In this document: piece after piece, positions 1 to 58,955 of the stretch
Layout of the letters: each line of letters starts with the position of its first letter
Position numbering within the stretch: position 1 is the first letter of the stretch
Assembly (NCBI RefSeq): GCF_014647195.1
Contig: NZ_BMOS01000013.1
Coordinates: 13,389-72,343, forward strand
DNA from: Oceanobacillus indicireducens
Lineage (GTDB): Bacteria > Bacillota > Bacilli > Bacillales > Amphibacillaceae
Length of the DNA stretch: 58,955 bases
Reading direction: 5' to 3'
Position numbers and translations under genes: made by a program
Notes under the pieces: generated by a model
Told to the model about the DNA's origin: nothing
The model's input: the letters and a program-made list of their open reading frames with translations, nothing else
The model's database searches: none

Positions 1-135
1 AATTTTCTTCCGTGGCCGACTAAGAACGCTCTCGTATGTGGCAACGTCTGACATTAACGTCCTGTGCGTCGAGGCTTCGGCTGTCCCTTAGGATGCGCAT
101 CCGTCCGCCGGGCAACTGAACGGTAATTAGAACGC
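1..135. repeat. Family B intergenic repeat fragment
   Basis: GC-richer non-coding segment. It shares the words CCGACTAAGAACGC and ACGTCCTGTGCGTCGA with the segments at 36050-36219 and 37690-37960, so I place it in the same modular repeat family (B). No convincing reading frame crosses it. The 17-base word at 158-174 just downstream recurs at 7973-7989. Confidence 0.5.
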
Positions 136-202
136 CAATAAAATGAATGCACAAAATACTTACGCTGAATGAAAGTGTTTGGCATGGAAGCGGTGTATTT
201 TG

Positions 203-260
203 CAAAAATATTCCCTTAAGATGAGTAACAGTTTGTCTTACTGTATCAATCTTAAGGGGA
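203..260 (-). terminator. Rho-independent terminator of the acpS-nnr-ydcC operon
   Basis: On the minus strand a long hairpin has outer arms CCCTTAAGAT/ATCTTAAGGG and an inner ACAGT/ACTGT stem. It is followed by a T-rich run and starts about 20 bases after the ydcC stop. Confidence 0.7.
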
Positions 261-281
261 TTATTCAAGTACATTTGGGAT

Positions 282-1292
282 TCATTTTATTTCTTGGCCT
301 TGGACGGACTGGGCAACTTCAATTAATTCTTCTTTCGTTAGACTGTCACTTGCCAATGTGTAATCAATGCCTTCATGATTCCAATGGAGTGTGTCGTCCG
401 TCAATGCCCCGATTGTAAAACCGAGATTCACAATTTCCCCATTTACTGCTTCAGGTGTCATTAGTGTTGGAACATCGGTACGCATCTCCTGAACGAGGGT
501 GAAATCCTTCTCACCGCCATACGTCAAAATGACTCGTTTACCGTTATCGAGCTCCATTTCTTTCCGGTCAACTGCTTCTGCACCGGCTGTATAAAGCGGA
601 TGAAGTACGGTAAAGACTTCCTCTTCATTACTGCTGAATGTCGGAGCGTCACTGTTTGTTTCCATATTTTTCTCCATGGCAAAATCATCCGACTCAAAGC
701 TTACCGCTGTATCAAATGCATGAAACTGGACTTCTACGACTGCTTTATCATCGACATCCAATACTTGCACTGCAGTTGGATAGAATGTTTTCTTGTCAAA
801 AAGAATCTGCTGGTACGGCAAGTTCGTATTGTTTTGGTAATTTGTTTTTGTCTTAAACGCATAATGGGTTTCCGTTGCTTCAAAGCTTGCTTCCTCGTCA
901 TCTAATATGTCTTTGACGAGCGAGTGGTAAAGGTAAGGCTGGCTGCTGTTTTCCGGCCATTCTGATTGGAATTTGAAACTTCTTTCAAGGGCTGGAGTTA
1001 ACACAAACACTCCGTCTTCATTTTTCAATATGATTTGACTACCCTTGTCATCTTCCTGAGAACCGAGCTTCACGCGATAATAATCCTCTTTCTGATGCCA
1101 AATATCAATCGTAAACCGCTGTTCTTCCTGTCCTGTCTTCATCGTCATTTCTGCTTCTGCTTTATAACCATCCATTTCCTCCAACGTGTCGGACAGTTTT
1201 TCGACAACATCTTCCTCCGATTTCTCTCCACATGCTGAAAGGATGACAATACTGATGACGATGAGGAATATTCCAAGATAGCGCTTCTTCAT
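282..1292 (-). CDS. ydcC: LolA-like lipoprotein YdcC
   Basis: Predicted membrane-anchored lipoprotein of about 336 residues: basic N-terminus, hydrophobic stretch and lipobox LSAC near residue 20. The body is rich in beta-type sequence, as in the LolA/YdcC family, and the last 90 residues resemble DUF4367 (VILTYGGEKDF, then GEIVNLGF). The first possible ATG (1298) lies only 3 bases after GGGAG. The ATG at 1292, which starts MKKRYLG, has an 8-base gap and is preferred. The gene is third in acpS-nnr-ydcC, 48 bases after nnr, matching B. subtilis acpS-ydcC order; alr, which follows ydcC there, is absent here. The exact function is not established. Confidence 0.85.
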   Translation of the reverse strand: MKKRYLGIFLIVISIVILSACGEKSEEDVVEKLSDTLEEMDGYKAEAEMTMKTGQEEQRFTIDIWHQKEDYYRVKLGSQEDDKGSQIILKNEDGVFVLTPALERSFKFQSEWPENSSQPYLYHSLVKDILDDEEASFEATETHYAFKTKTNYQNNTNLPYQQILFDKKTFYPTAVQVLDVDDKAVVEVQFHAFDTAVSFESDDFAMEKNMETNSDAPTFSSNEEEVFTVLHPLYTAGAEAVDRKEMELDNGKRVILTYGGEKDFTLVQEMRTDVPTLMTPEAVNGEIVNLGFTIGALTDDTLHWNHEGIDYTLASDSLTKEELIEVAQSVQGQEIK

Positions 1293-1340
1293 ACACATAT
1301 CTCCCTTGTCTCAATTAACAAAGGGAACAAATCACGTTTA

Positions 1341-2855
1341 TCAGGAAATCATACGATATACTTCACGAATCCAAGCGATGATATCTGTCGCTGTTAGATC
1401 ATAGACACTATGCTTATGCTGTACTGCTAAATCAGCACTTGTACCATGAAGGTAACAAGCATTGCAGATGGCGGAAAAAATGGTCTGGTTTTGTAAAATC
1501 ATGGCGAGCATTATCCCTGTGAGTACGTCACCGCTACCGCCTTTTGCAAGACCGGGATTTCCGGTTGCATCAACCACCTGCTTACCGTCCGGGCTCGTAA
1601 TAATGGTGTACTTCCCTTTTAACACGACATAGACTCCGTAGTCCTCTGCGAAGTTCTTCGCATGCTGAAAAGGGGATGTTAACGTTTCTTCTATCCGCAG
1701 CTCGAGAAGCCTGGCCATTTCTCCAGTGTGAGGCGTTACAATTGTCACAGCATCTCTCGACTTCAGTATGGGGAGTAAATTGCTTAAATGATATAATCCG
1801 TCGGCATCAACCAAAACGGGACAAGTCGCTGCCTTTAGCACCTGCTTTATTAGCTCCTCCCCCTGCTTACTACGGCCCATTCCGACACCGGCAGCGATTG
1901 CGTCATACGCTGATACATCCAAGTGATTATCCCAGACTAACAGCCCGTCTTCTTCCTTCAATATCTTAAACATCGCTTCTGGTATCCGGGAAGCGATAAT
2001 TGGGATAATTTCCTGCAACGTTCCTGCAGTTACTAAGCCTGCTCCTGCGACAAGCGCTGCCTCCGTAGCCATCGTAATCGCTCCTGGCATCCTTGCACTC
2101 CCACCAATGATAAAACCCTTACCATGGTCCCCTTTATGTGCGTACGCCCGTCTCCTTGGAAGGGTTGCTTGGAACTGATCGCTACCGTATAAGCTGCGGG
2201 TCGTATATTTCTCCATCGTCCGCTTGGAGAAGCCAATCTCAACGACTTTCCATTCCCCGTAATAGCTGGCCGTGTCCGGTAAAACCGCAGTCATTTTCAT
2301 AGCTCCGACAATAAACGTGTAATCCGCTTGTACAGCCACAGTAAATGGCACTCCTTCATCAGCCGGTAACCCGGACGGAATATCAACAGAAACGACCCGG
2401 GCATCAGATTCGTTTATCCGTTTGATCACGTCTTGATACGGCTCACGCAGCGCACCCTTCTTCCCGATTCCAAGTAAAGAGTCAATAATAACGTCTGAGT
2501 TTTTAATGATTTCTTCTACACCGTGGTCTATGAGAGAAAATATTTTCCCATTGCTGTTCAAATAAATTTTCTTATGCAGCAAGGCATCTCCCTGAATCAA
2601 CTCATCAGGAACCACTTGGAAAACCCGTACATCATAACCATGTTCCATCAAATACCTTGCAATGACAAAACCGTCTCCACCATTATTTCCTGCTCCAACG
2701 AATACTGTTATCCACTCTGTTCGCTCAAAAAGAGAGATGATGTTGCGAAATATCTCCCTTCCGGCATTTTCCATAAGCACGTGCCCCGGCAAACCAATTT
2801 CCTTCATCGTATGCCTGTCGATATCGTACATTTCCTTTGCGGTGACTATAAACAT
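1341..2855 (-). CDS. nnr: Bifunctional NAD(P)H-hydrate epimerase / ADP-dependent dehydratase
   Basis: Repairs damaged NADHX/NADPHX. The N-terminal YjeF_N epimerase domain (about 1-215) carries the nucleotide loop GNNGGDG at residues 56-62. The C-terminal ribokinase-like dehydratase domain (about 225-500) has GGSARMPGAI, TPHTGEMARL and the catalytic-site run NPGLAKGGSGDVLTG. The length of about 504 residues is normal for the fused enzyme. The start at 2855 is chosen because AGGAGG sits 7 bases upstream; the longer reading from 2894 has no ribosome site. It lies between acpS and ydcC on the same strand, and this nnr/acpS linkage is common in bacilli. Confidence 0.95.
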   Translation of the reverse strand: MFIVTAKEMYDIDRHTMKEIGLPGHVLMENAGREIFRNIISLFERTEWITVFVGAGNNGGDGFVIARYLMEHGYDVRVFQVVPDELIQGDALLHKKIYLNSNGKIFSLIDHGVEEIIKNSDVIIDSLLGIGKKGALREPYQDVIKRINESDARVVSVDIPSGLPADEGVPFTVAVQADYTFIVGAMKMTAVLPDTASYYGEWKVVEIGFSKRTMEKYTTRSLYGSDQFQATLPRRRAYAHKGDHGKGFIIGGSARMPGAITMATEAALVAGAGLVTAGTLQEIIPIIASRIPEAMFKILKEEDGLLVWDNHLDVSAYDAIAAGVGMGRSKQGEELIKQVLKAATCPVLVDADGLYHLSNLLPILKSRDAVTIVTPHTGEMARLLELRIEETLTSPFQHAKNFAEDYGVYVVLKGKYTIITSPDGKQVVDATGNPGLAKGGSGDVLTGIMLAMILQNQTIFSAICNACYLHGTSADLAVQHKHSVYDLTATDIIAWIREVYRMIS

Positions 2856-2918
2856 GAAGTCCCCTCCTGCCCGCATTAAAATACTATGAGACAACCACTC
2901 CGTTTATGCAGATTCTCT

Positions 2919-3281
2919 TTACCCATTCTTTTGAACAACGACTTGTGCTACGGCATATTCCTTACTATGGCTGATTGATAATAGAAAAACATACCCTTCA
3001 TAGCCCTGCACCATAAGTTGTGGCGCCCCGCTCTCATCATGGATTATTTCCATGTGCCGGAAGCTCAATTTCCCGATCCCAGTCCCGAGCGCTTTTGCAC
3101 ATGCCTCTTTTGCCGCAAATCTTCCAGCTAAATATTCTATCTGGCGTCTCCGGTTGGCAAATTGTTTATATATTGTTAACTCCGAATCAGTCAACACCCG
3201 TGCCGCAAGTCGGTCTCCCTTTTTAAGGCTTGACTCTATTCGGCCTAGTTCAATAATATCTATTCCAATTCCTTTAATCAT
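2919..3281 (-). CDS. acpS: Holo-[acyl-carrier-protein] synthase AcpS
   Basis: Transfers 4'-phosphopantetheine from CoA to apo-ACP, switching on fatty acid synthesis. At 120 residues it is the usual AcpS size. The Mg-binding Asp is D8 in GIGIDIIEL, and the second metal ligand is E59 in RFAAKEACAKALG. The C-terminal ISHSKEYAVAQVV is the family signature. The ATG at 3281, behind AAGGAGAGAAGG, gives the canonical MIKGIGIDI start; a TTG-initiated extension to 3305 is rejected. It is first in the acpS-nnr-ydcC operon and divergent from the rhomboid gene. Confidence 0.96.
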   Translation of the reverse strand: MIKGIGIDIIELGRIESSLKKGDRLAARVLTDSELTIYKQFANRRRQIEYLAGRFAAKEACAKALGTGIGKLSFRHMEIIHDESGAPQLMVQGYEGYVFLLSISHSKEYAVAQVVVQKNG

Positions 3282-3402
3282 TGGCTTTTGCCTTCTCTCC
3301 TTCAATGATAATAGCTAATGTTGGTCATAACTCGTATTATTAATTATTATAATAGTACCTGAACATTATAGGAAATTAAACTTATTTAGGAGGCTTCTTC
3401 TA

Positions 3403-4176
3403 TTGTTTATCCGGAACGAAAGAAGTTTAAAAGAATTTATAAATCTTTACCCCGTCGTCTCGACCCTTGTTATCATTCACATCGTCCTTTGGTTAGTGAT
3501 GGAATTTTTTCAATCTGGGATCGGTTGGATTGTTTATGTATTTGGAGTTGGTAATAACTTATCCGTTGCAATGGGCGAATATTGGCGCTTAGTTACCCCA
3601 ATCTTCCTCCACCGGGAATTGACACATGTGTTATTCAATTCCTTTGCCCTCGTCATCTTTGGGCCAGCGCTTGAGTTGATGCTTGGAAAATTCAAATTCA
3701 TCCTTGCTTATTTAGCCGCTGGGGTTATTGCAAATATAGCGACGTTTTTAATTGAACCTTTACAATACACACATTTAGGTGCTTCTGGAGCGATCTACGG
3801 ATTATTTGGTATGTATATATTCATGGTGGCTTTCCGCAAGCATCTCATTGACCAAGGTAGTTCGCAAATGATCAAAACTATTTTCATCATCGGAGTACTT
3901 ATGTCCTTCGTCGGAACGCGAATTAATATCGTCGCTCACTTAGCAGGCTTTGCTGGAGGATTCGCGATTGCACCACTCTTTTTGAAAAACATCCGCCCTT
4001 TCTCGCCGTGGCATGCTTATCAGCGCAGCTATCCAGATGATGACCGGGAGATACAATTTAATCCGAATCGCTGGAATAAAAAAAGAATAATACCTGAAAG
4101 CATCCGTAAAAACTGGCTCTGGATTATCATCGGTATTCTTGCAGTCATTGGATTTTTCAGCAGATTTTCCAACTGA
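3403..4176 (+). CDS. ydcA: Rhomboid family intramembrane serine protease YdcA
   Basis: Polytopic membrane protease of 257 residues with about six membrane segments. The catalytic dyad is visible: Ser128 in GASGAIYGLFG and His179 in NIVAHLAGFAGG, with conserved Asn79 in HVLFNS and GPALE at the helix-2 end. The start is TTG at 3403, 9 bases after AGGAGG; no ATG fits. It is longer than B. subtilis YdcA because of a soluble basic stretch after TM6 and a final hydrophobic segment (about 235-252). It is divergent from acpS, as in B. subtilis. Substrates are unknown. Confidence 0.93.
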   Translation: MFIRNERSLKEFINLYPVVSTLVIIHIVLWLVMEFFQSGIGWIVYVFGVGNNLSVAMGEYWRLVTPIFLHRELTHVLFNSFALVIFGPALELMLGKFKFILAYLAAGVIANIATFLIEPLQYTHLGASGAIYGLFGMYIFMVAFRKHLIDQGSSQMIKTIFIIGVLMSFVGTRINIVAHLAGFAGGFAIAPLFLKNIRPFSPWHAYQRSYPDDDREIQFNPNRWNKKRIIPESIRKNWLWIIIGILAVIGFFSRFSN

Positions 4177-4263
4177 ATTTAACTTAACTTCCTTCTTCTT
4201 TTGAAACTTAATTAGCACCTAATCGTATTACTAGTAACCATCGTAATGGAAGGATGTTGCACA

Positions 4264-4743
4264 ATGAGACAACCACCGAAGCATGCAATCGACCCGCGGG
4301 CAGTCGACGTTTGGAAAATCAGCGCCGCCATTTACCTTGGCATACTTTGGCTGATTCTTCTTACGTCGGTAGTCTTTGCGATTCTCTGGGATTGGTCGTT
4401 CGTTTATATAACTGGAGCAATAATTATAACTGTTTTATTAAGTTACCTTTTCATTTTCTTATTTCCTAAACTTAGGTATCGGCGCTGGCGCTATGAGATC
4501 TTTGAACAGGAAATTTATATCCAGCACGGAATTTTCATCCGTACGCGAACATTAATCCCGATGATACGGGTACAACACGTCGATACAGAACAAGGCCCGA
4601 TTATGAAGAGATTTCATGTTGCGAGTGTGTCGATTTCCACCGCAGCGACAACGCACATCATCCCTGCTTTGTCAGAAGAAAATGCTTCTGATTTGCGGGA
4701 CCGGATTTCACAACTTGCAAGGGTGGACGAAGATGATGTTTGA
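4264..4743 (+). CDS. ydbS: Membrane protein with bacterial PH domain, YdbS-like
   Basis: 159-residue protein with two adjacent transmembrane helices (about 25-70) followed by one bPH_2 domain (YEIFEQEIYIQHGIFIRTRTLIPMIRVQHVDTEQGP). The ATG at 4264 is chosen because GGAAGG lies 10 bases upstream; the in-frame ATG at 4246 precedes that ribosome site. The stop overlaps the start of ydbT, so the two are translationally coupled and probably form a complex. In B. subtilis YdbST is linked to resistance to a circular bacteriocin; that role here is only inference. Confidence 0.88.
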   Translation: MRQPPKHAIDPRAVDVWKISAAIYLGILWLILLTSVVFAILWDWSFVYITGAIIITVLLSYLFIFLFPKLRYRRWRYEIFEQEIYIQHGIFIRTRTLIPMIRVQHVDTEQGPIMKRFHVASVSISTAATTHIIPALSEENASDLRDRISQLARVDEDDV

Positions 4744-6154
4744 GGAAAGACGCCTGCACCCTGCAGCCATTATTTTTAACATATTAAAAGTAATTAAAGA
4801 ATTATTTTTCTCGCTGCTAATCGTTTTAGTCGCTGGAAACTTTCTCATATTTTCTATTGCACTTGGGGCATTTAGTATACTCGCTTCGGTTTATGGCATT
4901 CTCTCGTGGTACCGTTTTTCTTATTATGTTACCGATGATGAGCTATGGATTGAGTACGGTATATTTAAACGAACGAAACGGTCTATTGCGAAAAACCGGA
5001 TCCAATCGATTGATTTAACCGAAAGTGTGATCCATCGTATATTCAAACTGACCCGGGTCCAAATTGAAACAGCAAGTGGCGGAGAGAAGGCAGAAGCTGC
5101 CCTTTCAGCTGTTTCGCTTAAAGATGCGAAAGAACTCCGGGAAGTGTTAAAAAATAGCGGAAAAGCAGGTACCTTAGTTCCTGAAGAAATGTATCTTGCA
5201 CAGAAAGAAATTTCCTTTTCCCGCTTGCTCCTAGCCGGAATCACTTCCGGTGGTCTTGGCATTATTATCGGTTTCATCGTCGTTGGGCTCTCGGAATTTG
5301 ACGAACTCATACCTGAAATGGTGTATAACTACACCTATGAGTGGTTGGTAACTGCAAGTATTATATTCATTGTTCTTATTATTCTTGGTGTTCTTGCCAC
5401 CATTTGGCTATTAAGTATTCTCTGGACACTCCTTCGCTACGGGAAATTCACTATCAGGAGAACGGAGGATGAATTATTCATTACGCGGGGATTGCTTGAA
5501 AGAAAGCAATTGACAATTCCCTTGCACCGGATTCAGGCGATTGGTATTGAAGAAAACATCTTACGTCAGCCATTTGGTTACGCATTTATTTTTGCAGAAA
5601 TTGCCGGCGGAAATACAGATGGGAAATTAGCGGATTCAACGATCCTATTCCCATTGCTGCATAAACGAGAAATCGCCGCCTTTCTTGATGAATTTGCTCC
5701 AGACTTCAGCTGGCAGGAAGAAGAAGTCGAATGGACGAAGCCACCACCCGCTGCATTACCGTATTACTATGTCCGTTCAAGTGTATTATTCTTACTGGCC
5801 AGTATCGCCGTCTTTATCTTTTTCCGGTCGTTTGCTTGGATTCCGATTGCTTTGTTCGCGCTCTCCCTAGGCTTGGGCTGGCTCTCTTATAAGGATGCGG
5901 GCTTTTACCTTAAAGGGAACAGGTTGTTACTCCGATACCGACACGTGAAGCGCACTACCGTACTCATTCAGCAAAAACGAATACAAGCCTTCGAGAAAAA
6001 GAATCATGCACTCGAAAGAAAATGGAGCCTCGCCTCCATGAAAATATCTATTCTGAGCAACACCGGGGGCAAACACTATCACGTGAAAAATTTAGAAGAA
6101 GAAAAAGTTAACCAACTGGGGGACAGAATTGCTTATCGAAATAAATTGGAATAA
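4733..6154 (+). CDS. ydbT: Multi-pass membrane protein with three PH-like domains, YdbT-like
   Basis: About 473 residues. Three bPH_2 modules alternate with pairs of membrane helices. Their cores are YVTDDELWIEYGIFKRTKRS, the RTEDELFITRGLLERKQL repeat of that pattern, and a C-terminal YLKGNRLLLRYRHVKRTT. The repeated pattern of an R-I-Q motif after each module (NRIQSID, HRIQAIG, KRIQAFE) shows internal triplication. Start ATG 4733 (or 4736) overlaps the ydbS stop, with GGGTGG upstream. A reading from 4616 would overlap ydbS by more than 100 bases and is rejected. Confidence 0.9.
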   Translation: MMFEERRLHPAAIIFNILKVIKELFFSLLIVLVAGNFLIFSIALGAFSILASVYGILSWYRFSYYVTDDELWIEYGIFKRTKRSIAKNRIQSIDLTESVIHRIFKLTRVQIETASGGEKAEAALSAVSLKDAKELREVLKNSGKAGTLVPEEMYLAQKEISFSRLLLAGITSGGLGIIIGFIVVGLSEFDELIPEMVYNYTYEWLVTASIIFIVLIILGVLATIWLLSILWTLLRYGKFTIRRTEDELFITRGLLERKQLTIPLHRIQAIGIEENILRQPFGYAFIFAEIAGGNTDGKLADSTILFPLLHKREIAAFLDEFAPDFSWQEEEVEWTKPPPAALPYYYVRSSVLFLLASIAVFIFFRSFAWIPIALFALSLGLGWLSYKDAGFYLKGNRLLLRYRHVKRTTVLIQQKRIQAFEKKNHALERKWSLASMKISILSNTGGKHYHVKNLEEEKVNQLGDRIAYRNKLE

Positions 6155-6166
6155 ACGCTAGTATCT

Positions 6167-6206
6167 AAAAAAACGGTTTGGAGCTATATTGCTCCAAACC
6201 GTTTTT
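6167..6206. terminator. Bidirectional terminator between ydbT and cshA
   Basis: Perfect 12-bp stem ACGGTTTGGAGC/GCTCCAAACCGT with a 6-base loop, A-run on the left and T-run on the right, so it can end transcription from both convergent genes. Confidence 0.9.
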
Positions 6207-6214
6207 ATTCTTAG

Positions 6215-7648
6215 TTAGTCTCTTTTACGACGTTTTTGGAAATTACCTTTACGGTTACGTCCACCGTAGAAGCGTTTGTTTTTCGAGCGATGTCCGCCTT
6301 TGCCTTTTGAATGGAGTGCTTTTTTCACACTCACTGGTGCAACCGAAGAAATCCGGACTGGTGTGTCTCTTCTTTCTTTCGTCAACAGGCTAATTGCCGC
6401 TGCAATAACGGTTACCGAATCGTGATCTTCCAACAGGTCCTTCGCAGCTTCTTGATATGTCGTTAAATCACGCTTATCAATTGTTTTCTGGATTCTTTCG
6501 ATTGTAAGTTGCTGTTGTCCACGTCTAGCATCTTGAATCGTCGGTGGTGCGAGACGCTTCATCTTACTCTTCGTCGTCTTTTCAATCAAATGTAAATGTG
6601 CCATTTCTCTTGGCGTTACAAAGGAAATCGCTTCACCTGTTTTACCCGCGCGCCCTGTACGCCCGATACGGTGTACATAACTCTCCGGATCTTGCGGGAT
6701 ATCAAAGTTATAAACGTGAGTCACGCCGGAAATATCTAATCCACGTGCAGCTACGTCTGTTGCAACTAGCACGTCGACACGACCGTTTTTAAACTTGTTC
6801 AATACAGACATCCGCTTTCCTTGAGTCAAGTCGCCATGAATCCCTTCAGCACGATAGCCTCTAGCCTGTAAACCTTCCGTAATTTCATCGACCCGCTTCT
6901 TCGTTCTTGCAAACACAATTGCAAGCTCTGGAGAATGAATATCGACATGATTGTTCAGCGTATCGAACTTGAATTTCTCCGGTATTTCAATGAAGTACTG
7001 ATCAATATTTTCAACCGTCATTTCTTTCGCTTTAATTTTTACTTCTTTCGGTTGCTTCATCAATGTTGTTGCGATATCGCGAATTTCCTTTGGCATCGTA
7101 GCGGAGAATAGCAACGTTTGACGTTCTTCTGGAATGCCTTTTAAGATATCACGAATATCATCGATGAACCCCATGTTCAGCATTTCGTCCGCTTCATCCA
7201 GAACTGCAACTCGTACTTGATCCGTCCGAATAGTTCTTCTCCGCATATGGTCAAGCAATCTTCCTGGTGTTGCCACGACGATTTGCGGGCCATCTTTCAG
7301 TGCACGAATTTGCCTGTCCATATGTTGACCACCATATATTGCCAATGCACGAATGCCGACAAATCTTGCAATGCGATTGATTTCCTCTGCGACCTGGATA
7401 GCCAATTCCCGCGTCGGAGCCACAACTAACCCCTGTACCTTGCGAAGTTTAGTGTCGATTCTTTCAATCATCGGAATACCGAACGCAGCGGTTTTCCCTG
7501 TACCTGTCTGAGCTTGACCGATTACGTCATTGCCCGCTTTCGCAAGAGGAATGGTCTCCGTTTGGATTGGCGTTGCTTCTTCAAAGCCCATTCTTTCCAA
7601 AGCCTTCATAATCGGGGCCGCGATATTTAATTCATTAAATTTTGCCAC
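6215..7648 (-). CDS. cshA: DEAD-box RNA helicase CshA
   Basis: ATP-dependent RNA helicase of the RNA degradosome, cold adaptation and ribosome assembly. Motifs in order: Q motif ([10 protein letters not shown], 21-30), Walker A AQTGTGKT (46-53), DEAD in [16 protein letters not shown], and [10 protein letters not shown]. The tail after about residue 430 is strongly basic ([21 protein letters not shown]), as in CshA. The start is GTG at 7648, 10 bases after AAGGAG. It is convergent to ydbT, as in B. subtilis. The 500 bases upstream are free of genes, which allows a long leader. Confidence 0.95.
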
Positions 7649-8147
7649 TTAATGTCTACTCCTTCTGTAAAAAAAATTTAGTTATAAGAGGCCACTAGTC
7701 CTTTACTTCAGATTTATAAATCCTATCTATACATATACCCATTGCCATTATCAGATATGCACGGTTAAAACGTACAAGGGTTTATCATTCAACCAGGAAA
7801 AGATTTATCACGTACCAATTATTGTTTCTCTAAAAGAACAATTAGGCTTCCCTTCCATCTTCGGGGCCTCAAATTACTGTTTGTCTTATGATACCACATC
7901 TTTGTCACCATTTTCCACAATGCTCCGTCATAAATACTTATTTAATATATAGTGATCTAAATTAAACTTTGCACTTACGCTGAATGAAAACAATATTATG
8001 GATTACAGATTATCTTTCAAACGGCGTGAAATAAATGAATTTTTCCATGAATCATGGTAATATAAGATGATAATATATTGAAAGTAGAGGGGCGTTATGG
8101 ACCTAGCCATCCCCTCTGGAAAAGGTGTCAATTAAAGGAGTTTTTCT
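7649..8147. other. Gene-free 500-bp divergent spacer between cshA and a DMT transporter gene
   Basis: No credible gene. It holds a 17-base word at 7973-7989 identical to 158-174. There is a perfect CCATG-aat-CATGG palindrome at 8045-8057. A stem-loop at 8086-8117 has arms AGAGGGG/CCCCTCT plus an inner ATGG/CCAT, lies 30 bases before the transporter start and has no T-run. The cshA side may be a long 5' leader. Confidence 0.5.
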
Positions 8148-9056
8148 ATGCGTCTTCCTGCATTTAATCCGAAAGCAGCTCTCTTTATTGGAGTAACTGC
8201 TGTATCCACTTCTGCTATACTCGTTCGACTTGCTGAAGATGCACCTGCAGCTATGACTGCTTTCTATCGTTTATTCTTCGCCGTTATCATGATGGCGCCA
8301 TTTATATTAATTAACTACCGACATGAATTCAAACAAATCTCTAAAAGAAACTGGATACTTTCTATACTCGCAGGCATATTTCTCGCCGCGCATTTTATTT
8401 TTTGGTTTGAATCATTAAGTCATACATCCGTTGCAAGTTCCGTTGTGTTTGTTTCCATCCAACCGGTCTTTGCCTTCCTCGGGACTTATTTATTGTTTCA
8501 GGAACGCTTTTCCTATGGTGCCATCATCAGTATGATCATTACATTGTTTGGAAGTCTGATTATCGGTTGGGGGGATTTCCAACTCGGAGGAAACGAACTA
8601 CTCGGTGATGTGCTCGCCATTTTAGGAGCAATAGGTATCACAGGATATTTTCTGATTGGACAATCTGCAAGGAAGAGCTTGTCTCTAATGACGTATACAT
8701 TCATCGTATATGGGGTTGCTTCCGTCACTTTATTTATATACAACCTTGGCTTACAGCACTCATTCACCGGTTATAGTGCAACGAACTGGTATGCATTCCT
8801 TGCACTTGCCATCATTCCAACATTCTTCGGCCATTCAATTTTCAACTGGTGCTTACGCTGGTTAAGTACAACAACAGTGTCCATGGCCGGATTATTGGAG
8901 CCCGTTGGAGCTGCCCTTTTAGCATATATTTTCTTAAATGAAGCTATTACTTGGTCTCAATTTTTAGGTGGAACGATCGTTATCTTCGGCTTGTATTTAT
9001 TCATCATCAGCACATCGAAAAAAACGAACGTCACCATTTCTCAAAGGAAAAAATAA
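8148..9056 (+). CDS. EamA/DMT-family transporter, ten membrane segments
   Basis: 302-residue inner-membrane permease with two five-helix EamA halves. The N-terminal half has the AFYRLFFAVIMMAPFIL pattern. The second half has FNWCLRWLSTTTVSMAGLLEPVGAALLAYIFLNE, the typical EamA signature with the Glu-Pro motif. The start follows AAAGGAG with a good gap. Substrate cannot be told from sequence; relatives export amino acids or metabolites. A degV-family gene begins 20 bases after the stop on the same strand, so the two are probably co-transcribed. Confidence 0.9.
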   Translation: MRLPAFNPKAALFIGVTAVSTSAILVRLAEDAPAAMTAFYRLFFAVIMMAPFILINYRHEFKQISKRNWILSILAGIFLAAHFIFWFESLSHTSVASSVVFVSIQPVFAFLGTYLLFQERFSYGAIISMIITLFGSLIIGWGDFQLGGNELLGDVLAILGAIGITGYFLIGQSARKSLSLMTYTFIVYGVASVTLFIYNLGLQHSFTGYSATNWYAFLALAIIPTFFGHSIFNWCLRWLSTTTVSMAGLLEPVGAALLAYIFLNEAITWSQFLGGTIVIFGLYLFIISTSKKTNVTISQRKK

Positions 9057-9076
9057 TCAGTTAGGCGGTAATCAGG

Positions 9077-9940
9077 ATGAGAATTCAACTAATGACAGAC
9101 GGTGGAGCAGACATTCCACAACAGTTAATCGAACAAATGCAATTAGAAATTGTCCCTCTTTATTTAAATTTCAGCGATGGCGAATATAAAACTGGTCATT
9201 CATTGAAGCTTGCGGATTTCCATCAGAAGGTAAAGAAGCTTAATGAAGTTCCACTTTCCGCTGCACCAAGCCCGAACGACTTTTACGAAGCTTATAAAAA
9301 GGTGCCGCAAGATAAGCCGATTATTATGCTGAGCCTTTCCAAGGAATTAAGTAGTACGTATCAAAATGCGGTCACCGCTAAAAACATGCTTGAAAAAGAA
9401 GAACCAGCGCGTAAAATCGCTGTCATCAATACGAAAACAGCTTCAGGCGGAATTGCCCTTTTGCTTCATGATTTATACAATAAAATTCAAGCAGGCTATA
9501 CATTTGAACAAGTTGTACAGCATACGGAAGAACGAGTTGGAGATACAATTACTTTATTTGTCCTCCAGACGTTAGATAACCTTGTCCGCGGTGGCCGGAT
9601 TTCAAAGGTAACCGGTAAGATTGCAAAGACGCTCAGCATTAAATTGCTTATGCGTGGTAGTGAACAAGGAGAAATAGAAGTAACAGAACGCATACGTGGA
9701 GAAAAACGTGCAGTGAACCGATTTATCCAACAAATCGGAGAGTATACGAAAAATGCGGAAAATAAGAGCTTATTCATGACCCACTGCAACAGTGAATCCC
9801 GGGCAACAAAACTATTGAACGAAATAAAAGAAAAATATTCCTTTAAAGAAACGTTCCTAACAGACACCGGTCCCATCATCGCAACTCACGGCGGAGATGG
9901 CGCTATCGTAATAGCTTTCTTTAAAGACAGAAAAAAATAA
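9077..9940 (+). CDS. DegV family fatty-acid-binding protein
   Basis: 287-residue two-domain DegV/FakB fold. Sequence marks are MTDGGADIP at the N-terminus, PLSAAPSPNDFYEAY with the carboxylate-contacting Ser, LSKELSSTYQNA, and the C-terminal GPIIATHGGDGAIVIAF. In Firmicutes FakB proteins present exogenous fatty acids to the kinase FakA; whether this paralogue serves FakA is inference. It directly follows the transporter gene. It is ended by a strong shared terminator at 10031-10077. Confidence 0.92.
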   Translation: MRIQLMTDGGADIPQQLIEQMQLEIVPLYLNFSDGEYKTGHSLKLADFHQKVKKLNEVPLSAAPSPNDFYEAYKKVPQDKPIIMLSLSKELSSTYQNAVTAKNMLEKEEPARKIAVINTKTASGGIALLLHDLYNKIQAGYTFEQVVQHTEERVGDTITLFVLQTLDNLVRGGRISKVTGKIAKTLSIKLLMRGSEQGEIEVTERIRGEKRAVNRFIQQIGEYTKNAENKSLFMTHCNSESRATKLLNEIKEKYSFKETFLTDTGPIIATHGGDGAIVIAFFKDRKK

Positions 9941-9942
9941 CA

Positions 9943-10018
9943 ATAGCGCAAGCACCCTGGGCTCAGAGCGGACGTGGCTAGTCCTAGAAACTGAGTTATC
10001 ACAGCATTTTTATTTTAT
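9943..10018 (-). repeat. Family B repeat, short form
   Basis: Carries GGACGTGGCTAG, then CTGAGTTATCACAGC and ATTTTTATTTTAT, matching the end of the copy at 58229-58421 (same orientation) and the complement of 15893-16095. The middle of the element is missing. Confidence 0.65.
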
Positions 10019-10030
10019 ACTTTCTTACTA

Positions 10031-10077
10031 TAAATAAACCGGATGGACGTAATTTTGTGTCCATCCGGTTTATTTTT
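10031..10077. terminator. Bidirectional terminator between degV gene and esterase gene
   Basis: Perfect 17-bp stem (10032-10048 with 10059-10075) containing ACCGGATGGAC, flanked by A and T runs. The right arm includes the esterase stop codon. Confidence 0.9.
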
Positions 10078-10762
10078 TCTTTTCAAGAAAGTCATGGACC
10101 ATCAGATTGATCGTATCCTTATCCTCACCTAAACAAAGCAGATGTCTCGATTGATCCAAGAGCACAATCTCCTTGTGCTCCGAATCAATCTCCTTATCCA
10201 AATAGTAAGCTGTCTTATAAGGTACCATCCCATCAAGTTGGCCGTGCGCAATCAATACAGGGGTCTCGACTTCTTTCAAAAATCGTCTCGTGAAATTAAT
10301 AAGCTTTACAAATTCGATATTCGCTTTTATCGGCACTTGACCAAATTTCCGCTTATAATGATTGTACATTTGATTGTTTTCTAATCCGCCCTTCAACCCA
10401 TCACGGATTACTTCTTGAACATCCGTCCCAATCTGTTTGAAATCCAAATACTTCCCCGCGGTTGCCAGTAATACTAATTTTTTTACCTTATACTTCGCCG
10501 CTAGATAAGCAGCAATCATCCCACCCATCGAAAAGCCGATTAAATAAATTTCATCATATTTCTCCGATAGCTGCTGCAAAGCTTCCTCTGCCGCAGAAAT
10601 CCAATCCTTGTAAGTGATGTCCTCTAAGTGTAGTTCAATCCCATGTCCTGGCAATGTCGGCAGTTCAACATGCCAATCCGTATGTTCACGCAAATATTTC
10701 GCTAACGGGCCAAGCTCATAAGGACCACCTGTAAATCCGTGAATCAATAAACATCCTATCAT
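10070..10762 (-). CDS. Alpha/beta hydrolase, Est30-type carboxylesterase
   Basis: Small soluble esterase of about 230 residues. The oxyanion-hole motif LLIHGFTGGPYE is at the N-terminus, the nucleophile Ser78 in GFSMGG, the acid in GQLDGMVP and the catalytic His in SRHLLCL. This matches Geobacillus Est30 / B. subtilis YvaK carboxylesterases. ATG 10762 has GAGGGG 6 bases upstream; the ATG at 10768 abuts the ribosome site and is rejected. In vivo substrate is unknown. Confidence 0.9.
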   Translation of the reverse strand: MIGCLLIHGFTGGPYELGPLAKYLREHTDWHVELPTLPGHGIELHLEDITYKDWISAAEEALQQLSEKYDEIYLIGFSMGGMIAAYLAAKYKVKKLVLLATAGKYLDFKQIGTDVQEVIRDGLKGGLENNQMYNHYKRKFGQVPIKANIEFVKLINFTRRFLKEVETPVLIAHGQLDGMVPYKTAYYLDKEIDSEHKEIVLLDQSRHLLCLGEDKDTINLMVHDFLEKKK

Positions 10763-10833
10763 CCGCATCCCCTCGTTCTAACCATTCCTTTCTTTTATTA
10801 TCTGCTCATCGACCCCTATTTATCCGACCTAAC

Positions 10834-11205
10834 TTATCTGAATGTCCTGATCAAGGAGCTTAACTGTCTCACAATCGGAGAAACTTGATGATATGTGCTC
10901 GCTAACTGATTAATGGTTGTCATCGTTTTACTAAAGTCCACTTGTCCATTTGCATCGGTAAAAGCACGAAGAAGGCCGGCTTGCGTCTGTTCCGACGACG
11001 GATTGCCATACGCTTCCTGACTTTGGCTTTGACTTTGACTCATCAAATTAAGTGGTTGTGGCGGTTTTGCATAGCGTTCATAAGGTGTTATATGTGATAT
11101 AGGTGTATAGGGAGAGTTTGGTATATTGGGTGGTTGCTGGCGAGCAAATGGTGGTGTGTTTCGATTAGCGTACAGATACGGATGCCGCCTCATTCTATCG
11201 TCCAT
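10834..11205 (-). CDS. YppG-like protein (sporulation-associated family)
   Basis: About 123 residues. The N-terminal 70 residues are Pro/Gln/Asn/Tyr-rich and look disordered, with a short SQSQSQSQ run. The conserved C-terminal block GLLRAFTDANGQVDFSKTMT followed by VSPIVRQLSSLIRTF is the YppG-family signature. ATG 11205 follows AAAGAGGTG; a longer reading from 11238 is rejected. The family is restricted to spore formers and has no proven biochemical role. Confidence 0.78.
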   Translation of the reverse strand: MDDRMRRHPYLYANRNTPPFARQQPPNIPNSPYTPISHITPYERYAKPPQPLNLMSQSQSQSQEAYGNPSSEQTQAGLLRAFTDANGQVDFSKTMTTINQLASTYHQVSPIVRQLSSLIRTFR

Positions 11206-11277
11206 TTGGAACACCTCTTTATCCAAACATTGATTCATACTATAAATTATGCAGCTAGGGGAGCTTTTGTTATTCGT

Positions 11278-11529
11278 TTAGTTTTCGACTTTCCTAAGCG
11301 TGTGGTGTATCCGTTCTTTTTGAAAACCTAATATCGAAAGTTTCTCCCCTTTTACAAACATTGCTGGTGTACCGTAAACCCCTTTCTTCTGCATTTCTGT
11401 CATATAATCCCTATTCTGGGTTACATTTTTTATTTTGTAAGTAACGTCGTACTTTTTGACGAGATTTACTACTTTTGTGCAATACTGATTATTGTCACTC
11501 ACATAAATGATTACATCATAGTTGTCCAT
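11278..11529 (-). CDS. Glutaredoxin-like protein with a degenerate N-Q-Y-C active site
   Basis: 83 residues, thioredoxin-fold small redoxin. The cis-Pro motif GVYGTPAMFV is intact. Where glutaredoxins have C-P-Y-C this protein has N-Q-Y-C (SDNNQYCTK), so the usual N-terminal nucleophile Cys is replaced by Asn and only the second Cys remains. Start has GGAGG 8 bases upstream. It lies 72 bases upstream of the YppG-like gene on the same strand. Either a protein without disulfide reductase activity or one using the lone Cys differently. Confidence 0.8.
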   Translation of the reverse strand: MDNYDVIIYVSDNNQYCTKVVNLVKKYDVTYKIKNVTQNRDYMTEMQKKGVYGTPAMFVKGEKLSILGFQKERIHHTLRKVEN

Positions 11530-11595
11530 CTAAAATTCCTCCAAAAACTTCCCTTATTTCTTTCTTTTTTATACCTTTTTGATACCCGATTAAAT

Positions 11596-11659
11596 ATAAA
11601 ATGAAACTTCATTCAGTGGGGTTTCTTATCTCCCACACTGAATGTTAGTTGAACAGAAA
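11596..11659 (+). repeat. Family A repeat, hairpin-1 half only
   Basis: Contains TGAAACTTCATTCAGTGGGG, then the complementary CACTGAATGTTAGTTGAACAG. It stops where the second hairpin would begin. Confidence 0.8.
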
Positions 11660-11723
11660 ATATTTCGCTTAAAACTCATCAAATAAACAATAGTCAACGC
11701 CTATACGTTGCATAAAAGGGTAA

Positions 11724-11757
11724 CAAAAAACACGGTACTAAGTTGCTGCACCGTGCT
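11724..11757 (-). terminator. Terminator downstream of the PepSY genes
   Basis: Minus-strand hairpin CACGGT/ACCGTG (11731-11736 with 11750-11755), followed by six T. It ends transcription from the two-component/PepSY cluster. Confidence 0.75.
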
Positions 11758-11774
11758 TTTCTTCTTTTTTGCAA

Positions 11775-12512
11775 TTAATCATCTAAATCTATATCAACAA
11801 CGAGCACTTCTCCCGTGTAGGCATCGATTTCGATTTCTGCCTCTCCTTCGGGGCTCTCAATTTCGATTTCATATATTAAGCGACCATCTTCTCTATCCAA
11901 ATCTATATCATCCACCACACCGGAGAACTGTTTTAATGCAATTTCAATTGCTTTTTCTTGACTGATTGTTGATTTCCGCTCATCGGATTGCTTCTTGGAA
12001 TCATCATTGGGACCTTTTTTTGCTTCGTTATCTTCTTTTTTCGCTTCTTCTGCATCCTCTTGTTTTGGTGCAGTTACCGTTTTACGCTCGGTCTCTTTTG
12101 TATCTTCAGTTGCTTTTTCTTTCATTTCCAAGTCTGTTTCTTTTTTATTTGTAGCTGATGCTTCTCTCTTATCTCCATTTTCCTTCTGCTTATCCGTAGT
12201 CATATCTTTCTTTTCATCTGCTTTAGCTAGCCATTTTTCTTCCAGCTTTAATACCTCACCCGAGTTCCCGTCAATTACTAATTCATATCCTTGCCCGTCG
12301 ATGACAATCTCCACTTCATAGATAGGATTTGTCTCTTGTTCATCTAACTTAAGTGCAGTGATTTCCCCGGGATATTGGGCCTCCACTTTTTCCGTAACTT
12401 CTTTCTCGGTTAGGTCAGGTCCGGCTGAAACCGATAAATTTTGACTGAAAATAAGCCCTAATACAGTGGCAATCGCCATAGCCCCAATTGCCATTAGCAA
12501 TTTTTTATTCAT
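11775..12512 (-). CDS. Secreted/anchored protein with two PepSY domains and a charged linker
   Basis: 245 residues: N-terminal hydrophobic signal/anchor (about 5-25), first PepSY domain (about 35-92, GQGYELVIDGNSGEVLKLEEKW), then a roughly 90-residue low-complexity linker of Glu, Lys, Asp and Thr. A second PepSY domain (about 180-245) contains EDGRLIYEIEIESPEGEAEI and DAYTGEVLVVDIDLDD. The C-terminal domain closely matches the neighbouring PepSY gene, so the pair arose by duplication. PepSY domains often inhibit or chaperone proteases or act with sensor kinases; the position behind a kinase suggests a signalling partner. Confidence 0.88.
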   Translation of the reverse strand: MNKKLLMAIGAMAIATVLGLIFSQNLSVSAGPDLTEKEVTEKVEAQYPGEITALKLDEQETNPIYEVEIVIDGQGYELVIDGNSGEVLKLEEKWLAKADEKKDMTTDKQKENGDKREASATNKKETDLEMKEKATEDTKETERKTVTAPKQEDAEEAKKEDNEAKKGPNDDSKKQSDERKSTISQEKAIEIALKQFSGVVDDIDLDREDGRLIYEIEIESPEGEAEIEIDAYTGEVLVVDIDLDD

Positions 12513-12537
12513 TATGACCCCCTCCTAGCTTAGCTAA

Positions 12538-12921
12538 TTAGTCATCCCAGCTGTCATCATCTTGTTCGATTTCCACTTCGATAATCTCACCTGTCATTGC
12601 ATCAAGTTCGATTTCTGCTTCATGCGTACCATCTCTTAATTCAACCTCATAAATCAATCTGCCGTCATCCTTGTCGAGTTCAATTTCCGTCACTTTACCT
12701 TCGAATTCGGTTAAAGCAATTTGCTTTACTTCTTCAATCGAAAGCACACCTGCAAATGGATCCTGATTTTCCACTGTTTTTTCCTTCGTTTCTTGTACTT
12801 CTTCCGTTTCACTCGCTGCAACAATCGGCTCTGTCGGTGCAGCGTTCGACTGATAAGCAGTAAAACCAATGACCAATGCTATCGTCAATGTCCCAATTCC
12901 ATATCCTAACTTTTTATTCAT
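12538..12921 (-). CDS. Exported PepSY-domain protein, YkoI-like
   Basis: 127 residues with an N-terminal membrane segment, a short acidic linker and one PepSY domain ending in DGRLIYEVELRDGTHEAEIE and DAMTGEIIEVEIEQDD. The start at 12921 follows AAAGGAGG; a reading from 12954 lacks a ribosome site. It sits between the kinase gene and a longer PepSY paralogue on the same strand. B. subtilis also has a PepSY gene (ykoI) beside its ykoGH two-component genes, which supports a functional link. Confidence 0.88.
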   Translation of the reverse strand: MNKKLGYGIGTLTIALVIGFTAYQSNAAPTEPIVAASETEEVQETKEKTVENQDPFAGVLSIEEVKQIALTEFEGKVTEIELDKDDGRLIYEVELRDGTHEAEIELDAMTGEIIEVEIEQDDDSWDD

Positions 12922-13029
12922 TTTATTTCCTCCTTTGATCTCTGCTTTTATCATAGCTCGGGCAGATAATAGGAGGATGTGAGGAAGATTAGAAAATGCT
13001 GAGAAACGAATCTTTACGGAGAGTAAACG

Positions 13030-14394
13030 TTATTTTTCATCGGGCCCTTCTTTCATAACCGGTAAAACCATTGTAAAAGTCGAGCCCTCCCCTAGGGTAC
13101 TGTCCACAGTTAGCTTTCCTTGATGGTCTTCGGCAATTTCCCTAGCGATAGACAGGCCGAGCCCACTGCCACCGGTCCCTCTGCTTCTTGCTTTATCGAC
13201 CCGGTAAAACCGCTCGAATATCCGTTCCTGATCTTCTGGAGCTATTCCACTTCCATAATCTTTCACAGAATAAATCACGTCACCATTATAAGTAAATAGA
13301 CTTACTGTAATTTTATCTTCACTGTATTTCAAGGCATTTTCAATTAAAATATAAATAATTTGTTCGAGCTGCCCAGCATTCCCTAAAACATGTATCGTTT
13401 CGGTATTTTTATGAAATTCGATTTCCCTATTATAAGCCTGCTTGAATGTTGTAATCGAATGCTCGATCAGTTGAACAAGTTCGACACGTTCGTGGACAAC
13501 ATTTTCTTTATTTTTCGCCAAAGATAAAAGTTGCTCCACTAGCCGTTTCATCCGGTCGGCTTCCGAATCAATTACTTCAATTGATTCGTCCAGTAGTTCA
13601 GGGTTGTCCTTCCCTCTTCTTGCAAGCAGCTGGGCGTAACTCTTCACAATCTGTATCGGAGTTTTCAATTCATGGGAAGCGTTGGATACAAAGTCTTCCT
13701 GTCTTTCGTAGTTATCCTTTAGCTGATCAATCATTTCGTTGAAGGTAACTTCCATTTCATAGAGCTCATCCTTGGAACGGTCTCTGTGATCGATCTTCTC
13801 CCATTTCCGCTCCTTAATGTTCGTTTTCATCGTCCGTGTCAGTTCTTCAATAGGATTGAGAAGGAAACGGCTCAGGATATTACTACCGATAACCGTCGGG
13901 ATGAGGATAACGAGTGATACGATGATAAGTACGTAAAATAAAATTCGCATCGTATTCGTAAGAGCCACTAAATTATCAGACATCTGCAGCGTGACAACAC
14001 TCCCATCATGCCAAATGATCGGCTTAGTTACAACAGCGACATGGACACCGCGCTCTGGCCGTTCAATTTCATGAGTCTCCGCAGTCTGGAACGCACCTTC
14101 CAATGTCCGATAAGCCTCTCCTTTACGTTTAAATTCTATTGCCCGCTGGTCACTCGAGAACACCTTCACCATCCCATTTGCCGGTAGAAAAGCATTGATT
14201 ACTTCACTCGCCTCTTCCCGGCTCGTCGTCTGTGAGAGATGCTCGATCAGAACATCAGTCTGCAAGGATAGTTCCGTTAATTGGCCATCCGTTGCATTTT
14301 TATAAAAGAGAAAATAGATGAATGTATTGACAAGGATGAGCATACTTAGAATGAGCACACTGGAAAACAAGCGGATTTTCGTCCTTAATTTCAT
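13030..14394 (-). CDS. Sensor histidine kinase, YkoH/ArlS-like
   Basis: 454-residue membrane kinase: TM1 (about 9-31), extracytoplasmic sensor domain of roughly 120 residues, TM2 (about 150-172) and HAMP. The HisKA H-box is NASHELKTPIQIVKSYAQLL, followed by an HATPase domain with N box NALKYSED, G1 DYGSGIAPEDQERIFERFYRV and G2 GGSGLGLSIA. It overlaps the regulator gene by 4 bases (ATGA), so they are translationally coupled. PepSY proteins downstream may act with its sensor domain. The signal is unknown. Confidence 0.9.
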   Translation of the reverse strand: MKLRTKIRLFSSVLILSMLILVNTFIYFLFYKNATDGQLTELSLQTDVLIEHLSQTTSREEASEVINAFLPANGMVKVFSSDQRAIEFKRKGEAYRTLEGAFQTAETHEIERPERGVHVAVVTKPIIWHDGSVVTLQMSDNLVALTNTMRILFYVLIIVSLVILIPTVIGSNILSRFLLNPIEELTRTMKTNIKERKWEKIDHRDRSKDELYEMEVTFNEMIDQLKDNYERQEDFVSNASHELKTPIQIVKSYAQLLARRGKDNPELLDESIEVIDSEADRMKRLVEQLLSLAKNKENVVHERVELVQLIEHSITTFKQAYNREIEFHKNTETIHVLGNAGQLEQIIYILIENALKYSEDKITVSLFTYNGDVIYSVKDYGSGIAPEDQERIFERFYRVDKARSRGTGGSGLGLSIAREIAEDHQGKLTVDSTLGEGSTFTMVLPVMKEGPDEK

Positions 14395-15083
14395 TGTTCA
14401 AGGTCCTTTATCGTATAGCCTACCCCGCGCACTGTTTGAATAACCGCGGCCTCAAAACCTTTATCCACTTTTTGCCGCAAGTAGCGGATATAGACGTCGA
14501 CAACATTTGTATCACCGTAATAATCGAACCCCCAAACTTGTTCAATCAGCTGCTCCCTTGTCAGGACAATGTTTTTATTTTGCAATAAACAGACGAGCAG
14601 ATCGAATTCCCTTGGTGTAAGATCGATTTGCACTTCGCCTCTTGAAACTTCTCGGGCGCTCGGATTCACTCTCAAATCAGCAACAGTAAGGTCCTCGTTA
14701 TTCTCCTTCTTCGCTTTCGGCCGGCGTAAAAGAACGCGGATCCGCGCTAATAATTCCTCAATCTGGAAAGGCTTCGTAATATAATCATCCGCCCCAAGGT
14801 CGAGACCACTTACCTTATCATGAATTTCATCCCTTGCTGTAAGTAGAACGATTGGTGTTTCCTCATCGAAACGACGGACTCTCCGCAACACTTCAAGACC
14901 GCTTAATTCAGGAATCATAATATCTAACAAGACAAGATCCCAGTTCTCTTCTTCTATAAGTCGCAACGCATCTTTCCCATTATCTGCGACACCTGTTTCA
15001 TAATTTTCATATTCGAGTTCGAGTTGCAGCACTCGGCTTAATTTTTGTTCATCTTCAATAATCAGGATTTTAGGTTTTGCCAT
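14391..15083 (-). CDS. OmpR-family response regulator, YkoG/ArlR-like
   Basis: 230 residues. Receiver domain with acidic pair IIEDEQ, phosphorylation Asp in LVLLDIMIPELSG, Thr in LLTARD and Lys in YITKPF. The winged-helix DNA-binding domain has LTPREFDLLVCLLQNKN and ends RYLRQKVD...IQTVRGVGYTI. ATG 15083 is preceded by AGGTG; the TTG reading from 15098 is rejected. It is first gene of a cluster continuing into the kinase and two PepSY genes. A palindrome overlapping its promoter suggests autoregulation. Confidence 0.92.
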   Translation of the reverse strand: MAKPKILIIEDEQKLSRVLQLELEYENYETGVADNGKDALRLIEEENWDLVLLDIMIPELSGLEVLRRVRRFDEETPIVLLTARDEIHDKVSGLDLGADDYITKPFQIEELLARIRVLLRRPKAKKENNEDLTVADLRVNPSAREVSRGEVQIDLTPREFDLLVCLLQNKNIVLTREQLIEQVWGFDYYGDTNVVDVYIRYLRQKVDKGFEAAVIQTVRGVGYTIKDLEQ

Positions 15084-15119
15084 ATTCACACCTGCCAATT
15101 TTAAGATTAATTACTTTCT

Positions 15120-15154
15120 ATTATACGCATAAATGCTTATCATGACGATAAGCA
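15120..15154 (-). promoter_or_regulatory. Promoter and palindromic operator of the response-regulator operon
   Basis: On the minus strand TATAAT occupies 15120-15125. The expected -35 position has no good match and is covered by a perfect palindrome, TGCTTATC-n5-GATAAGCA (15134-15154). A weak -35 under a palindrome suggests activator or autoregulator binding. The divergent VOC gene starts 30 bases to the right, so the site could affect both. Confidence 0.5.
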
Positions 15155-15184
15155 GAAGTTTTCATTTTACAAAGGAGGATTAGC

Positions 15185-15814
15185 ATGCTAGCAATTGATC
15201 ATCTTGTAATCGTTTCAAAGAATCCCGAAAAGGATGCCCAGCAGTTTGTTGAACAGCATCATGCAATCGCTATGGAAGGTGGAAAACATGAGAAATGGGG
15301 AACGTACAACTTCCTTGCTCACTTCCAAAATGACAGTTATATCGAATGGCTCGGAATTTTCGATGAGGAACTTGCTAGGAAAAGCAATCTCCCATTAGTG
15401 AGAAATACAGTTGATTCCCTCGATCAAGGAAGGACCGGACTCCTTACCTTTGCTTTACGGACGAGTAATCTAGATGCCCAGCTGACCTATTTTAAAGAAA
15501 ATCAGATCCCGTATAGTGGTCCGTATCCAGGAATGCGGAAGAAAATTGACGGTTCAACTCTATCTTGGAAAATGCTTTTTCCCGAAGACGCGGAGAATTT
15601 TCCATTTCTAATTGAATGGGGCGCAACAGAGAACAAGCCAGACGACGCTGCGAAAATCAATCCGCGTAATTTGAATGAGATCACAATCCCAACTGATCCA
15701 TCCAAGTACGAGGATGTCTTTCAGCTGAAAGTGCGTGACGATACAATCCAATTGGAGAATGGAAGACTTCTATTTACAAACGACGAGCAGTCTAATTTTA
15801 ATTTAAGTGAATAA
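15185..15814 (+). CDS. VOC/glyoxalase-like domain protein
   Basis: 209 residues of the Glyoxalase_3-type VOC family: MLAIDHLVIVSKNPEKDAQQF at the N-terminus (metal-ligand-type His in DHLV), then HEKWGTYNFLAHF and a second half around LTYFKENQIPYSGPYPGMRKKIDG. Start follows AAAGGAGG. The specific reaction is unknown. It is a single gene, divergent from the response-regulator operon, with its own terminator at 15838-15885. Confidence 0.85.
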   Translation: MLAIDHLVIVSKNPEKDAQQFVEQHHAIAMEGGKHEKWGTYNFLAHFQNDSYIEWLGIFDEELARKSNLPLVRNTVDSLDQGRTGLLTFALRTSNLDAQLTYFKENQIPYSGPYPGMRKKIDGSTLSWKMLFPEDAENFPFLIEWGATENKPDDAAKINPRNLNEITIPTDPSKYEDVFQLKVRDDTIQLENGRLLFTNDEQSNFNLSE

Positions 15815-15837
15815 GGAGAAAGATAAGGAATCGTAAT

Positions 15838-15885
15838 AAAGAAGCTTGCAATCAACTCAATTGTTAATCGCAAGCTTCTTTATAA
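15838..15885 (+). terminator. Terminator of the VOC gene
   Basis: 12-bp perfect stem AAAGAAGCTTGC/GCAAGCTTCTTT, long loop, short T-run. Confidence 0.75.
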
Positions 15886-15892
15886 ATGATAA

Positions 15893-16095
15893 GAAAGTAT
15901 AAAATAAAAATGCTTAGATAACTTAGGTATCCGGGGCTAGCCACGTCCGGCTCCAGCGCCCAGCAACTAGCAAACTTCACACTCCTCCAATCGATAAGTC
16001 AACATCAACTCACTGCCGTTCGTTGTGTTTCCTTTATCTCATTCCGGAGTGCTCCAGTTTGTACGTTGCTTAACGGGCGCTTCCGCCTTTGTTTA
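15893..16095 (+). repeat. Family B repeat, near-complete copy
   Basis: About 200 bp. Key words in order: ATAAAAATGC, GGCTAGCCACGTCCGGCTCC, AGCGCCCAGCAACTAG, CACACTCCTCCAAT, AAGTCAACATCAACTCACTG, TTTCCTTTATCTCATTCCGG, GGGCGCTTCCGCCTTTG. The copy at 52795-52952 is the same with an internal deletion; 58229-58421 is an inverted variant. It ends 4 bases before the ydbP stop. Confidence 0.85.
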
Positions 16096-16098
16096 ATA

Positions 16099-16419
16099 TT
16101 ACCCTAATTGTTGTTGTAAAAATTCCGTTACTTCTTCTGGAGTCTTCGTATAAGCACTGTGCTGATGCGCTAGTTTTTCCCCATTTTGGAAAATTAGTAC
16201 GCTCGGAATTCCCATTACTTCATACTTTTCAGCAATTCCTTCTATCTCATCAATATTCACTTCGTACCAGTTATAATTGTTGAACTCATCCATTACCTGG
16301 CCCGAGAACATATCAAAGCGTCTGCAATCCGGGCACCAATTAGCGAAGAACTTAATAATGACCGGCTCCGCACTTTGTATAACTTCATCAAATCTGGCTT
16401 GCGTTGTGATTAGTTCCAT
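16099..16419 (-). CDS. ydbP: Thioredoxin-like protein YdbP
   Basis: 106 residues, the same length as B. subtilis YdbP. Thioredoxin fold with an active site FFANWCPDCRR (C29, C32), so C-P-D-C in place of C-G-P-C, and cis-Pro motif MGIPSVLIF. Cytosolic, no signal peptide. Probably a disulfide reductase or peroxiredoxin partner; the altered dipeptide should shift its redox potential. It lies downstream of popT on the same strand with a 48-bp gap. Confidence 0.85.
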   Translation of the reverse strand: MELITTQARFDEVIQSAEPVIIKFFANWCPDCRRFDMFSGQVMDEFNNYNWYEVNIDEIEGIAEKYEVMGIPSVLIFQNGEKLAHQHSAYTKTPEEVTEFLQQQLG

Positions 16420-16467
16420 CTGAATTCTCCTTTTATACCCTCTTTAAATTATTTTCTTATATTGTAA

Positions 16468-17280
16468 CTATTTATACTCTATTCGTCCAAGGATATACGC
16501 TGTTAAAAGCCCTGTGAAAAATGTAAGAACACTAACAAAGAACATACCAACCGTTTGTGGTATTCCCGGGAAAACGACGAAAACTGAACCTGCAACAAGT
16601 CCTATTGCGGCGGCAAATGTAATAGTGAAATAGTTTCGTAAAAAATAGCCGACAATTCTGCTCATGATGACAAAGCCGATCGCAATCCCAAGCCCAGTCA
16701 CAATGATGATATCAAATTTTAAATTACTGACGGCAGCAATGATTGTCGGATATACACCAAGAACAAGAAACAAGAATGAGCCACTTATCCCTGGAAGAAT
16801 CATTGCCGAGCTGCCGATTATACCTGAAACAAATAGATATGCATATGTTTTCGGGGTAATATTCGTAATAATTTCCCCTTCTCCAACATTCACAAGCCCT
16901 ATTGTAGCAATAATGATAACACCGACCAGCATCACACCGATATGCTGCAGACGAAATGAATTCTTCGCATCAGCTTTATAAAATAAATAAGGCAGGACGC
17001 CAAGAATCAGTCCGAGGAAGAAAAATAATGTCGGCATCGGATGGTGGATAAACAACCATTCGATCACTTTCGCAAATACGAACAACGCTGCTACCATGCC
17101 AATCCCAAGCGGAATGAGAAATCCCAAATACTTCTTCCAGTCCTTACTAAAAAAGCCGTTAATTGCTTCAATCAACCGCTCATAAATTCCAAGTAAAAGT
17201 GCAATGGTACCGCTACTGATTCCCGGGACGACCTCTGTAGCACCCATCAATATCCCTCGATATATATTTTTCCATTCCAT
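16468..17280 (-). CDS. popT: DUF368 / PopT-family undecaprenyl-phosphate translocase
   Basis: 270-residue polytopic membrane protein. The two halves carry an inverted-repeat motif: GATEVVPGISSGTIALLLGIYE at residues 13-34 and MILPGISGSFLFLVLGVY about 145 residues later. These are the DUF368 signatures. The family was recently shown to recycle the C55-phosphate lipid carrier across the membrane for peptidoglycan and teichoic acid synthesis (PopT). Start follows AAGGAG. Flanked by ydbP and a CapA-like lipoprotein gene on the same strand. Confidence 0.88.
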   Translation of the reverse strand: MEWKNIYRGILMGATEVVPGISSGTIALLLGIYERLIEAINGFFSKDWKKYLGFLIPLGIGMVAALFVFAKVIEWLFIHHPMPTLFFFLGLILGVLPYLFYKADAKNSFRLQHIGVMLVGVIIIATIGLVNVGEGEIITNITPKTYAYLFVSGIIGSSAMILPGISGSFLFLVLGVYPTIIAAVSNLKFDIIIVTGLGIAIGFVIMSRIVGYFLRNYFTITFAAAIGLVAGSVFVVFPGIPQTVGMFFVSVLTFFTGLLTAYILGRIEYK

Positions 17281-17356
17281 GCGATGAATCTCCTTAACGT
17301 ATGTAAATTTAAATACATTTTACATCATACCAAAAAAGACTTGGCATGCCTATCTT

Positions 17357-17388
17357 AAGTGTGACCTTTCTTGGGACAGGCCACACTT
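17357..17388 (-). terminator. Hairpin after the capA-like gene
   Basis: Minus-strand stem AAGTGTGGCC/GGTCACACTT starting just after the stop codon; the T-run is about 16 bases farther on, so termination would be weak. Confidence 0.4.
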
Positions 17389-17391
17389 CCC

Positions 17392-18579
17392 TTACTTTTC
17401 TTCTATGAATCTAAGCTCTGGCATCCACTGAGACATATGCATTTTTATTTCTTCATAATGCCGATCTGCTTCTTTCAATTCCTTATTTGTTAAGGAATAC
17501 ATCGGTACAACCTCATAGTCTTCGAAGTCCTCATGGAATGTGACATACGTCGGCAAGAGAGTGGGTGAATGAATTTCAATACTCTCCTTTTCCTTATAAG
17601 TTGTCTTCGTCACGGTAAAGGTAAACATCCCGCCAATCCGCTTATATAACCCCTGTTGATTCGAAAGGAAATTACCTAGACTATAAATGACGAGCGTTTT
17701 GTTTCCATCTTTTCCTTCTACCCATGCAGCCGGCTGTAAAACATGTGGATGATGGCCGATGACTGCATGGACACCATGGTCAGCTGCAAATTGAACGAGC
17801 TCCTTCTGTTCTTCATTTGGCATCCGCTCATATTCATTTCCAAAATGCAGGTTTAAAACGATAATATCTGCTTCAGCTTCCGCCTCGGCGATATCTTCTG
17901 CCATCTGCTCTTGATCGATGAGATTGACCAGATAAGGCTTATCCTCTGGTACTGGAATTCCATTTGTCCCGTACGTATAATTGAGGAATGCAACAGAGAT
18001 CCCCTCATCCGTTTCGATTACACGCACCTTTTTTCGATCTGCTTCATCCTTATAGGCACCAACATACATCATATCAAGATTTTCCCAATGGTTAATTGCT
18101 TGCTGAATCGCTTTTTCCCCGCGGTCTAGTGTATGATTATTTGCCAGCATGACGACATCGACCCCGGCGTCCTTCAACGCATTACCAATCTCTTTCGGGC
18201 TATTAAATGCCGGATAGGTGGATAACCCAAGTTCTACCCCGCCGATCATCGACTCTTGGTTTGCCGTCGTAATCGTCGCCTCACTTAAATAAGCTTCCAC
18301 CTTTTCAAGCATCGGGGAAAAATTAAATGTGCTTCCTGTCCAAGCATCGACATAGACTGGTTCATGTAATAATACATCTCCAATAGAAGAAATCGTAATC
18401 TCTTCCACAATCACACCTGGGATTGGCTCTTTGAATATCAACTCGCTTTCCATTCCGGTTACCGTTTTCCCCGTACCTGTAACTTTTATCGTCATATTAC
18501 ATGCGCTAAGCAAACTAACCAGACATAGAATGAGTCCAACGATCATACAATCTTTTATTCTCAAACTTCTTTTCTCCAT
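17392..18579 (-). CDS. CapA/PgsA-family metallophosphatase-like lipoprotein
   Basis: 395 residues. Signal sequence with lipobox LLSACN (about 24-28), then a CapA domain (about 60-330). Metal-site motifs are SSIGDVLLHEPVY, MLANNHTLDRGEKA, LNLHFGNEYERMPN and IGHHPHVLQPAAW, the calcineurin-like pattern of the poly-gamma-glutamate/capsule CapA family. No pgsB/pgsC genes lie nearby, so a role in PGA synthesis is not supported here. ATG 18579 has only a weak ribosome site; an internal ATG at 18546 is a less likely alternative. Confidence 0.87.
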   Translation of the reverse strand: MEKRSLRIKDCMIVGLILCLVSLLSACNMTIKVTGTGKTVTGMESELIFKEPIPGVIVEEITISSIGDVLLHEPVYVDAWTGSTFNFSPMLEKVEAYLSEATITTANQESMIGGVELGLSTYPAFNSPKEIGNALKDAGVDVVMLANNHTLDRGEKAIQQAINHWENLDMMYVGAYKDEADRKKVRVIETDEGISVAFLNYTYGTNGIPVPEDKPYLVNLIDQEQMAEDIAEAEAEADIIVLNLHFGNEYERMPNEEQKELVQFAADHGVHAVIGHHPHVLQPAAWVEGKDGNKTLVIYSLGNFLSNQQGLYKRIGGMFTFTVTKTTYKEKESIEIHSPTLLPTYVTFHEDFEDYEVVPMYSLTNKELKEADRHYEEIKMHMSQWMPELRFIEEK

Positions 18580-18586
18580 TCATTTT

Positions 18587-18746
18587 TTATCACGCATTAA
18601 CGGTCTGTAATACCCCCACCTCTAAAGAACAAGAGGGAAGCCCCACATGTGAAGGTGGGATATACAGTCCGTAAATCCCTGATTCGGTTCAACTAACATT
18701 CAGTGAGGAAGGTAAGGATACCCCTACTGAATGAAGTTTCACTTTA
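18587..18746 (-). repeat. Family A repeat, full copy
   Basis: Begins TTATCACGCATTAACGGTCT, has the large hairpin 2 (CCCCCACCTCT... with ...AAGGTGGGATA), then TTCAACTAACATTCAG and ends CTGAATGAAGTTTCACTTTA (hairpin 1). Immediately upstream of the capA-like start. Confidence 0.9.
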
Positions 18747-18945
18747 TTAAGCATATGACTGAACAACTATTATTTTACTGCTTATAGGCTATTTGCTCAA
18801 TAGAAGGGAGGAAAATAAAATATCAATAAATTTTAGCTTCATAATGATAAACTGGATGGAATTGGATATAGTATAATAAGAGGAGACATTTCGGTTTATG
18901 ATGTGCAGATTATTAACAAAGGGATTATTTAATGGGGGAATCGTG

Positions 18946-19131
18946 GTGAAACGATATTTATCTGGAATTTTAATTGTAGCAAGTGTTCTCATCATTATTA
19001 TTGGCAATATGTTGGACCGATACTGGAGTGGCATTGCAGCATGGGGAGTTGCCATCATCTTACTTATTTTCGCCGCCTATTTTACAAAACACATCCCGAA
19101 TGATAAAAAGAAAAAGCCGAAAGAGCAGTGA
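18946..19131 (+). CDS. Small hypothetical protein with two membrane helices
   Basis: 61 residues starting at GTG 18946 (VKRYLSG), with GGGGGA 6 bases upstream. Two hydrophobic helices (about 4-20 and 27-45) and a lysine-rich tail DKKKKPKE. A longer reading from 18898 lacks a ribosome site. A TATAAT-like box lies near 18870. Not recognised; codon use and tail resemble small Bacillaceae membrane proteins. Confidence 0.6.
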   Translation: MKRYLSGILIVASVLIIIIGNMLDRYWSGIAAWGVAIILLIFAAYFTKHIPNDKKKKPKEQ

Positions 19132-19304
19132 AGGGATGCTGGGTGAAGTAGTTTTAATCCTGTTAAAAATTCATCCTTGAAAATAGGGTGGTTTTTTTAT
19201 GCCCGGAAGAAAACAGTGGAGTTGGGAGTTAGAGAAGCCCCGGGTTCACGGGACATTAGTTCATACTTTTTTAATACTAAAAAGGGAAGTTCTTTCATGA
19301 TAAT

Positions 19305-19342
19305 TCATGGAAATATTAATATCGGTATTTTAAAAGTCAGCG
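19305..19342 (+). repeat. 38-bp direct repeat, left copy
   Basis: 35 of 38 bases match 20173-20210. In one shared frame both encode HGN[I/L]NIGILKVS; two of the three differences are silent and one is Ile to Leu, as expected for decayed coding sequence. The repeats bound an AT-rich segment of about 830 bp. Confidence 0.7.
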
Positions 19343-19391
19343 TGCGGATCAACACTCCTCCAATTAACAAATTATTTAAGAGGAACTTAAA

Positions 19392-19505
19392 TTGGAAAAA
19401 CTTTTTGAAATTAAAGGGTTTGACTTTGAAAATGAAGAAATGACTAGTGTATGGTATATAGGGGATTTTACTATAGAGAACAATTTTTTATTTAATTTTT
19501 CTTAA
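19392..19505 (+). CDS. Possible 37-residue small ORF or gene remnant
   Basis: TTG at 19392 with AGAGGAA 6 bases upstream opens a frame reading MEKLFEIKGFDFENEEMTSV and onward to a TAA at 19503. Acidic, aromatic-rich composition looks protein-like, but there is no recognised family and the frame is short. It lies within the repeat-bounded AT-rich patch before a membrane-protein gene, so it may be the surviving N-terminus of a lost gene. Confidence 0.35.
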   Translation: MEKLFEIKGFDFENEEMTSVWYIGDFTIENNFLFNFS

Positions 19506-19561
19506 CATTATATTATTATTTATACATAATCATGTCATTGGCCTTTGAGGTGGTGAAAAAT

Positions 19562-19900
19562 ATGCGGAAGAATATTTTATTAAGTAGTATATTTCTGTTG
19601 CTAGGTTTTTCATTATTAGTTCTTATACTAGTTCACTATTATCCTGAACTTTCATTTCGTCCCGACCCTGAAAAAGTGGGGATTTTCAACAGGATAGGAA
19701 TTCAAGTTAGATACCCATTTTTAGTTGGTGTTCTAAGTTTCATTTTTGTTATTGCATTAAATAGAATAAATTCATTATTTTTCCGTAACCTAGGTATTAT
19801 TGGATTAATAGCTTTACTCACTCCGTTTATACTCATTTATTTGTTTAACTTCATTAGTTCTTTTTTTGATTTATATGATACCTTGTTCCTTGGTTTGTAA
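19562..19900 (+). CDS. Hypothetical four-helix membrane protein
   Basis: 112 residues from ATG 19562, which has GAGGTGGTG just upstream; the reading from 19532 starts before that site. Hydrophobic segments at about 7-27, 48-66, 75-92 and 95-110. No recognised domain. Much more AT-rich than neighbouring core genes and enclosed by 38-bp direct repeats, which suggests horizontal acquisition. Own terminator at 19911-19944. Could be an immunity or accessory protein; no evidence decides this. Confidence 0.6.
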   Translation: MRKNILLSSIFLLLGFSLLVLILVHYYPELSFRPDPEKVGIFNRIGIQVRYPFLVGVLSFIFVIALNRINSLFFRNLGIIGLIALLTPFILIYLFNFISSFFDLYDTLFLGL

Positions 19901-19910
19901 TATTTCTCAT

Positions 19911-19944
19911 AAAAAGATGTAGAAGAAATTTCTACACCTTTTTA
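19911..19944 (+). terminator. Terminator of the hypothetical membrane-protein gene
   Basis: Stem TGTAGAAA/TTTCTACA flanked by A5 and T5; works in either direction. Confidence 0.75.
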
Positions 19945-19956
19945 TACTATGCAGTT

Positions 19957-20049
19957 TTATTCCTGTTTAACAAATTCTAATATTACGTCTACATATGCTT
20001 GTGCAAGTTGTATACCTCCGTCATAATTCCATCCCACCCTAATATCATA
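19957..20049 (-). pseudogene. C-terminal remnant of an unidentified gene
   Basis: Minus-strand frame without a start codon reads YDIRVGWNYDGGIQLAQAYV and runs on DVILEFVKQE to a stop at 19957. Composition is protein-like and it ends exactly beside the terminator of the opposing gene. It looks like the tail of a gene whose front has been lost. No family assigned. Confidence 0.4.
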
Positions 20050-20172
20050 TTAACCTAAAAGCGTTTCTCTCATAGTTCCGATTATCGCGTATGTGGTGTC
20101 TAAATAATGAACTGTCCCGAATTAAATCGCTAATTATAAAACGTTGAAAACCGACTACTAACTGCATTTCCC

Positions 20173-20275
20173 TCATGGAAATCTTAATATTGGTATTTTA
20201 AAAGTCAGTGGGGGTGGAGCCAATGTCCCTGCTCTTAAACCGGGACAGTTGCTCTGACCCCAGTGTCCCCCTTAA
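20173..20275 (+). repeat. 38-bp direct repeat, right copy, plus GC-rich inverted repeat
   Basis: 20173-20210 matches 19305-19342. The following 65 bases contain GTCCCTGCTC, CCGGGACAG, GACCCCAGTGTCCCCC and form a GC-rich imperfect hairpin just before the typA stop region. Confidence 0.55.
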
Positions 20276-20308
20276 TACGTATGTTCGGGTTGTGTCGGGG
20301 AGTTTTAT

Positions 20309-22123
20309 TTATTTTTTCGCTGCTTTTTCTCTTTCGGATTTATTTAAGATTTTTTTCCGGAGGCGGATGGATTCTGGGGTAACTTCGCAATATTCGTCAT
20401 CATTCAAGTATTGCAATGCTTCCTCCAATGACATCTTTCTCGTTTTTCGGATATTTGCTGTTTGATCTTTTGTTGATGCGCGCATATTCGTCAAATGCTT
20501 TTCTTTTGTAATATTTACGGTCAAATCATTATCCCGGTTATGCTCGCCGATAATCATACCAGCATATACTTCCTGTCCTGGTTCAGCGAAAATAGTACCA
20601 CGGTCTTCCAAATGTAAAATACTATAAGTGGAAACTTTACCATTTTCCAGTGCAACTAGTACACCTTCGCGTCTTCCACCAACATTACCTTTAATAACTG
20701 GTTCAAAGGCTTCGAATGTATGATTCAAAATTCCATAACCACTCGTCTGGGACATGAATTCAGTCGTATACCCAAGCAGACCCCTTGATGGCACTTTAAA
20801 TTCAATACGAACTTGGCCATCTCCATAGTTCACCATATCGAGCATTTCCCCTTTACGCTCTCCTAGGGACTCCATCACCGTTCCTGTATATGCTTCTGGA
20901 ACATCAATTTGCACACGTTCCACCGGCTCGCAATCTACACCATCTATTTCTTTAATAATTACTTCTGGTTTCGAAAGCTGGAGTTCAAAGCCTTCTCTTC
21001 GCATGTTCTCAATCAGGATCGACAAGTGCAGTTCACCGCGTCCAGAAACTATCCAAGCGTCCGGCGTATCAGTCGGATCAACACGCAGACTTACATCTGT
21101 TTCAAGTTCCTTCATGAGCCGTTCTTCAATTTTTCTAGCGGTAATATATTTTCCTTCTTTACCGGCAAACGGGCTATTATTCACAAGAAACGTCATTTGC
21201 AGTGTCGGTTCATCGATTCGTAACCATGGCAGGGCCTCCGGATGATCTTTCGGGCAGACCGTTTCCCCGATATTAATATCTTCTAATCCAGAAACAGCTA
21301 CAATCTCACCGGCACTTGCTTCTTCAATTTCAATCCGTTTTAAACCGAGAAAACCGAACAGCTTGGAAATCCGATATGACTTGTTCGTTCCGTCCTGTTT
21401 CATTAGAACGACTTGCTGACCGACATGGATTTTCCCTCTAGCAACCCGACCGACACCAATTCTTCCGACATAATCATTGTAATCAAGCAATGTCACTTGG
21501 AATTGTAATGGCTCATCGGAGTTATCAATAGGGGCAGGGATATGTTTCATAATCGTCTCGAAAATTGGATCCATCGTTTCCTCTTGTTGATCCGGTTCAA
21601 GACCTGACGTACCATTTAAAGCTGATGCATAGACGACAGGGAATTCCAATTGCTCATCATCCGCTCCTAGCTCAATAAACAAGTCAAGCACTTCATCGAT
21701 TACTTCTTCCGGTCGTGCGTTAGGTCTGTCGACTTTGTTCACGACGACCATTGGCCGCAGTTTTTGTTCGAGTGCTTTTTTGAGCACGAAACGGGTCTGA
21801 GGCATCGTTCCCTCGTAAGCATCAACGACAAGTGCTACCCCGTCCACCATTTTCATAATCCGCTCGACTTCTCCACCGAAGTCCGCGTGACCTGGTGTAT
21901 CGAGAATATTTATCGTTGTATCCTCATATTTAACAGCAGTATTCTTCGCTAATATTGTAATTCCACGTTCACGTTCAATATCACCTGAGTCCATTGCACG
22001 ATCATCGACCTGCTCATTTTCCCGGAATGTTCCAGAGTATTTTAACAGTTGATCGACAAGCGTTGTCTTCCCGTGATCAACGTGGGCAATAATTGCAATA
22101 TTACGTATATCTTTTCTTTGCAT
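20309..22123 (-). CDS. typA: Ribosome-associated GTPase TypA/BipA
   Basis: 604 residues, the standard length. G1 HVDHGKTT, switch I ERERGITI, G3 DTPGHADFGG and G4 NKVDRPNA define the translational GTPase domain. EF-G-like domains II, III and V follow, then the TypA-specific C-terminal domain with GRREGVLVALENGKVSTY and HNRDNDLTVNI. It acts on ribosomes during stress and 50S assembly. Start behind AGAGGAG. An extended -10 promoter and a terminator-like hairpin lie upstream. Confidence 0.97.
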   Translation of the reverse strand: MQRKDIRNIAIIAHVDHGKTTLVDQLLKYSGTFRENEQVDDRAMDSGDIERERGITILAKNTAVKYEDTTINILDTPGHADFGGEVERIMKMVDGVALVVDAYEGTMPQTRFVLKKALEQKLRPMVVVNKVDRPNARPEEVIDEVLDLFIELGADDEQLEFPVVYASALNGTSGLEPDQQEETMDPIFETIMKHIPAPIDNSDEPLQFQVTLLDYNDYVGRIGVGRVARGKIHVGQQVVLMKQDGTNKSYRISKLFGFLGLKRIEIEEASAGEIVAVSGLEDINIGETVCPKDHPEALPWLRIDEPTLQMTFLVNNSPFAGKEGKYITARKIEERLMKELETDVSLRVDPTDTPDAWIVSGRGELHLSILIENMRREGFELQLSKPEVIIKEIDGVDCEPVERVQIDVPEAYTGTVMESLGERKGEMLDMVNYGDGQVRIEFKVPSRGLLGYTTEFMSQTSGYGILNHTFEAFEPVIKGNVGGRREGVLVALENGKVSTYSILHLEDRGTIFAEPGQEVYAGMIIGEHNRDNDLTVNITKEKHLTNMRASTKDQTANIRKTRKMSLEEALQYLNDDEYCEVTPESIRLRKKILNKSEREKAAKK

Positions 22124-22159
22124 AACGTCCGCTCCTCTTTTTTAAGGGATGAATCAAGC

Positions 22160-22175
22160 CCTTATTATAACATAT
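22160..22175 (-). promoter_or_regulatory. Extended -10 promoter of typA
   Basis: Minus-strand TGTTATAAT (TATAAT at 22164-22169) about 40 bases before the typA start; -35 not well matched, as is usual for extended -10 promoters. Confidence 0.5.
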
Positions 22176-22248
22176 TATCGAGTTCGAGTATATTTATCGG
22201 AATTATAACGCTTTTTGCAAAGGGTTAGTGACCTAAAAAGTAAAAACA

Positions 22249-22294
22249 ACTCCTGGAAAGGGATTCGAGTCTGTCCCTCTAAATCTCTAGGAGT
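22249..22294 (-). terminator. Terminator-like hairpin upstream of typA
   Basis: Minus strand: outer arms ACTCCT/AGGAGT, inner GGGA/TCCC, then TGTTTTTACTTTTT. The cssS terminator at 22412-22442 already closes the upstream operon, so this second hairpin could be an attenuator of a longer typA transcript or the end of a small RNA. Confidence 0.45.
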
Positions 22295-22411
22295 CGTCTT
22301 GCCAGGAAACTGATAAGCTCGATCTATATCTTTCGGCAACAGAAAAAGGCTTCGTAAGGAACTGTTCTCCCTTATCTCTACCCTTTTATAACAAAATAAT
22401 ACAATATTGGT

Positions 22412-22442
22412 CAAAAAACCCCGAGGATATCCCCGAGGTTTT
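22412..22442 (-). terminator. Terminator of cssR-cssS
   Basis: Ten-pair stem with two G-U pairs on the minus strand (AACCTCGGGG, loop ATAT, CCTCGGGGTT), followed by six T. On the other strand the G-U positions become A-C mismatches, so it is directional. Confidence 0.85.
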
Positions 22443-22451
22443 GCATTTTTC

Positions 22452-23810
22452 TTAGCCTTGTTTCTCTCTTTTATTACTCACTACTGGCAACATAATGATA
22501 AATCTCGCTCCTTCTAAATCCGGCGAGCGGTCGACACTGATCTTGCCGTCCGATTGTTCAATAATTGCCCGGGCAATAGCAAGGCCAAGTCCGCTTTCGC
22601 CACTTTTCCCTTTAATGAAACGGTGAAAAATATGTGGAATTAAGTCTTCTGCAACACCGTCTCCGTCATCTTCTACTGTAATCATGAGTTGCTTATGCTC
22701 GGTATATGCATGGATACGTATCCGGCTCTTCGCATGGCGGATTGCATTGACGACAATATTGGAAAGGGCGCGCAGCATTTTCTCCTCATCTGCATAAATC
22801 TGAATATCCTCTTTAACTTGTTTGTCCACTCTGATATTATTTTCCGTTAACATTGGGAAGAGCCGATCAATGACTGCATCAATTAAAACATCCCCAGACA
22901 GCATGATGGGCTCGTACGTTTTCTCTGTATCAAGCTTGGCGAGCAGAATCATTTCATTAATAATGACTTTCAGCCGCTTCACTTCCTCAACCATCAGCTC
23001 TAGTCCCTTATCTTTTTCTTCTCCTTCAAACACACCGTCTTTAATCCCTTCCGCATAGCCTTGAATTGTCATGAGCGGTGTTTTCAATTCATGACTCGCA
23101 TTCTGGAAAAATACTTGCTGGGAACTCATATAACGTTGTAGTTCATTCGCCATTTCAAACACACTTTGTTCCACTTCTTTAATTTCCCCTGTTGCCTTAA
23201 TCCGCTCGACATCATCGAACTGACGCTTCTCAATCTTCTTCAATTGCCGCTGGAGAAGTGTTAGTGGTGTTACAAGTGTATTTGTTAAATAATAACTTAG
23301 CCAAATTGCGAGCAAAGCACCAATAAGAAAGATGAGAAATAACCTCTTGATGAAGTTTCGCTGAATCTCATGTAGGTCAGTCATCGGTGTCAATAAAATT
23401 AATTCGAGGCCGAGAGCGTCCGGGTTAAAAAGGATGCGGGATGTGACAAAACGGTCATTGCCAAGTTGCCACATCGTCTCTTTCGTGTTGGCAAAATTAT
23501 TTTCCTGGAAAAATCCAGCAACGACCGAATTGGGCATCGTGGAGAACAATACGGTATCCATATTCCGGTCATAAAGGAACAATTGAAGCTCCTGGTCATT
23601 TAAAAATTGATTAAATTCATGGATATCCTTTGTCGTTCCGTACTGCTCGGTTAAAAAATTTGCAAGCAGTTCACCGGTTTCCTCCAGCTGTCTCTGCTCA
23701 TCCTGCACAAGAATATCTAATATTAAAGAGTAAATGAGATAGCCGGTCACCGTTAAGACGACGATAAGCAGCCCAGTAAATGCTAGGGTTAATTGTGAGC
23801 GTAGTTTCAT
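22452..23810 (-). CDS. cssS: Sensor histidine kinase CssS (secretion stress)
   Basis: 452 residues, close to B. subtilis CssS (451). TM1 about 8-30, extracytoplasmic sensor, TM2 about 163-183, HAMP, H-box NASHELKTPLMTIQGYAEGI, N box NIVVNAIRHAKS, G boxes VEDDGDGVAEDLIPHIFHRF and GESGLGLAIARAI. It senses misfolded or over-secreted proteins at the membrane-wall interface and phosphorylates CssR. Three bases follow cssR. Divergent htrB beside it confirms the assignment. Confidence 0.92.
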   Translation of the reverse strand: MKLRSQLTLAFTGLLIVVLTVTGYLIYSLILDILVQDEQRQLEETGELLANFLTEQYGTTKDIHEFNQFLNDQELQLFLYDRNMDTVLFSTMPNSVVAGFFQENNFANTKETMWQLGNDRFVTSRILFNPDALGLELILLTPMTDLHEIQRNFIKRLFLIFLIGALLAIWLSYYLTNTLVTPLTLLQRQLKKIEKRQFDDVERIKATGEIKEVEQSVFEMANELQRYMSSQQVFFQNASHELKTPLMTIQGYAEGIKDGVFEGEEKDKGLELMVEEVKRLKVIINEMILLAKLDTEKTYEPIMLSGDVLIDAVIDRLFPMLTENNIRVDKQVKEDIQIYADEEKMLRALSNIVVNAIRHAKSRIRIHAYTEHKQLMITVEDDGDGVAEDLIPHIFHRFIKGKSGESGLGLAIARAIIEQSDGKISVDRSPDLEGARFIIMLPVVSNKREKQG

Positions 23811-23813
23811 CGC

Positions 23814-24500
23814 TTATTCCTCATCTTTTCGCAATCGATATCCATAGCCCCATACGGTTTCAAGTGGGATATCCGGTATTTTTTTACGGATCCGTTTCAC
23901 AAGATCATCCACCGCCCGGTCACTTCCGAAATAATCATTGCCCCAAATGTTTAGGAGTAATTCTTCCCTTGAAAAAGCCCGGTTCGGATTTTGCGCGAAT
24001 AAGAGCAGCATATCGTACTCTTTTGTCGTTACCTCAAATTCGTCACCAGCCCAGAATATCCTCCGTTCATCAAGGTAAATCAGTAACTCCCCTACCTTCA
24101 TCCGCTCAAGAGGCTGTTGCTCCATTTGCTTGCCGAGGCTCGTTCGTTTAAATAGCCGCTTTACACGGGCAACAAGCTCCCTAGGACTAAAAGGCTTTGT
24201 AAGATAATCATCCCCACCAAGCTCAAGACCAAGAATCTTATCGATTTCATCATCTTTTGCAGAGATGATGATGATTGGTACTTCACTTTCCATGCGGATT
24301 CGCTTACAGAATTCATAGCCATCCATCCCTGGAAGCATAATATCAAGAATCCACATATCAGGCGGATTCGTTTGCCACACTTCCCAGCCCTCTTCCCCAG
24401 TTGACATGATGATGACATCATAGCCTTCTTTCTTGAGGTAGGCACGCACAATACTTTGGATATTTTTATCATCTTCTACTACACCAATTGTGTAACTCAT
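23814..24500 (-). CDS. cssR: Response regulator CssR
   Basis: 228 residues. Receiver: VVEDDKN, phospho-Asp in WILDIMLPGMDGYEF, SAKDDEIDKILGLELGGDDY and LTKPFSPREL. Winged helix: TTKEYDMLLLFAQNPNRAFS, then NDYFGSDRAVDDLVKRIRKK and WGYGYRL. The pattern matches B. subtilis CssR throughout, including the GLELG and SDRAVDDL regions. It activates htrA/htrB in secretion or heat stress. First gene of cssRS, transcribed away from htrB. Confidence 0.94.
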   Translation of the reverse strand: MSYTIGVVEDDKNIQSIVRAYLKKEGYDVIIMSTGEEGWEVWQTNPPDMWILDIMLPGMDGYEFCKRIRMESEVPIIIISAKDDEIDKILGLELGGDDYLTKPFSPRELVARVKRLFKRTSLGKQMEQQPLERMKVGELLIYLDERRIFWAGDEFEVTTKEYDMLLLFAQNPNRAFSREELLLNIWGNDYFGSDRAVDDLVKRIRKKIPDIPLETVWGYGYRLRKDEE

Positions 24501-24636
24501 TTCTTGTCACCTTTTCATTCGTTTTACTTATCTTCATTTTCACATAGAATGTATTAAAATTATACTAAAAAGCTGTCAAAAATCATCTTCCACATTTTTT
24601 CCACAATTACGCCTAAGCTTTCCCCTTTCTAATGGG

Positions 24637-24823
24637 TATAATAAGAAATGTAAGGAAGTGGTTGACACCATCTACTCCTTAGAACTTCCCCTTTTATTTG
24701 ATATATTTGGAAGCCGCAATCACATCCCTATTGCGGTCTTCCTATGTAGAGTTGCTGAGGTCAAGATTTCTTTTCAGCAGCTCTCTCTTTTCTTTTACTT
24801 ATATTCATAATAATTGATAGAAT
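24637..24823 (+). promoter_or_regulatory. htrB control region: two promoters and three leader hairpins
   Basis: GGGTATAAT (TATAAT 24637-24642) has a poor -35, fitting CssR-dependent activation. The transcript would carry stems GGAAGT/ACTTCC (24654-24689), CCGCAAT/ATTGCGG inside GGAAG/CTTCC (24709-24742), and GTTGCTGA/TCAGCAGC (24751-24781) followed by a T-rich run. A second promoter, TTACTT-17-TAGAAT (24795-24823), lies below the last hairpin. Confidence 0.5.
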
Positions 24824-24846
24824 ACTTAATAGAAAGGGTGATTTTG

Positions 24847-26193
24847 ATGAATTTTGAAGACAAAAGACCAAATCATTCACAGGAGAGCGGCGAATATAAG
24901 CAGCCTTCAAACGAATCTCCGGACACAGAAAATGTTCTAGAAGAGCAAGAATATGAAGATGTAAGTGACAATGAGCAAACTTCTACCCCGGCGCAAGCTC
25001 CATTAGATGGGAAGAACGGGAAAAAGAATAAAAAATGGAGCGGCTGGAGCGCACTTGCCGGCGGACTAATCGGTGGGGCAGTTGCAGCAGTGATTGTCGC
25101 AATGTTGTTTGTAAACAATATTATCCCACTGGACGGTAACACACAAACGAGCCCGGTGACGGAAAATCAAAGCAGTGAAGCGGCAGCAATCATCGATACT
25201 TTTTCCTCTGAAGACGCGGATAGCTCAACAAACATCCAGGAAGTATCCGATGCAGTAGTTGGAGTCGTTAATTTGCAACAACGAAGCATTTGGGATGGCG
25301 ATGAAGAAGCTGGAACCGGATCTGGAATTATTTATAAAAAAGAAGATGGAAAAGCATATATCGTAACGAACCAACATGTTGTTGACGGTGCAGAAAATGT
25401 GGAAATTGTACTTGGTGATGAGGAACGGATTCCAGCGACTGTGCTTGGCGAGGATGCATTGATGGATCTTGCTGTACTTGAGGTCGACGGCGAATTAATC
25501 GATACTGTTGCGACATTCGGTACGTCGGAAAACCTTGCCGTTGGTGAAACCGTGCTTGCAATCGGCAACCCGCTCGGATTAGATTTTGCCAATACGGTAA
25601 CGAAAGGAATTATTAGCGGTCTAAATCGTTCGGTTCCAGTTGATACGAATGGTGACGGACAACCGGACTGGGTAACAGAAGTGTTACAGACAGATGCTGC
25701 CATCAACCCAGGTAATAGTGGTGGGGCTCTAGTTAATACAAACGGTGAAGTGGTTGGGATCAATTCGATGAAAATTGCTCAAAGTGCCGTTGAGGGAATT
25801 GGTTTTGCCATACCAGCTGATACTGCTTTACCGATTATGGAACAACTGGAAACGGAAGGAACAGTCACAAGACCACTGATCGGGATCAGTACAGCTGCTT
25901 TATACCAAGTACCACCGGAATATCGCGGGAACATTGATCTTCCCGATGATGTAGAAGGTGGCATGGTGATTGCTAGTGTCGAACCCCGTTCCCCAGCTGA
26001 TAAAGCCGGTTTACAGCAGTTCGATGTAATTACGAAGATCAACGACGAACCAGTAACTTCAATTCTTGAACTGCGGAAGTATTTATACTCTGATACAGCA
26101 GTAGGTGAAGAGATAAAAATCGAATTTATCCGCGATGGCAAAGTAGAGACGACAGAGCTTGTGCTACAAGAGCTCGATGAAAATGCTGCATAA
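24847..26193 (+). CDS. htrB: Membrane-anchored HtrA-type serine protease HtrB
   Basis: 448 residues. Acidic Gln/Glu/Ser-rich cytosolic head, one membrane anchor (about 66-87), trypsin-like domain with His in VTNQHVVDGAE, Asp in ALMDLAVLEV and Ser in NPGNSGGALVNTNGE, then a PDZ domain (about 330-435). It degrades or refolds misfolded exported proteins. ATG 24847 follows AAAGGGTGA; the longer reading from 24814 has no ribosome site. Divergent from cssR, as B. subtilis htrB (yvtA) is. Confidence 0.94.
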   Translation: MNFEDKRPNHSQESGEYKQPSNESPDTENVLEEQEYEDVSDNEQTSTPAQAPLDGKNGKKNKKWSGWSALAGGLIGGAVAAVIVAMLFVNNIIPLDGNTQTSPVTENQSSEAAAIIDTFSSEDADSSTNIQEVSDAVVGVVNLQQRSIWDGDEEAGTGSGIIYKKEDGKAYIVTNQHVVDGAENVEIVLGDEERIPATVLGEDALMDLAVLEVDGELIDTVATFGTSENLAVGETVLAIGNPLGLDFANTVTKGIISGLNRSVPVDTNGDGQPDWVTEVLQTDAAINPGNSGGALVNTNGEVVGINSMKIAQSAVEGIGFAIPADTALPIMEQLETEGTVTRPLIGISTAALYQVPPEYRGNIDLPDDVEGGMVIASVEPRSPADKAGLQQFDVITKINDEPVTSILELRKYLYSDTAVGEEIKIEFIRDGKVETTELVLQELDENAA

Positions 26194-26207
26194 TTAATTA
26201 AGACATA

Positions 26208-26241
26208 AGACCGCCTCGGTTTCGAGTGCGGTCTCTTTTTG
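26208..26241 (+). terminator. Terminator of htrB
   Basis: Stem AGACCGC/GCGGTCT, then CTTTTTG. Confidence 0.85.
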
Positions 26242-26321
26242 TGATGTTTGTGTTACGATGTTGGGGACGTGTTGATAGCGAAAACTGTGAACTTAAACAG
26301 TCCTCGTAACATTTCAGTATC

Positions 26322-26987
26322 TCACTCCGACTTCTGATTCCTGAAATGATCTAACGCTTGCTCATCATACTTACCGTCCTCACCTGCTGATATATAACCT
26401 TCTATACCCTCAGGTCCCGCATTGTTTTCATCACTATTCGGATACATTTCGTTATAACTATCCTGATCGTCATATAAATCAGAAGGCCCGTCTGAGGAAC
26501 CGTACCTGCTTACCTCCTGCCAAGCATCCTCTCTATCATAAGCAGTATTATCCACATCCCTTGCTTCCTCGGAACGGATGTTACTCGACATCACTTCTTC
26601 CTCAACCGGCCGCTCCCGTGAGAAAGTCTGTTCACTCGCATGCTCCATGCACTTGTCCGCAGTCGGAACAGCCTCCAACCGCTCATACGGAATATCTTGG
26701 CCACAAACGGCGCAAATTCCGTATGTACCCTCTTCCATCGCATGAAACGCTTTATTTATATCTTCCAGTTCTTTTTCCGCATGTTCATTCAAGGCAAGGT
26801 CTTTACTGCGCTCAAATAATTCCGTTCCCTGATCGCCTGGATGATTATCATAATTAGACAGTTCCCCGCTTATCTCCTGGGAAAATTCATATTTCAAACC
26901 AAGCTGGTCTTTCAATTGATCGATTAATTCATGTTCTCGCTCATGTAAGATGTCAAACATTTGTGAAAGTTGTTTGTCGGTTAGCAT
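26322..26987 (-). CDS. YteA-family protein with TraR/DksA-type zinc finger
   Basis: 221 residues. N-terminal helical coiled region (1-75) followed by the TraR/DksA motif GTYGICAVCGQDIPYERLEA, whose second metal pair is C-M-E-H rather than Cys-x2-Cys. The C-terminal half is acidic and disordered, with YteA-like NAGPEGIEGYISAGEDGKYD near the end. ATG 26987 has GGGAG 8 bases upstream; ATGs at 26993 and 27011 fit worse. YteA-family proteins occur in spore formers with unproved function. Confidence 0.85.
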   Translation of the reverse strand: MLTDKQLSQMFDILHEREHELIDQLKDQLGLKYEFSQEISGELSNYDNHPGDQGTELFERSKDLALNEHAEKELEDINKAFHAMEEGTYGICAVCGQDIPYERLEAVPTADKCMEHASEQTFSRERPVEEEVMSSNIRSEEARDVDNTAYDREDAWQEVSRYGSSDGPSDLYDDQDSYNEMYPNSDENNAGPEGIEGYISAGEDGKYDEQALDHFRNQKSE

Positions 26988-27062
26988 ATGCATAGCTCCC
27001 ATCTTTCTCATTTTTTACGGAAAATTCCTATCCTTTTAGTAAATTTCATAAAAATTGATGCT

Positions 27063-27096
27063 TTTTTTGCTATAATGAGCTACATATACTATATGT
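27063..27096 (+). promoter_or_regulatory. ykwC promoter and palindrome
   Basis: Extended -10 TGCTATAAT (TATAAT at 27071-27076), followed by ACATAT-act-ATATGT at 27082-27096 at about the transcription start. The palindrome could be an operator for an unknown repressor. Confidence 0.45.
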
Positions 27097-27155
27097 AAAA
27101 TGAACAGAATGATTCGGGTTAACTACTGCCCAAATGATGGAAAGGGGAAGAACGA

Positions 27156-28031
27156 ATGACACAAAATACACTCAAAAATATTGGTTTTATCGGAACAGGA
27201 GTTATGGGAAAAAGTATGGCTTCTCATGTCTTAAAAGCTGGCTACAATGTAACCGTCTACACACGGACCAAGCATAAGGCTGAAGAACTGCTTGCTGAGG
27301 GAGCGACTTGGGTGGATACCGTGAAAGAACTAGCAGCAACTGTTGATCTAGTTATCACGATGGTTGGTTACCCAAGTGACGTCGAGGAGATTTATTTTGG
27401 AGAGGAAGGTATTTTACAAAATGCGCGTGAACATACATACGTCGTTGATATGACAACATCAAAGCCATCTCTAGCAGTAAAAATTTATGAAGAAGCAAAG
27501 AAGCGGAACATCCATGCGCTTGATGCACCTGTTTCCGGTGGTGACATTGGGGCGAGAAACGCGAAGTTAGCGATTATGGTCGGAGGAGACCAAGCTGCAT
27601 TTAACAACGTGCTGCCGATTTTTCAGATGATGGGTGAAAATATTATCCACCAAGGGGAAGCTGGAGCAGGGCAGCACACGAAACTTGCCAATCAAATTAC
27701 AATTGCAACGAATATGATCGGTGTAGCTGAAGCACTTGTTTATTCGAAAAAAGCCGGTCTCAATCCAGAGCGAGTTCTGGACAGCATCAGTACCGGAGCG
27801 GCAGCAAGCTTCTCCCTATCACAACTTGGTCCGCGTATGTTAAAAGGCGATTTCGCACCAGGTTTTTACGTAAAGCACTTCATTAAGGATATGACGATTG
27901 CACTTGAGGCTGCTGAAGAAATGGGATTGTCTACACCAGGACTTAAACTCTCCCTCGAACTGTACAAAGAACTAGCGGAAAAAGGGGAAGAAGACAGCGG
28001 CACACAAGCATTGATAAAGCTATTTGAATAA
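27156..28031 (+). CDS. ykwC: NAD(P)-dependent beta-hydroxyacid dehydrogenase YkwC
   Basis: 291 residues, 3-hydroxyisobutyrate dehydrogenase family. Rossmann motif GFIGTGVMGKSMASHVLKAG (about 10-29), substrate-binding DAPVSGGDIGARNAKLAIMVGG, catalytic Lys in GAGQHTKLANQ, C-terminal helical domain with VKHFIKDMTIALEA. The TRTKHKAEEL run after strand 2 suggests a preference for NADP. True substrate not known. Single gene with a palindrome just downstream of its promoter. Confidence 0.9.
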   Translation: MTQNTLKNIGFIGTGVMGKSMASHVLKAGYNVTVYTRTKHKAEELLAEGATWVDTVKELAATVDLVITMVGYPSDVEEIYFGEEGILQNAREHTYVVDMTTSKPSLAVKIYEEAKKRNIHALDAPVSGGDIGARNAKLAIMVGGDQAAFNNVLPIFQMMGENIIHQGEAGAGQHTKLANQITIATNMIGVAEALVYSKKAGLNPERVLDSISTGAAASFSLSQLGPRMLKGDFAPGFYVKHFIKDMTIALEAAEEMGLSTPGLKLSLELYKELAEKGEEDSGTQALIKLFE

Positions 28032-28038
28032 CAATCAC

Positions 28039-28075
28039 GAGCGGGTGGATTAGCCAGTTGCTGTTTCACCCGCTC
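28039..28075. terminator. Hairpin between convergent ykwC and hypothetical gene
   Basis: Nine-bp stem GAGCGGGTG/CACCCGCTC, with only a short T-run; probable weak terminator. Confidence 0.5.
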
Positions 28076-28088
28076 CTTTGCATGTCTT

Positions 28089-28403
28089 TCAATTATCCAG
28101 TTTTTCGCTCTCCTCTTGAACAACGAATGCTAAATCATCATTGCCGAACAGCTGAAGGACTTGGAGAACCGTTACAGTTGGAATCTCATCTGCTTCATTT
28201 TTGGGGACGGTTTCCTCTACCACTTCATCCAAGATTGCGTTATTCAGCTGATTTGGATAGGCCTTATTATATAATTCCTGGGCATCCAGATTATTATTCA
28301 CACACCACTGCGCGAAAATAAGAATCATCATCCGTTCGTCGTTCTGATAATTTTCAATGACACGTTTTTCCATTTCTTTTGCATTCATGTCTTTCGCATC
28401 CAT
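28089..28403 (-). CDS. Conserved-looking hypothetical acidic protein
   Basis: 104 residues from ATG 28403, 10 bases after AGGTG. Helical, no membrane segment or signal. Contains MMILIFAQWCVNNNLDAQEL, YNKAYPNQ and the block TVTVLQVLQLFGNDDLAFVV. I recall similar short proteins in Bacillaceae but cannot assign a family name or function. Convergent to ykwC. Confidence 0.65.
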   Translation of the reverse strand: MDAKDMNAKEMEKRVIENYQNDERMMILIFAQWCVNNNLDAQELYNKAYPNQLNNAILDEVVEETVPKNEADEIPTVTVLQVLQLFGNDDLAFVVQEESEKLDN

Positions 28404-28431
28404 AATATTCATTCACCTGCTTATCAATATT

Positions 28432-28498
28432 AACAAAGGCGCTAAAGCCGGACGTGGCTAACCCTTGATACCTAAGTTCTCACGGTATTTTTATTTTA
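28432..28498 (-). repeat. Family B repeat, short form
   Basis: GGCGCTAAAGCCGGACGTGGCTA, then TGATACCTAAGTTCTCACGG and ATTTTTATTTTAT, like 9943-10018. It abuts a short family A element directly. Confidence 0.65.
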
Positions 28499-28549
28499 TC
28501 ATGCATTAACGGCCTGTAATACCCCCACTGAATGAAGTTTCACTTTATA
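28496..28549 (-). repeat. Family A repeat, short form
   Basis: TTATCATGCATTAACGGCCT joined to CCCCCACTGAATGAAGTTTC: the outer left arm of hairpin 2 is fused to the right arm of hairpin 1. The same junction occurs at 45454-45504. Confidence 0.8.
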
Positions 28550-28560
28550 GTTTCTTATAT

Positions 28561-28597
28561 TAAAAAAAGCTTACCTCCACTGGAAGTAAGCTTTTGT
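28561..28597 (-). terminator. Terminator of the cold-shock gene
   Basis: Minus-strand stem AAAGCTTAC/GTAAGCTTT followed by seven T in all. Confidence 0.85.
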
Positions 28598-28604
28598 ATT
28601 TGAA

Positions 28605-28802
28605 TTATAAACGAACTACGTTAGCCGCTTGTGGACCACGGTCGCCTTCAACGATTTCGAACTCAACTTCTTGACCTTCTTCTAAAGTCTTGAAGCCTTC
28701 AGCTTGGATAGCTGAGAAGTGTACGAATACGTCATCGCCATCTTCACGCTCGATGAAACCGAAACCTTTTTCTGCATTAAACCATTTTACTTTACCAGTC
28801 AT
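28605..28802 (-). CDS. Cold-shock protein (CspB/CspD type)
   Basis: 65-residue single cold-shock domain, nucleic-acid chaperone. RNP1 KGFGFIE and RNP2 VFVHF are intact; N-terminus [16 protein letters not shown]. Strong ribosome site AAGGAGG. A promoter at 28916-28944 predicts an untranslated leader of about 105 bases, typical for cold-shock mRNA thermosensing. Confidence 0.95.
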
Positions 28803-28915
28803 TTAAATGACCTCCTTTTCAATTTCGTGCAAAGTAATTGAATCTGTAATACTTTTACACCACTTGAAAAAGAGATCGTAAAGTATTTTTATTCCAATTC
28901 CCATTTGCACCTTCT

Positions 28916-28944
28916 ACTTTACATGGTCGCTCGGAAAAAAGCAA
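28916..28944 (-). promoter_or_regulatory. Promoter of the cold-shock gene
   Basis: Minus strand TTGCTT (28939-28944), 17-base spacer, TAAAGT (28916-28921). Predicted start near 28909, giving a leader of about 105 bases. Confidence 0.6.
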
Positions 28945-29093
28945 GTATTTTTTATTACTCTCCTTTAAGAATCCGTTAACATTTCAGATTTTTTGCATTT
29001 ATTACGCCAGATTTATTACCATTTTTTTGGAAAACCGTTTAATTAAATAGCGTTAACCATAGTGTACTTATTGCAAAGGAATTAATACGTGAT

Positions 29094-29132
29094 AAAAATA
29101 AGAACTCCCTTATATCAGGAAGTTCTTATTTT
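29094..29132 (-). terminator. Terminator of trhO
   Basis: Stem AATAAGAACT/AGTTCTTATT close behind the stop, with A/T runs on both sides. Confidence 0.8.
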
Positions 29133-29135
29133 TTA

Positions 29136-30101
29136 TTAAGCATGCTGTTTTTCTTCTTCAAGTGCACGCAGGCGTTCTGCGACTTCTTCTTCAGACAGGT
29201 TATGCTCTTTCACGTAAAGGTTGCGCGGAGTGACACGGCACTCATGGGAGCAGCCGCGCAGATACTTGTGCTCATTCTCTTCAGAGCAGAGCATTTGTCT
29301 ATTACATTCCGGGTTAGCACAATTGACATAGCGTTCGCACGGCTGCCCATCAAAGAAGTCTTTTCCGACAATGACATGTTCTTTTTGGTTGACTGGAACA
29401 GAAATTCGTTCATCAAATACATACATTCTTCCGTCCCAAAGGTCACCCTGCACTTCCGGGTCCTTCCCATATACAGCGATTCCGCCATGAAGCTGAGCAA
29501 CATCCTCAAAGCCCTCACGAACGAGCCAACCTGAGAATTTCTCACAACGGATTCCACCAGTACAATACGTCAATATTTTCTTCCCTTCGAACATGTCGCG
29601 GTTCTCACGGACCCACTCAGGCAGTTCGCGGAAAGTTTCGATATCCGGACGAATAGCGCCGCGGAAATGACCGAGATCATATTCATAATCGTTACGAGCG
29701 TCAAGAATGACCACGTCATCACGTTCCATAGCCGCACGGAACTCTTTCGGCTCCAAATATTCGCCAGTAAGCTCATGCGGATCAATATCATCCTCAAGAC
29801 GCAATGTCACCAGTTCTTTACGTGGGCGGACATGCATTTTCTTAAACGCGTGACCTTCATGCTCATCAATTTTGAACATCATGTCTTGAAAACGTTCATC
29901 TGCATGCATCATATCCATATATTTTTGAGTTTGTTCAACTGTTCCGGATACTGTACCGTTGATTCCTTCTTCGGCAACTAAAATCCGGCCTTTCAATCCT
30001 ACTTCTTTACAGAACTTCAAATGTTCTGCTGCGAAGGTTTCGGGGTCTTCAATGTATACATATTTGTAGTACAGCAAGACCTGATATTTTGATTTCTCCA
30101 T
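29136..30101 (-). CDS. trhO: tRNA uridine(34) hydroxylase TrhO (rhodanese family)
   Basis: 321 residues. N-terminal acylphosphatase-like domain (about 5-95, with [13 protein letters not shown]), rhodanese domain (about 120-220) with active-site Cys180 in [17 protein letters not shown], and a Cys-rich C-terminal block ([18 protein letters not shown], then GCSHECR) probably binding zinc. Forms 5-hydroxyuridine at the tRNA wobble position, independent of prephenate. Length and order match B. subtilis YbfQ/TrhO. Single gene with its own terminator. Confidence 0.94.
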
Positions 30102-30197
30102 TGTGTGTTACCACCTATCATTTATATTTGCAAGATACAAATGTTTGGTGTTTGTGTTATTTATCATCTTGCATAAGAACTAGTATAACAAAAATAA

Positions 30198-30242
30198 GGA
30201 AAAATAAAAAGTGGGTTAGCACTGCTATTTCGTGCCAACCCA
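30198..30242 (-). terminator. Terminator of the acyl-CoA ligase gene
   Basis: Minus-strand stem GTGGGTTGGCAC/GTGCTAACCCAC (one G-U pair), then TTTTTATTTTT. Confidence 0.88.
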
Positions 30243-30247
30243 CCATC

Positions 30248-31855
30248 TTATAATGCAAGCTGCTCTTCAACTTGTTCTCGTAATGCCCGCTTTAAAAATT
30301 TTCCAACTGAAGTCTTTGGTATTTCATCCATAAACAATACTTCATCCGGTAACCACCACTTGGCAAATTGTGGCTCTAAATATTCGAGCATCTCCTCTTT
30401 CGAAAGCTGTACACCATCGTTTAATACAACACACGCGACAGGGCGCTCCTGCCATTTTGGATCAGGGATGGCAACAACTGCTGCTTCGAATACATCGGGA
30501 TGTGCCATAAGCGCATTTTCCAAATCAACCGATGAAATCCATTCGCCACCACTTTTAATCAAGTCCTTCGTTCGGTCAACAATCTTCACGTAGCCTTCTT
30601 CATCAATCGTTACGACGTCTCCAGTGTGGAGCCAACCATCAACAAAAGAACTTTCACTTCTGTCATCCTTATAGTAAGAGTCAGCAATCCACGGCCCGCG
30701 AATGAGTAGCTCGCCCATATCCTGCCCATCCGCCTTCACCTCGCCATTATCATTAACAATTTTTACTTCAACACCTGGAACAACCCTTCCTTGAGTCGCC
30801 CGCAATTTTAATTTTTCTTCATAAGAAAGATTTGCCTGGTAGCTCTTTAATTTAGCAACCGTGACAACCGGGGTCGTTTCTGTCATACCATACGCATGAA
30901 TAAAAGGAATACCGTGTGTTTCTTCAAATGCTCGAATCATTCCTTCTGGTGCAGCGGAACCACCACATAACACAGCACGTAAACTGTTTAAATTATAATT
31001 TCCTTGTTCCAATTCTTTTAAAAGTCCTAACCAAATCGTCGGTACTCCCGCTGTGATCGTTACCTTGTTATCTTCAATCAATTCAGCTAGTATTTGGGGC
31101 GTCGGCATTGGCCCAGGGAGAACTTGTGATGCCCCGAGCCAAGTCGCTGCAAAGGGGATTCCCCAAGCATTGACGTGAAACATCGGAACAACTGGCATCG
31201 CAATATCCTGCTCGGACAGTCCAGCCGTATCTGCAAGGGACAGAGCCATGCTATGAAGGTAAAGTCCCCGGTGCGAATAGATGACCCCTTTCGGCTTGCC
31301 AGTTGTAGCGGACGTATAACATAATCCGGCTGGATCATTTTCTAAAATATCATCGCGGAACGGGAATGTTTCATCACCACCCGCAAGCAATTCCTCATAG
31401 GAATAAATCGGGTCTAAAGCAGATTCTGGGAGTGTATCGTCATCAGTCATGACGATAAATGCTTCTACTGTATTAATGTCATCTTTAATTTGCTCTATTA
31501 ATGGAAGAAGATCAACATCAATCAGCAATACTTTATCTTCGGCATGATTAATAATGTGGATTAAATGTTCTTTCGATAAACGCAAATTGATGGTATGCAA
31601 AACAGCACCAATACTCGGGATCGCTAAATATGCCTCCAAGTGACGGTGATGATTCCAAGCAATCGTACCAACCTTGTCCCCTCTCGCAACACCTAATCTG
31701 TCCAATATACTGGCTAGTGACCGTGTGCGAGAGACAAATTCTCCATATGTGAATGTACGTATCTCTTTCTGGGTTCGAGAGATGATTTCCTTCTTCGGAA
31801 AATATTTTTCAGTGTGCTGAAGCATTGCTGGTAAAGTTAATTGTATATCCATCAT
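30248..31855 (-). CDS. Long-chain/medium-chain fatty acyl-CoA ligase (AMP-forming)
   Basis: About 535 residues, ANL superfamily. P-loop-like motif YTSATTGKPKGVIYSHRG, A5 YGMTETTP, A7 GWLHTGDVVTIDEEGY, A8 hinge DRTKDLIKSGGEWIS and the catalytic Lys in PKTSVGKFLKRALR. Sequence is most like the AlkK/FadD-type ligases of bacilli. It activates fatty acids for beta-oxidation. ATG 31855 is preferred because GGGGG lies about 10 bases upstream; the ATG at 31864 lies too close. A consensus promoter and a cre-like site precede it. Confidence 0.9.
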   Translation of the reverse strand: MMDIQLTLPAMLQHTEKYFPKKEIISRTQKEIRTFTYGEFVSRTRSLASILDRLGVARGDKVGTIAWNHHRHLEAYLAIPSIGAVLHTINLRLSKEHLIHIINHAEDKVLLIDVDLLPLIEQIKDDINTVEAFIVMTDDDTLPESALDPIYSYEELLAGGDETFPFRDDILENDPAGLCYTSATTGKPKGVIYSHRGLYLHSMALSLADTAGLSEQDIAMPVVPMFHVNAWGIPFAATWLGASQVLPGPMPTPQILAELIEDNKVTITAGVPTIWLGLLKELEQGNYNLNSLRAVLCGGSAAPEGMIRAFEETHGIPFIHAYGMTETTPVVTVAKLKSYQANLSYEEKLKLRATQGRVVPGVEVKIVNDNGEVKADGQDMGELLIRGPWIADSYYKDDRSESSFVDGWLHTGDVVTIDEEGYVKIVDRTKDLIKSGGEWISSVDLENALMAHPDVFEAAVVAIPDPKWQERPVACVVLNDGVQLSKEEMLEYLEPQFAKWWLPDEVLFMDEIPKTSVGKFLKRALREQVEEQLAL

Positions 31856-31890
31856 GATTTTCATTTCCCCCTTTTTTAATACAACCTAAA

Positions 31891-31938
31891 TGAATGCGCT
31901 TACAAAACCTATTCTAAGTATTCATTACAATTTGTCAA
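31891..31938 (-). promoter_or_regulatory. Promoter and cre-like site of the acyl-CoA ligase gene
   Basis: Minus-strand TTGACA (31933-31938), 16-base spacer, TAGAAT (31911-31916). TGAATGCGCTTACA at 31891-31904 fits the CcpA cre consensus TGWAANCGNTNWCA at all but one position and overlaps the predicted start, a repressing position. Carbon catabolite repression of fatty acid use is therefore likely. Confidence 0.6.
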
Positions 31939-31973
31939 GTTGGAAATGTTCTTTAAAATAGCTTAAGTTGTTT

Positions 31974-32002
31974 TTGACAGTTGTTATGGTGCTTGCTATC
32001 CT
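31974..32002 (+). promoter_or_regulatory. Promoter of bsaA
   Basis: Consensus TTGACA (31974-31979), 17-base spacer, TATCCT (31997-32002). Predicted start near 32009, only about 16 bases before the start codon. Confidence 0.6.
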
Positions 32003-32024
32003 TCTTGTAAGGAGGCTGATGTTC

Positions 32025-32504
32025 ATGAGTGTATATGAATACCATGCAAAAACAATTCGCGGCGAGGATAAGTCCCTCAGAGACTATGAAGGAAAAGTGC
32101 TACTTATTGTAAATACAGCAAGTGAGTGTGGATTCACGCCACAACTTCAAGGTTTACAGAGGCTGTATGATGAGATTGGCAATGATAATTTTGAAATCTT
32201 AGGTTTCCCTTGCAACCAATTCGGTGGTCAGGACCCTGGATCAGACGACGAGATTGCTGAATTCTGCTCCGCCAATTACGGTGTTTCTTTCCCCATGTTC
32301 AGTAAAATTGATGTAAAAGGAGAAAACGCTCATCCGTTATTCAAGCATTTAACAAGTGAGCAAAAGGGAATCTTAACAGAAGATATAAAATGGAACTTCA
32401 CAAAATTCCTCGTTAATAAGCATGGTGAAGTAGTAGATCGTTTCGCCCCTCAGAAAGAACCGGCGAAATTGAAAAAGGAAATCGAGGAATTAATTGATGC
32501 TTAA
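32025..32504 (+). CDS. bsaA: Glutathione peroxidase-like thiol peroxidase BsaA
   Basis: 159 residues. Active-site region VNTASECGFTPQLQGL with peroxidatic Cys (in place of selenocysteine), then GFPCNQFGGQDPG with the conserved Gln and resolving-type Cys, and the catalytic Trp in IKWNFTKFLV. Reduces peroxides, probably using thioredoxin. ATG 32025 is placed about 10 bases after AGGAGG; the reading from 31968 starts upstream of the promoter -35 and is rejected. Confidence 0.93.
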   Translation: MSVYEYHAKTIRGEDKSLRDYEGKVLLIVNTASECGFTPQLQGLQRLYDEIGNDNFEILGFPCNQFGGQDPGSDDEIAEFCSANYGVSFPMFSKIDVKGENAHPLFKHLTSEQKGILTEDIKWNFTKFLVNKHGEVVDRFAPQKEPAKLKKEIEELIDA

Positions 32505-32532
32505 TTTTTACATCGTGTAAATAGCCTGTTTT

Positions 32533-32569
32533 ACAAAAGTGCTCCGATTACATTCTGAGCACTTTTGTA
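32533..32569 (+). terminator. Terminator of bsaA
   Basis: Perfect 12-bp stem ACAAAAGTGCTC/GAGCACTTTTGT. Confidence 0.85.
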
Positions 32570-32600
32570 TCTCTGAAGGGACTGTATTTTATATGAACAT

Positions 32601-32787
32601 TCATCTCAATAGAAAATATGCACCAACAAGAATGAGGATGAGGATAAGAATTCCAGTACCCTTCCAGCCTAAACCACCGACAAAATCAGCAAGATTGCCC
32701 CCCCTGTATACTGCTGGATGATTTTTTTAATTCCTCTTGTCTCAGCTTTTCTCTTCTCATTTCAGGGGTTTCTTTATCCTTGTTCAT
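32601..32787 (-). pseudogene. Frameshifted DUF6366-family small membrane protein
   Basis: ATG at 32787 with GGAGGG 10 bases upstream opens MNKDKETPEMRREKLRQEEL, the DUF6366 N-terminal signature. The frame runs into a tract of seven G (32698-32704 on the plus strand as C7) and then stops after 33 residues. With six G the frame continues as GNLADFVGGLGWKGTGILI, a membrane helix, and a stop at 32601, giving a normal 61-residue protein. Either a real one-base insertion, a phase-variable tract or a sequencing error. Confidence 0.75.
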
Positions 32788-32917
32788 ATTAAATTCACCC
32801 TCCCTATCCACTTATGCGTTAGCCTTACCACTTAAGTTTCAAAATCCAATAACTCCAACAAAAAACACACCCTATTTCTATCTAAGATGTGTTCTTCGCT
32901 TTAATTAATTTAAATTA

Positions 32918-34018
32918 CTATTCCGTTTCAAACGAACTTTCAAGTCCCGCATCCCGTTCATGACGTTGAATTGCCAACTCAATCAACCGGTCGATAAGCT
33001 CGCTGTACGGAATGCCGGAGAGCTCCCATAATTTAGGATACATACTGATTTTAGTAAACCCTGGAATCGTGTTGATTTCATTAATAATAATTTCATTTGC
33101 TTCCGTTAAAAATACGTCAACCCGCGCCATTCCTTCACAATCCAATGCTTGGAAAGCCTTAACTGATACATCCTGGATTCCTTTCACTTGGTTGTCATCT
33201 AATTTTGCCGGGATTTCCAATGTTGCTCCACTTTCATCGATATACTTCGCTTCATAGGAATAGAAGTCATTGGTCGCAACAATTTCGCCTGGAATGGAAG
33301 CTTCTGGATACTCATTTCCCAAGATAGAGCATTCGATTTCTCTGCCTTGGATTGCCTCCTCAATTAAAATCTTGTGATCATATTTAAAAGCCTCAGCTAC
33401 AGCCTCTTCAAACTCTTCCGCCGACTCGACTTTACTAACACCTACCGAAGAGCCCTGGTTTGCTGGTTTAATAAATAATGGCAGGCCAAGATTTTTTTCT
33501 ATTTCTGCAAAAGAGATATTTCCTTTCGTTGCACGGGTGAACGTGTAAGACCCAGCAACTTTGAGACCTGCATCCTTTAGAAGGCGTTTTGCAACATCCT
33601 TATCCATACTGATTGCTGAGCCTAATACGTTCGAACCGACAAAGGGAATATTTGCAACACGCAGCATTCCTTGAATACTTCCATCTTCCCCGAGCGTTCC
33701 GTGCAGGATTGGAAAAATAACATCGAGCTGATCAAGGGCTGCCGAGCCATTAGCCTTCATTAACTTTTTATCCGCTTCACCCGGTACGAAGGCAACCCCT
33801 TCATTTGATTTATTCAAGGCAATCAACTTCGGATCGTTGGCATTTAACAGAAACTGTGACGAATCATGCAAATGCCATCTTCCCTCTTTATCGATTCCGA
33901 TTAATGTAACATCATATTTATCTTTATCCATTGCTTCTAATACATTTTTTGCCGATTGCAACGAAACTTCATGTTCCGCTGATTTCCCGCCAAAAATCAA
34001 GCCAACTCTTTTTTTCAT
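32918..34018 (-). CDS. ddl: D-alanine--D-alanine ligase
   Basis: 366 residues, ATP-grasp enzyme that makes the D-Ala-D-Ala terminus of peptidoglycan precursors. N-terminal VGLIFGGKSAEHEVSLQSA, P-loop region FIKPANQGSSVGVSKV, omega-loop Tyr-type region EIVATNDFYSYEAKY (vancomycin-sensitive type) and Mg ligands INEINTIPGFTKISMYPKLW. Start follows TTTGGAGG. In B. subtilis ddl adjoins murF and cshA; here murF is not next to it, so the locus has been rearranged. Confidence 0.96.
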   Translation of the reverse strand: MKKRVGLIFGGKSAEHEVSLQSAKNVLEAMDKDKYDVTLIGIDKEGRWHLHDSSQFLLNANDPKLIALNKSNEGVAFVPGEADKKLMKANGSAALDQLDVIFPILHGTLGEDGSIQGMLRVANIPFVGSNVLGSAISMDKDVAKRLLKDAGLKVAGSYTFTRATKGNISFAEIEKNLGLPLFIKPANQGSSVGVSKVESAEEFEEAVAEAFKYDHKILIEEAIQGREIECSILGNEYPEASIPGEIVATNDFYSYEAKYIDESGATLEIPAKLDDNQVKGIQDVSVKAFQALDCEGMARVDVFLTEANEIIINEINTIPGFTKISMYPKLWELSGIPYSELIDRLIELAIQRHERDAGLESSFETE

Positions 34019-34146
34019 GCTCTAATCCTCCAAAATGATTTCATTAGCTATATTTATTCTATAGCCCAGCTATACGTGCATGCATCTTTTAACACAATTA
34101 TACTTTTATATTTTATCATTAGGTGACCTAAGTGACAAAGGGGAAT

Positions 34147-34303
34147 AAAGTGAAACTTCATTCAGTGGGGAATCTTTTCCTCCCCACTGAATGTTAGTTG
34201 AACAGAATCACGCATTTACGGACTTGTATACCCCCACCTTCACATGATAGGCTTCCCTCATGTTTAGAGGTGGGAATATTACAGACCGTTAATGCGTGAT
34301 AAA
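34147..34303 (+). repeat. Family A repeat, full copy
   Basis: Hairpin 1 CATTCAGTGGGG/CCCCACTGAATG is perfect with an 11-base loop. After TTAGTTGAACAGA comes hairpin 2, with outer arms ATCACGCATT/AATGCGTGAT and inner CCCACCT/AGGTGGG. Lies between the toxin gene and ddl. Confidence 0.92.
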
Positions 34304-34408
34304 AAAAATAACCACCTAGTATCAATTAGTGTGGTTAACTCCATATTAATATCTAATACAGTATTTAATCATTCGGACTAGACGGTTAATTACCACCTAT
34401 ATTCTTAA

Positions 34409-34801
34409 TTACCTTGGTTCAATGTGCTTTTCTATCCAATCCGCAATATCCTCAATTTCCGGCTTTTTAACCACTAAATAAACAGTATAATCTTCAGCTT
34501 CTTTTTGACTAGCTTTAAATTGGTATCCATTTACCCATAAAAACTGTTTCATGCATGCGAAACTCGTTCTTTTATTACCATTATGGAAAGCATGGTTTTG
34601 CGAAATACTAGCATACAAAGCCGCAGCCTTTAACCATATTGTAGGGTATGCATCTTTACCAAACACTGTTTGTTTTGGTCTTTCTATTGCACTAAACAGC
34701 ATATTTGTATCTTTTACGCCTATTTGTTCTTCTGGGGTATAACGTTTTATCACGGCAGCATTTATAAAAATAACTTCCCTGTCAGTTAGATATCGGACCA
34801 T
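34409..34801 (-). CDS. Doc-like (death-on-curing) Fic-family toxin
   Basis: 130 residues. The Fic/Doc motif is intact: H70-A-F-H-N-G-N-K-R-T79, so catalytic His and phosphate-binding loop are present. Doc phosphorylates EF-Tu and stops translation. It follows the AbrB-type antitoxin gene with only three bases between stop and start, a classic toxin-antitoxin layout. Toxicity is inferred, not shown. Confidence 0.9.
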   Translation of the reverse strand: MVRYLTDREVIFINAAVIKRYTPEEQIGVKDTNMLFSAIERPKQTVFGKDAYPTIWLKAAALYASISQNHAFHNGNKRTSFACMKQFLWVNGYQFKASQKEAEDYTVYLVVKKPEIEDIADWIEKHIEPR

Positions 34802-34804
34802 TAT

Positions 34805-35056
34805 TTATCTGTCTGAAAGGTTTCTCAGTGTATCATCATAGTTTTCAAAAAGGTCTTCTAACCCTTCTAAAAACTCCTGGTCTAAAAAATCCATATTTAC
34901 AGGTCTTTTTATAGACACACTGCCGTCATTCTCCAATATAAATTTAACATCATCACCTTGCTTTACTTTTAAGTGATTCAATACTTCCTGTGGAATCGTT
35001 ACCCCAACGCTATTACCAATTTTAGTAATTTTCCTCTCCACTTCACTCACCGCCAT
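34805..35056 (-). CDS. AbrB/MazE-type antitoxin
   Basis: 83 residues. N-terminal swapped-hairpin DNA-binding domain (VERKITKIGNSVGVTIPQEVL, then KQGDDVKFILENDGSVSIKR) and an acidic C-terminal tail (about 52-83) expected to block the toxin. ATG 35056 follows GGGAGG; the reading from 35089 begins upstream of that site. Encoded just before the doc toxin gene. Pairing an AbrB-type rather than Phd-type antitoxin with Doc is known in Firmicutes. Confidence 0.9.
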   Translation of the reverse strand: MAVSEVERKITKIGNSVGVTIPQEVLNHLKVKQGDDVKFILENDGSVSIKRPVNMDFLDQEFLEGLEDLFENYDDTLRNLSDR

Positions 35057-35111
35057 TTCTTCTCCTCCCATTCTTCTCGAAAATGGCAAAGTTTAAACCG
35101 CAAAAAAAGCT

Positions 35112-35129
35112 TTACAGTACTTACTGTAA
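35112..35129 (-). promoter_or_regulatory. Palindromic operator of the toxin-antitoxin operon
   Basis: Perfect TTACAGTA-ct-TACTGTAA palindrome, 55 bases before the antitoxin start, close to a weak minus-strand promoter (TTGCAC, about 19 bases, TGTAAT). Likely autorepression site for antitoxin or its complex with Doc. Confidence 0.55.
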
Positions 35130-35241
35130 TAACATTACATCTAAATTATAACTCAGAAGTGCAAAAAATACAATTTTTTTTATTAAGATTTGTCAAGTAT
35201 TTTAAATGGAAGTTTTATTTCGCAAACTCAGCTTTGAATAA

Positions 35242-35394
35242 ATAAACGACATCAAAACACTGCATGAAGGCGAGCTTGTGTTGGTGGATATTGCATACTC
35301 TGATGATGAATTTGGAATATCTTCTATTTCAAACTCGTTTTATGAAGACCCCGAAGCGAATATGGAGGAGTTAAAGGAGTATCTCGGGTTGTGA
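35242..35394 (+). pseudogene. C-terminal gene remnant
   Basis: Open frame with no start codon, running after a TAA at 35239. It reads INDIKTLHEGELVLVDIAYS, then DDEFGISSISNSFYEDPEAN and MEELKEYLGL to a TGA at 35392. Clear protein-like composition. Its end overlaps the abnormal tail of the opposing lipoprotein gene, so a rearrangement joined two cut genes here. Family not recognised. Confidence 0.55.
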
Positions 35395-35749
35395 GAGAAG
35401 ACACACCATCTTCATCACCTACCCCAATATGGAATGTTTGCTGCTCGTCAACTCCATCTATTTTGGTTGCGAAAATAATCAAACCCGTTTCGTCTACCGG
35501 TGACGTTAGATAACCTAGCTGATCATCGACTAATTCCCCTTGCTCATATTTTTCTACCCACATGGATACTTCCTCATAGTCCTCGTTATTGAAGTCAAAC
35601 AGGAACGATTGGTTTGTTAGCGTAGAGAGTATAGTTTCCTCCCTATCACTTACATCAACTGCTGCAATAATATTAGAAGCGTTGTCATCACAAGCACTCA
35701 ATGTTCCTACTAACAAAATAAACATCAGAATTCCCAAAAGTTTTTTCAT
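35324..35749 (-). pseudogene. Truncated lipoprotein gene
   Basis: Signal peptide with lipobox LVGTLSAC near residue 20, followed by about 100 normal residues (NQSFLFDFNNEDYEEVSMWV ... TFHIGVGDEDGVSSLTT). The last 20 or so residues are merely the antisense of the plus-strand remnant at 35242-35394, so the natural C-terminus is gone. Start ATG 35749 has only a distant AAGGA. Still might be made as a truncated lipoprotein. Function unknown. Confidence 0.6.
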
Positions 35750-35883
35750 TAGAGAATCACATCCTTCGTTTCCGTTTTCTACTTTACTGCTTGAAAATAT
35801 TAAAAGTTATCCTCTCCACCAACAATGACAGAGCGGTGAGAGCTCGTATAATTATCATAGCGGTTAGAGATTATCATTGTAAA

Positions 35884-35926
35884 CAAAAAAGGTAAGCCGA
35901 CCAGGTCAAAACCTGATTGACTCACC
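35884..35926 (-). terminator. Terminator of proS
   Basis: Minus-strand 16-position stem, all but one paired when G-U pairs are allowed: GGTGAGTC-AATCAGGT, loop TTTG, ACCTGGTC-GGCTTACC, then six T. It lies 290 bases past the proS stop, beyond a family B insertion. Confidence 0.75.
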
Positions 35927-36049
35927 TTTAAACAGTCGATGTCACTTTTGATTTACATTCAGCTCCATCGACCAGGAACTGTCCGAACTTCCTGCACCTA
36001 CATTCGATAAAGAAGACTTGCCGAATGATCTATATGAGGCTTAGTCGCC

Positions 36050-36219
36050 CTTATACCCTTGTGGTGAAAGTCAACATCGGCTCAAGGAGAAAAGGAAGGC
36101 CGACTAAGAACGCGGGCCAAGGCCCAACTCACGTCTCCCCCTAAAGGGGCATGTTTCCTTTATCTCATTGCGTCGAAGTCCAATTCGGCCGTTCCTAAAC
36201 GGGCGATGTCACCTTTGAT
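36050..36219. repeat. Family B variant inserted between proS and its terminator
   Basis: Shares AAGTCAACATC, GGAAGGCC, CCCCCTAAAGGGGCATGTTTCC and GGGCG with 58229-58421 and 15893-16095. The segment including it is bracketed by 19-bp direct repeats (35937-35955 and 36204-36222, one mismatch). The right one contains the proS stop codon. Confidence 0.65.
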
Positions 36220-37659
36220 TTAATAAGCCTTCGCCCAAATAACCATCTCTTTCGCTGGTTTACCACAGCACACACAAGTTTCCGCTAACTTCTCTTGTTC
36301 AAAAGGAATACAGCGGGAGGTTGCGGTTGTTTCTTCTTGGATCTTCTCTTCACACGCTTCGTCTCCACACCACATTGCTTTTAGGAAACCGCCTTTTTCC
36401 TCAAGCATTTCTCTAAATTCTTCCATCGTTGTAACAGAAGTTGTCTTCTCGTTACGATGTGCGAGTGCCTTGTCGTAAAGGTTTTGCTGGACTTCATCAA
36501 GCAATTCCGGTAGACGCTTTTCCAGATCAGCAAGTGCGACAAATTCCTTCTCACCGGTATCACGGCGTACAAGGACAACTTGCTCCTTCTCAATATCTTT
36601 CGGTCCTAGTTCAATACGAACTGGGATTCCCTTCATTTCATATTCATTAAATTTCCAGCCTGGCATCTTGTCGCTTGCGTCAATATCGACACGAACAAGA
36701 CCTTTGAGCTGATCACGCAAGTCATACGCTTTATCTAGTACGCCTTCCTTATGTTGTGCAACCGGAATAATCATCGCCTGTGTCGGAGCAATCTTCGGAG
36801 GTACAACTAAGCCGCGGTTGTCCCCGTGAACCATAATCAATGCTCCCATAATTCTTGTGGATAGCCCCCAAGATGTCTGGTGAACGAATTGACTATCCCC
36901 GTTCTCATCCAAGTACGTAATATCAAAAGCTTCTGCAAAGCCAGAACCGAAATGATGGCTCGTTCCAGATTGCAATGCTTTCCCGTCATGCATTAACGCT
37001 TCAATCGTTAACGTATATTTTGCTCCAGCAAATTTTTCACTCTCTGTCTTCTTTCCCTTATATACCGGGATCGCCATATAGTTTTCAACTAAGTCTGCAT
37101 AAGTATCAAGCATTCTCGCTGTTTCAATTTCCGCATCTTTGTCTGTTGCATGTGCCGTGTGCCCTTCCTGCCAGTGGAATTCAGAAGAACGCAGGAATGG
37201 ACGAGTTGTCTTCTCCCAACGCACGACGTTCGCCCACTGGTTATAGAGCTTCGGAAGATCGCGATACGAATGAATGTGCCTTGAATAATATTCACAGAAC
37301 AATACTTCAGACGTTGGGCGGACAGCGATTCTTTCTTGCAGTTCTTCATCTCCGCCATGGGTCACCCAAGCTACTTCCGGCGCGAATCCTTCCACGTGAT
37401 CTGCTTCTTTCTGCAGCCAGCTTTCTGGAATAAACAATGGGAACTGCACATTCGTATGGCCCGATTCTTTAATCATGCGATCCAATTCATCTTTAATATT
37501 TTCCCAAATCGCATACCCGTATGGACGGATAATCATCGTCCCTTTAATTAAACCGTAATCGACTAACTCGGCCTGTTTCACAACATCGGTATACCACTGT
37601 GCAAAGTCATCTTCCATCGCGGTAATCTTTTCCACAAAGTCTTTATTCTTTTTAGACAA
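36220..37659 (-). CDS. proS: Prolyl-tRNA synthetase, eukaryote/archaea-like type without editing insertion
   Basis: 479 residues, class IIa. Motif 2 region [20 protein letters not shown] ... [19 protein letters not shown], motif 3 [17 protein letters not shown], and a C-terminal zinc-binding domain ([16 protein letters not shown]) ending in Tyr, typical of the archaeal-type ProRS. It lacks the large editing insertion of B. subtilis ProRS (about 560 residues), so it may be a second enzyme as in the B. cereus group. TTG 37659 is chosen, 6 bases after AGAGGTG; the GTG at 37668 overlaps that site. Controlled by a T-box upstream. Confidence 0.94.
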
Positions 37660-37689
37660 ATGAAACACCTCTTTACGTTATTTTAAGTA

Positions 37690-37960
37690 TGTGTTCAAAA
37701 AGGAGGATAAAAAGGACCGAGGTCGGCTAAGTTCGCAACGTCCTGTTGCAATGCCGACACTAGCACGTCCTGTGCGTCGAAATTCGAGGCGGCGAAAGCT
37801 CCCGGCACCGGAATGTACGTTAGTAGGTACATGAGGAGCGGAAAAGCGAGCCAACGAGTTTCCACAGGAGGTGGTGAGTTCTACGTTGTCCACAGGACGT
37901 GGACGATCTTAGTAGAACCTCCCCTTTCGCGAAGTTTCATTTTTACCGGACTTTTTGAAC
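37690..37960. repeat. Family B-related GC-rich element in the proS leader
   Basis: About 270 bp between the T-box terminator and the proS start. Shares GTCGGCTAAG, ACGTCCTG and ACGTCCTGTGCGTCGA with 1-135. Contains a nested hairpin TTCTAC...TGTCCAC/GTGGAC...GTAGAA. It is part of the leader of any read-through proS mRNA. Confidence 0.55.
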
Positions 37961-37976
37961 AACCTCTTTTACCAAT

Positions 37977-38235
37977 AAAAAAAGACCCCTATCATATAAA
38001 AAGGGACCTTCGTGTGGTGGTACCACCCTTATTTGCATGAAAAGTCATGCACACTTCCTTCGAATAACGGCTCTACACCGCGCACATCTTACAGACTGTC
38101 TCTTCGTCTATACGAAGTGCGAACTCAGACGGCAGGTTCTAACTTCTGTCTCCCGGAAATTCGCACCGACCATTTCCTCTCTGAAAAAGACAGCAAATTG
38201 TACTATTCCGCATCAACGTTTCCACATATTTTCTC
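37977..38235 (-). promoter_or_regulatory. T-box riboswitch (proline, CCU specifier) for proS
   Basis: Minus-strand leader. Stem I has AG-rich bulge AGAGAGG and distal CGGTGCGAA; the 3' side reads AGAACCTGCC, giving a CCU specifier. The antiterminator carries the T-box word AAGGGTGGTACCACC at about 38014-38029. The terminator pairs GGTCCCT/AGGGGTC (38008-37984), followed by seven T. Uncharged tRNA-Pro should allow read-through into proS. Confidence 0.92.
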
Positions 38236-38241
38236 TTTTCT

Positions 38242-38285
38242 AATATATAGAAAGTAGGGGGTAAAGTCAAGCTATCCCCCCTACT
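38242..38285 (-). promoter_or_regulatory. proS T-box promoter nested in a hairpin overlapping the pdxK stop
   Basis: Minus strand TTGACT (38265-38270), 17 bases, TATATT (38242-38247). The -35 box lies in the loop of a perfect 9-bp hairpin AGTAGGGGG/CCCCCTACT (38253-38261 with 38277-38285) whose outer arm covers the pdxK stop codon. The hairpin probably ends pdxK transcripts. Confidence 0.65.
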
Positions 38286-39114
38286 GAACCTTCTCTACTT
38301 TAATATCGAACGCATCGCCGTATTTCCGCTGGGCAGCATGATAGGTCGGCCCAACCATTTCGGTATACGTGAACCCATGATTGATTGCTGTTGTTACAAA
38401 TTTCTTCGCATGCTCCACTGCATCTTCCACGGTTTCGCCCTTCGCAAGGTAAGCTGTAATTGCCGCAGAGTAAGAGCAACCCGCTCCGCTCGTATTAACT
38501 GTGTCAATACGCGGCGCTTCAAATAAAGTAAGTGTCTTCCCGTCATATAATACATCGACAGCAGGCCCATCCAGCCGGCCACCTTTCACGAGCACATACT
38601 TAGAACCAAGCTCATATAAGTCAATCGCTGCTTGTTTCAATGCTTCCACATTTGTTATCTCTCGCTCACCCAGCAGAAATCGCGCTTCTGGAATGTTCGG
38701 TGTAATAATGGTTGCAAGTGGGATAAGCCGCTTTTTCAACGCCTCAATTGCATCATCTTTCAAAAGCTTTGAATCAAGTTTCCCGACCATAACCGGATCA
38801 ATAACAACCGATTTAATATCCGATTGTTCAATTAACCCTGCGACCACATCAATTACTTCTTTAGAGAATAACATCCCCGTTTTTAAGGCATCCGTCCCAA
38901 CCTGGCGCATCGCAGTATCAAATTGTGCTTCGATTGCTTCTATCGTCTGCGGATGGACGTTTTTCCCTGTTTCCGGGTGTTTCCCAACGATAGCTGTAAC
39001 AACACTCATTCCATAAACATCAAGTTCTTGGAATGTTTTTAAATCTGCTTGGATTCCCGCACTCCCGCCTGCTGCAGAACCCGCGATCGTAATAACTCTT
39101 GCAGGATATTCCAT
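38281..39114 (-). CDS. pdxK: Pyridoxine/pyridoxal kinase PdxK (HMP kinase-like)
   Basis: 277 residues, ribokinase fold of the ThiD/PdxK group. N-terminal VITIAGSAAGGSAGIQADLKTFQ, MVGKLDSKLL, TIITPNIPEARFLLG, and the anion hole NTSGAGCSYSAAI with the extra Cys seen in B. subtilis PdxK; tail VGPTYHAAQRKYG also matches. Makes pyridoxal phosphate; HMP kinase activity is possible. Start has good upstream purines. Immediately upstream of proS but separated by a terminator-like hairpin. Confidence 0.9.
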   Translation of the reverse strand: MEYPARVITIAGSAAGGSAGIQADLKTFQELDVYGMSVVTAIVGKHPETGKNVHPQTIEAIEAQFDTAMRQVGTDALKTGMLFSKEVIDVVAGLIEQSDIKSVVIDPVMVGKLDSKLLKDDAIEALKKRLIPLATIITPNIPEARFLLGEREITNVEALKQAAIDLYELGSKYVLVKGGRLDGPAVDVLYDGKTLTLFEAPRIDTVNTSGAGCSYSAAITAYLAKGETVEDAVEHAKKFVTTAINHGFTYTEMVGPTYHAAQRKYGDAFDIKVEKVQ

Positions 39115-39160
39115 AAAGCATTACTCCTTTAATTTCAACTATCAATTATTTTAACACACG

Positions 39161-39643
39161 CTAAAAAATAATGAGAATAAAAAACCAGACAATCATTACG
39201 AACTGTAAAATCACTTTTGCGAACGATCCACCCAAAAATCCGATCAACGATCCAATCGAAGCCCGGAATGCCTCATTTACCGTGCGCTTCATCAACATTT
39301 CTACGATGAACACAACAAGAAATGGGACATAAATAATTCCAAAGGGCGGTGTAATAAAGGAACCGATAATAACAGCAACGGCAGCCGCGCGTTCCCCTGC
39401 TTTACTGCCCCCGAACCGTTTCACAAAGTAACTGTTGGCAATGATATCGGAACTGATTAGCAGAATCGTTATCACAATCATTGCAAGCCAAAATAACGTA
39501 TTCAGTTCGCCACTGTCAATACCAAAGTGAAAAATTATGAAACCTAACCAGATAAGTAGTACGGATGGAATAATCGGAAATACAATCCCGATGAAGCTAC
39601 CGATAAATAATAAGACGATGACGATCCAAAGGATAATTTCCAT
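39161..39643 (-). CDS. DUF456 family membrane protein
   Basis: 160 residues, nearly all hydrophobic with four or five helices. Characteristic DUF456 pattern: FPIIPSVLLIWLGFIIFHFG, IIANSYFVKRFGGSKAGERA and FGIIYVPFLVVFIVEMLM. Glycine-rich zipper-like motifs (GSLIGFLGGSFAK) lie near the end. Function unknown. Single gene, start with AAAGGA upstream. Confidence 0.85.
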   Translation of the reverse strand: MEIILWIVIVLLFIGSFIGIVFPIIPSVLLIWLGFIIFHFGIDSGELNTLFWLAMIVITILLISSDIIANSYFVKRFGGSKAGERAAAVAVIIGSFITPPFGIIYVPFLVVFIVEMLMKRTVNEAFRASIGSLIGFLGGSFAKVILQFVMIVWFFILIIF

Positions 39644-39697
39644 GAAAGGACACTCCCATTCTATCTATTAACTACGGTGTAACTGGCTAGTAACAGC

Positions 39698-39760
39698 CCG
39701 ATTGGTTCAACTCAACAAACTTCAGTGGATTAAAAAATGCACATTAAATGAAAGTCCAAT
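39698..39760 (-). repeat. Degenerate family A hairpin-1 half
   Basis: GGTTCAACTCAACAAACTTCAGTGG and TTAAATGAAAGTCCAATTTA match the end of family A elements loosely; it lies directly before a full copy, so two elements are in tandem. Confidence 0.5.
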
Positions 39761-39920
39761 TTATTACGCACTAACGGTCTGTAATATCCCCATCTCTAAA
39801 AATGGGTTAAGCTCAAGATGTGAAGGTGGGGGATATACAGTCCGTAAATCCCTGATTCTGTTCAACTAACATTCAGCCGGGGGAGATAAGGAAACCCCCA
39901 CCGAATGAAGTTTCACTTTA
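39761..39920 (-). repeat. Family A repeat, full copy
   Basis: TTATTACGCACTAACGGTCT, central CCCCATCTCT with AGGTGGGGGATATACAGTCC, TTCAACTAACATTCAG, and CCGAATGAAGTTTCACTTTA at the end. Confidence 0.9.
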
Positions 39921-39943
39921 ACTTTTTTCTTATTTCAATCTTA

Positions 39944-40084
39944 ATGACTCTTAGCTTCTCTGTCCATATTATTTTTATTCTCTTAAAAGTAAATCTCGGG
40001 GAAACCTGCGTAAATGAGATGATATGGAAGGATGTTTTTGTATATCCAAATGAGGTATGGATTATTCCGAAATTTGAAGGCTAA
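39944..40084 (+). CDS. Possible small membrane peptide or gene remnant
   Basis: 46-residue frame MTLSFSVHIIFILLKVNLGE then TCVNEMIWKDVFVYPNEVWI and IPKFEG. A hydrophobic N-terminus and a non-random tail suggest coding, and the frame stays open upstream with more hydrophobic residues. There is no ribosome site before the ATG, so this may be the surviving 3' part of a longer gene cut by the adjacent family A element. Confidence 0.35.
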   Translation: MTLSFSVHIIFILLKVNLGETCVNEMIWKDVFVYPNEVWIIPKFEG

Positions 40085-40105
40085 CCGATTTTTTTCTCAT
40101 TTTAT

Positions 40106-40125
40106 CATGTTTGAGAGAAAACATG
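40106..40125 (+). promoter_or_regulatory. Palindrome upstream of ehuB
   Basis: CATGTTT-n6-AAACATG, perfect, about 115 bases before ehuB. Candidate operator for an unidentified regulator of ectoine uptake. Confidence 0.4.
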
Positions 40126-40238
40126 TTTATCGGTACCATTGTAACAACATTAAAATATAGAGTGCTTTTTTACCCGATGTTTTTATTATGAACAAAAGGG
40201 AATAGAAGTATCAAAATTCTTAGGAGGTCAATAGCAAC

Positions 40239-41114
40239 GTGAAACGATTAGGGGTTTTAGTTTTAGTGGGCTTATTAGTTTTACTTGCAGCATGTGGTTC
40301 TGATAATGGAAATGGTGACGGTGCAGGTAAATTAGAAGCATTAAAAGAAAGCGGTACCGTAACAGTCGGCTTCGCTAACGAAGCACCATATGCTTATGAA
40401 GATAATGGTGAATTAAAAGGGGCTGCCGTAGATATTGCACAAGCAGTATTCGAAGAGCTTGGTATTGAAAATATGGATTCACAGTTAGCTGATTTCAGTC
40501 AATTGATTCCAGGTGTTCAAGCTGGACAATTTGATGTTGTAACAGCCGGCATGGCAATACAACCTGCACGCTGTGAGAACGCACTATTCGCCGAACCGGA
40601 AATGCAATACGGGGAAGGCTTAGTTGTACCAGCAGGAAACCCGAATGATATTCATAGTTACAAAGATATAGCGGATAATCCAGATTTAACTGTCGTGGTC
40701 ATGGAAGGCGCAACAGAGATTGGTTTCTTACTGGATGAAGGTGTTAGTGAAGATCAAATCACGACTGCTTCAGACATCCCATCTACTTTCTCGGCCGTTC
40801 AAGCTGGTAGAGCGGATGCAACAACCGGCACCGAAATGACGGTAAGAATGGCGCTTGAATCGTTTGATTCCGATGATCTTGAGTTTGTAGAGTCATTTGA
40901 ACAACCCGATATTGAAGGTGTGCCAAGTTACGGCGCTGCTGCCTTCAGTCTAGATAATGAAGAATTACGTGATGCTTACAATGAGGTATTAGCAGAATTA
41001 AAAGAAGATGGAACCGTTGCAGAGCTACTTGAAGCGAATGGATTTAATGGTGAAACAAACTTTGTAGCAGATGGAGAAGTGACGACAGAGCAAGTGTGTA
41101 ATGGTGAAGAGTAA
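40239..41114 (+). CDS. ehuB: Ectoine/hydroxyectoine ABC transporter substrate-binding protein EhuB
   Basis: 291-residue lipoprotein: lipobox LLAACG (about 18-21), then a family-3 solute-binding fold. EhuB marks are TVGFANEAPYAYEDNGELKG, DVVTAGMAIQPARCENALFAEPE and SYGAAAFSLDNEELRDAYNE. Captures ectoines as compatible solutes in a salt-adapted cell. Strong ribosome site TTAGGAGG. First gene of ehuBCDA; an internal terminator after it probably makes the binding protein more abundant than the permeases. Confidence 0.9.
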   Translation: MKRLGVLVLVGLLVLLAACGSDNGNGDGAGKLEALKESGTVTVGFANEAPYAYEDNGELKGAAVDIAQAVFEELGIENMDSQLADFSQLIPGVQAGQFDVVTAGMAIQPARCENALFAEPEMQYGEGLVVPAGNPNDIHSYKDIADNPDLTVVVMEGATEIGFLLDEGVSEDQITTASDIPSTFSAVQAGRADATTGTEMTVRMALESFDSDDLEFVESFEQPDIEGVPSYGAAAFSLDNEELRDAYNEVLAELKEDGTVAELLEANGFNGETNFVADGEVTTEQVCNGEE

Positions 41115-41157
41115 ACGTATCCGTTCACTTCAAGAACGAATAATGCAGTAACTTCAT

Positions 41158-41196
41158 AAGGTCCGGTTCCTATCCAGGGCTGGACCTTTATTTTTT
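41158..41196 (+). terminator. Intra-operon terminator after ehuB
   Basis: AAGGTCC/GGACCTT stem followed by TATTTTTTC. Partial termination would set the ratio of binding protein to permease. Confidence 0.75.
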
Positions 41197-41244
41197 CGCG
41201 TGAATATGGAAGCGTACAACAATCTATTACAAGATAAATAAGGA

Positions 41245-41916
41245 GTGATTATCATTAATGCAGTAATCGAGGTTTTTCCTCAAATTGCACGAGGTCTTGG
41301 TGTAACCATTACAGTTCTAATTGCTGCGTCCCTATTAGCCTATATAATGGCCTTTGTTGCCGGACTCTCTAAACTATCAAATAATGTATTCATTCGTAAA
41401 GCGACCGGGTTTTACGTGGAAATCTTCCGTGGAACCTCACTTATTGTTCAATTGTTTTGGCTTTACTATGCAATTCCGATGCTATTTAATATACCACTCG
41501 GTACCAACTGGTGGATCGGGGTCATCGCAATCGGACTGAACTATGGTGCATATCTTTCAGAAGTGGTTCGCTCGTCCATCGTTGCAGTAGATAAGGGACA
41601 AACAGAAGCGGCTATTGCCCTTAACATGACAAGTTTCCAACGTATGCGACTTATTATTTTTCCGCAAGCAGTTCGCATGATGCTCCCTGAGTTTGGTAAT
41701 TATACGATACTCATGTTGAAAAGTACTTCGCTCGTTTCCTTGATTGGTTTACGGGATATCCTCTATTATGGAGATATTATCCGAAGTACGAATGCATCGA
41801 TTACCCCGCTTGTTTATACATTAGTACTCGTGCTCTACTTCCTCCTTGCTTTACCATTAATTTGGTTGACAAGGAAAGGAGAAGGTATTGCAAAGAAAGG
41901 GGTAGCTAGTTCATGA
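41245..41916 (+). CDS. ehuC: Ectoine/hydroxyectoine ABC transporter permease EhuC
   Basis: About 220 residues, His/Glu/Gln-type permease with five or so helices. ABC-contacting EAA loop: EAAIALNMTSFQRMRLIIFPQAVRMMLPEFGN. The start is uncertain: GTG 41245 overlaps the ribosome site AAGGAG (41240-41245). An ATT at 41254, 8 bases past that site, would give (M)INAVIEVFPQI, which is where an ATG is expected; an ATG-to-ATT change is possible. Overlaps ehuD by 4 bases. Confidence 0.88.
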   Translation: MIIINAVIEVFPQIARGLGVTITVLIAASLLAYIMAFVAGLSKLSNNVFIRKATGFYVEIFRGTSLIVQLFWLYYAIPMLFNIPLGTNWWIGVIAIGLNYGAYLSEVVRSSIVAVDKGQTEAAIALNMTSFQRMRLIIFPQAVRMMLPEFGNYTILMLKSTSLVSLIGLRDILYYGDIIRSTNASITPLVYTLVLVLYFLLALPLIWLTRKGEGIAKKGVASS

Positions 41917-42614
41917 ACACAACCTATTGGAGTTGGGATAGATTTTTTGAAGCACTCCCTTTCATTTTAGACGGTTTAGGCTTGACAATTTTCCTAACCA
42001 TTTCCTGTTTCATATTTGCGCTCGTCTTTGGATTCGTTTGGACATTCTTAAGAAGAATACCGAATCGACCATTTAACTGGATTGTATCGTGGGTCATGGA
42101 ATTTATCCGTACAACCCCGCCACTTGTACAGTTATTCTTCATTTATTATGCATGGCCGGTCATGCCTCTAGTCGGTACAACATTAAGCCCAGTGCAAAGT
42201 GCTATTCTTGGTCTAGGACTTCACTACAGCACCTATATTTCCGAAATCTATCGCTCAGGAATTGAAAGTGTTGAAAAAGGACAATGGGAAGCAGCTCAGG
42301 CACTTAACCTTAGCACCCTCGATAAATGGAGAAAAGTCATTTTACCACAGGCGATTCCGCCAACAGTACCGATGCTTGGAAACTACTTTATTATTTTATT
42401 TAAAGAGGTACCACTTGTTTCAACAATTAGTGTCGCTGAAATCTTATTGTTAGCGAACACATACGGAGCGAGGAATTGGGCTTATCTAGAGCCACTTACA
42501 ATTGTAGGTATTATATTCCTGCTTCTAAGCTATCCTTCCTCCATACTGATTCGGAAGCTGGAAGATAGGATGAACACAAGATTCGATAAAAATGCATTAG
42601 CCAAAAGTTCATAG
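41913..42614 (+). CDS. ehuD: Ectoine/hydroxyectoine ABC transporter permease EhuD
   Basis: 233 residues, second membrane subunit. Five to six helices; EAA loop EAAQALNLSTLDKWRKVILPQAIPPTVPMLGNY; FIRTTPPLVQLFFIYYAWP in the HisM-type signature. Start ATGA overlaps the ehuC stop. Forms a heterodimer with EhuC. Confidence 0.92.
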   Translation: MNTTYWSWDRFFEALPFILDGLGLTIFLTISCFIFALVFGFVWTFLRRIPNRPFNWIVSWVMEFIRTTPPLVQLFFIYYAWPVMPLVGTTLSPVQSAILGLGLHYSTYISEIYRSGIESVEKGQWEAAQALNLSTLDKWRKVILPQAIPPTVPMLGNYFIILFKEVPLVSTISVAEILLLANTYGARNWAYLEPLTIVGIIFLLLSYPSSILIRKLEDRMNTRFDKNALAKSS

Positions 42615-42632
42615 AGGAGAAGTGATGAGAAA

Positions 42633-43372
42633 ATGACTGCACCTATTGTACAATATCGGGATGTTTGTAAATCATTTGGCGATGTTGAAGTATTAAAAGG
42701 TATTAATTTAGATATCAATCCAGCGGAAAAAGTTGCAGTAATCGGACCGAGTGGTTCCGGTAAAACAACGATCATCCGCTTATTGATGACACTCGAAGAA
42801 CCAACCTCAGGAGATATTATCGTTAGCGGGGAAAATTTATGGAAAATGGAAAAGAACGGGGATATGGTACGCGCTAATGAGCACCATTTACGTAAAGTAC
42901 GTGGTGACATTGGCATGGTTTTCCAGCATTTTAATCTATTTCCGCATATGACAATTCTGGAAAACTGTATGACGGCTCCGATTCATGTAAAGAAAGAAAA
43001 CAAAGAAGAAGTACGAAAGCGTGCAATTGAAATGCTTGAAAAAAAAGCCAGCTCTCTGGTGGTCAAAAGCAGCGTGTCGCGATGGCAAGGGCTGTTGTCA
43101 TGCGTCCGAAGATCATGCTCTTTGACGAGGTCACTTCAGCCCTTGACCCCGAGCTTGTCGGCGAGGTGCTGGAAGTGATCCGCGACCTTGCCCAGCATGA
43201 GGATATGGCGATGGTGCTCGTGACGCATGAAATGGACTTTGCATTAGATATCGCGGATAAAGTACTCTTCCTTGATGAAGGTGTCATTGCAGAGCAAGGA
43301 TCAGCAAAAGAAGTAATTGAGCATTCACAAAATGAACGATTACAAAGCTTTTTAAGCAGATTCCGCAGCTAA
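42633..43372 (+). pseudogene. ehuA: Broken, mosaic ATPase gene of the ectoine transporter (ehuA)
   Basis: Normal start behind AGGAG: Walker A GPSGSGKTT and Q loop FQHFNLFPHM are in frame 1 up to AIEMLEK near 43045. There an A8 run is followed by QLSGGQKQRVAMARAVVMRP and Walker B IMLFDEVTSALDPE in the -1 frame, ending at 43372. About a dozen residues normally found between (the helix ending in Tyr-Pro before QLSGG) are missing. 43081-43200 is 58% G+C by my count against 37-40% on both sides, so part of the gene seems imported. Confidence 0.88.
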
Positions 43373-43387
43373 CTTGACTGCGAACAC

Positions 43388-43433
43388 AAAACCACCAGAT
43401 GCCAGCAATAATAAGGCATCCGGTGGTTTTTTA
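43388..43433. terminator. Bidirectional terminator between ehuA and murB
   Basis: AAACCACC-GATGCC/GGCATC-GGTGGTTT with a T6 run; serves both convergent genes. Confidence 0.88.
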
Positions 43434-43441
43434 TCGTTATG

Positions 43442-44356
43442 TTACTGTTTTTCTTCTCCTATAATCCGGACTTCCCTTTCAAGGGCTACTCCGAATTTCT
43501 CATATACTGTCGCTTGCACATGTTCGATCAGCTTAATATACTCGTTTGCTGTTGCATCATCGACATTCACGATGAAACCGGCATGCTTTGTGGAAACCTG
43601 TGCGCCGCCAATCTGGACGCCTTGGAGATTGCTGTCCTGAATAAGCTTTCCAGCGAAATAACCGGGCGGACGCTTGAAAACACTCCCGCAAGATGGATAT
43701 TCGAGGGGTTGCTTCGATTCCCGCTTCTCCGTCAAATCATCCATTACAGCTTTTATCTCCTCATAAGCGCCTTCCTTTAAATCAAAAGTCGCCTCAAGAA
43801 CGATATAGCCGTTATCCGGAATGTTACTTGTACGATAATTTAGATCCAGTTCGTCCGCTTGCAATGTCTTCAGTTCCCCGTCTTTCGTGCAGACGAGGGC
43901 ACTTCTAAGGACGTCCTTCACTTCCCCGCCATAAGCACCTGCGTTCATATACAACGCACCACCGACAGAACCAGGGATACCGCAAGCAAATTCAAGTCCA
44001 GACAGCCTTTCTTGTAATGCATACCTGGAAGTATCAATAATTCTTGCACCACTTTCCGCAATAACCGCGTCACCTTCTCGTTTAATCGAACAAAGTTTCT
44101 GCAAGTTCATGACGATCCCACGGATGCCACCATCCCGGACAATCAGGTTCGACCCATTGCCAAGTAAGGTGAAATCGACATCTTCTTTATTCGCAAGGCG
44201 CACAATCTCCTGCACTTCACCATAGTTCTCCGGCGTCACATAATAATCGGTTTTCCCACCAAGTTTTGTATACAGATGTTCCTTTAATGGCTCATCTTTT
44301 AATACATTTTCTTTTGCTGTTATACGAATTAATTTATCATAAATCGAATCCTTCAT
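43442..44356 (-). CDS. murB: UDP-N-acetylenolpyruvoylglucosamine reductase MurB
   Basis: 304 residues, type IIa FAD enzyme of peptidoglycan precursor synthesis. FAD-site motifs [17 protein letters not shown] and [19 protein letters not shown]; catalytic region [20 protein letters not shown] with the proton-donor Ser, and the C-terminal Glu region near [12 protein letters not shown] 44356 is 8 bases after AGAGG; the TTG reading from 44362 is rejected. Single gene. Confidence 0.94.
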
Positions 44357-44398
44357 CGTCAATGCCTCTCATCCTTTTATCACAAATTCCTTTTACGT

Positions 44399-44553
44399 TA
44401 ATCACGCATTAACGGTCTGTAATATCCCCTTATCTAAACGTGAGGGAAACCTAAAATGTAAGGGGGATTAACAGTCCGTAAATACCTGATTCTGTTCAAC
44501 TAACATTCAGCGGGGGTGGTAAGGATACTCCACTGAATGAAGTTTCACTTTAT
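44399..44553 (-). repeat. Family A repeat, full copy
   Basis: TAATCACGCATTAACGGTCT, hairpin 2 core CCCCTTATCT/AAGGGGGATT, ACAGTCCGTAAATACCTGAT, TTCAACTAACATTCAG, CTGAATGAAGTTTCACTTTA. Between hisJ and murB. Confidence 0.9.
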
Positions 44554-44611
44554 CAAATTTTACTCGCTTCTATAGTGTAAGATATTGTGATAAATCTTGC
44601 CACAAAAATCA

Positions 44612-45409
44612 TTAAATTATTTGATCAATCCGATGAAATTCAGGCCTGCCAGCCGTATACGTTGCAACATATTCAAATCCGGCCTCTTTCAAATTCAGAA
44701 GTGCTTCCGGAAATGCAAAAGCCAACGTATCCGGCACGTGGGAGTCGGAACCTAAAGTAATGATTTCCCCGCCACATTCTTTATACAGCTTTAATATATC
44801 AAGGCTCGGCATACCGCTATCAAGCCCGTATCTTGTACCGGATGTATTAATCTCAATTCCTTTCCCTGCCGGAATAATTTCCGCAAAGATTTCCCGGATA
44901 ATTTCATGGAAATTACGCTTACTTTTCTCCGTCGTATAGCGTTTCACCAGGTCCAGGTGCCCGAGAATACTAAATTGCTTATATTCCTTTATACAGTCAA
45001 GCAGCTCCTGGTAGTAAATCTCATATGCCTCGTCCACTGTCTTCCCTTCGAAAAACGCTCCAGAGTGTAAATCTTTCCTTTCTGTCGCATGCACCGAAAC
45101 AATGACGAAATCAAACACTTCTTCCTTCATCATGCTTTCATATTGATGAAGAACATGCGGTTGGAGTCCAATTTCCACTCCTTTTTTAACCCGCATCCTT
45201 CCTTCGTATTTCTCCTGAAGCTCTTTAATCTTCCTATCATACTCTTTTAAGTCAAATTCGAAAATCCAATCTTTATCTGGATAATCATAATCGATATGAT
45301 CGGTGAAACAAATTTCTTGAAGTCCTAAGTCAATAGCTTTTTCAATTGTTTTCTCCATTGGTGTGTCACAATCTGCGGAGAATGTACTATGCATGTGATA
45401 ATCAAACAC
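44612..45409 (-). CDS. hisJ: Histidinol-phosphatase HisJ (PHP family)
   Basis: 265 residues. PHP metal site: DYHMHSTFSADC at the N-terminus, CFTDHIDYDYP, KGVEIGLQPH, VIVSVHATE, GHLDLVKRY and GSDSHVPDT. Hydrolyses histidinol phosphate in histidine synthesis, the penultimate-stage phosphatase used by bacilli instead of a fused HisB phosphatase. Divergent from the his operon, 228 bases away. Confidence 0.94.
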   Translation of the reverse strand: MFDYHMHSTFSADCDTPMEKTIEKAIDLGLQEICFTDHIDYDYPDKDWIFEFDLKEYDRKIKELQEKYEGRMRVKKGVEIGLQPHVLHQYESMMKEEVFDFVIVSVHATERKDLHSGAFFEGKTVDEAYEIYYQELLDCIKEYKQFSILGHLDLVKRYTTEKSKRNFHEIIREIFAEIIPAGKGIEINTSGTRYGLDSGMPSLDILKLYKECGGEIITLGSDSHVPDTLAFAFPEALLNLKEAGFEYVATYTAGRPEFHRIDQII

Positions 45410-45453
45410 GAATCCTCGCTCCTTTATTCTTGTCCTTCTGTTAATCTATTATT

Positions 45454-45504
45454 TTATCACGTATTAACGGTCTGTAATACCCCACTGAATGAGTTTCACT
45501 TTAT
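45454..45504 (-). repeat. Family A repeat, short form
   Basis: TTATCACGTATTAACGGTCT fused to CCCCACTGAATGAGTTTCAC. Same junction as 28496-28549, only about 50 bp long. Lies 22 bases before the his promoter. Confidence 0.8.
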
Positions 45505-45525
45505 AATAATTTACGAAAGAATGAA

Positions 45526-45554
45526 TTGACTTTCTTCTTCATAATTATTATAAT
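45526..45554 (+). promoter_or_regulatory. Promoter of the histidine operon
   Basis: TTGACT (45526-45531), 17-base spacer, TATAAT (45549-45554). No T-box, leader peptide or terminator hairpin is visible in the 75-base leader before hisZ, so control by attenuation is not supported. Confidence 0.75.
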
Positions 45555-45637
45555 ACTATATAACTTTAATTAGATGAAGTGATAAAGCATTAAATTGATA
45601 CAATAAATAATAATGTTTCAGAGGGAAGGAGATTTGC

Positions 45638-46864
45638 ATGCGACAAAATAAGGAGAAATTAAGCAACCAAGCGGTCCAGAGTTATAAAATCAAAAGCCAG
45701 CTCATCCGTAAATTAAGAACAAGGTTCGCCACGTACGGTTATGAACAAGTGCATACACCTGCTTTTGAAGACTATGATACGTATGCCTCCATTCAGAAGA
45801 CAGTGAATAAGGATGAAATGATTAAGGTGATTGACCGCAGCGGGAAAGTGCTCGTTCTCCGCCCTGACGGCACAATACCAATTACTCGATTGACTGCCTT
45901 AGACCGAGAGATTAATGGGAGTGAACAGCGGCTATTTTATATTTTCAATGTATACGGGGAACAGAATAGTAATGGAACGAATAAAGAGAGCACACAAGCT
46001 GGCGTCGAGTTGTTCGGTAACAAGCGACCAGAAGCGGATGCGGAAGTCATCGCCTTAGCCGTCCATACATTAAAGGAAATCGGTTTTGACAATTTTAAAC
46101 TGGAAGTCGGGCATGCAGGATTCTTCAAGGAATTGGTGGATCAGGCAAACCTTGCGGAAAATGAATTACAGCAATTGCAGGAATTAATCCAGTCAAAAAA
46201 CTTGGCGGAAATGGAACCATTTTTAAAGCAGCTCCAAATTCGTGATGAATTACAAGAAGCACTCTACGCGATTCCCCTACTTTATGGAAATCCGCAAGCA
46301 GTTCTGGAGGAAACGAAAGCGATTATTAAAAACGAACGCATGCAAGAAGTTTTAAATAATTTAAAAGATGTAATAGAGGTCCTTACCGATTATGACCTGT
46401 TAGAGCATTTGACACTAAATCTCGGGTTAATCAATAATATGCATTATTATACCGGCGTTATTTTCCAAGGATTCGTTGAAAACATTGGAAAACCAGTCCT
46501 AATGGGCGGGCGTTATGATCAGCTTGCGGAACAATTCGGTAAAGCAATGCCGGCGATCGGGTTTGCCTATAAGGTCGATGTCGTCCTTGAAGCACTTAAG
46601 CAGCATCAACTAATCAAAGACGATAACAACCCGCCATTACAAATTTACTATGTTCCAGAAGAAAGACGAAATGCATTTTCGGCGGCAAAACTACTCAGGG
46701 AACAAGGCTATGCTGTCATTACAAAGCCATTTGCCAAGAATGCACAACAGGCTGGAATCCTCTTTCAATCAAATGGGAGAGTTATTGTAAATGGAAATGA
46801 GCAGCAAGTGGAAACAAATGAGGAATTGCTTAACCTTGCAGAACTAGCAACAGGAGGTGTCTAA
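45638..46864 (+). CDS. hisZ: ATP phosphoribosyltransferase regulatory subunit HisZ
   Basis: 408 residues, HisRS catalytic-core paralogue without tRNA-binding domain. Motif 2-like VLRPDGTIPITRLTA and the QAGVELFGNKRPEADAEVIALA block; MGGRYDQLAEQFGKAMPAIGFAYKVD matches the HisZ/HisS C-terminal core. Needed for short-form HisG activity. Start after GAAGGAG. First gene of the operon; ends one base before hisG. Confidence 0.95.
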   Translation: MRQNKEKLSNQAVQSYKIKSQLIRKLRTRFATYGYEQVHTPAFEDYDTYASIQKTVNKDEMIKVIDRSGKVLVLRPDGTIPITRLTALDREINGSEQRLFYIFNVYGEQNSNGTNKESTQAGVELFGNKRPEADAEVIALAVHTLKEIGFDNFKLEVGHAGFFKELVDQANLAENELQQLQELIQSKNLAEMEPFLKQLQIRDELQEALYAIPLLYGNPQAVLEETKAIIKNERMQEVLNNLKDVIEVLTDYDLLEHLTLNLGLINNMHYYTGVIFQGFVENIGKPVLMGGRYDQLAEQFGKAMPAIGFAYKVDVVLEALKQHQLIKDDNNPPLQIYYVPEERRNAFSAAKLLREQGYAVITKPFAKNAQQAGILFQSNGRVIVNGNEQQVETNEELLNLAELATGGV

Positions 46865-46865
46865 T

Positions 46866-47501
46866 ATGGAAAAACTCACCATTGCCCTCTCAAAGGGGAG
46901 GCCAGCAAAACATACAATCGAAACACTAGAAGCGGCTGACATGCAGTTCATTGATTTCCATGAAAAGAGTCGGAAACTCGTATTCTACAATGTCGACGAG
47001 TCAATTAAATTAATCTTTGTAAAAGCGGTCGATGTGCCGACCTATGTGGAAAGAGGTGCAGCTGACATCGGGATTGTCGGTAAAGACAATATCTTAGAAT
47101 CGAGAGCAGAAGTGTATGAACTGCTTGATCTTGGTATCGGAAAATGTAAATTTTCTGTTGCGGGCTTCCCCAATTATTCGATAGACGCGAACCGGCCACT
47201 CACCGTAGCAACGAAATATCCCAATGTTGCCGAGAAGCATTTCAGCCGGAAGGGACAGGAAATTGAAACAGTGAAATTAAATGGTTCCGTTGAGCTGGCT
47301 CCGCTTATTGGTCTAGCTGATGTTATTGTCGATATCGTCGAAACCGGCAACACGTTAAAGGAAAATGGACTCACGGTACTGGAAGACATTGATGATATTA
47401 GTACCCGCTTAATTGTAAATAAAGCTAGCTTCGCGACAAAAGCGACGGAAGTAAGAAGCTTTATCGATCAACTAAACAATGCATTGGAGAGAACACCATG
47501 A
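46866..47501 (+). CDS. hisG: ATP phosphoribosyltransferase HisG, short form
   Basis: 211 residues, short type lacking the allosteric ACT-like domain, consistent with hisZ upstream. LTIALSKGRPAKHTIETLE at the start, RGAADIGIVGKDNILE, and PRPP-binding VIVDIVETGNTLKENGL. First committed step of histidine synthesis. ATG 46866 follows AGGAGGTG; the GTG reading from 46857 overlaps that site. Stop overlaps the hisD start. Confidence 0.96.
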   Translation: MEKLTIALSKGRPAKHTIETLEAADMQFIDFHEKSRKLVFYNVDESIKLIFVKAVDVPTYVERGAADIGIVGKDNILESRAEVYELLDLGIGKCKFSVAGFPNYSIDANRPLTVATKYPNVAEKHFSRKGQEIETVKLNGSVELAPLIGLADVIVDIVETGNTLKENGLTVLEDIDDISTRLIVNKASFATKATEVRSFIDQLNNALERTP

Positions 47502-48778
47502 AAATAATCACTGCAGAAGAGTTTGCTAAAAAGTGGAACGACCGAACAGAGATTGACACAAATGAAGCGGCTCTCGATGAAACGGTGCTCGAAATTATTC
47601 GCACGGTTCGAGAGAAAAAAGATGCTGCTTTATATGCGTATACGGAGCAATTTGACGGAGCAACGCTTGATGACCTCCTCGTACCCGAAGAAGAATTTTC
47701 CGAGGCTGAAAAAATTGCAGCGCCAGAGCTTGTCACTGCTTTAAAAGAAGCCGCAGAAAATATCCGCAATTACCACTCAGAGCAAAACGAAAAGTCATGG
47801 ATGATTTCACAGGATAAAGGGATTCTACTCGGTCAGAAAGTAACCCCAATTGAACGTGTTGGTGCTTACATCCCTGGTGGGAAAGCCGCCTACCCATCGA
47901 CGGTATTAATGACGATTATTCCAGCGCAAATCGCCGGAGTGGAAGAGATTACAATTACGACGCCGCCGGACAAAGACGGAAAAGTGAATCCGTACGTCCT
48001 TCTTGCTGCGAAACTCATTGGGGTGGAAAGGATTTATAAAGTTGGCGGTGCCCAGGCTATTGCAGCGCTCGCTTACGGTACAGAAACTATAAAACGAGTC
48101 GATAAAATCGTCGGACCAGGAAATGCATATGTCGCCCGGGCGAAAAAATGGGTATACGGCACCGTCGGCATCGACATGATCGCCGGACCAAGTGAAATTT
48201 GCGTTATTGCGGATGCAGAAGCGAATCCCCGTTATGTCGCGGCTGACTTGTTATCTCAAGCAGAACACGATGAATCTGCAAGTGCCATTTGTGTTACGAC
48301 AAGCAAAGAACAGGCAGTGGCTATTCAAAAGCAAGTTGCCGAGCAAACGGAAAAATTAGAACGGAAAGAGATTATCCAAGCATCAATTGAAACGAACGGA
48401 AAAATAATCATTGCGAAAGATTTGACTGAAGCGGCAAATGTATCCAATAAAATCGCCCCAGAGCATTTAGAATTGATGGTTGAGCACCCTATAGAACTCT
48501 TGCCAAAAATTAAGCATGCCGGAGCAATTTTCTTAGGAAACTATTCCCCCGAACCGCTCGGAGATTATTTCGCCGGACCGAACCATACGTTACCAACAAG
48601 TGGAACAGCCCGCTTCGCCTCCGGACTCGGTGTCTATGATTTTGTTACACGCTCAACAATCATCAGCTATCCACAAGAGGCGTTCGTTGCTGCAAGTGAG
48701 TCGATTAAGACATTAGCAACAGTAGAAGGATTAACAGCCCATGCCAATTCCATCCAAGTGAGAAAGGACGAATTATGA
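47498..48778 (+). CDS. hisD: Histidinol dehydrogenase HisD
   Basis: 426 residues. VTPIERVGAYIPGGKAAYPS, KIVGPGNAYVARAKKWVYG, AGPSEICVIAD, SQAEHDESASAI with zinc-ligand residues, and HTLPTSGTARFASGLGVYDF near the C-terminus. Two-step NAD oxidation of histidinol to histidine. Overlaps hisG and hisB by 4 bases each. Confidence 0.96.
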   Translation: MKIITAEEFAKKWNDRTEIDTNEAALDETVLEIIRTVREKKDAALYAYTEQFDGATLDDLLVPEEEFSEAEKIAAPELVTALKEAAENIRNYHSEQNEKSWMISQDKGILLGQKVTPIERVGAYIPGGKAAYPSTVLMTIIPAQIAGVEEITITTPPDKDGKVNPYVLLAAKLIGVERIYKVGGAQAIAALAYGTETIKRVDKIVGPGNAYVARAKKWVYGTVGIDMIAGPSEICVIADAEANPRYVAADLLSQAEHDESASAICVTTSKEQAVAIQKQVAEQTEKLERKEIIQASIETNGKIIIAKDLTEAANVSNKIAPEHLELMVEHPIELLPKIKHAGAIFLGNYSPEPLGDYFAGPNHTLPTSGTARFASGLGVYDFVTRSTIISYPQEAFVAASESIKTLATVEGLTAHANSIQVRKDEL

Positions 48779-49362
48779 TGCGCACATTTGAAATATCAAG
48801 AGATACATCAGAAACAAAAATCAACCTCAAATTGAATATCGACGGAAAAGGGAATAGCGAAATCGTTAGCGGTATCGGCTTTTTTGACCATATGTTAACC
48901 GCGATGACGAAGCATGGATTATTTGACTTAAAAGTAAAATGTGATGGAGACTTGGAAGTAGACCAGCACCATACTGTAGAAGATATCGGTATCGCGCTTG
49001 GCCAAGCATTCCGGGAAGCACTCGGAACGAAAGAAGGAATCACGCGATATGCGCACGTAACATCGCCAATGGATGAGGCATTAGCAACTGTTGCCCTCGA
49101 TATTAGTAACCGTTCCTATCTCGTCTATAATGTAGAAGGTTTAAAGGACAAAGTCGGTAATTTTGATACTGAGCTGGTGGAAGAGTTTTTCCAGGCCTTT
49201 GCAAGTAATTCTGGAATTACGCTACATATCAATCTGGCGTATGGACGGAACAGCCACCATATTATTGAAGCAATTTTTAAAGGATTCGGCCGTGCTCTAG
49301 ATCAAGCAACATTGAAAAATGCACGTATTGAAGGAATTCCATCAACCAAAGGTGTCTTATAG
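48775..49362 (+). CDS. hisB: Imidazoleglycerol-phosphate dehydratase HisB
   Basis: 195 residues, monofunctional dehydratase. Metal-ligand motifs FFDHMLTAMTKHG and DQHHTVEDIGIALG in the first half and the repeated pattern VEEFFQAFASNSGITLHI and GRNSHHIIEAIFKGFG in the second. No phosphatase domain, consistent with separate HisJ. Ends normally (IPSTKGVL). The next gene is hisA, not hisH. Confidence 0.96.
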   Translation: MMRTFEISRDTSETKINLKLNIDGKGNSEIVSGIGFFDHMLTAMTKHGLFDLKVKCDGDLEVDQHHTVEDIGIALGQAFREALGTKEGITRYAHVTSPMDEALATVALDISNRSYLVYNVEGLKDKVGNFDTELVEEFFQAFASNSGITLHINLAYGRNSHHIIEAIFKGFGRALDQATLKNARIEGIPSTKGVL

Positions 49363-49379
49363 AGGAGAGGAGATTATTC

Positions 49380-50108
49380 ATGATTTTATTCCCAGCTATT
49401 GATATTCTTGGCGGCAAATGTGTCCGCCTTACGCAAGGTGATTATAATAAAGAGAAAATTTACAGTGAACAACCAGTCGAGGTAGCAGCTGACTGGGAGC
49501 AAAAAGGGGCAGCATTCATCCATATCGTCGATCTCGACGGTGCGAAAACTGGAAGGTCTGTTAACAAGGAACTGATTGCTGAAATCGCCCGAACTGTTTC
49601 CATTCCCATTCAAGTCGGTGGTGGCGTTCGTTCCATCGAAGTCATTGAAGATTATTTAGAAAATGGTGTGAGTCGTGTCATCATCGGCACAGCCGCCATT
49701 CAAAACAAAGTGTTTTTACAAGAGGCGATTGAGCAGTTCGGTGAGAAAATTGCTGTCTCTATCGATGCCCGCAATGGTTTTGTTGCAACAGATGGCTGGA
49801 CAAAGGAAAGTACGGTAAAAGCACTCGACCTCGTGAAGGAGCTTGAGGCAACCGGTGTGAAGACGATCGTTTATACGGATATTTTAAAAGACGGAATGCT
49901 GCAAGGACCGAATTTCGAGGAGCTTGAGGCAATCAATGAGGCAACTACCATTGATGTCATTGCTTCCGGCGGGGTGACGACGGAAGCAGATGTACGTAAA
50001 TTGGCGGAGAAAGAAATGTACGGAGCGATAATCGGCAAAGCTCTATATGACGGCACTCTTGATTTTACTCGCTTAGTCGATCCGGTTGGTAAAGAATATG
50101 TCGACTAA
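49380..50108 (+). CDS. hisA: Phosphoribosylformimino-AICAR-P isomerase HisA
   Basis: 242-residue TIM barrel. FPAIDILGGKCVRLTQGDY with catalytic Asp8, IQVGGGVRS, SIDARNGFVATDGWTKES with the second Asp region, YTDILKDGMLQGPN and ASGGVTTEADVRKL. Strong ribosome site GAGGAGAGGAG. Sits 17 bases after hisB, exactly where hisH would be expected first. Confidence 0.96.
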   Translation: MILFPAIDILGGKCVRLTQGDYNKEKIYSEQPVEVAADWEQKGAAFIHIVDLDGAKTGRSVNKELIAEIARTVSIPIQVGGGVRSIEVIEDYLENGVSRVIIGTAAIQNKVFLQEAIEQFGEKIAVSIDARNGFVATDGWTKESTVKALDLVKELEATGVKTIVYTDILKDGMLQGPNFEELEAINEATTIDVIASGGVTTEADVRKLAEKEMYGAIIGKALYDGTLDFTRLVDPVGKEYVD

Positions 50109-50862
50109 AAAAATCATTCCCTGCCTCGATGTGAAGAACGGCCGAGTCGTCAAGGGACAACAATTTCAAAACATTCAAGAAGTCGCCGAGCCCGTAGAAC
50201 TTGCTAAGCGCTATAACAAGTCCTTAGCAGATGAGCTTGTTTTATATGATATTACAGCCTCCGTTGAGAAGAGAAATATTTTCCTTGATATCGTTGAAAA
50301 CATCGCCGCCGTCATTGATATTCCGTTTACAGTAGGTGGTGGTATACGCACCGTCCAGGATATTGAAAAAGTTTTACAAGCTGGAGCGGATAAAGTATCG
50401 ATCAATAGTGGAGCCATTGGAAATCCAGCATTCATTCAGGAAGCAGCAGAAGCATTCGGCAGCGAGAAAATCGTCTTTGCCCTTGATACAAAAGAAGTCT
50501 CTCCAGAAAAATGGAACGTTTTTTCCAGCGGAGGACGAAGCGATACTGGAATCGATGCGATCGAGTGGGCCATCAAAGGAGCGAACCTCGGAGCCGGTGA
50601 GATTGTTGTCAATGCGATTGATGACGACGGTGCAAAAACAGGTTATAATCTCGCGCTAACGAAAAAAATTGCGGAAGCCGTGGCTGTTCCCGTTGTTGCT
50701 AGCGGCGGGGCGGGAACATACGAACATTTTAAAGATGCTTTGACCGATGGCAGAGCAACTGGTGCCCTTGCAGCTTCAGTCTTCCATTACGGTGAAATTG
50801 ATATCCCAGAACTTAAAGCATATCTCGAACAAGAAAATATAGACGTAAGGAGAGGTAACTAA
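50098..50862 (+). CDS. hisF: Imidazole glycerol phosphate synthase cyclase subunit HisF
   Basis: 254-residue TIM barrel. [17 protein letters not shown] with catalytic Asp, [42 protein letters not shown] with the second catalytic Asp, [11 protein letters not shown]. Normally accepts ammonia channelled from HisH, which is missing from this operon. ATG 50098 overlaps the hisA end by 11 bases; a reading from 50086 is rejected. Confidence 0.95.
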
Positions 50863-50863
50863 A

Positions 50864-51505
50864 ATGAGCGTGCAACCAGATGATTTAACCTATGACGATC
50901 AAGGACTCCTTCCTGCCATTGTACAGGATGCAGCAAGCGGGAAAGTACTGACCCTTGGCTTTATGAATAAGGAATCCCTTGAGAAAACATTGGAGACGGG
51001 AGAAACATGGTTTTATTCAAGATCCCGAGAAACCCTTTGGAATAAAGGAGAAACATCCGGTAACAAACAACTCGTACAGAAAATCAGCTATGACTGTGAC
51101 AAAGATGCCTTATTAGTACAGGTACAGCCTTTAGGACCTGCTTGTCATACGGGTGAAGATACATGCTTTTATCAAACAATGACCGAGACGGAATTACCAA
51201 TTTTCGATATCATCCCACAAGTGATTGCAAAGATTAAAGATCGCAGGAACAATCCAGTACCAGGTGCTTACACGACGTATTTATTTGATAAAGGGATCGA
51301 TAAGATGCTGAAAAAAGTCGGCGAGGAATCGAGTGAAGTCATTATCGCGGCGAAAAATGAGGATAAACGTGAACTGACGGCAGAGATTTCCGACCTCCTC
51401 TATCACCTGCTCGTAGTGATGGAAGAGTCTGGTGTGGCACTAAGTGATATTAAAGCGGAACTCATGGAAAGACATTTAGAAAAGGAAGGACAAAATCGTG
51501 AGTAA
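50864..51505 (+). CDS. hisI: Bifunctional phosphoribosyl-AMP cyclohydrolase / phosphoribosyl-ATP pyrophosphatase HisIE
   Basis: 213 residues. N-terminal cyclohydrolase (about 10-110) with [40 protein letters not shown] and zinc-site [11 protein letters not shown]-terminal HisE domain (about 120-205) with [20 protein letters not shown] and [19 protein letters not shown]. Catalyses steps 2 and 3. Start after AAGGAGAGG. Overlaps hisC. Confidence 0.96.
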
Positions 51506-52559
51506 GTTTTGGAGTAATGCAGTAAAACGAAGTAACCCATATATTCCAGGCGAACAAGTGAACAATCCGGAAATCATCAAATTGAATAGAAATGAGAATC
51601 CATATCCTCCCTCCCCACTCGTTCTTAAAGCGATTAAAAAGGAAGTCGGTCAATCACTTCGACTCTACCCCAGCCCGACTGTTGATACGTTGAGGGAGGA
51701 AATTGCTAACCTTTACGACTTAGGGAAGGAAAATGTGTTTATCGGAAATGGTTCCGATGAAGTACTCGCTTTTTCCTTTATGGCCTTCTTTGAACCTGGG
51801 CAAGCGATTCGTTATCCGGATATTTCCTATAGCTTCTATCCGGTCTATGCAAAGTTATTTGATATTCCGGTTGAAGAAATTCCCTTACAGGACGACTTTT
51901 CTATCAAGCCAAGTGATTATTATGATTCAGAAGGCGGTGTGATTTTCCCGAATCCGAATGCACCGACGAGTTTGTACCTTAACTTGGCAGGTATTGAAGA
52001 GATTTTGCGACATAATCAAGACCGCATCGTAATTGTGGATGAAGCTTATATCGATTTTGCCGAAGAATCCGCGGTTGGATTGCTCAAGAAATACGATAAT
52101 TTACTCGTCATCCAAACAATGTCAAAATCCCGTGCCCTTGCTGGTCTGCGCTTAGGATTCGCCCTTGGCTCACCCGAATTGATTGAAGGACTCGTGCGTA
52201 TCAAGGATTCCTTCAACTCCTATACAATCGACCGTTTAGCTATTGCCGGCGGGGTTGCAGCAATAAAAGACAAAGCATATTTTACAGAGAAGAAGGAAAA
52301 GGTTATTGCGACCCGAAGCTGGGTAACAGAAGAATTGGAAAAGCGCGGATTCACTGTTCTACCTTCCCAGACGAACTTTTTATTTGTCACCCATCCGGAG
52401 AAAGATGCGGCGCGGCTGTACGAACAATTAAAAGAAAATCTTATACTAGTCCGTTACTTCAACAAACCGGAAATCGCGAACTTCATCCGTATTACCATCG
52501 GGACAGATGAAGAGATGAAGACATTCTTTCATGTATTAAATCGGTTGGAAAACTTTTAA
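51498..52559 (+). CDS. hisC: Histidinol-phosphate aminotransferase HisC
   Basis: 353-residue PLP enzyme, class II-like. [59 protein letters not shown] and PLP Lys in [21 protein letters not shown] start with AAGGA 7 bases upstream, overlapping the hisI stop. Last gene of the operon; a family A repeat begins two bases after its stop. Confidence 0.95.
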
Positions 52560-52560
52560 T

Positions 52561-52718
52561 AAAGTGAAACTTCATTCAGTGGGGAATTCCTTCCCTCCCC
52601 ACTGAATGTAAGTTGAACAGAATCAGGTATTTACGGACTGTATATCCCCCACTTTAACATTTTGGTTTTCCCTCATGTTTAGAAGTGGGGGTATTACAGA
52701 CCGTTAATACATGATAAA
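52561..52718 (+). repeat. Family A repeat, full copy
   Basis: AAAGTGAAACTTCATTCAGT, hairpin 1 CATTCAGTGGGG/CCCCACTGAATG, AGTTGAACAGAATCAGG, hairpin 2 core CCCCCACTT/AAGTGGGGG, and ATTACAGACCGTTAATACAT. Between hisC and its terminator. Confidence 0.92.
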
Positions 52719-52758
52719 AGATGCAGCACTCTTATGATTCAAGTGCTGCATCTTTTTT
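52716..52758 (+). terminator. Terminator of the histidine operon
   Basis: Perfect stem AAAAGATGCAGCACT/AGTGCTGCATCTTTT (52716-52730 with 52742-52756), followed by T. Confidence 0.92.
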
Positions 52759-52794
52759 CTTAGATATGAATTACAAAATAGAAATACTGTGGAT

Positions 52795-52952
52795 AAATAA
52801 CTAAAGATGCTAGTATTAGCCACGTCCGGCTCCAGCCCCACACTCCTCCAATCAATAAGTCAACATCAACTCACTGCCGTTCGTTGTGTTTCCTTTATCT
52901 CATTCCGGAGTGCTCCAGTTTGTACGTTGCTAAACGGGCGCTTACGCCTTTG
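52795..52952 (+). repeat. Family B repeat, internal-deletion copy
   Basis: TTAGCCACGTCCGGCTCCAG jumps straight to CACACTCCTCCAATCA; after that it matches 15893-16095 nearly base for base to GGGCGCTTACGCCTTTG. Ends 3 bases before the stop of the next gene. Confidence 0.85.
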
Positions 52953-52954
52953 TT

Positions 52955-53668
52955 TTAGATATGTTTTTCAATTTCTGCTTCTTCTTTCAGTTCAGCAATT
53001 CGGTTTTCAAGAAGTTCACTTTGCTTTTGCTCAGCAAGTGACTGTCTGATCATATCTTCAACTTCTTCCAGTTCACCGACTTCTTCACTTTCTTCTTTCA
53101 GCAGATTATACTGTTCTTCTACTTCTTTGTCCGTTACTTCAGCTTCAAATTCCTCTTCAATGTACTTAATTGTAATTAAATCATTCGTCAACTGGGTACG
53201 GAATTCTTCTTCGGATAGATCATATTCCTTAAGCAGTGTATCAATTGCTTCCTCTCCATTTGTCTCAATGATACTGTCAATTTCTTCTTGAGTATCCTCT
53301 TCGGTTACTTCAATTCCACTATCAAGAGCGTCTTGGCGAATTAATTCCTGTTCTGTGATAATGTCAATCGTCTCATTTTTTAGCGTATCAAGATCACTGA
53401 CATCTTGCCCATACATATGGTACATTGTCTTTAGTTGTCTATATATATTATTGTATTGCTCGCCAGTAACTTCGTCGCCATTGATGCTCACAACGACTGT
53501 ATCGGCGTCAACTTTCTCGTCTTCGGTGATTTCAACTTCTTCCTGTTGCTGTGCTTCATTTTCTTTTTCAGCTGCTGGGTCATCGGCTTTATCTGCGTCA
53601 TCTTTACCACAAGCTGCTAACATAAGTGTTAGAACAAGCGTGAAGATGAGCAGCATTTTTTTCTTCAT
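52955..53668 (-). CDS. Lipoprotein with SurA N-terminal chaperone-like domain
   Basis: 237 residues. Lipobox LMLAACG near residue 20, a 30-residue acidic Ala/Glu/Gln linker, then a SurA_N-type helical domain: VVVSINGDEVTGEQYNNIYRQL, ITEQELIRQDALDSGIEVTEED, LSEEEFRTQLTNDLITIKYI. There is no parvulin (rotamase) domain, so unlike PrsA it cannot be a prolyl isomerase; probably an extracytoplasmic chaperone-like factor. Start after TTAGGAGGG. Confidence 0.85.
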   Translation of the reverse strand: MKKKMLLIFTLVLTLMLAACGKDDADKADDPAAEKENEAQQQEEVEITEDEKVDADTVVVSINGDEVTGEQYNNIYRQLKTMYHMYGQDVSDLDTLKNETIDIITEQELIRQDALDSGIEVTEEDTQEEIDSIIETNGEEAIDTLLKEYDLSEEEFRTQLTNDLITIKYIEEEFEAEVTDKEVEEQYNLLKEESEEVGELEEVEDMIRQSLAEQKQSELLENRIAELKEEAEIEKHI

Positions 53669-53732
53669 AAAAATATTTCCCTCCTAATTGGTCTTTCTCT
53701 AGTAAACCACAAATCGGTACCTGATTTCAATT

Positions 53733-53771
53733 AAAAAAGCAACCTCTTCATCGATAGAAGAGGTTGTTTTT
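53733..53771 (-). terminator. Terminator of yclQ
   Basis: Stem AACCTCTTC/GAAGAGGTT with T6 on the minus strand and T5 on the plus strand. Confidence 0.85.
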
Positions 53772-53822
53772 CAAGTAATGGGTTGAATACCTAGGAAAAT
53801 CTGTAATGAAATGGATATTTGT

Positions 53823-54818
53823 TTATTCGATTGTTTCGTCGATTTGTTTAGCCATTTCAGATACGGATACAAGTCCGCCGCCTGATAGGTACCAGAACTC
53901 TGGGTTCAAATAATGGATATTGTCATTTTTATATGCGTTCGTATTTTCTACTAGCTCGTTTTCAACAAGTTGTTTCGCACTTTCTGACTCGGAACCACCA
54001 ACAACAGCTCCACGGTCAATGACATAAAGAATATCCGGATTCTGTTCCATAACGTACTCAAAGGAAACATTCATACCGTGAGTCGATGCTTCAATGTTTT
54101 CATCTATCGGTTTAACTCCGAATACATCGTGGATAATACCGAAACGAGAGCTTGGACCATAGGCACTGATTTTGTCATCATTAGCTAAGATGATTAATGC
54201 TTTTTCGTCACTTGCTTCAGCTCTTTCGTTCAAATCGGCAATAATGTCATCAATTGCTGTCAATTCCTCTTCTACTTCTGCTTCTTTATCAAAAATCTGA
54301 CCTACCGTTTCCATGTTATTTTTGAATGAATTCATGTAATCTCCATCATCTACACCAAGGTGAATGGTTGGTGCAATTTCAGCAAGTTGATCATATAGGG
54401 AAGCTTGACGACCCGAAATAATGATTAAATCTGGATCAATCTCAGAGATCTTCTCAAAATCTGGCTCTTTCAGGCTACCAATATTCTCATATTCATCTGA
54501 TTCGAAAGTATCCAAATAGCTTGGAAGTGTACCACCTTTTGCCACACCTGTAACACTTTCTACACCAAGTTTATCTAATGTATCTAGGATACCAAAGTCA
54601 AATACTACAACTGATTCTGGGTTTACAGGAACTTCTGTTGTATCTAGTTCATGCTCAACTGTAACTGTTCCAGCGGCGGCTTCTCCCCCTCCGCCTCCTA
54701 TTTCTTCTGTATCGGTGTCTGTATTTGTTTCAGCACCTTTATTATCATCATCCGAACCGCAAGCGGCTAGGAATAGAAGGATCAATCCAATCATTAAAGC
54801 ATACGTAAATTTCCTCAT
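53823..54818 (-). CDS. yclQ: Siderophore (petrobactin-type) ABC transporter substrate-binding protein, YclQ-like
   Basis: 331 residues. Lipobox FLAACG near residue 20, low-complexity Asp/Thr/Gly linker, then the class III binding fold of the FepB/YclQ family (TTEVPVNPESVVVFDFGILDTL, DPDLIIISGRQASLYDQLAEIAP, YEVMEQ.. ending with FWYLSGGGLVSVSEM). Delivers a catecholate ferric siderophore to YclNO. Separated from yclP by 527 bases holding a family A repeat, although it is on the same strand; it may have its own promoter. Confidence 0.9.
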   Translation of the reverse strand: MRKFTYALMIGLILLFLAACGSDDDNKGAETNTDTDTEEIGGGGGEAAAGTVTVEHELDTTEVPVNPESVVVFDFGILDTLDKLGVESVTGVAKGGTLPSYLDTFESDEYENIGSLKEPDFEKISEIDPDLIIISGRQASLYDQLAEIAPTIHLGVDDGDYMNSFKNNMETVGQIFDKEAEVEEELTAIDDIIADLNERAEASDEKALIILANDDKISAYGPSSRFGIIHDVFGVKPIDENIEASTHGMNVSFEYVMEQNPDILYVIDRGAVVGGSESESAKQLVENELVENTNAYKNDNIHYLNPEFWYLSGGGLVSVSEMAKQIDETIE

Positions 54819-54917
54819 AAGTAGTTACTCCCTTTTGTACAATTTTTAAGCTTATTTAAAAAGCTTATATATAATTATTAACTATAGCTATATCATTCCA
54901 TGCAGTAGTAGGGAGAT

Positions 54918-55072
54918 AAAGTGAAACTTCATTCCGTGGGGAATTCCTTACTCCCACTGAATATTAGTTAAACAGAATCAGGTATTTACGGACTGTATAT
55001 TCCCACCTTGATATTTTGGTTTTCCCTCTTGTTTAGAGGAAGGGGGTATTACAGACCGTTAATACGTGATAA
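54918..55072 (+). repeat. Family A repeat, full copy
   Basis: AAAGTGAAACTTCATTCCGT, hairpin 1 with slightly eroded arms, TTAGTTAAACAGAATCAGG, hairpin 2, ATTACAGACCGTTAATACGT. Splits yclP from yclQ. Confidence 0.9.
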
Positions 55073-55210
55073 GGGTAATATTTATTTTTCATTCGACTCC
55101 ACATGTCCGTTTCTCTATAAACATATATCATTACTATACATCCTTGCCCCCTTTTCTCTCATGGATTCGAAATCGGAACAGGAGTAATCATTTTATTTGA
55201 AGCAAAATCA

Positions 55211-55306
55211 TTTACCTCATCCGTAAAATACGATAAGATAAAGATAGTCATGTTCCCTTGACACGAATTTTTAGGTTGCCGCCTATTGTGTCAGGGGGAT
55301 TTTTTT
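55211..55306 (+). ncRNA. Orphan terminator hairpin with possible promoter: candidate small RNA
   Basis: Plus-strand stem CCCTTGACAC/GTGTCAGGGG (55255-55264 with 55288-55297; one G-U) with inner TAGG/CCTA and a T7 run, but no plus-strand gene before it. TTTACC (55211-55216), 17 bases, TAAGAT (55234-55239) could be its promoter, giving an RNA of about 60 bases that is mostly hairpin. Confidence 0.35.
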
Positions 55307-55345
55307 CACCTTTTCTACCCCATGCTTCATGTTCAAATATAACTA

Positions 55346-56101
55346 TTAGTAATAAAAACAAATTCGCTGGCTGTCAATTTCTCGAATGTCTATGTCCATA
55401 TCGTAAATTTCTTTCAGGACACATCGGTCAATGACATCACAGGCACGGCCTTGCTTTACAATCTTCCCGTCTTTTAGTGCAACAATATGATCAGAATAAC
55501 AGGAAGCAAAGTTGATATCATGAATGACAATCACAATTGTTTTTCCCATCTCATCGACTAAGCGACGCAGGGTTTTCATGATTTGGCTTGCGTGACGCAT
55601 ATCCAAGTTGTTCAGTGGCTCGTCAAGCAGGATATATTCGGTATCTTGGGCAACCGTCATCGCGATATGTGCACGTTGACGCTGACCTCCAGAGAGCTGG
55701 TCTAAAAATTTATCTTGAATCTCTTCAAGTTCTAAATAAGCAATTGCTTCATCGACTTTCTCCCAGTCCTCTTTTTTCAACTTTCCTTGTGAGTAAGGGA
55801 AGCGGCCAAAGGAGACAAGTTCACGAACAGTAAGTTTCAAGTTGATTGTATTTGACTGTTTTAAAATCGAAATCTTCTTCGCTAATTCATTATTCTTCGT
55901 TTTGAATACATCTTTCCCGTCAATGGTAATGTCACCATCATCTTTTGCAATTAAGCGGCTAATCATTGAAATAAGCGTACTCTTACCTGCACCATTCGGG
56001 CCAATGAAAGAGGTGATCGTGCCCTTTTTAATCTTCAGGGACACATCTTCTATAATCTGCCTGCTACCAAACGATTTAAAAACATTTTTCAAATCTACCA
56101 T
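55346..56101 (-). CDS. yclP: Siderophore ABC transporter ATPase, YclP-like
   Basis: 251 residues. Walker A GPNGAGKSTL, signature LSGGQRQRAHIAM, Walker B YILLDEPLNNLD, switch His in VIVIHDINFASCYSDHI. Belongs to the FecE/FepC subfamily. Overlaps yclO by 7 bases. Energises uptake through YclNO. Confidence 0.94.
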   Translation of the reverse strand: MVDLKNVFKSFGSRQIIEDVSLKIKKGTITSFIGPNGAGKSTLISMISRLIAKDDGDITIDGKDVFKTKNNELAKKISILKQSNTINLKLTVRELVSFGRFPYSQGKLKKEDWEKVDEAIAYLELEEIQDKFLDQLSGGQRQRAHIAMTVAQDTEYILLDEPLNNLDMRHASQIMKTLRRLVDEMGKTIVIVIHDINFASCYSDHIVALKDGKIVKQGRACDVIDRCVLKEIYDMDIDIREIDSQRICFYY

Positions 56102-57045
56102 GATTTATTCTCCTTTAACAAAAGATAAATGAAGTAAACTCCACCAATAAAGTTAATGATGACACTTACAGTCGTACTGAAAGTGAATACTTTTTCCACA
56201 AGGAACTGCCCACCAAGTAAAGCGATAATACTAATGAATACAGAACCTAATATAATGTAAAAATGACGATATGTCTTCATCAATTCATAAGCTACGTTAA
56301 CGACGAGTAGGCCAAGGAATGTAATCGGCCCAATTAATGCAGTTGCGACAGAGATGAGAATCGCTACGACGATGAGGAGCCGTTTCACAACATAGTCGAA
56401 CGGTACACCTAAATTAATGGCATCGTCCTTCCCTAAAGCGAGAACATCCAAATACTTGTAAAATCTCTTAAAATATAAAAGCACAAGTGCGATGATGAGA
56501 ATCGAAATATAGACGAGGTTGCGATCCACATTATTGATACTCGCAAACATCCGGTCCTGGGCAATTCCGAATTCATTCGGATCAATCAAGACCTGCATAA
56601 AGTCAGTGAAACTTCCAAAGAATGTACCGAGAATCATTCCGACTAATAGAAGGAAGTAAATATTATTACCTTCGCCTCTAAATAGGAAGCGATACAACAC
56701 AAGAGAAAATAATATCATTGCACTTATAGATATTAAATAATTTAGGCCACTATTCATCATGACGATGGAATTAGCACCAAAGATAAAGATAATAACGGTT
56801 TGTATGAGCATGTACAGGGAATCTAGTCCAAGTACACTTGGTGTTAGAATCCGGTTGTTCGTAATAGTCATAAAGACGACGGTAGCAAATGCAATCGCTC
56901 CGCCAGTCAGAATGATCGCTCCTACTTTCATAATTCGTCTCGGGAGGATGTAATCAATATTTCCAGTCAGATCATAAAATACATATAATAACGCGAGTGA
57001 TACGGAGATGATGGCTAGAATGATTGTTTTTGATTTATAACCCAT
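56095..57045 (-). CDS. yclO: Siderophore ABC transporter permease, YclO-like
   Basis: 316 residues, FecCD-type permease with eight to ten helices. GLDSLYMLIQTVIIFIFG, LALGKDDAINLGVPFDYVVKR (BtuC-like coupling region) and GPITFLGLLVVNVAYEL. Overlaps yclN by 11 bases and yclP by 7, so translation is coupled. Confidence 0.92.
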   Translation of the reverse strand: MGYKSKTIILAIISVSLALLYVFYDLTGNIDYILPRRIMKVGAIILTGGAIAFATVVFMTITNNRILTPSVLGLDSLYMLIQTVIIFIFGANSIVMMNSGLNYLISISAMILFSLVLYRFLFRGEGNNIYFLLLVGMILGTFFGSFTDFMQVLIDPNEFGIAQDRMFASINNVDRNLVYISILIIALVLLYFKRFYKYLDVLALGKDDAINLGVPFDYVVKRLLIVVAILISVATALIGPITFLGLLVVNVAYELMKTYRHFYIILGSVFISIIALLGGQFLVEKVFTFSTTVSVIINFIGGVYFIYLLLKENKSW

Positions 57046-57988
57046 ATTTCTTTCTCCTTAGCAGCAGGTAGATGAAAATTCCACTACCTATCACCCCAAC
57101 GGTTAAGCTGATTGGAATTTCATATGGATAAATAATCAACCTGCCGATCACATCACAGAAGAGGACGAACACTGCCCCTAACAATGCGGTATGAACTAAT
57201 GTGTTTTTCAAATGATCTCCCTGGTAAATGGCAACTATATTCGGGATAATCAAGCCAAGAAACGGAATGACTCCCACCGACAACACAACCGATGCTGTCA
57301 CAAGTGCACTAATGATTAATCCGATATTGACGATTTGGCGATAATTCAACCCTAGACTCCTCGAGAAATCCTCTCCCATGCCCGCAATCGTAAATTTATT
57401 TGCATAGAAATATGCAATTAGTAGAAGGGGCACACTGACAAGCATTAGCTCATAATTCCCACTCATAATCATGGAAAAGTCACCCTGCATCCAAGATGAC
57501 ATGTTTTGGATCAAATCATTCTGATAAGCAAAGAAAGTTGATATCGAGCTTATAATATTACCAAGCATTAAACCAATTAATGGTATGAATATCGCGTCCT
57601 TGAATTTCACCCTGTCTAGGATCTGCATGAAGAGCAAGGTGCCAAGTAAAGCGAAGATAAAGGATACAAGCATCTTTTGCAGAGGTGTTGCCGTCGTGAA
57701 GACCATCATCGATACGAGGATTCCGAGTCTTGCTGAATCCAAGGTACCTGCAGTTGTCGGGGAAACGAATCTGTTTCTACTTAACTGCTGCATGATCAAA
57801 CCAACGATACTCATGCTCATCCCTGCAATAATAATACTGATCAATCGAGGAACTCTGCTAACTAGTAAAACTTGCTTTTGTGTTTCCGTTAAGCTAAACA
57901 AATCGAGTGGACTCACATTGGAGACACCGACAAATACGGAAAGTAGTGAGAAAACAAATAAAAGTATAATTAAGTACCGTATTTTCAT
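57035..57988 (-). CDS. yclN: Siderophore ABC transporter permease, YclN-like
   Basis: 317 residues, FecCD-type. VSRVPRLISIIIAGMSMSIVGLIMQ near the N-terminus, NRFVSPTTAGTLDSARLGIL, GMGEDFSRSLGLNYRQIVN coupling region and GVIPFLGLIIPNIVAIYQGD. First gene of the cluster, start 6 bases after AGAAGGG. Two Fur-box-like sequences lie 95-145 bases upstream. Confidence 0.92.
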   Translation of the reverse strand: MKIRYLIILLFVFSLLSVFVGVSNVSPLDLFSLTETQKQVLLVSRVPRLISIIIAGMSMSIVGLIMQQLSRNRFVSPTTAGTLDSARLGILVSMMVFTTATPLQKMLVSFIFALLGTLLFMQILDRVKFKDAIFIPLIGLMLGNIISSISTFFAYQNDLIQNMSSWMQGDFSMIMSGNYELMLVSVPLLLIAYFYANKFTIAGMGEDFSRSLGLNYRQIVNIGLIISALVTASVVLSVGVIPFLGLIIPNIVAIYQGDHLKNTLVHTALLGAVFVLFCDVIGRLIIYPYEIPISLTVGVIGSGIFIYLLLRRKKYGL

Positions 57989-58080
57989 AGACTGCCCTTC
58001 TCTTCAAAAAACAAGTCCATTCATAAATATGTATGGATCATGTTTCTCCTATTCCCTCTTTGTTTTATGTTGAGATTAAT

Positions 58081-58134
58081 TAATAATTATTATCACCTGC
58101 AACTAACTCTAAACAAGAATGATATTCATTATCA
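58081..58134 (-). promoter_or_regulatory. Two Fur boxes upstream of yclNOP
   Basis: TAATAATTATTATCA (58081-58095) and TGATATTCATTATCA (58120-58134) each differ from the 7-1-7 consensus TGATAATnATTATCA at one position. Possible minus-strand promoter elements (TTGATA or TTGTTT with TAATAA) overlap them. Iron-repressed transcription is expected. Confidence 0.75.
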
Positions 58135-58228
58135 ATTAGGTGTTAATTACAGTATATCAGATTTGTAAGGGTAGTCAATGATTGGGCATAAAAGAATTTA
58201 GCTTAGCTGAAAAAGTTATTGAGAATTA

Positions 58229-58421
58229 AAAAGGAAACATGCCCCTTTAGGGGGATACCGCTGTTGGGCTTTAGCCCGTACTTAAGCGGCCTTCCTTTAG
58301 TTCTGAGTTGATGTTGACTTATCAATTAGAGGAGTGTGAAGTTTGATAGTTGCTGGGCGCTGGATCCGGACGTGGCTAGCCCTGGATACCTGAGTTATTA
58401 CAGCATTTTTATTTTATAGTT
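58229..58421 (-). repeat. Family B repeat, variant copy
   Basis: GGAAACATGCCCCTTTAGGG, AAGCGGCCTTCCTTTAG, TTGATGTTGACTTATCAATT, GGAGTGTGAAGTTTG, TAGTTGCTGGGCGCTGG, CCGGACGTGGCTAGCCCTGG, GAGTTATTACAGC. The left half matches 36050-36219, the right half 15893-16095 (complement), so it links the two subtypes. Confidence 0.8.
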
Positions 58422-58478
58422 GGTGGGAGAATGTTAATCGCTGTTAATTTCTCTATTCCGTGCTTCAGCTCTTGAAAA

Positions 58479-58955
58479 GGGAAAATAATCGTCGTTTATT
58501 TTCCCATTCCAGGGTTCCATCTATTCTCATGGGAAAGTAATCGTCGGTTATTTTCCCATTCCAGCGCTCCATCTCTCTCAAGGGAAAATAATCGCCGTTT
58601 ATTTTCCCATTCCGGCGCTCCCTCTCATCTCATCGGAAAGTAACCGCCGTTTATTTTCCCATTCCAGCGTTCCATCTCATCTCATGGGAAAGTAACCACC
58701 GTTTATTTTCCCATGCCAGCGCTCCATCTCATCTCATGGGAAAGTAACCACCGTTTATTTTCCCATGCCAGCGCTCCATCTCATCTCATGGGAAAGTAAC
58801 CACCGTTTATTTTCCCATGCCAGCGCTCCATCTCATCTCATGGGAAAGTAATCGTCGTTTATTTTCCCATTCCAGGGTTCCATCTATTCTCATGGGAAAG
58901 TAACCACCGTTTATTTTCCCATTCCAGCGCTCCATCTCATCTCATGGGAAAGTAA
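58479..58955 (+). repeat. 52-bp tandem hairpin array, nine units plus a partial, cut by the window edge
   Basis: Units start at 58479, 58531, 58582, 58634, 58686, 58738, 58790, 58842, 58894 and 58946; spacing is 52 (51 once). Each has a 10-bp stem GGGAAARTAA/TTATTTTCCC around a 7-base loop, then a spacer like CCAGCGCTCC-ATCTCATCTCAT. R is A or G (A-U or G-U pair), so pairing is kept while the loop varies (TCGTCG, TCGCCG, CCGCCG, CCACCG). Confidence 0.92.

Follow-up and report, generated by a model that had tools for sequence, protein, structure and literature searches.

A non-autonomous, probably bcr1-like element of Oceanobacillus indicireducens, often found with a terminator-like hairpin at its right end

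The dispersed repeats of Oceanobacillus indicireducens are copies of a non-autonomous mobile DNA element, its movement being deduced from the comparison of sites between genomes and repeats. It is likely that the element is of the bcr1 type, that it inserts 3' of ATAAA, and that its folded ends are recognised by a recombinase supplied in trans. Such an enzyme would recognise the ends in a folded form, either single-stranded or extruded, and would use a hairpin together with TTTAT as its target. The original prediction, made on the 58,955-nt stretch analysed here (the window), had likened the repeats to palindromic elements mobilised in trans; the many copies, empty sites, exact unit, tandem arrays and compensatory changes all agree with a dispersed, non-autonomous palindromic element that has moved.

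Six full copies (155-161 bp) are present in the window at the predicted positions, with scores of 163-195 bits against a covariance model whose alignment took in these same six copies. Three reduced copies (11597, 28495 and 45453) are found as well, and both orientations occur, as had been claimed (Table 1). The estimate of about ten copies is right for the window but not for the family as a whole. In 1.21 Mb, or 31% of the genome, 53 copies are full, 13 are short (51-54 bp) and 7 are intermediate, and 53 of these 73 copies with both ends measure 140-175 bp. The left-end 22-mer, allowing up to three mismatches, occurs 157 times in the genome against 0 for its reversed control, and the right-end 22-mer occurs 160 times, again against 0; the repeats are therefore not due to chance. 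It had also been stated that no copy lies inside a gene, and indeed none of the 53 full copies in the 1.21 Mb overlaps an ORF by more than 30%. ORFs of at least 90 aa are left untouched by 35 of the 53 and overlapped by less than 30% by the other 18, a count that takes the copies of tandem arrays singly, so that not all are independent events; only 12.5% of random 158-mers are equally clear of ORFs.

Table 1. Copies of the element in the window, with covariance model scores.
Position	Strand	Copy	Length (bp)	Score (bits)	Remarks
11597..11658	+	reduced		58.6	only left end and hairpin 1
18586..18746	-	full	161	169.7	
28495..28547	-	short	53		both ends, interior deleted; within a family-B repeat
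34146..34303	+	full	158	176.3	hairpin-2 outer arm ATCACG
39760..39920	-	full	161	170	
44398..44552	-	full	155	167.4	
45453..45503	-	short	51		between a PHP-domain gene (hisJ-like) and hisZ
52560..52718	+	full	159	195.2	
54917..55073	+	full	157	163.4	

The unit reads GTGAAACTT, hairpin 1, TTAGTTGAAC, hairpin 2 and GATAAA, with no gene inside. Comparison with empty sites defines the inserted DNA as GTGAAAC...GATAAA, placed after ATAAA, which reads TTTAT on the opposite strand. This pentamer stands directly 5' of the element and is also present in the empty site. Empty orthologous sites, which had been called for, were found in O. alkalisoli or O. luteolus. The site at 44398 is empty in both species, with some junction mismatches, and that at 45453 is empty in O. 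luteolus, while O. alkalisoli has a differently deleted copy there. At 52560, the element is absent from O. alkalisoli and a terminator-like hairpin is present, as read by eye; the comparison with this species was not clean for the sites at 39760 and 54917. The short copy at 28495 sits within a family-B repeat, of which other copies give the empty versions (TATAAA|ATAAAA, the bar marking the junction); 14 family-B matches in the same genome span the junction, and TATAAAATAAAA is intact in 10 of them.

The ATAAA is found at the left flank of 42 of the 50 O. indicireducens copies with a free left flank and of 51/54 copies in other genomes; at the right end, it is found in 38/50 and 43/54, respectively. 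Because the element itself ends in ATAAA, each insertion restores the target, and arrays run head to tail. All 14 tandem junctions in the 1.21 Mb are of this kind, with one ATAAA common to both neighbours and the same overlap. Five O. indicireducens copies have a left pentamer that does not start with A, and four of them carry ATAAA on the right; five copies have such a pentamer on the right, with ATAAA on the left in three and ATTAA in one. A single copy (GTACA/GTAAA) has G in common at both ends, which fits a duplicated first base. In four of five informative copies, the end pentamers thus speak against duplication of the first base, which as a rule does not stem from the target. TAAA is identical at both ends, where a true target-site duplication and a fixed right end look alike.

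The short copies of 51-54 bp may arise by deletion between two GTGGGG repeats. Those between hisJ and hisZ were deleted differently in two species, which favours deletion in place and leaves the idea of short copies as independent mobile units unsupported.

The right end often adjoins an A-tract and a hairpin; read on the other strand, the element then stands just past an intrinsic terminator, after its hairpin and T-tract. The right end of the copy at 34146 is followed by an A-tract and a hairpin of -12.1 kcal/mol, and that of the copy at 52560, which directly follows the aminotransferase gene that ends the his cluster, abuts a terminator-like hairpin. The placement is shown statistically. 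With a hairpin of -10 kcal/mol or below in 40 nt, a threshold picked after the values were seen, 16/50 right flanks are positive in the genome of O. indicireducens versus 2/50 left flanks (the left window being set a few bases more distant than the right window). By the same criterion, 157/1496 intergenic ATAAA sites used as controls are positive. When matched for a facing gene 3' end, the figures are 12/27 copies against 66/317 controls (Fisher p 0.008). In other genomes, where both windows abut the element, the counts at -10 kcal/mol are 14/54 on the right and 0/54 on the left (p 5e-5). These 54 copies are those left after setting aside the O. indicireducens copies, tandem-flanked copies (L245/L268, L260, L264-L266, L286), duplicate loci, L036, L051, L052, L086, the L180-L236 copies, and plasmid and viral copies. 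At -8 kcal/mol, the flanks differ likewise (20/50 versus 3/50 in O. indicireducens, and 18/54 versus 1/54 in other genomes). An adjacent hairpin is seen in only about a third of the copies. Survival near gene ends may contribute to the bias, but the bias persists in the matched control.

In both hairpins, pairing is maintained by compensatory changes, while the ends of the element and the T.T mismatch in hairpin 2 hardly vary. The anticipated excess of compensatory stem changes was seen as two-sided cells above both shuffled and slid controls, the structures counted being predicted from the same alignments. Among 15 copies of different genera, 20/41 stem pairs show two-sided change in 50 cells, against a shuffled mean of 15.2 (0/500 reach 50) and 7-11 in slid versions. 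Among 20 copies, most of which come from the genus and family, it is 14/34 pairs and 43 cells, against 15.4 in shuffled and 2-6 in slid controls; further pair types in this set show no excess (37 versus 34.7 in shuffles, with 67/500 reaching 37). Covariation within the species is slight, i.e. 2 two-sided cells with 0.2 expected. It had further been claimed that the mismatches of hairpin 2 are kept in every full copy. This is true of T.T, which is present in 32/32 aligned O. indicireducens copies, 18/20 copies mostly from the genus and family and 13/15 copies of different genera, and is hence truly conserved. The A.A mismatch, present in 29/32 of the former but in only 1/20 of the genus and family set, is lineage-specific; it points to recent common descent rather than recognition and was rejected as a recognised feature.

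Copies beyond the window were expected, and they are present not just in the genome of O. indicireducens but throughout the order: a covariance model search found the element in 100 of 299 sampled genomes, representing 59/116 genera. The element is probably a member of the bcr1 kind and a wider relative of it, matched by description and not by consensus sequence. Copies on IMG/VR contigs (ATAAAGTGAAACTTTAATCAGTGGGG...TTAATGCGGGATAAA) are presumably bcr1-like, and no B. cereus-group record is among the element matches in plasmids or phages. In the available portions of the reports, bcr1 belongs to group A of the Bacillus cereus repeats (bcr1-bcr3), with 11 to 130 copies per genome and a mean of 39, and is described as MITE-like, with repetitions of a TTTAT motif and possibly a mobility like site-specific recombination (PMC6542083, PMC3446304). 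Its elements are 147-167 bp long with a conserved fold (PMC2267715). The element described here is similar in its tens of copies per genome, its TTTAT at both ends and its length near 155 bp; it is also intergenic, of high copy number, variable in position between relatives and free of a transposase gene. It differs in being present in Oceanobacillus and in 59/116 genera, whereas bcr1 is given as restricted to the B. cereus group (PMC6542083), which is a reported distribution and not a structural criterion. The siting at terminator hairpins and the covariation between genera are not mentioned in those portions of the bcr1 descriptions (PMC6542083, PMC3446304, PMC2267715). Classical DDE MITEs are similarly short, non-autonomous, intergenic and of high copy number; the present element, however, has no terminal inverted repeats (GTGAAACTT... 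against the reverse complement TTTATCACG...) and carries direct ATAAA at both ends.

Within the 1.21 Mb (31% of the genome), no left end is paired with a right end at a distance of 250-5000 bp, except for one chance match. This single 2.7-kb pair was rejected as a parent, its right end being a chance match inside a gene that we take to be thiM-like. Similarly, no autonomous parent was found downstream of 20 partial matches in relatives, and the ORFs enclosed by same-orientation copies 1.4 kb (L248) and 3.1 kb (L282) apart include nothing recombinase-like, as judged by eye. Each of three enzymes (an intact Y1 transposase, an IS110 transposase and a reverse transcriptase) was searched for and not found in at least one carrier genome.

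An unlikely mover is a tyrosine recombinase acting on folded ends as in integron cassettes. It might be one of the Xer type belonging to the host, and the lack of a linked gene would then be accounted for. Such an enzyme fits the short core common to both ends and the tandem junctions, as well as hairpin ends with a fixed mismatch; moreover, tyrosine recombinases are present in 14/14 control genomes, with 8 matches in O. indicireducens. However, element ends occur at 0/8 of its integrase loci, and an attC-type core is not established.

The original prediction had named mobilisation by Y1 transposases, beside a structured regulatory RNA, as what the repeats resemble, and had advised looking for a Y1 gene with these hairpins on either side. 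Mobilisation by Y1 is unsupported, and no such gene was found in the part of the genome searched. It is rather improbable that the element is a non-autonomous IS200/IS605 (PATE) or REP/RAYT-like one, moved single-stranded by TnpA or RAYT in trans and inserted 3' of ATAAA. PATEs, and REPINs with their RAYT, are small, palindromic, gene-less elements moved in trans, with a short fixed target beside the left end. The plan of the present element would fit: it is small, palindromic and gene-less, a short target is kept at its left end and matched by a fixed right end, one mismatch is constant in its subterminal hairpins, and its targets are rich in hairpins. O. indicireducens has two Y1 genes, and some Y1 match was found in 18/20 element-bearing genomes tested and in 48/58 relatives. 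But the examined Y1 genes are unlinked: 0/31 examined loci, from a longer list of Y1 matches, have a convincing left end within 1.5 kb, the one 5-difference match (L068) being due to chance. Neither Y1 gene of O. indicireducens carries the ends, and its RAYT-like gene, a putative label, lies amid a different repeat (GGGACA...). In genome G136, a 40-contig draft in which a Y1 gene may be missed, the Y1 matches amount to no more than two fragments, covering 39 and 42 of 121 profile positions, alongside six copies of median identity 93.6%. Two single-contig congeners (G013 and G027) also have copies and no Y1 match; the full-length copies of G013 are old (70-78% identical to the best copy), so its lack of Y1 weighs little and G136 is relied on instead.

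Group IIC introns prefer sites behind terminator hairpins, and group II introns are marked by their ends and domain V. A structured DNA target is mentioned in one report (PMC10190682). Movement of this kind, in which the RNA of the element would be inserted behind terminator hairpins and a reverse transcriptase acting in trans would copy it, is very unlikely here. The target behind a hairpin and T-tract is indeed alike, and reverse transcriptase matches occur in 7/9 genomes, including that of O. indicireducens. Nevertheless, G274 and G073 have no such match in spite of at least 9 copies each, and the compared copies of G274 have a median identity of 85% and are thus not especially young. Behind the hairpin, the strand begins with CACG, and no ribozyme core, intron ends or domain V was seen in it. 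A ribozyme or known RNA was rejected: no window copy matches Rfam at gathering, and the copy at 34146 (searched as 34100-34350) has no match at E up to 1. IS110 with a bridge RNA was rejected as well, as no transposase match exists in four of the nine tested genomes (O. indicireducens, G219, G073 and G257).

Least probable is an immobile or long-dead repeat, inherited vertically with losses and retained because it serves as regulatory RNA or as a terminator in both directions, to which the stable fold, the compensatory changes, the intergenic full copies biased to gene 3' ends and the partial transcription of bcr elements in B. cereus, often in UTRs (PMC3446304), would be suited; as a sole explanation it is refuted, if the empty sites stand, by those sites in sister species, by the insertion in another repeat with empty versions, by the tandem arrays, and by the similarity of copies within G112, G219 and G136, where the pairs compared are 88.6-97.5% identical (copies outside O. 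indicireducens being top matches, as were 5 of its 11).

The right-end placement against a terminator-like hairpin is new here, and to our knowledge such targeting is otherwise known only for the RNA-based group IIC introns. It is tentatively proposed, as a possibility that may well not hold, that bcr1 forms a single branch of a superfamily of gene-less folded elements spanning the order, and that an undescribed recombination system, possibly a conserved host enzyme, reads their hairpin ends and attacks TTTAT behind the hairpins of intrinsic terminators. In the available descriptions, the movement of bcr1 is a puzzle because no transposase is linked to it and it seemingly belongs to one species group. 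If the present element is of the same kind, the question of mobility becomes addressable in more than 50 genera and in laboratory species that are harmless, with empty sites, a defined unit and a target rule (ATAAA beside a terminator hairpin) at hand, and with genomes whose content speaks against any of three enzyme classes being the only mover. The family would then also illustrate well how natural selection acts on DNA that folds.

The gene-less two-hairpin repeat of about 158 bp (family A) is a real, mobile and folded element. On re-examination of the window sequence, dispersed repeats were found where the original prediction had placed them. The host genome (G000), a 3.87 Mb draft with the window on contig C13, holds 157 occurrences of the left-end 22-mer and 160 of the right-end 22-mer at up to three mismatches, against 0 for either reversed control. 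In 1.21 Mb of it (31%), 53 full, 13 short (51-54 bp, both ends kept and the interior deleted) and 7 intermediate copies were counted, along with 22 left-only and 7 right-only ends.

Full copies in the window measure 155-161 bp. Aligned with further genomic copies (n=32), they read TAAA/GTGAAACTTCATTCAGTGGGG, loop, CCCCACTGAATG, TTAGTTGAACAGAATCAGG, hairpin 2 and CCGTTAATRCGTGATAAA. In the short copies, the left CAGTGGGG is fused to the right GTGGGGGTATTACAG, a junction that, from its sequence, would be expected of a deletion between two GTGGGG repeats. A different internal deletion is carried by the Oceanobacillus alkalisoli copy at the hisJ-hisZ site, which is empty in O. luteolus. In some relatives (loci L186, L196, L180, L181, L183, L226 and L228), the element is interrupted by extra hairpin modules or other repeats, placed in one of the hairpins or in the spacer. 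What looks by eye like the decayed remnant of a different subfamily (CCACTGAAG..GTTGAACCAATCGGGCTGTTACTAGCCAGTTACACCG; window ~39670-39735, minus strand) adjoins the copy at 39760 and points to an older invasion.

The host belongs to Oceanobacillus, as its HisZ shares 86% identity with that of O. alkalisoli, 72% with that of O. luteolus and 49-55% with those of eight further Oceanobacillus. Comparison of sites points to mobility. Neither O. alkalisoli nor O. luteolus has the element at the position of the 44398 copy; the junction shows a few mismatches. The 52560 site was seen by eye to lack the element in O. alkalisoli, with a similar hairpin after CTAAAAAAGATGC as against TAAA-element-AGATGC, and comparison with relatives was not clean at 39760 and 54917. 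The short copy at 28495 is located inside a copy of family B, a second repeat. Joined, its flanks matched other family-B copies across the junction 14 times, with TATAAAATAAAA intact in 10 and the longer GAAACTATAAAATAAAA in 5; by comparison with these empty versions, insertion added exactly GTGAAAC...GATAAA. In each of the 14 directly adjacent copy pairs in the 1.21 Mb, the two members point the same way and share one ATAAA; a four-copy tandem array at C37:11569-12185 is included. Other genomes have similar tandems (loci L264, L265 and L286).

The pentamer ATAAA stands on the left of 42 and on the right of 38 of the 50 own copies that have no other copy on their left; the corresponding counts are 51 and 43 among 54 copies of other genomes. 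Five own copies have a left pentamer not beginning with A, namely GTAAA (two) and TTAAA (two), all with ATAAA on the right, and GTACA (one), with GTAAA on the right. Where the right pentamer does not begin with A (five copies), the left one is ATAAA in three, ATTAA in one and GTACA in one. Such mismatched pairs indicate that the first base is, as a rule, no duplicated target base; the one GTACA/GTAAA copy is compatible with its duplication. The TAAA at both ends could be either a duplication or a fixed end.

The element also has a preferred side. The 40 bases to its right fold at -10 kcal/mol or below in 16/50 own copies and the left 40 in 2/50, as compared with 157/1496 control intergenic ATAAA sites. 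In other genomes, the counts are 14 on the right and 0 on the left (n=54, p 5e-5). Several right flanks consist of an A-tract, a hairpin and a T-tract, by appearance bidirectional intrinsic terminators; viewed on the opposite strand, the element lies directly behind a terminator-like hairpin and T-tract, within TTTAT. With genes taken as ORFs of at least 90 aa and array members counted singly, full copies are enriched between convergent genes (20/53 vs 139/795 intergenic regions) and depleted between divergent ones (5/53 vs 143/795). Survival near gene ends may contribute to the hairpin bias, but the effect stands among matched sites with the 3' end of a facing gene no more than 150 bp to the right (12/27 copies vs 66/317 controls, Fisher p 0.008). 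The portions of the literature that were searched contain no description of this siting rule.

The fold was assessed by covariation, with both structures predicted from the same alignments as were used for the counts. Fifteen copies, each from a different genus as far as could be told from names (12 genomes of 12 genera, two named plasmids and one IMG/VR contig), were aligned on sequence alone; the Peribacillus copy L239 was retained though its right part is unalignable. Here, 92.5% of cells pair and 20/41 pairs show two-sided change, with 50 two-sided cells vs 15.2 shuffled and 7-11 when partners were slid by one to three columns. In a 20-copy set (15 Oceanobacillus, three other genera of the family, one other family and one viral contig), such change affects 14/34 pairs, with 43 cells vs 15.4 shuffled and 2-6 slid; further pair types show no excess (67/500 shuffles reach the observed number). 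The host genome alone gave 2 two-sided cells vs 0.2 expected. Compensatory change in the stems thus exceeds the shuffled level in both wider sets. The argument that shared mismatches of hairpin 2 suggest recognition holds for T.T, which is kept in 32/32 own copies, 18/20 of the genus/family set and 13/15 of the between-genera set, but fails for A.A, found in 29/32 own copies and 1/20 of the genus/family set; A.A is a mark of common descent. Two single copies differ from siblings in the same genome by paired hairpin 1 changes, CCATAGG/CCTATGG vs CCATCGG/CCGATGG (L275 1541-1695) and CAATCCG/CGGATTG vs CAATCAG/CTGATTG (L281 1342-1499), which may reflect selection or hairpin-templated repair.

By blastn, matches were obtained in 34/58 genomes, including the host and 25/27 congeners. 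A covariance model built from the 20-copy set (E <= 0.001) matched 100/299 genomes sampled from the order, in 59/116 genera, some by one weak match near 1e-4. Each species examined has its own stem sequences, while the ends are common. Median identity among the copies compared is 93-95% in genomes G112, G219 and G136, 89% in the host, 85% in G274 and 78% in G023. Plasmid-borne copies occur in Pseudalkalibacillus and Peribacillus. A further one (L237 6002-6092) comes from CP079755, which was submitted as a plasmid of Klebsiella grimontii; this copy reflects either transfer or mixed assembly. IMG/VR holds 26 contigs with copies, 24 at apparently one site; these copies appear to be bcr1-like.

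As to the enzyme, no gene-bearing version was seen in the 1.21 Mb or among partial matches in relatives. Tyrosine recombinases are possible movers; the host has eight matches, and no element ends lie near any of them. The proposed mobilization by Y1 (IS200/IS605 or RAYT-like) transposases was not borne out. Some Y1 match is present in 18/20 element-bearing genomes, but a convincing left end was found at 0/31 Y1 loci (1.5 kb each side where the contig allowed), and element ends are absent at both Y1 genes of the host. One of these, RAYT-like (253 aa, L032 1-2320), sits among GGGACA...GGGGTCAGAG repeats (GGGACATTGGGGTCAGAG-type) of a distinct family, apparently a separate REP/RAYT system. G136 has six copies (median identity 93.6%) and only two Y1 fragments, which cover 39 and 42 positions of the profile, in a 40-contig draft where a Y1 gene may have been missed. 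Reverse transcriptase matches are absent from carrier genomes G274 and G073, and IS110 transposase matches from 4/9 carriers, the host included.

Other repeats and RNAs share the window. Family B has a GCCACGTCCGGCTCCAGCGCC part and a TGTTTCCTTTATCTCATTCC part, with further genomic copies, and in O. alkalisoli part of the 37708-38225 stretch is in a different order.

Neighbouring repeats and structured RNAs in the window
Feature	Window position	Strand	Remark
Family B, second dispersed intergenic repeat	9991-10038, 15895-16099, 28438-28499, 36113-36222, 52794-52960, 58230-58421		
Tandem array, period ~52 bp	58421-58955, to window end		eight registers found; directly after family-B repeat
Rfam Bacillaceae-1 RNA (RF01690), two copies	within 37708-38225	opposite orientations	beside T-box leader
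T-box leader	37999-38225	-	
cspA thermoregulator-type 5' UTR (RF01766)	28564-28898	-	

Of known repeats, bcr1 from the B. cereus group comes closest in kind to the element. The bcr1 repeat is MITE-like and is transcribed in part (PMC3446304); it has a length of 147-167 bp and a conserved fold (PMC2267715). In the parts of the sources consulted, it is described with TTTAT repetitions, a possible mobility resembling site-specific recombination and a distribution restricted to the B. cereus group (PMC6542083), and no distribution beyond that group was found in them. The element probably belongs to the bcr1 kind and is much more widely distributed than these sources report for bcr1.
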